From Okeania hirsuta (GTDB lineage: Bacteria > Cyanobacteriota > Cyanobacteriia > Cyanobacteriales > Microcoleaceae), in contig NZ_RCBY01000061.1 in the NCBI RefSeq assembly GCF_003838195.1, positions 1-35,342 of the forward strand: 35,342 nucleotides of DNA. The letters run 5' to 3'. The notes below the pieces were generated by a model, which ran no database searches, was not told the origin of the DNA, and worked only from the letters and a program-made list of their open reading frames with translations. Within the stretch, counting starts at the first letter, position 1, and every line of letters begins with the position of its first letter. A program made the translations under genes and the position numbers. Positions 1 to 35,342 of this stretch are shown here, piece after piece.

Positions 1-120
1 TTTAAGTTTTGTTAGACCATAGTAGAGACTTTCCATAAAGGGTCTCTACAAAAATAGAAGTTTAAGTTTTGTTAGACCATAGTAGAGACTTTCCATAAAG
101 GGTCTCTACAAAAATTGCAG
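1..120. repeat. 60-bp direct tandem repeat, two copies, each with a hairpin
   Basis: Positions 1-60 and 61-120 are the same 60-bp unit and differ only in the last few bases. Each unit carries an inverted repeat (22-49 and 82-109) with arms GTAGAGA / TCTCTAC and an inner CTTT/AAAG pairing around CCAT. The array starts at the window edge, so more copies may lie upstream. Confidence 0.85.
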
Positions 121-248
121 TTCTTAGTCTGTGTTCCATTTTGATAAAAACCACTATAATTTTGCGCGATCGCCTCTTTGGGTTGAGGTGAGGAATTTTG
201 ATTGGCGATCGCTCTAAGAACAAAATCAAAATATAGATCGAGCATTAT

Positions 249-522
249 TGAGGGCTTGCTGATTAATTCTCAAAGCATTTACAGATAAGAGCTTCAGCCT
301 TTTTATACTGAAAAAAAGTGCAACTTTTTAAGCTTGAGCTGCCAAAAAGTTAGGATTTTGGGCAGACAAGGATAGAAAAATCAAGGGACAATTATTCCGA
401 CTACCTCCTCTATAATTCCCATTTATTCTGACTCGGTCCTCCTGACTTCCCCTCCACCGGAGGGGTTAGGGGTGGGTTGACTCCTACCCATAGCAAAAGA
501 CTTTATTCAGCAAACCCTATTT
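249..522 (-). repeat. MITE-like repeat, family with TAGGGTTTGCTGA ends (reverse copy)
   Basis: The ends read AGGGCTTGCTGATTAA on the left and CAGCAAACCCTA on the right, so the element has complementary termini. The interior, read in reverse, matches the other copies at 13779, 18729 and 29512: a terminal block after AAAGTCTTTT, a G-rich heptamer region, a TTTTTCTGCC block and a CTTTTT-rich block near the far end. It has no coding capacity. Confidence 0.7.
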
Positions 523-1457
523 AGGCATTTCTGGAATATTTGATCTTGAAGAGAATTTTTTTTACTCTATAAAAAAGAAATTTGTCAATGGCTATAATTG
601 CTTAAGCACCGATACTTGTTCAAAATTTGTTTTTTTGAGATTTATTCATCCGTGGAGAAAGTATAAATTTTTGCACCCTATATTGACGAAAAATAGAAGG
701 TTGTAGCTTTTTCTAGACAAAACTTTTTATTTTTAAACAGAAGACTGACACAATATACTATGTATCTATATGATACCAAATCGCTGAAATAACGCAAGTC
801 CGTGAAATATTTTGTAATAATTAGCTAAAACAAGAGATTTTTTTGATAAGCAGAAAAAATTATAAGAGTTAATTTTATTGTTTAAATTTATATTTTGGCG
901 TTATGGCGGGAAACTGTTTTTTGATTTTAGTAATGGAATGCTAATCTTACTTTTGACTTTTGACTTTTAATTTCCGTGAAATGGTAGAAGAGGGCAATCG
1001 CGACTCCTGCAGGAAAGTGAAGATTTGAGAGTTATTTTGAGTTGTCATAAATTAGAGATTTTTTCAGGAAATAAGGGAAGCAAATGGAAAATATCTCTAA
1101 CAAAATGCGCCGACAAAGAAAGATTTTTGGCAACTGGTCTAAATCTCAATTAACTCATAAAAAAAAGAGATGTTTAATAATAAATTTGCGATCGCCACTG
1201 TCACAAAACCAGATTAGAAAACCACATACATAATAGAGAGGTGAAATTAAGTCTTGAATTAGGACAAATACTCTCTAATAAATACATTTATTCTTGAGTA
1301 ATTAAATTAGTTTTGTTTATTGGTCAGCTCTCTCAAGATTTTGGGAGAGTATTTTATCCAGAATTTGAGTAATTTTGGAATTGATTTAGAAATTACTTTC
1401 TTTGGCTTCTGATGATCGAGTCTGCTAGATGTCTAATCAGAAAAACAGTCTCTTGCA

Positions 1458-1526
1458 GGTTGGGTTGAGAGACCTGAGATTGCTTCTCAAAGGTTAACCC
1501 AACAAAAAATATATTTGTTGGGCTGA
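1458..1526. repeat. Interspersed hairpin repeat of the GTTGGGTT family
   Basis: GGTTGGGTTGAGA (from 1459) pairs with TTAACCCAAC (ending 1503), followed by a further TTGTTGGGCTGA stretch. Related repeats occur at 22566-22787. It resembles the short palindromic GTTGGGTT repeats common between cyanobacterial genes. Confidence 0.55.
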
Positions 1527-1853
1527 ACTTAATTTGCCTACCTACAATATCCTGGCTAAATTATCAGAACATGACAGCAGACTTTTTTCAGATTTTACTT
1601 ATTACACAATTAATCTAATTGTAGAAGATTTACCAATTTAGAAGATTCTTGTCTTGAATCAGACTTTTTTGCTTTGCTGTTAGTTGGTAAGACTCCAGAG
1701 TTTGATGAACAGACAGAAATTATTTAATCCTTAATTACAGAAGAAAAATACTTTTGATAAAGCACTTATTAAAGGATTACTAATATTAAGAGCGATCGCC
1801 TCCTCAAAATATAAGGCCATTGTAGGAAGCGATCACCTAACTTATTAAAACAA

Positions 1854-2750
1854 CTAACGTTTCTCTAACCAACTCAATAAATCTTCCAGACTTTTGAAGT
1901 CTAAAAAATCTTCTCCTAAACTTTCTAAATTTTCAATGGATAAATCTTCCACTTGACTACTTATAGTTACTGAAATTTCTCCAAAACACTTTTTCAGTTG
2001 ACGCATGATTAAGACTATTGTTTGATTAAGTCGTCCTTGTTCTACCGCATAAATTATTCGCCCTCTTTAATCTTGCAAGGTTATTCCCCGACGGTCAACT
2101 ATATCTAGTTCTTCTGCCGTCATATTAATTTTATTGGCAATATTTAAAGCCATTTCTATCTCTGATACTTCTCCCAAATTTTCTGGTATTTCATGCAAAG
2201 TAGCTGCCTCTTTCAAAAAATAAATCAACTTATCAGTCAAACTATTCAACTCTGACAAAGTTCTCTTAAACTTTGGTAATTCTACAAAAATTAACCGCAA
2301 TTCTCGCTCCAGGCATTCAAACTTTTTGATTTCCTCTTGAAACACAAATTTATTAATCACACCCTCAGTATTATTAAACAGAATAAAATCAGTAATAGTC
2401 ACCGCAATTGCTGGATTTAATAGAGGATAATCTTCTCCTTTTTCTAATTGATTGGCATAAGCTTTAGCTAGGTTATAAGCTACCCGTTTGCTAAAAGCAG
2501 TCATTCGCGCCACTTACATTTCAATTACTACCAGAGAGCCATCTCTTAAAACTGCTTTTATATCTAAATAAGTCTCCTTTAATGATATTATCTGACCGGG
2601 ATTATAAGGATTGACAATTGTCAAAGATTCAATTACTTTCTCTCCTTCATAAATAATCGCATTCAGAAAGCTAATTAAAATCTCTTTGCTTTGTTCCGAT
2701 CCAAATATTTTTTTAAAGGCATAATCGACTTTTGGGTTAATAAATCTCAT
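1854..2750 (-). pseudogene. Rpn family recombination-promoting nuclease / PD-(D/E)XK transposase, two in-frame stops
   Basis: One reading frame of 299 codons runs from ATG at 2750 (MRFINPKVDYAFKKIFGS) to TAG at 1854 (ending LLSWLEKR), a normal length for this family. It is interrupted by TAA at 2514-2516 and by TAA at 2064-2066, with no frame change. The first stop follows DGSLVVIEM, where the family usually has the catalytic E-x-Q, so a Gln codon (CAA to TAA) seems to have been lost at the active site. The second separates GITLQD from RGRIIYAVEQGR. After the second stop the frame stays open for 69 codons with family-like sequence, which indicates recent decay. Rpn proteins are DNA endonucleases that promote RecA-independent recombination. 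The stops are seen directly; the ancestral codons are inferred. Confidence 0.85.
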
Positions 2751-2948
2751 AATACTTTTGATACAGTTAATCTCAGAAGTTATGAAAAATATTGTAGCTA
2801 TAGAAGGCAAAGATTAGTATAATATAGAAATTTTAACAAAAAATCAGTTCAAAATAGCATCAAAAGCTTATACAGTAAAGGTTTTACATCTAATCAGGAT
2901 GTTTGTTGATATATCTAGGTTTGAGCCATTTTTAGCCTGTTCATATAT

Positions 2949-3064
2949 TACCGAGAAATTGTGGTCTGAAGCCTCCTCTTTTAAGGGAATAAAAAAGAGA
3001 ATATTCTATATTTCAAGCCTCCTTATTGCAGAGGTACTGATAACTAATAACTGATAACTGAAAT
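2949..3064. repeat. Dispersed repeat, uninterrupted copy (partner at 32377)
   Basis: This block shares the segments TTTAAGGG-ATAAAAA, ATATTCTATATTTCAA and GAGGTACTGATAACT with 32377-32577, in the same order. The copy here lacks the ~70-bp insert found in the other. The surrounding 2751-3380 has no convincing gene. Confidence 0.7.
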
Positions 3065-3402
3065 TACCCTTGCCCCTATTGGGTTTGAAGCCATTTTCAC
3101 TGCATACAAATATCAAAGTACCGTTAGAGTCCTGGCTGAGTTTTGTGAAGATTCGATGAAAACAAGCCTTTCTGATTTCTGGAAATCTACTATAAGTTTT
3201 ACTTATGATTATAAAGTATCTCCGTTGTTATAAGGTTTTTTTTCTTCATATCAAATTGAGCATTTAACAAAAATCTAAGAGACTGTTTGTAAAAAAAAGC
3301 TATGTAAAAAAAAGCTAAAGATGGTCATGAAGAGGTATTTAAGGTAGGAAAATAAAAAAATCAATGATGAGTGTCAAAGTGGCGTTGCACAGTGACGAAT
3401 GA

Positions 3403-4118
3403 TTATGAGAATTGAGGAACTTGACGATGTTTCAAACAATAGATCAGCAGGTGAATTGATCTGTAAAACATAATCAATGGACTTGGAATAACACAAAGTT
3501 TTACGATGTAACCTAGCGTGCGTAGTGTCAATGACGGCAGTTTTCTCCTTCTACTCTGGTCATCGCTGCGGGTGCTTACTAGGTGAAGCGTGCTCCGCAC
3601 CGAACTTCGCGAACGCAATCGTCGATTAAACAGGGATCAACCTGATATCCATCTGTAATCTCAAGAAAACCGGCCCAGGCGTGAATCATCTGCCACAATA
3701 TAGTGAAGGTAACTAACGAGCGAGCGCCCCCGTACAAACTTCAGAATTCCTGGCATTTTGCTGTTGACTACTCTCCAGACCCAAATTTGGTTTTTTTTGA
3801 GCCAATAAAAGTTTGTAGTTCATCTAGCGTGAGCTGTTTGAGGTATTTCATAGTTACTATCGGGAATCTGTGCTTGGTGCAAGTCGTACCCAGTTGAGCA
3901 CTGTGTTATGGGAAATACCAGTCACTCTCTCAATGGCTCCCAATCCCATGGCAAATAGGGACATTTTCACACAAAGCTCTTTAAGATCAGAACTATAACC
4001 CGCAGGACAGGGGCTTTCTCGCGCATTGACGGCCACAGTTAGGGCACAGATAACTCTGTTTGCCCTGACGATGACCATTTTTCACTACTTTATGACTTTG
4101 ACAATCAGGACAGTCCAT
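3403..4118 (-). pseudogene. IS1-family transposase, frameshifted and stop-containing
   Basis: Three regions of an IS1 transposase survive in order on the minus strand. The N-terminal zinc ribbon starts at ATG 4118 (MDCPDCQSHKVVKNGH, then CPNCGRQC). A frameshift leads into a helix-turn-helix (GLGAIERVTGISHNTVLNWV) near 3900. A middle block (TLWQMIHAWAGFLEITDGYQ) lies near 3650-3700. The C-terminal block (LLIYCLKHRQVPQFS) ends at 3403. At least two frameshifts and several stops separate the blocks. A 32-bp GC-rich repeat sits in the gene at about 3585-3616, between the middle and C-terminal blocks. The cysteine pairs and HTH identify the family; the protein is certainly non-functional. Confidence 0.8.
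3585..3616. repeat. Small GC-rich interspersed repeat nested in the IS1 relic
   Basis: GAAGCGTGCTCCGCACCGAA followed by CTTCGCGAACGC is much richer in G+C than its surroundings and resembles the short STRR-like palindromic repeats of filamentous cyanobacteria. It interrupts the transposase frame between the LIDDC and MTRVEGEN blocks. Confidence 0.5.
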
Positions 4119-4243
4119 CTGTCTAGAAAATTCTAGAATATCATTCTCTATTGTGCAACACCCAAATTTTTTATTTTTATCAAAATATAGCACTACACAT
4201 TAAGGTGTTTGACATAAATAAAAGCTGAAACCCTTTTGTATTC

Positions 4244-4275
4244 GCCTGTTGCCTATTGCCTGTTGCCTGTTGCCT
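4244..4275. repeat. Heptanucleotide tandem repeat (STRR), GCCTGTT
   Basis: Four imperfect tandem copies of the heptamer GCCTGTT (one reads GCCTATT). This is one of several heptamer arrays in the window, all in intergenic positions. Confidence 0.85.
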
Positions 4276-4303
4276 TGCGCGTAGCGCTATAATTGGGTCG
4301 TAC

Positions 4304-4434
4304 CACCCCGCTTTGGCGAAATATTTTTGGAGGGTTGCTCATCTATCCCCATGACAAAAATAATTTCTGTAGGTCGCCCTACCCACAGCGACTTTATCTG
4401 ACTTCTAACTTCTGGCTTCTGACTTCGTTAAGAT
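4304..4434. repeat. Dispersed repeat (partner at 13414)
   Basis: This block shares ACCCCGC, GGCGNAATATTTTTGGAG, GTTGCTCA and the closing GACTTCGTTAAGA with 13414-13553, in the same order and orientation. The middle part differs. It has no coding capacity and lies directly upstream of the pentapeptide gene. Confidence 0.65.
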
Positions 4435-4497
4435 GGTCTCTAATTTGGTATATTTATTATTTAGTTATACTCAACTTTGGGAGCAGTTATTGTAGTG

Positions 4498-5001
4498 GTG
4501 AAAACAGGATTTTTAGTATTGGTATTAATATTGGCTGTCGTAGGTATTTTACCAATTCATATTGATTTAGCTCAAGCACAGGAAAATACTGTAAACTATA
4601 CTCTTACAGATTTAAACTATCGAGATTTTTCTAATAAAGATTTGCAAGGTACTTCCTTTGCTGGTGCAGAAATGCGGGGTGCAAATTTTCAAGGGGCAAA
4701 TATGCAACGAACAATTATTACTAAGGGAGACTTTTTTCGGGCAAACTTAAGTGAAACAGATTTTACTGATACTTTTGCAGATCGAGTCACTTTCGATCAA
4801 ACTGACTTAACTAATGCTATTTTTACAGATGCTATGTTGAGTAGTAGCACCTTCAGTAATGCAGTGGTGACAGGGGCAGATTTTTCTCGAGCAATAGTAG
4901 ACCGCTATCAGGTAAAATTAATGTGTAAAAATGCTTCAGGAATTAATCCTATTACAGGAGTAGCTACCCGCGATAGTTTGGGGTGTCCTCCTAAACTCTA
5001 A
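4498..5001 (+). CDS. Thylakoid-lumen type pentapeptide-repeat protein (Rfr32/TL15-TL17-like)
   Basis: The protein starts with a secretory signal (VKTGFLVLVLILAVVG, then a likely cleavage after AQA before QENTVN). About 20 pentapeptide units follow (A(D/N)LXX type, e.g. GANFQGANMQ, RANLSETDFT), which fold as a right-handed quadrilateral beta-helix. The C-terminal tail has two cysteines (LMCKNA and LGCPPKL) about 22 residues apart, as in the lumenal pentapeptide proteins of cyanobacteria and plants, where they form a disulphide. I prefer GTG at 4498 (or 4495) because GGGAG at 4479-4483 is suitably placed; a longer version from TTG at 4477 would remove that site. It stands alone. Its biochemical role is not known for this family. 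Confidence 0.85.
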   Translation: MKTGFLVLVLILAVVGILPIHIDLAQAQENTVNYTLTDLNYRDFSNKDLQGTSFAGAEMRGANFQGANMQRTIITKGDFFRANLSETDFTDTFADRVTFDQTDLTNAIFTDAMLSSSTFSNAVVTGADFSRAIVDRYQVKLMCKNASGINPITGVATRDSLGCPPKL

Positions 5002-5049
5002 TTTTGATAAATTGAGGTTCTTTTTTCATCAACATAACAAATATAGCAG

Positions 5050-5137
5050 AAGGAAGAAAGAAGAAGTTTGATTATTGATATTCCCAAGTTTGTAGCTATT
5101 TCATAAGTCAAATACAGTAATAGTGACTGCTATATAT
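5050..5137. repeat. Dispersed ~85-bp repeat (partner at 26552)
   Basis: The stretch ending GTCAAATACAGTAATAGTGA (then CTGCTATA) recurs at 26552-26630 with about 20% differences. The shared part begins in a GAAGAAAGAA tract and passes through GATAT..CAAGTTT. Neither copy overlaps a gene. Confidence 0.6.
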
Positions 5138-5187
5138 CCAGCATGAAACTGTTGAAGAAAAATAACCAATTCACTTACTAAAGTGCT

Positions 5188-5481
5188 TATACCATGTCCG
5201 GATGATTAAGTATAATAAAAATGTTCTGTTGAAGCGATCTTGAAGGAATATCCCAAATTTCTGCTCTGTTTCCAGTATTCTCACTTGAATTTACACCTAC
5301 GACCTACCACCTAATATCATGTTCGGTTGAATACTTATAATATCTGTGGACCAAAGGCAGAAGGCAGAGGGCAGCTATGCTGAAGGGAAAGAGCAAGGTT
5401 AGAAGGCAGAAGGTTTATTATAACTGATTATCCGAACATGATATAAGAACTTTATTATAACTAATTAAACGGACATGATAT
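5188..5481. mobile_element. MITE-like element (ATATCATGTCCGG ends), interrupted by a second copy
   Basis: The left end ATACCATGTCCGGATGATTA and the right end (reverse complement ATATCATGTCCGTTTAATTA) pair as terminal inverted repeats, extending into a shared TATAATAAA. The element has no coding capacity. A second member of the same family (5314-5444) sits inside it near its right end, so the outer element is the older insertion. Family members recur at 11892, 12100, 20619 and 34772. Confidence 0.7.
5314..5444. mobile_element. MITE-like element, inner copy, 131 bp
   Basis: It is bounded by perfect inverted termini ATATCATGTTCGG and CCGAACATGATAT. As far as I can read, its first 119 bases are identical to 11892-12010, which points to a recent copying event. 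The interior contains a purine-rich AAGGCAGAAGGCAGAGGGCAG-like heptamer run. Confidence 0.8.
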
Positions 5482-5612
5482 TACGGATACTCAAGAGACC
5501 ATCCCTGTGAACTGAAGCAACTTATATTTTCTCTGATGTTCAGTGGCGATGGGAATTTAATTAGATGTCTTATTTTTCTTTTAATCCTTATTCCTGATTT
5601 CTTTTTTTCTAT

Positions 5613-6170
5613 CTATACTTTTCTGCCAATCAATAAATAAGTTTTCATTTCACCCTTACCTTTAACTACTATGGAACCGCGTTCCTTAAAAATATACTGA
5701 TTATGTAAGAGATCGTAAGTTTTTGTCGAAACTTGAATCGTACCGGGAATTCCATGAGATTCCATGCGACTGGCAGTATTCACTGCATCACCCCAGAGGT
5801 CGTAAATATACTTTTTCGTGCCAATGACCCCAGCAACAACAGGTCCGGTGTTAATGCCAATGCGGATACAGAGTTCAAAATTATGCTGTAAATTAAATTT
5901 GCTGATTTCTTGTTGCATATCAAGAGCCATTTCTGCAGCAGCTTTGGCATGGTCTGCTCGTGGAGTAGGTAGACCACTAGCAACCATGTAAGCATCTCCG
6001 ATAGTTTTAATTTTTTCTAACCCGTGGCGATCGCTCAACTTATCAAATTCTGAAAAAATTTTATTGAGCAATATTACCAAATCTTCCGGTAGAATTTTTT
6101 CTGAGAGTTGAGTAAAACCAACAAGATCAGCTGAATTAATCCTGATGAAAAATCTTAATCCAGAAAGCAA
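5613..6170 (-). pseudogene. Class III adenylyl cyclase catalytic domain, 5'-truncated
   Basis: This encodes one complete cyclase homology domain without the sensor or receiver region normally upstream. Both metal-binding aspartates are present (ADLVGFT and TIGDAYM), as are the adenine-selecting Lys (EKIKTIG) and Asp (IYDLWGD) and the transition-state Asn/Arg (VNTASRME). That pattern points to ATP rather than GTP. Family resemblance begins only at ADLVGFT (near 6132); the residues before it are not family-like and lie opposite the start of the methyltransferase gene. This looks like a rearrangement junction. A truncated histidine kinase with the same orientation at 12395-13252 could be the matching N-terminal part. 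A free-standing cyclase domain could still be active if transcribed. Confidence 0.7.
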
Positions 6171-6931
6171 TTTGAGAAATTTTTTCGATTCTCAAGATTT
6201 ACCTTTAGAAAAGCAAAATATTTTTCCAGGAGAAGTATTCAGTCATCCTGTTAATTTTGACACAGGTATTCGACATTTATTACCACGATATGATGAAATG
6301 TTGGATGTCATAGTGCGTTGTGTGCAAAAAAATAGCGATCGCATTTTGGAACTTGGTTGTGGTACTGGGGAACTAAGTTTAAAGCTATTACATAAATATC
6401 CTAACGCACAGATAGTAGCGGTGGATTATTCTCCACGGATGCTAGAATTTGCCCAAACTTAAGATTGATGCTGCTGGGTATACAGATAGATGGACTGAAA
6501 TAGAAATGGATTTTGGTGAGTGGGCAAATAACGCTGATTTATCATCCCCTATTGGTGATGGTTTTAATGCTTGTGTATCATCTCTCGCTATTCATCATCT
6601 GAGCGATAGTATGAAATTAAAATTATTTCAAAAGATTAGAAAAAGCTTAAATTATGGAGGTTGTTTTTGGAATGCCGATCCTGTTTTGCCTGCAACTACA
6701 GAATTAGCAGAGGTGTTTAAACATATACAGCAGGAGTGGGCAATAAGTCAAGGAACTACTTTAACAGAAGTTCATGCCAAAATGGGTACTAGCAATTCTT
6801 ATGGTTATTCTAATCAAGACCAATTAGCTAGTTTGTCTGCCCATTTGGAGATGTTAACAACAGCTAATTTTATACCTGTAGCTGTTCCTTGGAAATATTA
6901 TAAATTTGCAGTATTTGGTGGTTTTGTTTAG
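6145..6931 (+). pseudogene. Class I SAM-dependent methyltransferase with a frameshift
   Basis: The first 105 codons (ATG 6145) carry motif I, ILELGCGTGELSLKL, and the acidic strand VAVDYSPRMLEFAQ, then hit TAA at 6460. The +1 frame continues the same protein with LKIDAAGYTDRWTEIEMDFG, NACVSSLAIHHL (motif IV/post-I) and a C-terminal VPWKYYKFAVFGG ending at 6931. Removing one base near 6456-6459 (CCCAAACTTAAG) would restore a methyltransferase of about 261 residues. No classical programmed slippery site is in the right frame, so a mutation or a sequencing error is the simplest reading. The start overlaps the truncated end of the divergent cyclase fragment. Confidence 0.75.
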
Positions 6932-7170
6932 AATGATTTCTGTGTTTAATATAATATCCGTTTAATAGTGATATGGAAAAAATATATTAAATGCTGAATG
7001 GTTACATAAAAGTAGGAATTTTCAGCAATGATTTGAATTATTGAAAGTTATATTGAAGAAGGCTTTAGGCTTTAGGTGAAAACAGCTTACCCTGCTACTT
7101 AAAACCTAACACCTTTAGAGTTTAACAAGGATAAATACTGACAATTATCAAGTAAAATACCTCTGTTTTT

Positions 7171-8118
7171 TTATAGAATTGCCAACTTATCAGTTGCCTT
7201 AATTAGAGCATTTATAATTCCTGGTTCAGAAACTGAATGTCCTGCATCTGGCACTACGATAAATTCAGCTTCCGGCCAAGCTTGATGTAACTCCCAAGCT
7301 GATACCATCGGACAAACAATATCATATCTTCCTTGTACGATTACTCCTGGGATATGCCGAATTTTATAGACATTTTTTAATAACTGTTCTTCATGTTCAA
7401 AAAAACATTTGTTAATAAAATAATGACATTCTATTCTAGCAAAAGCTAAAGCAAAATAACTATCCCCAAACTGTTGTGATACGTTTGAATTTGGAATTAA
7501 TTTACTGGTACTTCCTTCCCAAATTGACCAAGCGCGTGCTGCTTCTAATTGAACTTTTTCATCAGTACTGGTTAATCTTTGGTAATAAGCCTTAACTAAA
7601 TCACCTCTTTCTTCTATAGGAATAGGTTTTAAATATTCCTCCCAAGCATCAGGAAAAATATTACTTGCACCCTCTTGATAAAACCAAGAAATTTCTTTCG
7701 GGCGCACCATAAAAATACCTCGTAAAATTAAGCCTATGCAATTTTCTGGATGAGTTTGACTATAAGCTAATGCTAGAGTACTTCCCCAACTACCTCCAAA
7801 CACCACCCATTTTTCAATACTGAGATGAACTCGTAGTTTTTCTATATCACTGACTAAATCCCAGGTAGTATTTTGAGATAGTTCAGCATGGGGAGTACTA
7901 CGGCCACAACCTCGTTGGTCAAATAGTATAATTCGCCATTTTTTGGGGTCAAAATATTGACGATAAAGAGGTATCATTCCACCACCTGGTCCACCATGTA
8001 AAAAGACTACTGGTTTACCTTGGGGGTTGCCACATTCTTCATAATAAATAGTGTGAATATCGGAAACTTTGAGATTGCCTCTTTGATAGGGTTGAATGGG
8101 TGGATAAAGTTCTCGCAT
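7171..8118 (-). CDS. pip: Proline iminopeptidase (alpha/beta hydrolase, S33 family)
   Basis: Cytosolic serine peptidase that removes N-terminal proline from short peptides. The 315-residue length is typical. The oxyanion motif HGGPGGG is at residues 41-47. The catalytic triad is readable: Ser110 in GGSWGS, Asp266 in GRYDIVCP and His294 in DAGHSVSEP. FDQRGCGRS at 66-74 and the AxxWxxWEG-like AWSIWEGS at 197-204 are family signatures. The start is ATG at 8118, with no strong ribosome-binding site. It stands alone, flanked by intergenic repeats, and seems intact. Confidence 0.93.
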   Translation of the reverse strand: MRELYPPIQPYQRGNLKVSDIHTIYYEECGNPQGKPVVFLHGGPGGGMIPLYRQYFDPKKWRIILFDQRGCGRSTPHAELSQNTTWDLVSDIEKLRVHLSIEKWVVFGGSWGSTLALAYSQTHPENCIGLILRGIFMVRPKEISWFYQEGASNIFPDAWEEYLKPIPIEERGDLVKAYYQRLTSTDEKVQLEAARAWSIWEGSTSKLIPNSNVSQQFGDSYFALAFARIECHYFINKCFFEHEEQLLKNVYKIRHIPGVIVQGRYDIVCPMVSAWELHQAWPEAEFIVVPDAGHSVSEPGIINALIKATDKLAIL

Positions 8119-8242
8119 GGTTATATTTCAAGATTTATATTAATATTTTAGAGAAAATTTAGGCTAAATAATATTTATTTCAACTGTTAATTATTAATTA
8201 AAATAACTTTTAGTATAAAAAAAGTAACATACTATTATGAAT

Positions 8243-8463
8243 AGTCCTAATGTAAGCATTTCCTACGGAATGCTGCGCAAACAGCTATTAGCAGTCAGCT
8301 ATCAGCAAAAAGACTTTCTCTTTAAGAACAGTGTTTAAATTAACAACTAACTTTAAGGTCAAGGGAACTAACTTTTGTGGGGATACAATTAATAAAGCTT
8401 TGATCGTAAACTAAAAGCAATAACTGATAGCTGATAGCTGACGGCTGAATGCATACGTCCTAA
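8243..8463. repeat. Candidate ~220-bp inverted-end repeat
   Basis: CCTAATGTAAGCATT near the left end and AATGCATACGTCCTAAT at the right end are imperfect inverted repeats. Inside are GCTATTAGCAGTCAGCTATC and CTGATAGCTGATAGCTGACG, which are partly complementary to each other. The segment ATGCTGCGCAAACAGCT is shared with 32533-32551. The family assignment is tentative. Confidence 0.4.
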
Positions 8464-8545
8464 TAAATTAAAGATTTTTGAAACAACCCTAGATTCACAT
8501 TAGGAAAGCCAAAAAATTAAGAATTTATAACTCAAAAACAAAGTC

Positions 8546-8636
8546 AGGACTTACACATAAAGTAGGAAAAACTGGGATTTGAGGTTGCTGCCCTGTGGGT
8601 AACAATGATGAAAATATATTATACTGCGTAAGTCCT
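8546..8636. mobile_element. 91-bp MITE-like element with AGGACTTACGCA-type ends
   Basis: AGGACTTACACA on the left and TGCGTAAGTCCT on the right form 12-bp inverted ends with one mismatch. The element is non-coding. Termini of this type are common on small non-autonomous elements in cyanobacteria. Confidence 0.65.
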
Positions 8637-9166
8637 AAAAGTGTTATCGCCTACAGCGTCGTGAGTAGATGTATCCTCTGCCTTAGAGCTGCGATCGCAC
8701 TTCTGCCATTATTCAAAGAATAGCATACGATACTTATATTTTGATTTTTCAAGGAGTGATAGGTATCACTTACTTGTAGATTTCATGATGTCATTATTTA
8801 GAAATATCCAATTATAAAAAATAAAATTAATTTTCGTAAATAAATTATTAATTATTTCCGCATACTCCCTACTCCTTACTACCTATTTTCTAGAGATATT
8901 TATTAATACTAAGTAATATCTTTCCTGTTTAACCTATAGGCGAAATTGATGTATAGGCAACTAGCTGGACATATATTCCTGAAATTCGAGAATTCAGGAA
9001 TTAGTCTACACATACCTATACAACTATTAATCTATATAAAATCTATTGAGGATGCAATTCTATTTATTTAATTTAACTTATAATAGACTCAGTTTGTGAA
9101 ACTTTCCCTACAAATATCCAAGTTAAACGTAAAGCTAAAAAAACTATTAACTTACAATAGGCCATT
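8637..9166. other. Gene-free leader region upstream of the HEAT-repeat gene
   Basis: AT-rich, with one HIP1 site near 8693 and a short hairpin TTCCTGAAATTCGAGAATTC-AGGAA at about 8971-8999. I see no gene and no confident promoter. If the HEAT-repeat protein once had an N-terminal enzymatic domain, it is not preserved here. Confidence 0.5.
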
Positions 9167-11851
9167 ATGATAATGCTCAAAAATGACTCTCACACTTTAT
9201 CTTCCCTCAAACGTCAAGTGGTGTTTGACGAAGACCCAGAACAGCGAATAGCAGCATTGGAAAAGCTAGCCATAGAATGGAAAAATCACCCGGATACTGT
9301 AGCTATTCTTAAACAATTAGCTATATCCGATGGATGTCCAGATGTGCGGAGAGCTGCAACAGAATATCTTGTCCAAGGCAGGCAAAACGATCCTAATATT
9401 TTACCTTTTCTTAAACAATTTGTAGTATCTAACAATGAATATTGGTGGGTACAAGAAGCCATACTTACCCAATTAACTACAGGTTGGCATGACGATCCAA
9501 ATACGATCGCTTTCCTGAAACAACTGATTTTGGCAGATCAATATCGTTCCTCAAATGTACGTTATGCAGCATTAAAACAGTTAGCCCAAAACTGGCAAAA
9601 TGAGCCAGATACCCTAGCATTTTTGAAACAACGAGCTGTATCCGATGTTGATGAAGCTTTGCGGGAAACAGCAGTAGAACTTTTAGCTGAAGGTTGGCAA
9701 GATATAGATACTCTCACCTGGCTAAGACAAAGAGCAGAATCAGATAAACATTGGGGAGTACGTTTAACCATCATAGAAAAATTAAATCAAGATGGGAAGT
9801 ACGACCGCAAGACTTTAGCTTGGCTCAAAGGAATGGCAATGTCTGATCCAAGCCCTTATGTGGCTTCAGAAGCAGTATTCAAGTTAGCTAAACTGGCAAA
9901 AGATGACATCGATACTGGAACTATTCTGAAACAATTGGCTTTGTCTGCTCAAGCTTCAGAGGTAAGACGAGCTGCGATGAGTCAACTAGCAGAAAATTTG
10001 GGAAGCGATCCAGATACGCTATTAACCCTCAAACAACTGGCAGAATTTGACCAGTGTTCTCATGTCCGACTTGCAGCAGTGGAACAGTTAGTAACAGATT
10101 GGAAGGAAAATTCTGATACAGTAGCTATTATGAAAAAGTTGGCTATATCAGACACAGCTTCAGAAGTGCGAAAAGCAGCAATGGGCTATTTAATCGAAAA
10201 CTGGCAAAAAGACTCTGATACAGTAGCTATTCTGAAACAGGTTGTGCAGTCAGATGAATGTTGGCGGATGCGAGAACTGGCAGTAGTACAGTTGGGTGCA
10301 TTTTGGCAACATGACCCAGATGTGTTGACTTTTCTCAAACAGCAGGCTGAGTCTCCTGAGTGCTGGGTAGTGGGAGAGATAGCAGTAGCACAATTAACTG
10401 TTGGGTGGAAAGATGACCCTAGTGTTTTAGCTCTCCTGAAAAAATTGGCTCTGTCTAACTCTGATGCACGAGTGGCTGCAATACGAGAATTATCTATCGG
10501 TTGGAAAGATGACCCTGATACTTTGAGTATTCTCAAACAAGTCGTTTTCCAAGATGATTGTTGGCACGCTAGGAAGTTAGCAGTTGAACAACTAGCTACT
10601 GCTTGGCATGACGATCCTGAGACTTTTGAAGTAGTCAAAAAAGTTGCTTTGTCTGACGATCGCCACGATGTACAAATTGCAGCAATGGAGATGTTGGTCA
10701 CAGGTTGGAAAGATCACCCAGAGGCGATCGCTACAATTAAACAAGCAGCATTATCCGATAAATTTTCAGAAGTACGCATAGCAGCAATGGAATTGTTAGC
10801 TACTACTTGGAAAAATGACGGTGATACTTTGGCAACTCTGCAACAAATTGCTGTATCTGACGGATGTTCAGATGTGCGAGTAGCAGCAGTCGTTAAACTA
10901 GGCAATGATGGTAAGGACGATCCTAATATCTTAGCTTGGCTCAAACAACAAGCAGTTGACGATCCGTGTTCTTATGTGCAACAGGCAACAATGGAACAGT
11001 TAGCTACAGATTGGAAAGACGATCCCGACACTCTAAATATTATCAAACAACTGGTTGTGTCTGGCAATTGTTCACAGCTACAACAGTCAGCAGTACTACA
11101 ATTAGCTACTACTTGGAAGGATGACCCTGAGACCATGTCTGCTCTCAAAAAGCTGGCTGTATCAGCTCAATGTCCAGATTTACAACAGCTAGCAATGCAA
11201 CAATTAGCTCTTGGTTGGAAAGATGACCCTGATACTTTTACTATTCTCAAACAAAGGGTAGAGTCTACAGATGAACGAGAAGTACGACAAGCAGCAATGC
11301 AGCAATTAGCTCTCGGTTGGAAGCATAACCCTGAGACATTAGCGTTATTTAAAAAATTAGCTATTTCTGACGAGGATGTGTGCGTCCGGCAAACAGCAGT
11401 GGTTGAGTTAGGTATTTGTTGGCAATATGACCCTGAGGTAATAGAAATTATCAAACAAGTAGCTATGAGCGATCGTAGTTTTTATGTGCGACAAACTGCT
11501 TTAGAATTATTTGCTATGCTGGGAAAAAACGATCCTTTTGCGGTTATTATGCTCAAAAAACTAGCTGAGTCTGATGAGAATTTTTATGTACGACGTTCAG
11601 CAATACAGCAGTTAGCTTTAGGTTGGCATGATGAACCAGGAATGTTTGAATTTTTCTGCACTCGCACATACTCCGATCCATTTGTACGCCAGGAGGAGTG
11701 GGAAGATAACCCGCGCCAAACTGCTTTAGAGGCAATTCTCGAACAATATCAAGAGAATACTCAGATTCTCCAGATATTGAGCGATCGAGCCGAAAATGAC
11801 TCAGATGAGCAAGTGCAAAAGTTTGCCCTGAAAACTTTAAAAGGATTTTAG
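9167..11851 (+). CDS. Large HEAT-repeat-type alpha-solenoid protein, 894 residues
   Basis: Nearly the whole protein is a tandem array of about 25 units of 34-36 residues. Each unit has a helix ending in LKQLAxSD, a turn, a second helix VRxAAMEQLAT and a linker WKDDPDTL. This is the HEAT/PBS-lyase-like architecture, which gives a protein- or peptide-binding solenoid. There is no signal peptide, membrane segment or enzymatic domain at either end. Repeats of this kind are often the C-terminal sensor half of cyanobacterial NACHT/STAND ATPases, but none is attached here, so a scaffold role or a detached sensor are both possible. The start is ATG at 9167 (or ATG 9173). The gene stands alone. The 3' end is directly followed by MITE-like repeats. 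Confidence 0.85.
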   Translation: MIMLKNDSHTLSSLKRQVVFDEDPEQRIAALEKLAIEWKNHPDTVAILKQLAISDGCPDVRRAATEYLVQGRQNDPNILPFLKQFVVSNNEYWWVQEAILTQLTTGWHDDPNTIAFLKQLILADQYRSSNVRYAALKQLAQNWQNEPDTLAFLKQRAVSDVDEALRETAVELLAEGWQDIDTLTWLRQRAESDKHWGVRLTIIEKLNQDGKYDRKTLAWLKGMAMSDPSPYVASEAVFKLAKLAKDDIDTGTILKQLALSAQASEVRRAAMSQLAENLGSDPDTLLTLKQLAEFDQCSHVRLAAVEQLVTDWKENSDTVAIMKKLAISDTASEVRKAAMGYLIENWQKDSDTVAILKQVVQSDECWRMRELAVVQLGAFWQHDPDVLTFLKQQAESPECWVVGEIAVAQLTVGWKDDPSVLALLKKLALSNSDARVAAIRELSIGWKDDPDTLSILKQVVFQDDCWHARKLAVEQLATAWHDDPETFEVVKKVALSDDRHDVQIAAMEMLVTGWKDHPEAIATIKQAALSDKFSEVRIAAMELLATTWKNDGDTLATLQQIAVSDGCSDVRVAAVVKLGNDGKDDPNILAWLKQQAVDDPCSYVQQATMEQLATDWKDDPDTLNIIKQLVVSGNCSQLQQSAVLQLATTWKDDPETMSALKKLAVSAQCPDLQQLAMQQLALGWKDDPDTFTILKQRVESTDEREVRQAAMQQLALGWKHNPETLALFKKLAISDEDVCVRQTAVVELGICWQYDPEVIEIIKQVAMSDRSFYVRQTALELFAMLGKNDPFAVIMLKKLAESDENFYVRRSAIQQLALGWHDEPGMFEFFCTRTYSDPFVRQEEWEDNPRQTALEAILEQYQENTQILQILSDRAENDSDEQVQKFALKTLKGF

Positions 11852-11891
11852 CGGACATAGGCTATATCTGCAACAAGTTTCAAGCAGTATA

Positions 11892-12046
11892 ATATCATGT
11901 TCGGTTGAATACTTATAATATCTGTGGACCAAAGGCAGAAGGCAGAGGGCAGCTATGCTGAAGGGAAAGAGCAAGGTTAGAAGGCAGAAGGTTTATTATA
12001 ACTGATTATCCGCAATTCGTAGCTCCCCCGGAGGGGAACATGATAT
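11892..12046. mobile_element. MITE-like element, second near-identical copy, with a 24-bp insert
   Basis: The first 119 bases match 5314-5432 exactly as far as I can read. The right terminus is split by a 24-bp GC-rich insert at 12013-12036 (containing CCCCCGGAGGGG) between CCG and AACATGATAT. Ends are ATATCATGTTCGG and AACATGATAT. It lies 40 bp after the HEAT-repeat gene. Confidence 0.8.
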
Positions 12047-12099
12047 AAGTAAGGTGTGTGACGATAATAGACTCATAGTTGAGCCATCACGCACCTTTA

Positions 12100-12257
12100 A
12101 TATCATGTCCGTTGGTATCGTTTGTGTAAAATCAAGGGTGAATATCTACAGGAAATTTACGTTTTTTCCAGCTTTTAAGCCTTTTTTCCAGCTTTTAAGC
12201 CTTCTTCCCTCTTCCTTACCTTCACGCTTACAATACCGATGCTACCGGACATGATAT
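12100..12257. mobile_element. MITE-like element of the ATATCATGTCCG family, 158 bp
   Basis: The ends ATATCATGTCCG and CCGGACATGATAT are inverted repeats; the next bases GTTGGTATCG and CGATGCTAC are also partly complementary. Inside is a 20-bp direct duplication, TTTTTTCCAGCTTTTAAGC plus one base, at 12161-12200. It is non-coding. Confidence 0.7.
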
Positions 12258-12394
12258 AATATTAAGTTTTGGGGCGTTGCTGAATAAATTTATGATTAGG
12301 AGAAAGATAAATTATATAGAATCTGGTTATACAGTATATGTTTATAATTCTATCCACACTTTCTCCACCTCCCCACACTCCCCACCCCCAATAT

Positions 12395-13252
12395 TTAAAT
12401 CGTTAAGTTGCCAGTGGTGACTGAATTCAATTTTTCTGTATTGCTTTCTAAAAGAAATTCACCGATACCGATAATACCATTGAGGGGGGTTCGTAGTTCG
12501 TGAGAAGTGTTGGCTAAAAATTCGTCTTTGAGGCGATCGAGTTGCTTGAGTTGTTCGTTGTTTGCTTCTAGAGATTTAAAGGAATTTTTCAGTTGGTTTG
12601 CCATACAATTAAAAGAGTGAGTCAGTTCTCCCACTTCATCGTTACGGTTAATGTGGAGTTGAGTTTCCCATTTACCTTGAGTAATTTTTTTGGCAGCACA
12701 ATTAAGTTTGAGTATAGGTGCGGTAACTAAACGTACTGTCATAATTACTACTACACTTTGCAGCTTTTTAATACGCTGACCTTCTTTATTTACGAGATAA
12801 TCGACACGATTGGGAAAATCTTCAAATACTTTTATATTTAGAGTACCATCTATATTTCGTCTGCCTTGAGCATATTCTCCATTTTCATAGTCACCTGCAA
12901 AATAAATAGCAGAAACAAATTTATACAATTGAATTTGTTTAATGAAATGAAAGGCTAAAGTATCAATATTGGTGGTATTTAGTTGTTCGAGTTGAATAGC
13001 ATTGATATTACTTTGAACAATAATATGAGGGTATTCTAGACAATGATTTAGGTGGTCTTCAACACGGTTTGTAACTTCATGTTCCCATTGACTTGCTAAT
13101 CGATTAACTGCTTTTTCTCCATTTCTAAAAGAAAGATAACCAATTAATGCAAATGTTGTTAATATTTGTCAAACAAAAGGTACAATAAAAACGTTGCGCA
13201 GGGAATTTTTTCTAGTATTCTCGATCGAGAAATCTTGATTTATAGATGCCAT
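12395..13252 (-). pseudogene. Membrane sensor histidine kinase relic (extracellular sensor-HAMP-HisKA)
   Basis: Reading from ATG 13252, codon 28 is TGA inside the first membrane segment (NVFIVPFV-stop-QILTTFALIGYLSF). The frame then stays open through a periplasmic segment (FRNGEKAVNRLASQWEHEV ... LYKFVSAIYFAGDYENGEYA). The sensor domain and second membrane segment seem internally deleted, because VNKEGQRIKKL runs directly into VVVIMTVRLVTAPILKL. A HAMP linker follows (NRNDEVGELTHSFNCMANQL), then the phospho-acceptor H-box ANTSHELRTPLNGIIG. The gene ends 25 residues after that, without a HATPase domain. It has thus lost its start region, part of its sensor and its catalytic half. Domain identity is secure; the extent of deletion is inferred from the usual architecture. 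Confidence 0.8.
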
Positions 13253-13351
13253 AGTCTTTAAAATAGAGGGAATAGGTAATAGGGAATAGGGATAAATAAT
13301 TGATAATTTATGGATAATAATTGATTTTATTTTGATTTTTTGGAGATGTCT
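13253..13351. repeat. Dispersed repeat ending TTGGAGATGTCTA (partner at 29166)
   Basis: It shares ATAATTGAT..TTTAT, ATAATTGATTTTATTTT and TTGGAGATGTCTA with 29166-29282. It includes a run of GGAATAGGTAATAGGGAATA heptamers. The left end is degenerate and abuts the start of the kinase relic. Confidence 0.55.
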
Positions 13352-13413
13352 ATTAGACTCAATTTTATCTACATACAGCAGTTTCCGAAGTTATCAAAAT
13401 AATGTGGGTCTAA

Positions 13414-13553
13414 AACCCCGCCTTTTAAGGCGCAATATTTTTGGAGAGTTGCTCACGCATCCCCTACTTCCCCTCCTGGCTCCCCTCCTGGGAGGAGCGG
13501 GGGTGGGTTGGGTTAGGGGTGGGTTAACTTCTGACTTCTGACTTCGTTAAGAG
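13414..13553. repeat. Dispersed repeat (partner at 4304)
   Basis: It opens with the palindrome CGCCTTTTAAGGCG and continues AATATTTTTGGAG and GTTGCTCA. A C-rich/G-rich stretch follows (CCCCTCCTGG ... GGTGGGTTGGG), closing with ACTTCTGACTTCGTTAAGA. Order and orientation match 4304-4434. Confidence 0.65.
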
Positions 13554-13778
13554 GTACATATATTGATTTTTAGGGAGTAGGAAAGATGGGAATTAGGGTA
13601 GTGAACAAGCACAAAATATTGACCCCGTCAGTTGTACCACATTAGTTTAAAATATGCTGTATTTTTAGATTATAGCAATTCCCAAAAAGCATGAGCTACA
13701 AAATTATAGGTTTTGGGGAATATAAAAAGTAAAAAGTGCAGTAAAAGACTACTTTACCGAATAATTAATAATGAATAA

Positions 13779-14011
13779 TTAGGGTTTGCTGAGAAAGTCT
13801 TATGAGTGAAGGAAGGAGTCAGGAGTCAGGAGAAATGGGAATTATAGAGTAGGTAGTCGGAAAAGTTGTCCCTCAATTTTTCTGCCATAATCATCCCAAA
13901 ATACTAGCTTTATGCAGCTCTTGCCACTGAAAAGCTGGCACTTTTTTCGACAAAAAAATGCTACAACCAATATCAGTCAATGCTTTGAGAATTAATCAGC
14001 AAGCCCTAATT
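13779..14011 (+). repeat. MITE-like repeat, TAGGGTTTGCTGA family, complete copy
   Basis: It starts AATTAGGGTTTGCTGAGAAA and ends AATCAGCAAGCCCTAATTA, giving inverted termini. In between are a GGAGTCAG heptamer run, a TTTTTCTGCC block and a CTTTTTTCGACAAAAAAATG block shared with the copies at 18729 and 29512. Confidence 0.75.
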
Positions 14012-14112
14012 AAAAATTAATAAACGAAGGTAGCGGGAGTTGAACACAGAGGGCAGAAGGAAAAATTTTCCTTTGAGTCAATCCTCTCCTTTCAAAGAAG
14101 AGGTAGTTGTTG

Positions 14113-14387
14113 ATTAGGGTTTGCGTATGGAAAGTCTTTTTGCGAGGGTAGACAGTAGGCAGTAGTTAGGAGGTAGAATAAATGGGAATTACAGAGTCAG
14201 TGGCCCAAACAATAGTAAGAGTGATTTTTCGGCTTTTGCTACCCGAAAAATACTCACTTTTCAAGCAAGTCGGCCTCCGAAATTTATTGATATATAAAAA
14301 GCGCCAAAGAAACCAGAAAAATATATTAGAAACCTGGTACATTATTAGTAATTTATCTTCATCGGAGTAATTAGACATTTGTTTATC
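14113..14387 (+). repeat. Partial copy of the TAGGGTTTGCTGA repeat, then gene-free
   Basis: It starts GATTAGGGTTTGCGTATGGA and follows the family up to about 14270. It also contains a strong inverted repeat, GAGTGATTTTTCGG and CCGAAAAATACTCAC, at 14218-14256. The family right end is missing. The stretch lies directly downstream of the ATP-grasp fusion gene, and the hairpin could end its transcript, though there is no clear U-tract on that strand. Confidence 0.5.
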
Positions 14388-16646
14388 TTACCATATATTG
14401 TTATCTCCCCCGATTTTTTCACTCTCGCGAAGTTCAAAAAGATATCCTCGTTGTTCGACTACCAAATCATCTACGTACCAAGGTGCTAATAATTTCCCCC
14501 CTAACCAAGGAACTATGGATGAGCAAGCAAACAATTTCCAAGGTGAGTCGGCAGGGCAATTGCATTTGGAGTCAACAATTGTCACGCTACTAATATTCAT
14601 CACAGGTAGAATAATCTCTCTGACTCTTGCTTGCGATCGCGGATCAATACAAACTACCTTACCACCAAACCAAAATGTAACCCAAAGATAACCTGCACGA
14701 TCTACAGCTAATCCATCAGGTACTCCTTCATGCTCCTGGGAAACGATAAATTGGCGATCGTGGTAAAACTCAGAACAATCACCATTAACAACGAAAACGT
14801 GAATCGACCGTTCCAAGCTATCTACAACGTAGAGCGATCGCCCATCTGGGGATAATCCCATACCATTAGCATAGCTTAGTCCCGCAAACATTTCCTGGAT
14901 TTGTCCTTGGGGATTGCACTTTAGCAGTTTTCCTTTGTCCTTAATACCTGTGGTATCCTCATTAATGGTGTTAAACCAGATGTTTCCTGTTGTGTCGATA
15001 ATTACATCATTACTAACTAACTTTTTACCCTGATAGGTTTCGATTATTGGTGTTATTTTCTGGGTATGGAGATTAAATTGCACTAGCCCCAACTCTCCAG
15101 ACAACACCAACGTACCTTTTGTCAATACTGCGACACCGTAACACAAACCAGGTAAGGGAAATCTCTGCACCTGGCAGGTGGTTAAGCACAATTTAATTAG
15201 CTGAGGGTTACCGTAGTCTAAGCAAAATAGTTGATTAGTTTCCCCATCGTAGCAAAGTCCCTCACCTCCTTGAAGAGGACAGTCTTGCACAACAGAAACT
15301 TGATAGGTTGGGGAGCGTCTTTCTAAGAGTAAGGCATTGCGTAGGTGTTCCCCGTAAAATTGTAGAGCAGCTCGGTTAGCACCCACAAGGTTGAGTTCTG
15401 CGAGGGGAGTAGGATGATAGTGAGTGTCTTGAATTTGTTCTCCTGGTTCACAATTAAAAGTAATCAATTGTGAGCAATCAAGAGTTTGTTGAGCAAGGTT
15501 AAAATCAAACAGTGTTGAGGCAAGACCACTTTTACGAGTGGAAATATACAGACGACAAGTGGTGATTATTTCTTCTTCTGATCGGTGTTGAGGAGCTTGG
15601 GGACAAATTCCCTGAGCTAATTTCAGGGCAGCTTTGGGTAAATTAAAATTCAGACTCTGCTGATATAGAAAGCCAAAGGTTGCACTCATGCGGGCATTTA
15701 TTTCAATTAAGATCGGGGTATCTTGCCCTTGAAGCCAAAATTCTGCACTGAAAAAGCTGTTATCTAAACCACTATCTTGAATAAAATTAGTCACCCGAGC
15801 GTAAATATTTTGCTGTTGTTTACAACTAACTTGAGCAGGAAAAATATAACAATCAACTGAGCCATCTTCGGCTTCCAATGTGTCCACTAAACCGACAAAA
15901 TGAACCTGTCCTTGATAGACAAAACCATCACAGGTTAAAGGTTGACCAGAAACCATCTCTTCCACTAAAAGGGGAACTTGAGATGTTGTAGCTAGAGGGT
16001 ATTTTCTGCTATCAATAAATTCTTGGAACAAAACCTGATACATTTGCCACCAAGGTTGATAATTCTTGGCAAGATTGTTGCATAATTCTGGTAACTGTTC
16101 TGGTTTATTTATCTTCCCACAAAACATACCGTAACTGGAGCAAACTGGCTTCACAAATAGGGGAAACTTCAGTTTAGTTAAAATCTGCTCATCAATTGTC
16201 AATTTCCCTTCATTTTCCCATTGCACAACAGAGTAACCAGGGGCATAGGAATCAATTTTACGGGCATAAAATTTATGAAAACATTGCACCACACTTTCAA
16301 AACGAGGACCAAATAAATTAAGCTTTTCACAAACTATTGCTGCTACCAAATTGGCAATATCAAAACTATAGTAAATAGCCACAATTTGATGTGCTTGGGC
16401 ATAAGCTATCGCATCTTGGCAAAAAGCTACTAAATCTACTCGATCTTTGATTTTCGGTGGGGTAGTTTGTAAACAGGAATATTCTAGGCAATGAAAACAA
16501 TAATCAGAAAATTCAGCACGATAAAATAACTGTTTTTCATTCTGAGATGGACACAAAACCAAAATAGGAATTAGTTTATCGGATGGATTAATTACAGTTA
16601 CTGTGGCAACTTTAAGTGTGAACTGAGAATAAATATTTTTTACCAT
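14388..16646 (-). CDS. ATP-grasp ligase fused to an SMP-30/gluconolactonase-like beta-propeller
   Basis: Two domains are visible. The first ~400 residues are ATP-grasp: an A-loop strand FPLFVKPVCSSYGMF near 175, the nucleotide-binding LLVEEMVSGQPLTCDGF near 240 and the metal site ILIEINARMS near 325. Such enzymes activate a carboxylate as acyl phosphate and join it to an amine or thiol. From about residue 455 to the end is an SMP-30/NHL propeller with blades marked GEGLCYDGETNQLFCLDYG, NDVIIDTTGNIWFNT, ANGMGLSPDGRSLYVVDS and PDGLAVDRAGYLWVTFWFGG, a fold that binds a divalent metal and often hydrolyses lactones. I chose ATG 16646, which overlaps the surE stop by 7 bp and implies translational coupling; a longer reading from 16685 is possible. 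The domain combination is unfamiliar to me, and the substrate is unknown. Confidence 0.82.
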   Translation of the reverse strand: MVKNIYSQFTLKVATVTVINPSDKLIPILVLCPSQNEKQLFYRAEFSDYCFHCLEYSCLQTTPPKIKDRVDLVAFCQDAIAYAQAHQIVAIYYSFDIANLVAAIVCEKLNLFGPRFESVVQCFHKFYARKIDSYAPGYSVVQWENEGKLTIDEQILTKLKFPLFVKPVCSSYGMFCGKINKPEQLPELCNNLAKNYQPWWQMYQVLFQEFIDSRKYPLATTSQVPLLVEEMVSGQPLTCDGFVYQGQVHFVGLVDTLEAEDGSVDCYIFPAQVSCKQQQNIYARVTNFIQDSGLDNSFFSAEFWLQGQDTPILIEINARMSATFGFLYQQSLNFNLPKAALKLAQGICPQAPQHRSEEEIITTCRLYISTRKSGLASTLFDFNLAQQTLDCSQLITFNCEPGEQIQDTHYHPTPLAELNLVGANRAALQFYGEHLRNALLLERRSPTYQVSVVQDCPLQGGEGLCYDGETNQLFCLDYGNPQLIKLCLTTCQVQRFPLPGLCYGVAVLTKGTLVLSGELGLVQFNLHTQKITPIIETYQGKKLVSNDVIIDTTGNIWFNTINEDTTGIKDKGKLLKCNPQGQIQEMFAGLSYANGMGLSPDGRSLYVVDSLERSIHVFVVNGDCSEFYHDRQFIVSQEHEGVPDGLAVDRAGYLWVTFWFGGKVVCIDPRSQARVREIILPVMNISSVTIVDSKCNCPADSPWKLFACSSIVPWLGGKLLAPWYVDDLVVEQRGYLFELRESEKIGGDNNIW

Positions 16647-17332
16647 AAACAGTATTTGGCGATCGCAATGTTCCCTGACAAACACACATCAACATCTGTA
16701 CCGGAATCAGACTTGCGGTTGATATCGTCTCCCACATAAAGATACCCATTCTCTTGCTTCACAAATTCCGTGAGTAGGGGACGGGTACACAGGGAACAGA
16801 AGACAATCTCTGGCTCTGGCGATCCCGGCTCTAGGTGGGGAAAATTAACACTCCATAATGTCCCAGGATCGACGGTTTGAGTTAGTAATTCCTGCAACAC
16901 CCGCACTGTCCATTGGGTGGCTCGCTCCCAGTCTAACTCCCAGTCAGTGCGTTTAAAATGAGAAAAGGCAATGGCAGGAATCCTATGTTGGGTGGCTTCC
17001 CTAGCAGCAGCTATGGTTCCTGAAGGATAAATATCTGAACCTAGATTACAACCACCATTAATTCCAGAAACGACAAAATGGATATCGTCATAGAGATAGT
17101 TGATGCCCAGACGAACACAATCTGCTGGGGTACTGTCTACACTCACCTCAGTGTCGGAGCGCCATTCTACAGGAATAACGGTGCGAATATTAACCCGATG
17201 ACCACAGCCAGACTGGTGCTCTTTAGGAGCAACAACTACAATCGGATCAGTGGTTACTTGAAACAATGCTTTGTGTAAGGCTTGAATACCGGGAGCATCA
17301 ATCCCATCATCATTAGTTACTAAAAAAGTCAT
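16640..17332 (-). CDS. surE: SurE-family 5'/3'-nucleotidase or related phosphatase
   Basis: Metal-dependent phosphatase acting on nucleoside monophosphates or other small phosphate esters. The N-terminal metal site TNDDGIDAPG (Asp8, Asp9), Ser41 in HQSGCGH and Asn92 in SGINGGCNLGSD, followed by YPSGTIAAARE, are all the SurE active-site elements. At 230 residues it is slightly short, lacking part of the usual C-terminal swap arm. It starts 21 bp after the acyltransferase stop and overlaps the next start, so it belongs to this operon. Its task is then probably dephosphorylation of a pathway intermediate rather than housekeeping nucleotide turnover; that is inference. Confidence 0.88.
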   Translation of the reverse strand: MTFLVTNDDGIDAPGIQALHKALFQVTTDPIVVVAPKEHQSGCGHRVNIRTVIPVEWRSDTEVSVDSTPADCVRLGINYLYDDIHFVVSGINGGCNLGSDIYPSGTIAAAREATQHRIPAIAFSHFKRTDWELDWERATQWTVRVLQELLTQTVDPGTLWSVNFPHLEPGSPEPEIVFCSLCTRPLLTEFVKQENGYLYVGDDINRKSDSGTDVDVCLSGNIAIAKYCLW

Positions 17333-17353
17333 AATTTCAGATAATTCAGTGAT

Positions 17354-18712
17354 TTAGTTGCTGTGATAACTTGGTATAGGTAGGAAAGAACGGTTATAAT
17401 CGCGGTCAAAACCCACCCAATCTACCGGGATGCCACGAAGATAAAGTGCAGCAGTGCTGGTTAACATTTGTTGCCAGTCTATTTCAGTTGGAGACAAACT
17501 TGGCAGCCATAAGTACTCAGCATCTGGTAGACACTGGCAACCTCTTCGTAGTAAAGTTGGTTTTGGCCCTATTTCTACGAAAATCTCAATTCCCTCCCTT
17601 TTTAGACTATTCATGCCAGCTAAAAACTCCACTGGTTCGATAATCTGACGACACCAATAATCTGGAGAAGTCACTTCCTTTATTACTACTTTCCCCGTCA
17701 TACTAGAAACTAGCTTAATTTGGGGTGGAGAAAAACTTATTTCTCGGAGCGCCTGCTTAAACTCACCTAACATAGGTTTCATCAAGGGCGAATGGAAAGC
17801 AACAGAAGCATTTAGTTTTTTAATTTCAAGTCCCTGTGCTTCTACTGCCGTAGACACTGCGCCCACATCCTCGATTTTGCCAGCAATAGCGACATTTTTG
17901 GGGCCGTTGATGGCGCTAATCCAAATAGGACAAGGCTGGGAACCAATAATTGTGCGAACTTCTTGTTCTGATGCTTTTACTGCCACGATCTTACCATCCT
18001 TTGGTAATTCTGCCATCAGCCGACTGCGTTCGGCAATCACTTTCAAAACATTTTCCAGACTAAAAACTCCAGCAACACAAGCAGCAGCATATTCCCCTAC
18101 ACTATACCCCATCATTACATCTGGTTTAATTCCCCAAGATTTCCATAGTTCAAACATAGCATACTGTACTGCAAACAATGCTGGTTGGGTATAAGCTGTT
18201 TCATCAAGCAGATATTGGGTTGACTCTTCTATTTCTTCTGGAGGATAGAGAATTTCCAATAACGGCTTTTCTAAGTATGGACTAAGAATGTTGTTACAGC
18301 GATCGAGTGCTTGTCGGAAAGTCGGTTGAGTTTGGTAGAGTTGGCGACCCATACCTACATACTGATAGCCCTGAGAGGTAAAGAGAAAGGCAATCTTGCT
18401 CTTGTTTTCCTGGTTTTCAACAACCCCCATACTCTCTGAGTCAGGTGCCATTAATTTTTCCCGCATCTGTGCCACTGAGGAGGCGATAACTGCCAAGCGA
18501 TACTTCAGGCACTTACAGCTTATATTGGCAGTAAAACAAATATCCGCCAATTTTTCGTCGGTAGTAGACTCTAAATAGCTAATGTACTTTGCCCTCAATT
18601 CCTGCAATTCTATTTCCGTCTTAGCGGATAAAATCAGGAGATGTAAGGGGCGTTCCTCTTTTCTTTTTCCTGGTTTTATATTTGATTGTTGAACTTCACA
18701 AAAAACATTCAT
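17354..18712 (-). CDS. Stand-alone PKS-type acyltransferase (AT) with flanking linkers
   Basis: The protein begins with the KS-AT linker of type I polyketide synthases (RPLHLLILSAKTEIELQELR, 21-40). It continues with an AT domain (about 106-400: IAFLFTSQGYQYVGMGRQLY) and ends in the post-AT linker (RGIPVDWVGFDR ... LPIPSY). Nucleophile Ser204 sits in GYSVGEY and the partner His306 in VAFHSPLM. The AFH motif suggests malonyl-type rather than methylmalonyl units. The His normally before the serine is Tyr here, and FTGQGSQ reads FTSQGYQ, so donor or activity may differ. No KS or ACP is encoded nearby. It may be a trans-acting AT or a domain excised from a PKS. The MITE-like repeat at 18729 separates it from the upstream methyltransferase. 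Confidence 0.87.
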   Translation of the reverse strand: MNVFCEVQQSNIKPGKRKEERPLHLLILSAKTEIELQELRAKYISYLESTTDEKLADICFTANISCKCLKYRLAVIASSVAQMREKLMAPDSESMGVVENQENKSKIAFLFTSQGYQYVGMGRQLYQTQPTFRQALDRCNNILSPYLEKPLLEILYPPEEIEESTQYLLDETAYTQPALFAVQYAMFELWKSWGIKPDVMMGYSVGEYAAACVAGVFSLENVLKVIAERSRLMAELPKDGKIVAVKASEQEVRTIIGSQPCPIWISAINGPKNVAIAGKIEDVGAVSTAVEAQGLEIKKLNASVAFHSPLMKPMLGEFKQALREISFSPPQIKLVSSMTGKVVIKEVTSPDYWCRQIIEPVEFLAGMNSLKREGIEIFVEIGPKPTLLRRGCQCLPDAEYLWLPSLSPTEIDWQQMLTSTAALYLRGIPVDWVGFDRDYNRSFLPIPSYHSN

Positions 18713-18728
18713 TCACTTTAGATATCTA

Positions 18729-18975
18729 GTTAGGGTTTGCGCTCAAAAGTCTTTTTGCTAAGGCAGGGAGTAGAGAGTAGGGAGTAGTTAAGATTCAAGA
18801 TTTGGAGGTAGTTGTAGAGGAGAGACTCGGAAAAATTATCCCTTAATTTTTCTGCCTCTATCTTACTCAAATACTAACTTTTTGAGCCTTATCAAGCGAA
18901 AATACGATACTTTTTCCGACCTAAAAATGCTACAAACTTTATTCGTCAATGCTTCTATAGTTAACACTGATTTAA
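18729..18975 (+). repeat. MITE-like repeat, TAGGGTTTGCTGA family, between AT and methyltransferase genes
   Basis: It starts TAGTTAGGGTTTGCGCTCAA and keeps the family blocks: AAAGTCTTTTTGC, GGGAGTAG heptamers, TTTTTCTGCCT, CTTTTTGAGC and CTTTTTCCGACC. The right terminus is degraded (AACACTGATTT). It fills the gap between the methyltransferase stop and the acyltransferase start, so the acyltransferase promoter region may derive from it. Confidence 0.7.
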
Positions 18976-18990
18976 GAAAGCCGTTTTTAC

Positions 18991-20157
18991 CTAAAGCCTG
19001 GTGGCATCCAACCACATTACCCCAAACAAATCATGACCTACACCATAGCCTGGTTGTTGCGTTGCTTCCAAACAACGTAACGCTTCAGGCAGCATCAACT
19101 CTACCTTCTTTCGGTACAAATTTGGGTCAGAAATATGGGACAATTCCTTTTGGACATTTTCCTGGAATTCTTGAATCTCTGAAGGTAATTCCACAGACTC
19201 CACTGCTAGAGACTCACCCAAAAGTGCTGCTGCTTGACTCACCAAAGTATTCCACCAACGAGAAAATTTCCTGAAGAAATCTAAGATATGCTCTGGTGCT
19301 GAACCTAACTCTACTGAAAATAGCAGTTGACTTAAATCTGTCTCCACTGAACTATCAAGTAAACTATTAACTAGGTTCCGATACTGGGGTAATTTCGGAT
19401 TAAACTGTCCCGTTGAGGTATGACGACCTACCATGATAGAACGGTCAAAAAACTCAAATCTTTCTACAGGACAGCCTACTTCATCCATAGCTTGCTGCAT
19501 AATTTCCTGCAAGTCGTGATGGGAGTAAAAGCTCATCCAGGTAGCTTCTGCATCCCCTTCACTCTCAAAAAAACTCATGGAGTAATTCCAACGGCTTTCT
19601 TGCCATTGGGGTGTCCACTCAATACTGTAGCGCCCTAAGACATCCACCACCACAGCACACCGGGAGCGATGCTGGCAAACATTGGTAGCGATCATCTTGA
19701 GGGCTTGGTGAAGTTCTTTGTGGGTAAGATGGGAGTAGGGAACTCCACAAGAGAGGTAAATATCGAAAGGCTCAGTCAAACTGCTGGTGCGAATATCTGC
19801 ACACTCAAACCTAGCGTTACTATGGTTGGCATAGATATTACGGGCAGTTTCTACCATCTGGCTGCTAATATCAACACCTAAATAATCTAGCTCGTAGTTG
19901 CCAGCAATGGCGAAATCATCACATAATAACTGGGATAGTAAAGCGTATCCATCACCTGTACCTGAACCAACATCAAGAACTTTTAGCTTGTCTCCTTTCT
20001 TTCTGTTGCATAATACAATTGCTCTCTTAAATACTGAACAAGAAAAAGGTTCTTCCCACTCAATTTTTACACCATCACGACGACTTTTAGATAGGTAGTG
20101 TTCAACGGCATTGCTTTCATTGTAAACAGTCTCTATTTGTTTTGGAGTTACTTTCAT
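18991..20157 (-). CDS. Class I SAM-dependent methyltransferase, 388 residues
   Basis: Rossmann-type methyltransferase. Motif I is VLDVGSGTGDGY (60-71), the ribose-binding acidic residue is in LGVDISSQMVETA (93-105), motif II is FECADIRTSS and the following strand is FDIYLSCGVPYSHL. The last ~150 residues (from about 240) form an extra C-terminal domain that I do not recognise. The start is ATG 20157 with an AGGAG ribosome-binding site at 20160-20164. It is the first gene of the minus-strand group leading to the AT, surE and ATP-grasp genes. The methyl acceptor (O, N or C) cannot be told from sequence. Confidence 0.85.
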   Translation of the reverse strand: MKVTPKQIETVYNESNAVEHYLSKSRRDGVKIEWEEPFSCSVFKRAIVLCNRKKGDKLKVLDVGSGTGDGYALLSQLLCDDFAIAGNYELDYLGVDISSQMVETARNIYANHSNARFECADIRTSSLTEPFDIYLSCGVPYSHLTHKELHQALKMIATNVCQHRSRCAVVVDVLGRYSIEWTPQWQESRWNYSMSFFESEGDAEATWMSFYSHHDLQEIMQQAMDEVGCPVERFEFFDRSIMVGRHTSTGQFNPKLPQYRNLVNSLLDSSVETDLSQLLFSVELGSAPEHILDFFRKFSRWWNTLVSQAAALLGESLAVESVELPSEIQEFQENVQKELSHISDPNLYRKKVELMLPEALRCLEATQQPGYGVGHDLFGVMWLDATRL

Positions 20158-20825
20158 GTCTCCTACAATTAAATTAGTTAACCCACATTCAGCACTTCAG
20201 ATTATATCACAACAAGCTACAGAAAATTTGTGTATTTAATTAAGTAGAATTATTTATGGCTTTGAGTAACTTCAAGTGAGAGCATAAAGCTAATGATAGA
20301 ACACTGTTCCGCTTTGCTAGGCAATGATAATGTGAGCACATTTTCAATTGGATATGGTTAGGAAAACCATCCATACTAAAAATTTATTAATATTGATGAT
20401 TCCCATCAATAACTTTTGCTTCTAAGTAAGTTGGCATAAATAAACCAAACTATGTAAAGATAAGTAAATATGGATAATATACCTACATATATGAGTGAGG
20501 AAATTTACACATGGGGGTAGGGGAAAAAAGGGAAACTACAGTACGGAACGTTTTAAATTTTACTCAAATCAAACTGCTTAAAATTTATTTACATAATTTG
20601 GTTTTTTTTCACCGACTTATATCATGTCCGGATAATTAGTGATCAAAAAACTTTCTCTTTCTTTTCTTCTTTCTTCCCTGCTAAATTCTAAATTCTGAAT
20701 TCTAAATTATGAATTATGAGTCGTTTATTTATAACTGTTTAACCGGACATGATATTACTTATCCTTAAATCATCTTACCATTACTATGTAGGACTACCCA
20801 ATAATTATTATCTAAATTAGTAAAT
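20158..20825. other. Divergent intergenic region between methyltransferase and Asn-synthetase-like gene
   Basis: This gap should hold promoters for both directions. The MITE-like element at 20619-20755 lies 70 bp before the Asn-synthetase-like start and may have altered its control. I cannot pick a promoter with confidence. No small gene is visible. Confidence 0.5.
20619..20755. mobile_element. MITE-like element of the ATATCATGTCCGG family, 137 bp
   Basis: The terminal inverted repeats ATATCATGTCCGG and CCGGACATGATAT are perfect over 13 bp, and GATAATTAGT / ATAACTGTTTAA adjacent to them are partly complementary. The non-coding interior has a T/C-rich TTTCTTTTCTTCTTTCTTCC tract and AATTCTGAATTCTAAATT repeats. 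Confidence 0.8.
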
Positions 20826-22559
20826 ATGAAGTTTTCTTTTTTATCATTAAATAAACAATTATCCATTCCTACAAATAAAAATTTAGTTGCCCCTAATTGG
20901 CATATTGCTTGGGGCAAAATAGACCAGATAAAGGCAGATATTTCTTGGAGCGATCGCCATTTTTTGATTCATCAAGTTCAACCGATTTTTAGCTCTAATG
21001 AAAGGTTTGTTGTTGTGGGTGATATTTGTTTAACTAATCTGCCACAATTACAAAAACTTTTAGATATTTCTACCTCTCTTACTGTTACTCAAATAGTTGC
21101 TGAATTATGGCAAAGTTATGGAAAAAAAACTTTTTTGTTGTTGGAAGGAATTTTTGCTTTAGCAGTTTGGGATAGGGAAGAAAAAGAATTATGGATTGGA
21201 CGCGATCGCGTGGGTGGACGGACTTTATATTACACGACTACTGACTCAACTATTTGGATTTCTCCTCGGTTAAAAATTCTTTCTTCTTACCATTCTAATG
21301 AGTTAGATTTAATTGCTTTACGGGATTATCTTTGTTGTGCTTTTGTACCTGGAGAACGTACTCTTTGGCAGGAAGTAAAAGAATTAAGACCGGGAAGTTT
21401 CATCCATTTTACTAATGATTTAAAAATTCCATCACCAATGTCTTATTGGCAACCACAAGCACAAGTTAAAGATGCCGATCAAGCTTTAGAATATCATGGT
21501 CAAAAATTACGTTCTCTTCTAGATAAAATTATTCCTGAATATTTACCAAATAATCAACCAGTGGGAGCTTATTTATCGGGTGGTTTAGATTCGAGTTGTA
21601 TTGTGGCATTAGCAGCAAAAAATCATGATTATCCAGTACATACTTATTCAATACATTTTGGTGCAGAATTACCGAACGAATTAGAATTTTCTAGTTTAGT
21701 TGCTGAACATTGTCAAACTCAACATCATATCCTAGAAATTACACCGGATGATATGTGGAATAAACTGCCAATTACTATGGCAAATTTAGACGATCCTATT
21801 GGTGATCCGTTAACAGTTCCTAATTATCTTTTAGGAAATTTAGCAGCAGAAAATGTGGGAGTTATTCTAAATGGTGAAGGTGGGGACCCTTGTTTTGGCG
21901 GACCGAAAAATAAACCGATGTTATTAAATAATATTTATGGTGGTTTGCAGTCAGGAAAGCCAGATATTGTTTCGTCTTATCTAAGTTCTTTTCATAAATG
22001 TTTTGCAGATTTATCTAAGCTATTAAAACCGGAGATTTGGCAAGCTATAAAAACAGAATCTTATATATTTGAATCTGACTTAAATTCTGATGCTGATTAT
22101 TTAAAACGTTTGATGTTACTCAATATTAAATTTAAGGGAGCAGACCATATTTTAACTAAGGTAAATAATATGACTAGGGCGGCTAGTTTAATCGGACTTT
22201 CCCCATTATTTGACCAAAGAATTGTGGAACTAAGTTTAGAAATTCCATCAGAATATAAATTATCTGGTGCTGATGAAAAAGCGGTATTAAAACGAGCAGT
22301 GGCAGACTTATTACCAGAGAGAATATTAACTCGTCCAAAAAGTGGAATGATGGTACCTGTTAACTTTTGGTTTAAACAAATATGGCAACGTCGAACTAGG
22401 AATTTATTGTTAAGTAAAAATGCAGCGATCGCTCCCTATTTCAATCAAGATTTAATCAAAGATTGGTTAAATTATCGTGGGGATACTTGGAAGCGTTATG
22501 GTATTAAATTATGGTTATTAGTAAGTTTAGAAATTTGGCTACAAGTTAATCAAAAATAA
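20826..22559 (+). CDS. Asparagine-synthetase-like amide synthetase without glutaminase cysteine (first paralog)
   Basis: The protein has the two-domain plan of class B asparagine synthetases. Residues 1-195 are a degenerate Ntn-hydrolase domain, recognisable by FALAVWDREEKELWIGRDRVGGRTLYY at 110-136. Residues 220-577 are the ATP pyrophosphatase domain, with the PP-loop SGGLDSS at 251-257 and NGEGGDPCFGG at 349-359. Position 2 is Lys, not the catalytic Cys, so glutamine hydrolysis is not expected. Beta-lactam synthetase and related enzymes show the same loss and use an amine other than glutamine-derived ammonia. The normal GEGSDE is GEGGDP, which also departs from true AsnB. It is transcribed away from the methyltransferase cluster. 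Likely role: ATP-dependent amide or lactam formation in a pathway encoded here. Confidence 0.85.
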   Translation: MKFSFLSLNKQLSIPTNKNLVAPNWHIAWGKIDQIKADISWSDRHFLIHQVQPIFSSNERFVVVGDICLTNLPQLQKLLDISTSLTVTQIVAELWQSYGKKTFLLLEGIFALAVWDREEKELWIGRDRVGGRTLYYTTTDSTIWISPRLKILSSYHSNELDLIALRDYLCCAFVPGERTLWQEVKELRPGSFIHFTNDLKIPSPMSYWQPQAQVKDADQALEYHGQKLRSLLDKIIPEYLPNNQPVGAYLSGGLDSSCIVALAAKNHDYPVHTYSIHFGAELPNELEFSSLVAEHCQTQHHILEITPDDMWNKLPITMANLDDPIGDPLTVPNYLLGNLAAENVGVILNGEGGDPCFGGPKNKPMLLNNIYGGLQSGKPDIVSSYLSSFHKCFADLSKLLKPEIWQAIKTESYIFESDLNSDADYLKRLMLLNIKFKGADHILTKVNNMTRAASLIGLSPLFDQRIVELSLEIPSEYKLSGADEKAVLKRAVADLLPERILTRPKSGMMVPVNFWFKQIWQRRTRNLLLSKNAAIAPYFNQDLIKDWLNYRGDTWKRYGIKLWLLVSLEIWLQVNQK

Positions 22560-22565
22560 GTTTAT

Positions 22566-22725
22566 TTAGGTTGGGTTGAGCAACTAAAATCCAACAGTTA
22601 TTAGTAGGTTGGGTTGAGGAACGTTAGCGCCAGCTTATCCGTAGGATAAACCCAACAGTTATTAGTTATTAGTAGATTGGGTTGAGGAATGTTAGCGGAA
22701 CTTATCCGCAGGATAAAACCAATAT
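22566..22725. repeat. Three tandem GTTGGGTTGAG repeats
   Basis: The units start at about 22566, 22605 and 22673. The last two share ATTGGGTTGAGGAA-NGTTAGCG, CTTATCCG-AGGATAAA and CCAA; an inner palindrome CTTATCC / GGATAA is present in both. They lie just after the Asn-synthetase-like stop. Confidence 0.7.
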
Positions 22726-22760
22726 AATATATAGAATAGATAAGATAGATATAGGTTTTT

Positions 22761-22787
22761 GTTGGGTTGCGCTTCGCTTAACCCAAC
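22761..22787. terminator. Hairpin between convergent genes (possible bidirectional terminator)
   Basis: GTTGGGTT and AACCCAAC form a perfect 8-bp stem around GCGCTTCGCTT. It lies between the plus-strand synthetase and the minus-strand membrane protein that ends at 22793. A T-run (TTTTT) precedes it on the plus strand, which reads as a U-tract on the minus strand after a reverse-direction hairpin. It also belongs to the GTTGGGTT repeat family, so the terminator role is inferred. Confidence 0.5.
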
Positions 22788-22792
22788 CTACA

Positions 22793-24139
22793 TTAACCAA
22801 AACTATCAGATGCGAAAAAACCTACATTTCGACTATCATTATTAATACCAATAAAAATTATTCCATCATCACCACTATCACCAGAATCTAAACTATTATC
22901 TGAAGTTGAAGTATAACCATTAGCTACTGCTTGAGTTTTAGCAATACCTTGAGAAACTACTTGTAGTAATTTACGAGGAGAAAAAGATTCTAATTCTACA
23001 TAAAATCCTGCCTCTAACCATGCTAATTCATCTGTTGATAAAGTTGACTTAACTGCTGTAGGTATTTGTTGCACTTGTCTTGCTGATTCATCTGACTTTA
23101 AAATCCACATATTCTTACTAGGAAATACATGACGTGGCAATAATCCTAAATCATAAATAATTAGATTATTTCCGCCAAACCAATTAGGACTATTTCGCAG
23201 TTCATTTATCATCCTGACTCCACGGGGGTTAGCACTATGAAAAGCATAAATTTTTAAATCTGGATTTTGTTTTAACATTTGCATTACTGTACTAAAAATA
23301 TTCTGGGGATATCCATCAATACTGAGTACAGCGCAGTTATGTTCAAAGTGGAAATTATTAGCTATTAAAAATTGAGCAATTTCGGCAGTGTCACACACAA
23401 TAACTCGGTCAAAACTATAAGCTGTAACTTCAGAATTAATTTTTATAGGTTCACTCATTTTTCTGGAAGTTCGTAAAAAAATTCTCACCTTACCATTAAT
23501 TTCTTGCCAACGTATCAACCATTGTATAATTTGACTTTGATGAAACTGAAATGCTTGGGGTATTTTATGTTGAATAGTTAGTTGTCGCGTACCCAAATAA
23601 ATTAAGAATATTCCTAATCCAGTGCCTAACAAAAATAATAAAAAATCTATATTTTTTACTTTGGAGAATTTAAAAAACCAAACTAAAACAGCAACTAGAA
23701 TTAATCCTCCAATAATTTGTATAGCTCTGGCAAAACTTCTTCTCTCTTTAGAGCTATATAGTTTCGATTGACTTGCCCAAATAAAGTATAAAATTAAGGG
23801 TACAAATATTATAATAGGTGCTAAAGGATAGAACTCCATTGCTGAAATAGCAGTATTTATAAATGGTAATAAAAAAAATAACACAAATAAGCATCCAACT
23901 GAACCAACATTTCCTTTTTTTGTCAAACGTTTCTCTAAGAAATACCAAAACTGCTTAGTAGTAAAAAATAAGGTTTTTTCAGAGGAAATAGTTTGAATAG
24001 AATTCTTGAAAAATATATCTGTAAATTTACTTCCTGCTTGTGGGTCAAAAACAAAAGGATGATTACAATTTTTACATCTACCCCCAGTTTCTGTTCTTTC
24101 TTTTAAATTACTATCCATTCCACATCTTACACATTTCAT
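22793..24139 (-). CDS. Zinc-ribbon multi-pass membrane protein of unknown function
   Basis: An N-terminal zinc ribbon has two CxxC knuckles (Cys3/Cys6 and Cys22/Cys25, in RCKNCNHPF). Four hydrophobic segments lie at roughly 78-100, 103-122, 138-155 and 163-182, followed by a ~250-residue soluble domain. That domain has alternating strands such as DRVIVCDTAEIAQFLIANNF and HNCAVLSIDGYP, resembling a Rossmann or Toprim-like alpha/beta fold, but I cannot name it. The tail is rich in Ser, Asp and Gly (SDNSLDSGDSGDDG). A strong AAGGAG site overlaps the stop of the upstream PLP-fold gene and the start is 11 bp after that stop, so the two genes are co-expressed. Function unknown. Confidence 0.75.
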   Translation of the reverse strand: MKCVRCGMDSNLKERTETGGRCKNCNHPFVFDPQAGSKFTDIFFKNSIQTISSEKTLFFTTKQFWYFLEKRLTKKGNVGSVGCLFVLFFLLPFINTAISAMEFYPLAPIIIFVPLILYFIWASQSKLYSSKERRSFARAIQIIGGLILVAVLVWFFKFSKVKNIDFLLFLLGTGLGIFLIYLGTRQLTIQHKIPQAFQFHQSQIIQWLIRWQEINGKVRIFLRTSRKMSEPIKINSEVTAYSFDRVIVCDTAEIAQFLIANNFHFEHNCAVLSIDGYPQNIFSTVMQMLKQNPDLKIYAFHSANPRGVRMINELRNSPNWFGGNNLIIYDLGLLPRHVFPSKNMWILKSDESARQVQQIPTAVKSTLSTDELAWLEAGFYVELESFSPRKLLQVVSQGIAKTQAVANGYTSTSDNSLDSGDSGDDGIIFIGINNDSRNVGFFASDSFG

Positions 24140-24150
24140 CTATTTACTCC

Positions 24151-25368
24151 TTAACTAAAAATTTGACCATTCAATAAAATATTATAATCTTCTCGCTGAC
24201 GAATTAATCTATGCTGACTTTCTTCTAACAAAACTTCAGCAGGGCGGGGTCTATGTAAAAAATGAGAAGACATTGCATAACCATAAGCACCCGTATCTAA
24301 AATAGCTAAAATATCTCCTTTTTCTAAAGCAGGTAACTGACAATTTTTACCCAAATAATCACGGGAATAGGTTGTATTGCCACAAACATCTGTTAAATAT
24401 AAATCTGACTTATTTATTTCCCGAAAACTAACAATTTCTCGATAACCTCCATGTACAGATGGCACAGATAAATTAGCCACAGTTGTGTCAACTCCAACTA
24501 TTTGTTTATCTCCCTGCCATTTGACAGAAATAACTTTAGTTAATACTGTGCCTGAACGAGCAATAGCTGCGCGACCAGGTTCAATAATTAATTTAATTTT
24601 TCTGCCTACTTTTTCTATCGCTGCTGTTAACTCCGCACCAAAAGTTTGCCAGTTAAAAGCTATCCCATTGTGATGATAAGGATAACCAAAACCACCACCA
24701 AAATCTAAATATTCCCAGTCTGGTAAAAATTTACCAATTGCTAATATTGGTTCAATTACTTGAGTAAAAGCTTTCGTAGCATTTGTGCCAGTACCTCGAT
24801 AAAAATGTAAACCACTCAACTTTAAACCCACTGACTTTGTAATTTGAATTGCCTGGGAAAATTCCTCTGGTCGAACACCAATTCGACTTTCTCCCGTTAG
24901 TTCTGGTAAATTCAGTCTCAAACCTAATTTTGGCGTAATTTCTCTGGCAAACTTATCTATATATACGTCACAAAATAACTGTAGTTGACTCACACTATCT
25001 AAATTAAAAGTAGTTACCCTCCAGTTTAATAGTTGTGAAAATTCTTGAGCGTTTAAGTTACTGCCACTATAGACAATTTTTTCAGGGGAAAAACCTGCCT
25101 TTAATCCCAGAAAAACATCCCCTGGTGTATTAGCATGAAGACCCCATTTATACCTTTGAAAAATTTTTAATAAAGATACATTACCATTAGTTACACTGGC
25201 AAAATGAAATTCTGTGTGGGGATAGGGAATAGATTCAGTAATATGATTTATCGTTTTTATCAGAATATCGCCATCATAAACATACAGAGGAGAACCATAA
25301 TTTTCTAGTAATTCGTGGGCAAATTTCAGAGAAAAAGGAGTCACAAAATTTGGCATATTTTCTACCAT
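24151..25368 (-). CDS. Alanine-racemase-fold (Orn/DAP/Arg decarboxylase family 2) protein lacking the PLP lysine
   Basis: The fold and length (405 residues) match diaminopimelate decarboxylase-like type III PLP enzymes. SRIGVRPEEF (161-170), the phosphate loop FGGGFGYP (223-230), EPGR (263-266), a DVCGN general-acid cysteine (Cys329) and GAYGYAMSSHF (360-370) are all present. The Schiff-base lysine is not: FAxKAxSNxxxL of the family reads FASVTNGNVSLL, with Val59 (codon GTA) at the lysine position. The alignment across this motif needs no gap. Normal decarboxylation via an internal aldimine is therefore unlikely. It may bind PLP or substrate without covalent linkage, catalyse another reaction, or be a regulatory pseudoenzyme. 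It is translated together with the zinc-ribbon membrane protein. Family confident, function unknown. Confidence 0.8.
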   Translation of the reverse strand: MVENMPNFVTPFSLKFAHELLENYGSPLYVYDGDILIKTINHITESIPYPHTEFHFASVTNGNVSLLKIFQRYKWGLHANTPGDVFLGLKAGFSPEKIVYSGSNLNAQEFSQLLNWRVTTFNLDSVSQLQLFCDVYIDKFAREITPKLGLRLNLPELTGESRIGVRPEEFSQAIQITKSVGLKLSGLHFYRGTGTNATKAFTQVIEPILAIGKFLPDWEYLDFGGGFGYPYHHNGIAFNWQTFGAELTAAIEKVGRKIKLIIEPGRAAIARSGTVLTKVISVKWQGDKQIVGVDTTVANLSVPSVHGGYREIVSFREINKSDLYLTDVCGNTTYSRDYLGKNCQLPALEKGDILAILDTGAYGYAMSSHFLHRPRPAEVLLEESQHRLIRQREDYNILLNGQIFS

Positions 25369-25654
25369 AGTTAACTGAACAAGTAACAGTCTAGATCATA
25401 ATCTATGTTATCAGTAGAGAGTATGCCATTGGCTAATATATGACTATCAACTAATCATACTAAATCTGGTTTGAAGAAGTAGCTTATAATTTATCCGTAT
25501 GTCAAGCAGTGATAGTTCGTTATACCAAGTCTAGTTTATATAAAGAGATTTATTACTCCTCTTTTTATGATTATTTATAGAAAGGATTTATCAATATTTT
25601 TTTATCCTGGTAATTTCCCAAATGAAACCATATTACTCCCTTAATAAAACGAGT

Positions 25655-26080
25655 TTATGGGGATTTAAAGACTGAAGTTTCCCAGTCATAACCTTCATCA
25701 AAATTTGTCATTTTGTCTATATCAATTTTTATTTTGTAGCCATCAGGTAAAGAACACAGAATTGTAAAATCACGAGCTATACGTCTGTCGTTTAATTCTA
25801 TAACTGCAAAATTCTCTCTTTCTGTTGAAAATTGTCTTTGTTTATTAGCCTTATTCAAGAGTTTTTGTCTGACCGATGACAATGCTTTTTGTGTATGAGT
25901 CTGAATATTTATTACTCCATCCTCATCTTCTTGAAAATTTGGCATTATACAAAAAACTTCGAGGTAATATTTAGAGCTGTCACAACGCTCAACTATAACA
26001 TCACATTCATCAGTTTCCAATGATAAAGATTTGACCAATCTTTCTCTAATTAGTGGAATATAGTTGTGGTAAACAATCAT
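25655..26080 (-). CDS. Hypothetical protein, 141 residues
   Basis: I do not recognise this protein. It is soluble, with no signal peptide or membrane segment, and mixes acidic and aromatic residues (KYYLEVFCIMPNFQEDEDGV near 37-56; YDWETSVF near the end). A basic helical stretch lies at SSVRQKLLNKANKQRQFS. There is no phosphopantetheine-attachment motif, so it is not a carrier protein. It sits between the PLP-fold gene and the second Asn-synthetase-like gene on the same strand, but gaps of 286 and 655 bp argue against one compact operon. Start ATG 26080. Confidence 0.55.
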   Translation of the reverse strand: MIVYHNYIPLIRERLVKSLSLETDECDVIVERCDSSKYYLEVFCIMPNFQEDEDGVINIQTHTQKALSSVRQKLLNKANKQRQFSTERENFAVIELNDRRIARDFTILCSLPDGYKIKIDIDKMTNFDEGYDWETSVFKSP

Positions 26081-26286
26081 TTCAGATCTGACAGCTTCGC
26101 AATCTTTCCATTCCTTCTTTTGAGCTTTTATTCTCTTTGTAAAATAAGCTGCATAGCTGGGATTATATTGGTTAATTTATTTGAAGTATTTAAGAATTTT
26201 TAAATAGTTTCGATATGGGTTAATTGGGAAATCATTATTCCTGTGGTCTAATACCAATTTCATAAAATATTGCTACAGTGACGACA

Positions 26287-26321
26287 CAGGGAACAGGGAA
26301 CAGGGAACAGGGAACAGGGAA
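26287..26321. repeat. Heptanucleotide tandem repeat (STRR), GGAACAG
   Basis: At least four perfect consecutive GGAACAG units, non-coding and flanked by AT-rich DNA. Confidence 0.9.
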
Positions 26322-26551
26322 AGAAAAACATAAATATTAAAGAGGAAAAAAAGTGGAAATTTTATAATTTATGGAATTTCTAATTTTTTCTTTTAGGAAT
26401 AAATCACAAATTAAGATGTAACTGCCTTTTTTGAATTTGGTCTAAATATTCTTATTTCTGTTGTTTCATGTACTCATTCTCAAGTAAATCATGGTTGTAG
26501 AAATATTCTTCTATAATATCAATTTCGTTTTTAATCATAATTCATTTAAGG

Positions 26552-26630
26552 AAAAAGGAAGAAAGAAAAATTTTCGTTGTCTGATATCTAAGTTTTTGAT
26601 ATGTCAAATACAGTAATGGCGACTGCTATA
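26552..26630. repeat. Dispersed ~85-bp repeat (partner at 5050)
   Basis: Contains GTCAAATACAGTAATGGCGA followed by CTGCTATAATTA and a leading GAAGAAAGAAAA tract, matching 5050-5137 in order and orientation. Confidence 0.6.
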
Positions 26631-26735
26631 ATTACACATACTCTCAAGCTCTAAAGTTTATGTTGTAAAAATTACAGAGAATAAAATTAAGTAATTAATT
26701 TTCCCTAAGCACTTAAAGTTTTTATCAGATCAAAT

Positions 26736-28289
26736 TTAACTTTTAACCTGCTCAACCCACCTCCACCACCAAGGCGGTAATAATAAAGGATTATACCCAT
26801 AATTACTAATAGTAGATTCTCCTAAAATTGTTACTCGCCAAATTTCCCAAATCATTAATAACCAGAGAATTTCACCCACGCGTCTATTCCTAATTTGCCC
26901 CCCTAATTTTCCTTGAATTATCGTAATAGCTATATCCGAAATAAATCTACCTTCTGCTTGTAAAACTTCTGGGTTTAACCATTGCCTAATTTCTGACCAT
27001 AATTCATTTAAACACCAATAACTTAAAGGTACTCCCATCCCTCTTTTTTCTCGCCAAACAACTTCCGGTGGTAACCAAGACTCTACCGCTTTTTTCAATA
27101 TATATTTTTCATTTGAACCTTTTAAATTAAATTCTCCTGGTATTTGAAAAGTCCATTCAGTTAGCTCTAAATCACAAAAAGGCGATCGCACAACTAACCC
27201 ATTAGCAAATGCCAAATTTGTTGCTCTAGGATGAATATTTTGTGCCCCCTTTAAAATTAAACTAGCACGACGTAATTTATGAATTAATCCCATACAAAAA
27301 GTATCATCTAAAGCAAATTCTACCCACTTTTCTGCTGAAATATTTTTGACTCTTTCATAAATTTGTGGCTGAAAAACTTTCTGTTCATAACCCCATAATT
27401 TATGAAAAGTATGCAAATATTTTTGAATGAAACTTTCTTGTTTATTGTAAACAGCAGCAGCAATAATTGGTTTATTCGTCCACCCACCAAATAATTGATC
27501 TCCTCCTTCACCATTGAAAATTACAGATACCTCTTGAGCTGCAGTTTGACATAATAAATATAAAGGTACTGTCACCCCATCACCAAAAGGTAAATCTAAA
27601 GCTTTAACTGTATCTAATAAAGCATTTTTTATCAGCTTTGGAGTTACAGATACTTTCATTAAAGGTATATCTAAATGTTCAGCAACTTTTTCTGCATATC
27701 CCCATTCTGAAAAACTATTTTTCCCAAAATCTAGAGTATATGCACGCACTTTTATTCCCTCTTGTACTAATAAAGCTGCAACTATTGAAGAATCTAAACC
27801 TCCTGAAAGAAAAACTCCCACAGGTTCAGAATTTAAGTCAATAATTTGCCGATTAATCGCATTTTTAAGTAGGGTTTGTAACTGTGTAATTGCATGATTT
27901 TTATCTTCAACTTGTACGAGATTTTCTCGCCAGTCATAATGACGTTGAATTTGTATTTCTGGCTCCAAAAAAATTTGTTCTGTTCCTGCTGGTACCGCAA
28001 CAATATTCTCTACTGGAGTGAGCGGTGTCGGTACATAAGAAAAACAAGTATAACCATAAAATCCGGGAATACTAATAGATGGCTCATAAATAATAGGTAA
28101 TAATAACTTTAATTGAGAAGCAAACCAAATAACTTTTTCAATTTTCACCCAATATAAAGGCACTCTTCCAAAAGGTTCCCTACCTAAAATTAATTGATTA
28201 TTTTCTTGTTTTACCCAAGCATCAATACTATCAGATAAACCAGAGGCAGATAGAGAAGCAATCAAAGTCTCACCCCTAGCTAATTTCAT
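26736..28289 (-). CDS. Asparagine-synthetase-like amide synthetase (second paralog), N-terminal domain short
   Basis: It has the ATP-PP domain of class B asparagine synthetases, with the PP-loop SGGLDSS at 162-168 and NGEGGDQLFGG at 259-269. A core of the Ntn-type N-terminal domain (LILGREPFGRVPLYW, 33-47) precedes it. Read from ATG 28289 the N-terminal domain lacks its first strands and has no Cys2, so no glutaminase is expected. A GGGGA ribosome-binding site lies 5 bases before this ATG. The 50 codons immediately upstream are open in the same frame and separated only by TAA (28290-28292); they may encode the missing N-terminal part. Its loop and FGDGVTVPLYLL segment parallel IGDPLTVPNYLL of the paralog at 20826, so the two probably act on related substrates. 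Confidence 0.83.
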   Translation of the reverse strand: MKLARGETLIASLSASGLSDSIDAWVKQENNQLILGREPFGRVPLYWVKIEKVIWFASQLKLLLPIIYEPSISIPGFYGYTCFSYVPTPLTPVENIVAVPAGTEQIFLEPEIQIQRHYDWRENLVQVEDKNHAITQLQTLLKNAINRQIIDLNSEPVGVFLSGGLDSSIVAALLVQEGIKVRAYTLDFGKNSFSEWGYAEKVAEHLDIPLMKVSVTPKLIKNALLDTVKALDLPFGDGVTVPLYLLCQTAAQEVSVIFNGEGGDQLFGGWTNKPIIAAAVYNKQESFIQKYLHTFHKLWGYEQKVFQPQIYERVKNISAEKWVEFALDDTFCMGLIHKLRRASLILKGAQNIHPRATNLAFANGLVVRSPFCDLELTEWTFQIPGEFNLKGSNEKYILKKAVESWLPPEVVWREKRGMGVPLSYWCLNELWSEIRQWLNPEVLQAEGRFISDIAITIIQGKLGGQIRNRRVGEILWLLMIWEIWRVTILGESTISNYGYNPLLLPPWWWRWVEQVKS

Positions 28290-28442
28290 TTATTCCCCAC
28301 CAATATAACTAATTCCACCAACAGTTATTCCCTGATTAAAATTAAACACTTTTGTCTTTTTTTCCTCAGTTAGCTTGGTGAGAATAGTATTTAATTCTAG
28401 TGGGAAACCATATCCCCAATAACCAATAAATTGATATTGCAC
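28290..28442 (-). CDS. 50-codon ORF in frame with, and directly before, the second Asn-synthetase-like gene
   Basis: GTG at 28442 opens a frame starting VQYQFIGYWGYGFPLELN and ending GGISYIGGE, then TAA, followed at once by the ATG of the synthetase in the same frame. It begins 14 bp after the stop of the upstream membrane-protein gene. It resembles the first strands of an Ntn-type domain, which the synthetase lacks. It may be a detached N-terminal piece re-initiated at TAA-ATG, or a gene split by a nonsense change. The GTG start has no strong ribosome-binding site. Confidence 0.5.
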   Translation of the reverse strand: MQYQFIGYWGYGFPLELNTILTKLTEEKKTKVFNFNQGITVGGISYIGGE

Positions 28443-28456
28443 TTAATCACAAAATT

Positions 28457-29092
28457 TTACTTAACTGTAAACTCAGTTTGACTGAGAAAGCGATCGCCTA
28501 AATACATCTCCACCTGCCAATTTCCCACAGGTGAACCAGTATGAAATTTATACTTACAATAAGTCGGCCAAACTGCTTTATTAATTTGCTTAGTTTGGTA
28601 ACTATTTTGATGACTAATTTCACCATTAGAATCAATCCAGTTGCACCCTAAATAAAGTTTTTTTCCTACTGGTGCATCTTGTAGAGTTACCCGATAAAAT
28701 ACTTCTGAATTTTGTTGACTATCAACCACAATTAGTATTTCTTGACCACTATTTGTTTCTAATGTCAACTTACTTTGCCCTGAATTAGCATAGACATTAT
28801 TTAATGCTTGTTTTTGAGTTTGAAACCATAAGAAACTAGCAACTATAACTACTACCAACCCAGAAAGCACCCCCACAGTAATCAATTTATTCCGCTTCTG
28901 CTCTACTGCCAACGCTTCTCGCCTTCGCAACTGCATCATTGCCTCATCTACCAAGTCAGTCGGGAGATTTAGCTCTTGTAAAATCTGCTGCATCTGCTCT
29001 CGGTCAATTTCTTCGTCGCGCTGTCTAGATAATTGCTCAACTTCTGCCACCAGTTGAGTAAATTGTATTTGTGTCAGTCGTTCTTCTGTCAT
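28457..29092 (-). CDS. Conserved-type cyanobacterial single-pass membrane protein
   Basis: From ATG 29092 (MTEERLTQIQ) the protein has 211 residues. An N-terminal charged helical domain of about 75 residues follows (VAEVEQLSRQRDEEIDREQM, ILQELNLPTDLVDEAMMQLR, RRREAL). Next comes one membrane helix (LITVGVLSGLVVVIVASFLWF) and then a beta-rich domain of about 110 residues (LYLGCNWIDSNGE, VGNWQVEMYLGDRFLSQTEF). The last part resembles an immunoglobulin-like fold of the type seen in cyanobacterial hypothetical proteins. A longer reading to 29164 adds an unlikely leader. It is the first gene before the second Asn-synthetase-like enzyme and only 14 bp from the small ORF, so they may be co-transcribed. 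Function unknown. Confidence 0.7.
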   Translation of the reverse strand: MTEERLTQIQFTQLVAEVEQLSRQRDEEIDREQMQQILQELNLPTDLVDEAMMQLRRREALAVEQKRNKLITVGVLSGLVVVIVASFLWFQTQKQALNNVYANSGQSKLTLETNSGQEILIVVDSQQNSEVFYRVTLQDAPVGKKLYLGCNWIDSNGEISHQNSYQTKQINKAVWPTYCKYKFHTGSPVGNWQVEMYLGDRFLSQTEFTVK

Positions 29093-29165
29093 AGATATTA
29101 GGTTAGGAAAATTATAACGCACAGAAAAAGAAGCAAAATAACTATTTATAAGTATAGTTTTCAAC

Positions 29166-29282
29166 AGACATCTCCTCCAAAAGAGGGAGTAGGGAGTAGG
29201 GAGTAGGGAGTAGGGAGTAGGGGGAAATAATTGATGATTTATGTATGATAATTGATTTTATTTTTGATTATTGGAGATGTCT
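29166..29282. mobile_element. MITE-like element with AGACATCTCC ends, 117 bp
   Basis: The perfect inverted ends AGACATCTCC and GGAGATGTCT enclose an AGTAGGG heptamer array (29184-29222) and ATAATTGATTTTATTTT. A partial relative is at 13253-13351. It lies 74 bp upstream of the 28457-29092 gene, in its promoter region. Confidence 0.7.
29184..29222. repeat. Heptanucleotide tandem repeat (STRR), AGTAGGG
   Basis: Five consecutive AGTAGGG units inside the AGACATCTCC-ended element. Confidence 0.9.
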
Positions 29283-29511
29283 AATAGTTAAACTATATTA
29301 ATTATGTGGAAAAAGTTTTAAATATTACTTATGATTTTGAAAGTCTAGAGTCATTAACCATTAACTTAGTAAGCTCTTGTTTCATGGGATTTAAAAGTTT
29401 AGGATTAGAAATTAAAAAAAATTAGTTTTTTCATCTGAAATGTTGTTTTTATTTCCTCTTCCCCGATTATTTCTTTCAATGCTTTTATTTCTTCTGATTG
29501 GGGATTTGGAT

Positions 29512-29764
<253 letters not shown>

Positions 29765-30328
29765 ACATATGATCCAATATAAATAAGGAAGTATTTCTGA
29801 ATATAGGGTAAAAAATTTTTCTCTTTCTTCTATTTTCAAAACATAATTGACTCCGCTTTCTGCGCTCAAATTCGTCCAGAAACTATCAATTAAGTTTAAA
29901 TTAGAAATACACTTTTGATAACCTTCCCACAATTTTTCTTTTTCCCAAATCTTGGTATCTTTACTGAGTTGATGGCGATTGTTTAAGAAAGTGACAAATA
30001 TCGCGATGCTTCCACCAACTAACGAGCTAATAACATATTTCCAACCATCAGGAATATCTGGAATAACCATTAGTTTTATTTTTCTCAATTCAAACTATGT
30101 AGCAATTGAATTATCAAAAATTTATTTGTTTATAGTTGCGCTGGATACCCCCTAAATATATCTGGGAGAGCTAAAGCGCAACAACGACTTTTATTTGGGT
30201 AAAAAATCAGCTTTCTGATACAAAGCTATATCTAAAGACAGACAAATAATCTCCATCATAAAGATTAGTTGTAACCACGACTATACCATTATTCTTACTT
30301 TTGCCTTTTGACTTTTGACTTTTAACTT

Positions 30329-31330
30329 TCAATTCCCGTGTCTTTTTTGATGCCATTGCCAAGCATGGGTAACAATATTTTGCACCTCTGGATATTTAGG
30401 AGACCAACCTAACACTTTCCTTACTTTGTCACTACTTCCTACCAAAACTGGTGCATCTCCTGGTCGGCGATCGCATTCTATTACTTTAAAATCTTTCCCA
30501 GTTACATTCTTAACCGTTTCTATCACTTCTCTGACAGAAAACCCATTACCATTACCTAAATTAAATACTTCACTGTTACCACCATTCAATAAATATTCTA
30601 GCCCCAAAACATGAGCATCCGCTAAATCACATACATGAATATAATCCCGAATACAAGTCCCATCATGGGTAGAATAATCTGTGCCAAAAATTGAGATAGC
30701 ATCTCGCTTACCTAATGCTGCTAATAATACCAGTGGAATTAGATGAGTTTCCGGATTATGATCTTCTCCAGTTAAACCATTAGGATGCGCCCCTGCTGCG
30801 TTAAAATAGCGAAAACAAACAGACTTAAAATCATAAGCAACCTCAAAGTCCGAAAGTATTTGCTCTACCATCAATTTACTCGCCCCATAAGGGTTAATCG
30901 GATTTTTGGGGTGGTCTTCAGGAATAGGACTAGTCTGTGGTTCCCCATAAATAGCAGCAGTAGAAGAAAATACAAATTTTTTCACAGATGCTGCCAACAT
31001 TGCTTCTAATAATGTTAGTGTACCTACTACATTATTGTGATAATATTTTTGGGGGTCTTTAACCGACTCTCCTACAAAAATATATGCAGCAAAATGCATT
31101 ACTGCTGCTATATTGTGAGTGGCAAAAATTTTGTCTAATAGAGAGCGATCGCTTGTATCTCCCACAATCATCTCTACTTTCAGGACATTTTCTACTATGT
31201 CCCGATGTCCATAGACAAGATTATCCAGAATTACGACTTCATAACCTGCAGTTTGTAGGGCCTGCACTGCATGAGAGCCAATATATCCTGCTCCCCCAGT
31301 CACTAAAATAGTTGGCTTAGTTTGTGACAC
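30329..31330 (-). CDS. galE: UDP-glucose 4-epimerase
   Basis: Extended short-chain dehydrogenase that interconverts UDP-glucose and UDP-galactose using tightly bound NAD+. It supplies galactose for galactolipids and surface polysaccharide. The NAD-binding GGAGYIGSH is at 12-20, the catalytic Ser/Thr in FSSTAAIYG at 121-129, and the YxxxK pair is Tyr148/Lys152 (YGASK). At 333 residues it has normal length and seems intact. The start codon is GTG at 31330. It has no same-strand partner close by; the ferredoxin gene upstream ends 199 bp away behind a hairpin. Confidence 0.95.
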   Translation of the reverse strand: MSQTKPTILVTGGAGYIGSHAVQALQTAGYEVVILDNLVYGHRDIVENVLKVEMIVGDTSDRSLLDKIFATHNIAAVMHFAAYIFVGESVKDPQKYYHNNVVGTLTLLEAMLAASVKKFVFSSTAAIYGEPQTSPIPEDHPKNPINPYGASKLMVEQILSDFEVAYDFKSVCFRYFNAAGAHPNGLTGEDHNPETHLIPLVLLAALGKRDAISIFGTDYSTHDGTCIRDYIHVCDLADAHVLGLEYLLNGGNSEVFNLGNGNGFSVREVIETVKNVTGKDFKVIECDRRPGDAPVLVGSSDKVRKVLGWSPKYPEVQNIVTHAWQWHQKRHGN

Positions 31331-31459
31331 TTTTTTAGTCTTCCTTAATTGCTATTAATTTATTTAGTAGCTTCCCTGAAATTAATATTCGGTAGGCATA
31401 AAATAACTTTTTTGTCTTTACCCTACACTATTTTAATCCTTAATATTACAAATAAACAG

Positions 31460-31491
31460 TAAAATATTTCCAATCCCCAACAAGAGATTGG
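31460..31491 (-). terminator. Candidate Rho-independent terminator of the ferredoxin gene
   Basis: On the minus strand a CCAATC/GATTGG stem (31470-31475 with 31486-31491) is followed by AAATATTTTACT. It lies about 40 bp after the ferredoxin-domain stop. The stem is short and the U-tract broken, so it may be weak. Confidence 0.4.
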
Positions 31492-31529
31492 AACCAGAGA
31501 AACTTACTACAAATTAGCAATCTTTTGTG

Positions 31530-32204
31530 TTATGCTTCTAAACTAAAATGTTTTTCAATAACATCAGGAATTTCTGATGAACTAATCCGGCTATAACGGG
31601 CTTTGTTAGGCATAATTACTAGATTAGGTCCTGCTTTACACTTTTTCAGACATCCAGTCTTCTTAATTGTCACATGGTCTTGTAAGCCGCGATCGCTTAA
31701 TACTTCTGATAATGCTTTACAAACTTTGCCTGCACCCCGTTTTTGGCAATCTGATTTTTGGCACACTAAAATCTGAGCTTTCTTCGCTGCACATTTAGAA
31801 TTAGTTCCAGTGATTTTTTGTGGAGATTTACTACAAGTATGTTCAGTTTCAGATAACTTCTGCTCTTTTACTTGGCTAGATAAAGTTTCAACTAATCCCA
31901 CATTATGATTTTTACATGGTGTTATTGCGTTATTGCTAAAATCTGGTATAATTTTTAAAGCCTTCAATTCTTCTTCACCAGTTTTCCGATAAACTGTTCT
32001 TTCTCCAGTTACTTTTACTCCTAAACCTGGTATTAATACTGAGGCAAAAATCTTCCTTAAAGGCTTGGCAAGTTTGATGGTATAATTACTACCTGCTGGC
32101 GTCTCTACATGAATATATTTCAGTTTGTAGCCGTCTTTAACGGTAACTTCTTGTATTTGTCCTTCTAAGATAAATTTTGTCATTTGCTTCTTGGATTTAG
32201 ACAT
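31530..32204 (-). CDS. Thioredoxin-like [2Fe-2S] ferredoxin-domain protein with an N-terminal beta domain
   Basis: The C-terminal ~80 residues (145-224) are a Shethna-type thioredoxin-fold ferredoxin. Cys148 and Cys153 (CQKSDC) with Cys185 and Cys189 (GCLKKC) form the CxxxxC...CxxxC cluster site, and KAGPNLVIMPN follows as in NuoE/HoxE-like proteins. The first ~88 residues form a separate beta-rich domain (FILEGQIQEVTVKDGYKLKY; LGVKVTGERTVYRK) that may bind nucleic acid or a partner; I do not know its role. A 55-residue Ser/Lys-rich linker with extra cysteines (Cys97, Cys124, Cys138) joins them. Proposed role: electron carrier in the cytoplasm; partner unknown. Monocistronic. Confidence 0.85.
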   Translation of the reverse strand: MSKSKKQMTKFILEGQIQEVTVKDGYKLKYIHVETPAGSNYTIKLAKPLRKIFASVLIPGLGVKVTGERTVYRKTGEEELKALKIIPDFSNNAITPCKNHNVGLVETLSSQVKEQKLSETEHTCSKSPQKITGTNSKCAAKKAQILVCQKSDCQKRGAGKVCKALSEVLSDRGLQDHVTIKKTGCLKKCKAGPNLVIMPNKARYSRISSSEIPDVIEKHFSLEA

Positions 32205-32376
32205 TGTTGGTTATTTTTGCTAGGTCATGGTCATTTATGCGGCTAGGGGTCGGTTTAAATACTTATACCGTTTCACTAAAGTCAAAAGTCAAAAGTAAGA
32301 AGTCAAAAGTTATATTTTAAATACTTAAAACCTCTACTCTACAGTAATTTCAGTTTATTATTTGACTTCATCAGTT

Positions 32377-32577
32377 ACCGAAAAATTCTGGGTATGCGCC
32401 TCCCCTTTTAAGGGGATAAAAAGCGGTCGATCTTCGTAGCTTCCCGTAGGGTGGGATGGCGAGGTCTCTTAGTATCCATGAGACCAAGAGAAAGAGGATA
32501 TTCTATATTTCAATCCCAATGCTTTCCTAGGTCATGCTGCGCAAACAGCTAGAGGTACTGATAACTGATAACTGAAA
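32377..32577. repeat. Dispersed repeat, copy interrupted by a 70-bp element (partner at 2949)
   Basis: Flanking blocks match 2949-3064, but GGGGATAAAAA and AGAGGATATTC are separated by about 70 bp (32423-32492). A second small addition near 32517-32551 contains ATGCTGCGCAAACAGCT, also seen at 8268-8286. Confidence 0.7.
32423..32492. mobile_element. Small GC-rich insertion element (GCGGTCGATCTTCG...)
   Basis: It starts GCGGTCGATCTTCGTAGCTT, contains CCCGTAGGGTGGGATGGCGA and a GGTCTC/GAGACC hairpin, and ends GACCAAGAG. A longer relative is at 35220-35315. Its absence from the matching position of the 2949 repeat shows that it was inserted. Confidence 0.7.
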
Positions 32578-32691
32578 TGACCAACTATTTGTGACATTTT
32601 TTAAGTGAAATGGTATTACTAAAAGTTTTGTATCTCTAGTGATAAATACATTACTTTTGCCCCTCTCTAACTTATGGTATTAATCAGCATA

Positions 32692-32937
32692 TTAGCTAAC
32701 CTGCAAACAGCGTTGTAACAATTGCACCAATTCGCAACGATTAGCAGTGAATTGTTTTAGTACACTCTCTAATTGGGTAGCTTCATTTGTGTTTTTGAGC
32801 TGTACCCGCAATGGCTTTTCTGTTTCACACCAACAATGAATATCTAACTCTTGTAAGCGTTTATAGACTTCCCATCGGTCTATTGAGCTTATTTGTAAAA
32901 TCTCTCTAGTGTCTGGCCTCTGGTTGAATGTACTCAT
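32692..32937 (-). CDS. Small cyanobacterial protein, 81 residues, unknown function
   Basis: From ATG 32937 (MSTFNQRPDTREILQ) the protein is soluble and compact. It has a winged-helix-like or ferredoxin-like pattern (IDRWEVYKRLQELDIHCWCE, then a beta strand PLRVQLKN and a C-terminal helix ELVQLLQRCLQVS). A CWC pair at about 35-37 could bind metal or be redox-active. The longer frame upstream to 33036 has a poor leader. It lies divergent to dps. Similar short proteins are, from memory, widespread in cyanobacteria; I cannot name the family. Confidence 0.65.
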   Translation of the reverse strand: MSTFNQRPDTREILQISSIDRWEVYKRLQELDIHCWCETEKPLRVQLKNTNEATQLESVLKQFTANRCELVQLLQRCLQVS

Positions 32938-33116
32938 TTTTTTACAATTGCAATATATTAGCACTAAATTTACTCTTAAGGATTCTAGTAGTCCTGATGT
33001 GTCTCTACCAGAGTACCTATATTTTTGACTATACAATAGCTGCTAAATTTTCTCAATAGTTTGATCGAAAAAATTTGCTAACTTAGAATATCTTCTATCT
33101 GCTGTCTTGGCTCAGG

Positions 33117-33144
33117 TTGACTCTCCTTTTAACTGTGATAGACT
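33117..33144 (+). promoter_or_regulatory. Candidate sigma70-type promoter of dps
   Basis: -35 TTGACT (33117-33122), 16-bp spacer, -10 TAGACT (33139-33144), about 73 bp before the dps start. Match quality is moderate. Confidence 0.45.
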
Positions 33145-33217
33145 TAAAACTGTTAGCAATAAGTCAAGCTAGATAACTAGCAATAAATTAAGTTAATTGA
33201 AAGGAGAATACATTAAG

Positions 33218-33751
33218 ATGACTACAGCTACTCCAGTACAAGCATTTGGTGAAGTTAAGGAAAATCCAGTTGGATTAGAAAAAGAGGTAACAACACCAGT
33301 ATGTGAAGGTATGAACGCTGCTTTGGCCAGTTTCCAAGCTTTATATCTCCAATATGAGAAACATCATTTTGTTGTAGAAGGATCGGAGTTCTATCAACTG
33401 CATGAGTTCTTTCAAGAAAGTTATGATGATGTAAGAGGTCATGTCCATGACTTGGCTGAACGTTTAAATGGTCTGGGTGGTGTTCCCGTTGCTAGCTTTG
33501 CTAAGTTGGCTGAAATGTGCTGTTTTACTCCTGAAATAGATGGAGGTTTTAGTTCTCGCGCTATGGTCGAACACGATCTAGGAGCAGAACAGGAAGTAAT
33601 TAAGTTATTACGTCGTCTTGCTGGACAAGCTGAAAGTTTAGGCGATCGCGCTACTCGCTACCTCTATGAGCAAATTCTACTCAAAACTGAAGAGCGCGCA
33701 TATCACTTAGACCACTTCCTAGCTCCAGACACATTAGTAGTCTTGAACTAG
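33218..33751 (+). CDS. dps: Dps-family ferritin-like DNA-protection protein
   Basis: Forms a 12-subunit shell that oxidises Fe(II) with H2O2 and stores iron, protecting DNA and photosystems during oxidative stress. The four-helix Dps pattern is clear: [20 protein letters not shown] (49-68) and [20 protein letters not shown] hold the ferroxidase residues His50, His62, Asp78 and Glu81. The usual Trp after the first His is Phe here. A ~30-residue N-terminal extension precedes the fold. ATG 33218 is preferred: AAGGAG at 33201-33206 is properly spaced, whereas the upstream TTG at 33197 would put that site inside the gene. The protein has 177 residues. It is monocistronic with its own terminator. 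Confidence 0.92.
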
Positions 33752-34771
33752 GTTCACATACTTATTAGGTAGCAATTCAAGAATTTCCTAGAAAATGAAC
33801 TATACAAAAGAAGCTGGTAGATGCAACACCTAAACTTTTGTTGTCAAAGATTCTTTATACACTAGCAAAAAACTCTATTTTAGTAGGTATTTGCAAGCAA
33901 AGCTTCAGAAATTCAACTTCTCAAACTTTAATTGCCTACAAAACTTTCACTCAGATATAAAATACAAGAATATTACTGGCAGAGAGATACACCCATTCTC
34001 TCTGTCAAATTTTTTTTTGCTGGATAACTAGGTAAGTAGATAAGTAGTTAGTTACTAATTCAAAGTATACTTCTGTTGCAATATTTTTGCAACTACTCTG
34101 AATAAAATTTAATTTTTGTAAAATTGGTTACTGATTTATAAATAGAAGTTAGAAAAAGATGTTGTATTATTTCCAGTTGAACAACCAGAATAAATTTTTA
34201 TATTTTTATCTCTTTAACCCCCCTGAGAAACCTATCCCTTACCCATAAGTCTTGAAACCCTTATGGGTAGCAGGGGAGCAGGGAGCAGGGTAGAAAGGAG
34301 AAAAAATCAATTTAGCTAAGTAAAACTACTGAAGTTGTCAAAAAAAAGTATGGAAAAATACATTTTTTCTCCCGAAAAAGCCGAGCCAAGACTCACTCAT
34401 AACTCGTCTCTAAAGTCAAGCTTTATGTTAAGAAATGATGTGGGTATAAGTAACATTTTTTTGCCCTGATCGACTTTCAGCAGAATAGGCCAGGGGAGAA
34501 AAAGAGCGATCGCTTTAAATATAGGAGAAGGAAGAAGAATGGGCTAAAGTTGAAAACATCTTGCGTTCTCTGAATTTTAAGCTTTTAATATGTCCGGGCT
34601 CTTTGCTTGGACTGCTAGAGTAGTTTTCAAATAGATAGACTACAGTGGCCGAAGCATTCTACTACTCCCCCATCCCTAAACCAAAATAATCTTTTATTTT
34701 ACTATACGATAACTACAGCAGTTTTGGAGTTGATGAGAAAAAAAGTTTTACGAGTTTAGGGAATAGAGACT
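33752..34771. other. Gene-free region downstream of dps
   Basis: It contains the dps terminator, a short GGGAGCAG repeat near 34270-34290 and one HIP1 site near 34506. Several short poly-A/T tracts are present. I see no gene. Confidence 0.55.
33980..34018 (+). terminator. Rho-independent terminator of dps
   Basis: The perfect 8-bp stem CAGAGAGA / TCTCTCTG (33980-33987 with 33997-34004), loop TACACCCAT, is followed by nine T residues. It lies about 230 bp after the dps stop, so the mRNA has a long 3' leader-like tail. Confidence 0.8.
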
Positions 34772-35069
34772 ATATCATGTCCGGATAATTAACGATAAAA
34801 AAAACTTTCTCCTTTTCCTCCTCTTCCTTAGAGCTGATTTGTAAACTGAGCTAAAATCCCTTTCTAGCATGGGTTTTTCAAAAGTTATGACCTTGGGGTT
34901 TAGATAGTGTCAAACCCTTACACTGTAAAGTATTTATCCTTTTAATATTTACTTTATAAATCAGCTCTTATTGCTTATTGCTTTTTCCTTCTTCTTTGTT
35001 ATTCTTTCTTACCTCCTGACTCCTTACTCCTCCATAGTTTATTTATAAGTATTCAACTGGACATGATAT
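34772..35069. mobile_element. MITE-like element (ATATCATGTCCGG family) carrying a nested element
   Basis: The left end ATATCATGTCCGGATAATTA and right end CAACTGGACATGATAT pair as inverted termini. The left half is T/C-rich like the 20619 copy. The element is enlarged to 298 bp by an inner palindromic element (34831-34967); without it, it would be about 160 bp, the family size. Confidence 0.75.
34831..34967. mobile_element. Nested MITE-like element with GAGCTGATTTGTAAA ends and TTA duplication
   Basis: GAGCTGATTTGTAAA at the left pairs with TTTATAAATCAGCTC at the right (one mismatch). Both sides are flanked by TTA (34828-34830 and 34968-34970), a plausible 3-bp target duplication. The 137-bp element is non-coding, with an inner AAACCCTTACACTG segment. 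Confidence 0.7.
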
Positions 35070-35219
35070 TAGAGATTAGAGATGAGTATTAAACTGTACC
35101 TCACTCTCCTCAAAAGTGCTGTAATTAGCTGGATTATATATAATACCAAGGGTCAAAAAAGAATGTTACGAATAGTAAGAGGAATAAAAAGACAAATGCA
35201 GGATATGTCCTTTGACAAA

Positions 35220-35315
35220 GCGGTCGATCTTCGGAGCTTCCCGTAGGGTGGGATGGCGATCTTCGGAGCGGGTCTGTAAGAACGGGTCTCCTCGCCATAT
35301 CCAATCGACCAAGAG
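35220..35315. mobile_element. Second copy of the GCGGTCGATCTTCG element, longer form
   Basis: It shares GCGGTCGATCTTCG, the AGCTTCCCGTAGGGTGGGAT block and the terminal CGACCAAGAG with 32423-32492. Between them it has TCTTCGGAGCGGGTCTGTAA and GGGTCTCCTCGCCATATCC. GGTCGAT/ATCGACC and GGATGGCGA/TCGCCATATCC make it largely self-complementary. It lies near the window edge and GC-rich DNA continues after it. Confidence 0.65.
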
Positions 35316-35342
35316 AGCGGTGCGACCCCGCGACGACGCCAG

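Follow-up and report, generated by a model that had tools for sequence, protein, structure and literature searches.

The window, meaning the whole stretch of DNA analysed here, is the Okeania hirsuta contig NZ_RCBY01000061.1 of 35,342 nucleotides, in which the region at issue covers positions 14,388-29,092. The first-pass annotation had described this region as a biosynthetic neighbourhood of two Cys-less asparagine-synthetase-like enzymes, an ATP-grasp/propeller fusion, a stand-alone AT, SurE, a methyltransferase and a Lys-less PLP-fold protein. Gene calls and profile matches recovered every one of these genes at the position and with the enzyme type given to it, as well as two proteins within the same range that had been omitted, at 22793-24139 (Toprim-like) and 28457-29164. 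The genes of the region are:

28457..29164 (-): orf235, with an Ig-like beta domain at the C-terminus, preceded by a long helix that includes a hydrophobic stretch
26736..28289 (-): AsnS2, asparagine-synthetase-like, without the glutaminase Cys (PF00733, E 4e-61)
25655..26080 (-): orf141, a small protein seen in Okeania and a single close relative only
24151..25368 (-): LysA*, with a DAP-decarboxylase fold (Orn/DAP/Arg decarboxylase; TIGR01048, 244.9 bits)
22793..24139 (-): Toprim protein, with a four-Cys ribbon, hydrophobic helices, a Toprim domain modelled as Topo VI-A/Spo11-type and an SFG tail
20826..22559 (+), convergent to the other four module genes: AsnS1, asparagine-synthetase-like, without the glutaminase Cys (PF00733, E 6e-68)
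18991..20157 (-): methyltransferase of 388 aa, part of a methyltransferase-SurE pair; outside the module
17354..18712 (-): stand-alone PKS-type AT with KS-AT linker (PF00698 and PF22621); outside the module
16640..17332 (-): SurE (NF001493, 282 bits against a cut-off of 230); outside the module
14388..16685 (-): fusion of ATP-grasp_4 and SGL (SMP-30 propeller); outside the module

The AT and SurE genes are 21 bp apart and SurE overlaps the fusion by 46 bp, in agreement with the close operon spacing first described for this part, and the Toprim protein and LysA* genes form an equally tight pair, with an 11 bp gap. The small orf141 is present in three of 80 compared loci, is found in L070, L071 and L075, and is probably accessory.

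The left half as a separate neighbour group

The left-half genes were surveyed in 61 genomes of the family. The methyltransferase was found in four of these, with 56-72% identity in the other three, where it is each time followed by SurE, and the full-length fusion in two. The only other full-length fusion found (G437, 68%) lies on a different contig from the methyltransferase-SurE pair of that genome. This pair also occurs elsewhere without right-half genes alongside, and in G437 and G439 the left-half genes are accompanied by mere remnants of the right half, located on other contigs. None of the three genes for methyltransferase, SurE and fusion is present in the 80 right-half loci or in 19 neighbourhoods compared within the family. 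The listed relatives of the AT (40-55%) sit in long frames, except for two stand-alone copies (G442 and G441), which no other window gene adjoins on the stretches read.

A single biosynthetic pathway across 14-29 kb had been proposed, with an AT-derived acyl input, tailoring by SurE and the methyltransferase, and three ATP-dependent ligations. The two halves do adjoin in this one contig, but they were side by side in no other genome examined, occurring independently and in other contexts, and their G+C content differs (0.40-0.46 in the left half, 0.31-0.37 in the right). We therefore reject a joint pathway as extremely improbable. The left half is patchy, unrelated to the right half, and its neighbour by chance. 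From the proposed grouping, the association of the Cys-less pair with the Lys-less PLP-fold protein is strongly supported, but the join between left and right is not. The malonyl-type acyl input likewise belongs with the left half, whose AT resembles the AT regions of long PKS-like frames.

Conservation of the right half

The right half (20.8-29.2 kb) is a conserved cyanobacterial module composed of orf235, AsnS2, LysA*, the Toprim protein and AsnS1. Among 388 Cyanobacteriia genomes surveyed, LysA* was found in 47, about one in eight of those sampled, and the Toprim protein in the same 47 and two more; AsnS1 has a match in all 47 LysA* genomes and AsnS2 in 46. These are raw counts that ignore kinship; by our own count, the 47 genomes span 29 genera and 10 families. 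The E-value cut-offs were our choice, and LysA* of G105 was missed in the first pass. The co-occurrence holds despite frequent unlinking (AsnS1 in G304, G190 and G381; AsnS2 in G381 and G197), the Toprim gene of G190 lying about 3 Mb away from LysA*, so that the four members are found together almost without exception even where their genes are scattered. In 31 control genomes, chosen by hand and not at random, AsnS1 was present in one, where ORFs resembling a transposase interrupt it, and AsnS2 in none. Some copies are irregular, either incomplete or interrupted by an in-frame stop: this applies to the Toprim matches of G237 (74 positions) and G010 (228), to AsnS1 in G277, G224 and G291 among the 47 LysA* genomes and in G277, G405, G420 and G439 among 32 family genomes, and to AsnS2 in G277. 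G399 has an intact AsnS1 without LysA*, in G331 AsnS2 and LysA* form a hybrid frame and AsnS1 gave no match, and G326 has no AsnS2 match, its LysA* sitting at the very start of a contig.

Gene order was compared in 80 loci, all retrieved through LysA*, whose presence in 80 of 80 is thus by construction; many of these loci end at contig edges. The Toprim gene lies immediately downstream of LysA* in 74 and AsnS2 immediately upstream in 64, the four same-strand genes occur in order in 58, and AsnS1 is convergent downstream in 38. AsnS2 is found in 68 loci and is absent from the stretch in 12, seven of which have 7.7-10 kb available upstream. Co-occurrence across genomes is established for four of the five members and synteny for all five, orf235 having been assessed by synteny alone. 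The module genes are under purifying selection (dN/dS 0.19-0.56), which, together with synteny and co-occurrence, led us to reject a set of random neighbours or pseudogenes, and the five proteins very probably act as one functional unit.

A search of the 80 loci restricted to ORFs of at least 90 aa found no other family in more than 19 loci. Families assigned by reading as SDR and ABC ATPase occur in seven and six loci, respectively, and there is therefore no constant tailoring or transport partner. PADLOC returned no anti-phage defence match for AsnS1, the Toprim protein, LysA* or orf235; it gave a QueC-type match for AsnS2, and outside the module the methyltransferase matched mad2 weakly.

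Residue states of the module proteins

The AsnS1 of the window starts with MKFSF and AsnS2 orthologues with a F[IL]GYWG-type sequence, so that neither protein has a Cys at position 2 and both lack the N-terminal nucleophile, as the first-pass annotation had noted. A single mechanically called ORF start has LC, but it precedes the conserved start. The N-terminal domain of AsnS2 is short in this assembly because of an in-frame stop (28290-28292) directly upstream of the ATG; in the other Okeania read, the frame is open and the N-terminus carries FIGYWG. The ATP-pyrophosphatase motifs are intact: in AsnS1, SGG[LI]DSS and GEGGD are present in 46 of 46 sequences and R.K.G in 44, the other two being gaps, and AsnS2 has SGG[LI]DS, GE..D and R.K.G in 68 of 68, with the last Ser of the PP-loop in 66. 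A Glu-Tyr dyad (E363/Y368 of PesC) is reported to be conserved between the asparagine synthetase of E. coli and the peptide-amidating relatives (PMC13060819). As placed by alignment to 1ct9 and by spacing, the corresponding positions would be Pro355/Pro360 in AsnS1 (46/46) and Gln265/Trp270 in AsnS2 (68/68).

In LysA*, FASVTNGN aligns with YAVKANxN of solved DAP decarboxylases (2p3e and 3n2b) and the PLP lysine is thus a valine, which agrees with the Lys-less state first noted. This residue, Val59, replaces the Schiff-base lysine, and Thr333 the catalytic Cys of CE[TS]GD, in all 81 sequences, which equally keep GGG 224-226 and EPGR 263-266, the cofactor-phosphate loops, and Tyr362. The protein is under purifying selection (dN/dS 0.19-0.22). 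Its TIGR01048 score is below the cut-off of 297.9, compared with 476-499 bits for canonical copies in the same genomes (491 bits in sum for the split copy of G304). A role as the cell's DAP decarboxylase was rejected, since each of the 10 genomes checked encodes a canonical LysA at another place.

The Toprim protein opens with a four-Cys ribbon (C3, C6, C22 and C25) that presumably binds zinc, followed by four hydrophobic helices within residues 81-192, and looks like a membrane protein when model and sequence are read by eye. Structure matches to residues 1-222 are helical bundles of unrelated proteins. Residues 223-404 are modelled as a Toprim domain with a Topo VI-A/Spo11-type fold. Since the profile found no sequence match among solved structures, the acidic positions were placed from the motifs of such domains, and at what we take to be these positions the acidic triad is absent: the Glu is Cys249 in 74 of 74 sequences, and D.D reads [DNS][CA][SNT], with D/N/S at 302 and S/N/T at 304. 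The C-terminus is SFG in 66 of 74 and [STNC]FG in 73, the last Gly being kept in 73, the Phe before it in 74, the Ser in 66 and Tyr/Phe at -7 in 71. The tail is disordered in the model and the linker is free of Lys (0 of 1034 residues counted). By our count, an FG end occurs in five unrelated ORFs among 1317 others in the locus list. Across the 80 loci and the window, short ORFs with a [DEQ][STNC]FG end derive from the Toprim gene, bar one unrelated ORF on the opposite strand of L131. This protein is the least constrained member of the module (dN/dS 0.47-0.56). By a similar reading, the hydrophobic helix of orf235 would be a membrane anchor.

Possible roles and relation to known systems

Our preferred reading, tentative and in itself less probable than not, is a module that sits at the membrane and acts on the Toprim protein's C-terminal tail. 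According to this proposal, the ribbon, hydrophobic and Toprim-like part would extend a flexible, Lys-free tail ending in ...[YF]xx[DEQ]SFG-COOH. AsnS1 and/or AsnS2 would activate a carboxylate by adenylation, in the simplest case that of the last Gly, and then link it to an amine or to ammonia, drawn from a source other than glutamine because the glutaminase Cys is gone. LysA*, in which no PLP Schiff base is possible and the cofactor-phosphate and ligand loops are kept, would be a binding or presenting subunit rather than a decarboxylase, and orf235 would anchor the assembly. Co-occurrence, synteny, the conserved tail and ATP motifs, purifying selection and the precedent of AS-like enzymes would all count in favour; the apparent loss of the Glu-Tyr dyad speaks against the simplest version of the proposal, and plain AsnB-like tail amidation is thus doubtful. 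An undescribed chemistry of protein tails, in which a membrane-anchored Toprim pseudoenzyme of Spo11 type would present the SFG end and the AsnS pair would activate its glycine and couple it to an amine held by LysA*, would be a system of conjugation or capping with no kinship to E1 enzymes of the ubiquitin type or to any RiPP class known so far; it is in our view unlikely.

The SFG tail may also be a mere docking motif. It would have this role, as a linear motif, in a non-catalytic membrane complex in which LysA*, the Toprim protein and the dead glutaminase domains are pseudoenzyme sensors or scaffolds that bind ATP, PLP-like or nucleotide ligands and form no bond. The replaced hallmark residues of LysA*, the Toprim protein and both AsnS proteins, the retained ligand-binding loops and the disordered tail are consistent with such a complex. 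Yet the near-invariance of PP-loop, GE..D and R.K.G exceeds what a scaffold needs, and two separate AS-like proteins co-occur; we regard this account as rather unlikely. Quite unlikely, to our judgement, is a small-molecule pathway confined to the right half, with an amide or lactam formed by AsnS1/AsnS2 on a small metabolite that LysA* binds or presents and the other two proteins export or sense. LysA-fold proteins do bind amino acids, and, asparagine synthetases aside, the closest relatives with a solved structure are lactam-forming AS-like enzymes, among them CarA (1q15), matched by AsnS2, and the hydroxyamidotransferase 7ylz, but the lack of a constant tailoring or transport partner in the 80 loci speaks against such a pathway, and the conserved SFG end would be left unexplained.

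XrtA/PEP-CTERM exopolysaccharide loci, as their family names suggest, hold an AS-like amidotransferase together with a LysA-like decarboxylase, and the module pairs proteins of the same two kinds. A function in envelope or exopolysaccharide modification would fit the best NCBIfam model of AsnS1, TIGR03108 (XrtA amidotransferase), the match of LysA* to TIGR03099 (exosortase-associated decarboxylase), the Ig-like domain behind the hydrophobic helix of orf235, the GalE gene that adjoins the module in Okeania, and a family reading like glycosyltransferase in seven of the 80 loci. However, the scores are far below the cut-offs (260 and 178 bits for the Asn-synthase pair against 816.9; 105 against 478 for LysA*), no exosortase context was noticed by eye, and glycosyltransferase-like genes are limited to those seven loci and GalE to four, one at 24% identity; we consider this function improbable.

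The five-protein set is apparently undescribed, several members being enzyme look-alikes without the hallmark catalytic residue, and two of the five, the Toprim protein and orf235, fall in no Pfam family above cut-off. On limited literature searches, it is the assembly that appears to be new and not the folds; titles and abstract openings of open-licence papers yielded no description of this combination, a weak absence since only such papers were covered. Strict co-occurrence, a Lys-less PLP fold, a Spo11-type domain in an apparent membrane protein and a near-invariant tripeptide pose a concrete and testable problem in a group that includes genetic model strains.

Compared with LysA and BtrK, LysA* has the same fold over its full length and keeps the EPGR, GGG and GAYGYAMSS loops, but has Val for the PLP lysine and Thr for the catalytic Cys throughout. 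Antizyme inhibitor is likewise described as a decarboxylase homologue, with a regulatory role exerted through partner binding (PMC3170320, PMC3084279); it is eukaryotic, a homologue of ornithine decarboxylase, and shares no partners with LysA*. Unlike in Topo VI-A/Spo11, the Toprim domain here is part of a protein with a four-Cys ribbon, hydrophobic helices and an SFG tail, and its N-terminal matches give no clear sign of a catalytic Tyr domain. For AsnS1 and AsnS2, the closest precedents are reported to be an AS-like enzyme working on the carboxylate at the C-terminus of a ribosomal peptide, and TsrC and ScdTA, by which peptide C-termini are amidated (PMC13060819). As in these amidating and nitrile-forming enzymes, PesC included, the synthetase is AS-like and its PP-loop intact, whereas the glutaminase Cys and, as placed here, the Glu-Tyr dyad are missing; for lasso peptide cyclases, the scores of 131 and 68 bits are far below the NF033535 cut-off of 525. 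What sets AsnS1 and AsnS2 apart from all of these is their co-occurrence with LysA-fold and Toprim-fold proteins.

Conservation of the LysA* module

The window is one complete contig (C568, 35,342 bases). All genes named in the first-pass annotation are present in the window, but its list left out two proteins lying within its range:

22793-24139: the Toprim protein, 448 residues
28457-29164: orf235, 235 residues

Together with AsnS1 and AsnS2 (asparagine synthetase-like, without the glutaminase Cys) and LysA* (a DAP-decarboxylase-fold protein without the PLP lysine), these two make up the right half of the neighbourhood, which is a conserved module. With 14 LysA* orthologues as query against GTDB genomes, 163 relatives were confirmed and the best 80 were kept. 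The hosts of these best 80 include Okeania, Microcoleus, Nostoc, Anabaena, Calothrix, Scytonema, Richelia, Symploca, Moorena, Crocosphaera, Cyanothece, Spirulina and Leptolyngbyaceae, among others; the nearest named relatives of the window LysA* are Okeania MAGs (94-95% protein identity). Around these best 80 of 163 relatives, Toprim was found in 75 loci, AsnS2 in 68, orf235 in 67 and AsnS1 in 49, and no other family of ORFs of at least 90 residues occurred in more than 19. Toprim lies directly downstream of LysA* on the same strand in 74 of the 80 loci and AsnS2 directly upstream in 64, with all four in order in 58, while AsnS1 lies downstream in convergent orientation in 38 loci and in the same orientation in 3, is upstream in 8, and falls outside the stretch in 31. 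Toprim is missing from five loci: in three, the sequence ends within 252 bases of LysA*, in one it ends after 1157, and the fifth (L126), with 10 kb, holds a short, internally deleted Toprim remnant ending in QSFG. Because 7.7-10 kb of upstream sequence is available in 7 of the 12 loci without AsnS2, the gene must be unlinked or absent there.

The same association of LysA*, Toprim, AsnS1 and AsnS2 is seen across genomes. Among 388 sampled Cyanobacteriia genomes, 47 have LysA* (E<=1e-100) and 49 have Toprim (E<=1e-20), namely the same 47 plus genomes G105 and G331; within the 47, the Toprim match is incomplete in G237 (74 positions) and G010 (228). AsnS1 (E<=1e-70) and AsnS2 were then searched in these 49 genomes and in 31 controls without LysA* and Toprim. 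As raw counts that ignore kinship, AsnS1 occurs in 47/47 LysA* genomes, in G105, not in G331, and in 1/31 controls, and AsnS2 in 46/47, in both G105 and G331, and in 0/31 controls. G105, at first placed outside the LysA* set, does carry LysA* with an insertion, as seen on reading its sequence, and G331 has a hybrid frame of 618 residues (L183:4106-5959) that combines the initial portion of AsnS2 with the final portion of LysA*. The AsnS1 of the single positive control (G024) is interrupted by inserted ORFs that read as transposase-like. In-frame stops interrupt AsnS1 in three genomes (G277, G224, G291) and AsnS2 in one (G277), and in G326 LysA* starts at contig base 1.

In the family sample AsnS1 accompanies LysA* in 32/32 genomes, four of them with an in-frame stop (G277, G405, G420, G439). 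Five more family genomes have AsnS1 alone, intact in G399 and broken or fragmentary in G390, G411, G437 and G440; small pieces of the Toprim tail and of orf235 survive in G411 as well, G437 has only the AsnS1 end, adjoining GalE, and G439, one of the 32, has a partial LysA* beside its stop-containing AsnS1, the other members being absent from the stretch read. From these decayed AsnS1-only genomes and scraps it follows that loss of the module tends to take out the whole unit. Members may also be present yet unlinked, as are AsnS1 in G304, G190 and G381 and AsnS2 in G381 and G197; LysA* and Toprim lie ~3 Mb apart in G190 and ~48 kb apart in G224.

The left half and the remainder of the window

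A single biosynthetic pathway had been proposed across both halves, and this proposal is not supported. The methyltransferase, SurE and the ATP-grasp/propeller fusion were found in 0/80 loci around LysA*, the left-half genes have other contexts elsewhere, and G+C is 0.40-0.46 in the left half versus 0.31-0.37 in the right, so the two halves very probably do not form one unit. The AT query matched in 1/80 LysA* loci, within a long frame. In G437 and G439, which have the methyltransferase-SurE pair, right-half genes persist as remnants only, on other contigs.

The left half seems to have been acquired at strain level. The methyltransferase occurs in 4/61 family genomes, the window genome (8.79 Mb) counted, and is followed by SurE in each of the other three, with no other tested window gene beside the pair on the stretches read; the pair adjoins cytochrome oxidase genes in G442, ORFs similar in size and order in G437, and Pterin_bind and short-chain dehydrogenase genes in G439. 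Apart from the window copy, the only full-length relative of the fusion in the family is in G437 (68%), where it and the methyltransferase-SurE pair are on separate contigs; each reported match in 98 other genomes of the 388-genome sample covers the propeller half only. The window AT is of the PKS type with a KS-AT linker. Its listed relatives (40-55%) lie in long frames, taken for PKSs, except that G442 and G441 each have a stand-alone copy. AT, SurE and the fusion may form one transcription unit.

Elsewhere in the window genome (L188:3916-7451, contig C698), a distant LysA-like gene lies less than 1 kb from an ATP-grasp gene resembling the ATP-grasp half of the fusion, with more ORFs on the same strand; this is possibly a natural-product locus. 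The window itself also contains a PD-(D/E)XK family transposase split across two ORFs (2067-2810), a methyltransferase cut off past its first motif with the next ORF in another frame, possibly a broken gene (6145-6931), a HAMP-HisKA histidine kinase fragment without ATPase domain (12395-12928), and ~40 bases (14388-14427) that recur at 98% identity at positions 3422-3462 of contig C64 of the same genome. An in-frame stop directly 5' of the AsnS2 ATG (28290-28292), which may be real decay or an assembly error, leaves the protein of this assembly without its N-terminal domain, unlike in other Okeania, where this frame is open.

Proteins of the module

LysA* has the DAP-decarboxylase fold over its full length and scores below the TIGR01048 cut-off; a canonical LysA above the cut-off is also present in 10/10 genomes examined. 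The PLP lysine is Val and the catalytic Cys is Thr in 81/81 sequences, while GGG, EPGR and Tyr362 are retained in 81/81. Internal insertions in some copies (L182:2390-4027; L185 in G190; L184 in G304) split or weaken the profile match. AsnS1 and AsnS2 have no Cys at the conserved N-terminal start and keep their ATP motifs.

The Toprim protein consists of a ribbon with four Cys (invariant in 74/74), four hydrophobic helices, a predicted Topo VI-A/Spo11 Toprim-type domain with Cys at the Glu position in 74/74 and a degenerate D.D motif, and a tail predicted to be disordered. Between 33 and 71 residues follow its VELE motif, with 0 Lys among 1034 linker residues counted, and the protein ends in [YF]xx[DEQ]SFG (Gly 73/74, Phe 74/74, Ser 66/74); with near-duplicates removed, SFG ends 38/45 and FG 44/45. 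From its sequence, this conserved C-terminus after a variable linker looks like a tail substrate or a docking motif. orf235 is a hydrophobic helix plus an Ig-like domain. Against two or three close relatives, dN/dS is 0.19-0.32 for LysA*, AsnS1 and AsnS2; orf235 gives 0.37-0.41 and the Toprim protein 0.47-0.56.

Truncated Toprim copies bearing the same end exist. A 109-residue frame (L107:12629-12955) has the four-Cys ribbon fused straight to the SFG tail, without the hydrophobic and Toprim parts, and two other Okeania loci (L091:11230-17917, L092:11206-15126) hold tandem full and partial copies, several ending in SDSFG.

Possible function and known systems

The retained ATP sites and the dead glutaminase point to a chemistry in which AsnS1 and AsnS2 would activate a carboxylate with ATP and would take nitrogen from a source other than glutamine. 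AS-like enzymes acting on the C-terminal carboxylates of ribosomal peptides are known (preprint PMC13060819). Based on this precedent, the kept ATP sites and the conserved tail end, one may speculate that the Toprim tail is modified at the membrane, a tentative idea that we rank first. The strongest single argument against it is the loss of the Glu-Tyr dyad that the same preprint describes for AS-like peptide amidases; the corresponding positions, as probably placed through a 1ct9 alignment and spacing, are Pro/Pro in AsnS1 and Gln/Trp in AsnS2. A non-catalytic complex of pseudoenzymes ranks second and is likewise doubtful, and an amide pathway acting on a small molecule, ranked third, is unlikely.

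The Toprim protein and orf235 gave nothing above cut-off in Pfam or NCBIfam and no PADLOC match at all, and a full-text search of openly licensed papers returned no relevant report of the combination. The folds are known, and the assembly is new within the reach of these searches. LysA* shares the fold, GGG, EPGR and Tyr362 with DAP decarboxylase and differs from it by Val for Lys and Thr for Cys, whereas the Toprim protein shares its domain type with Topo VI-A/Spo11 but has the Glu replaced and the D.D motif degenerate. AsnS1 and AsnS2, by the placement adopted here, would differ in their missing dyad from the AS-like peptide amidases of PMC13060819.
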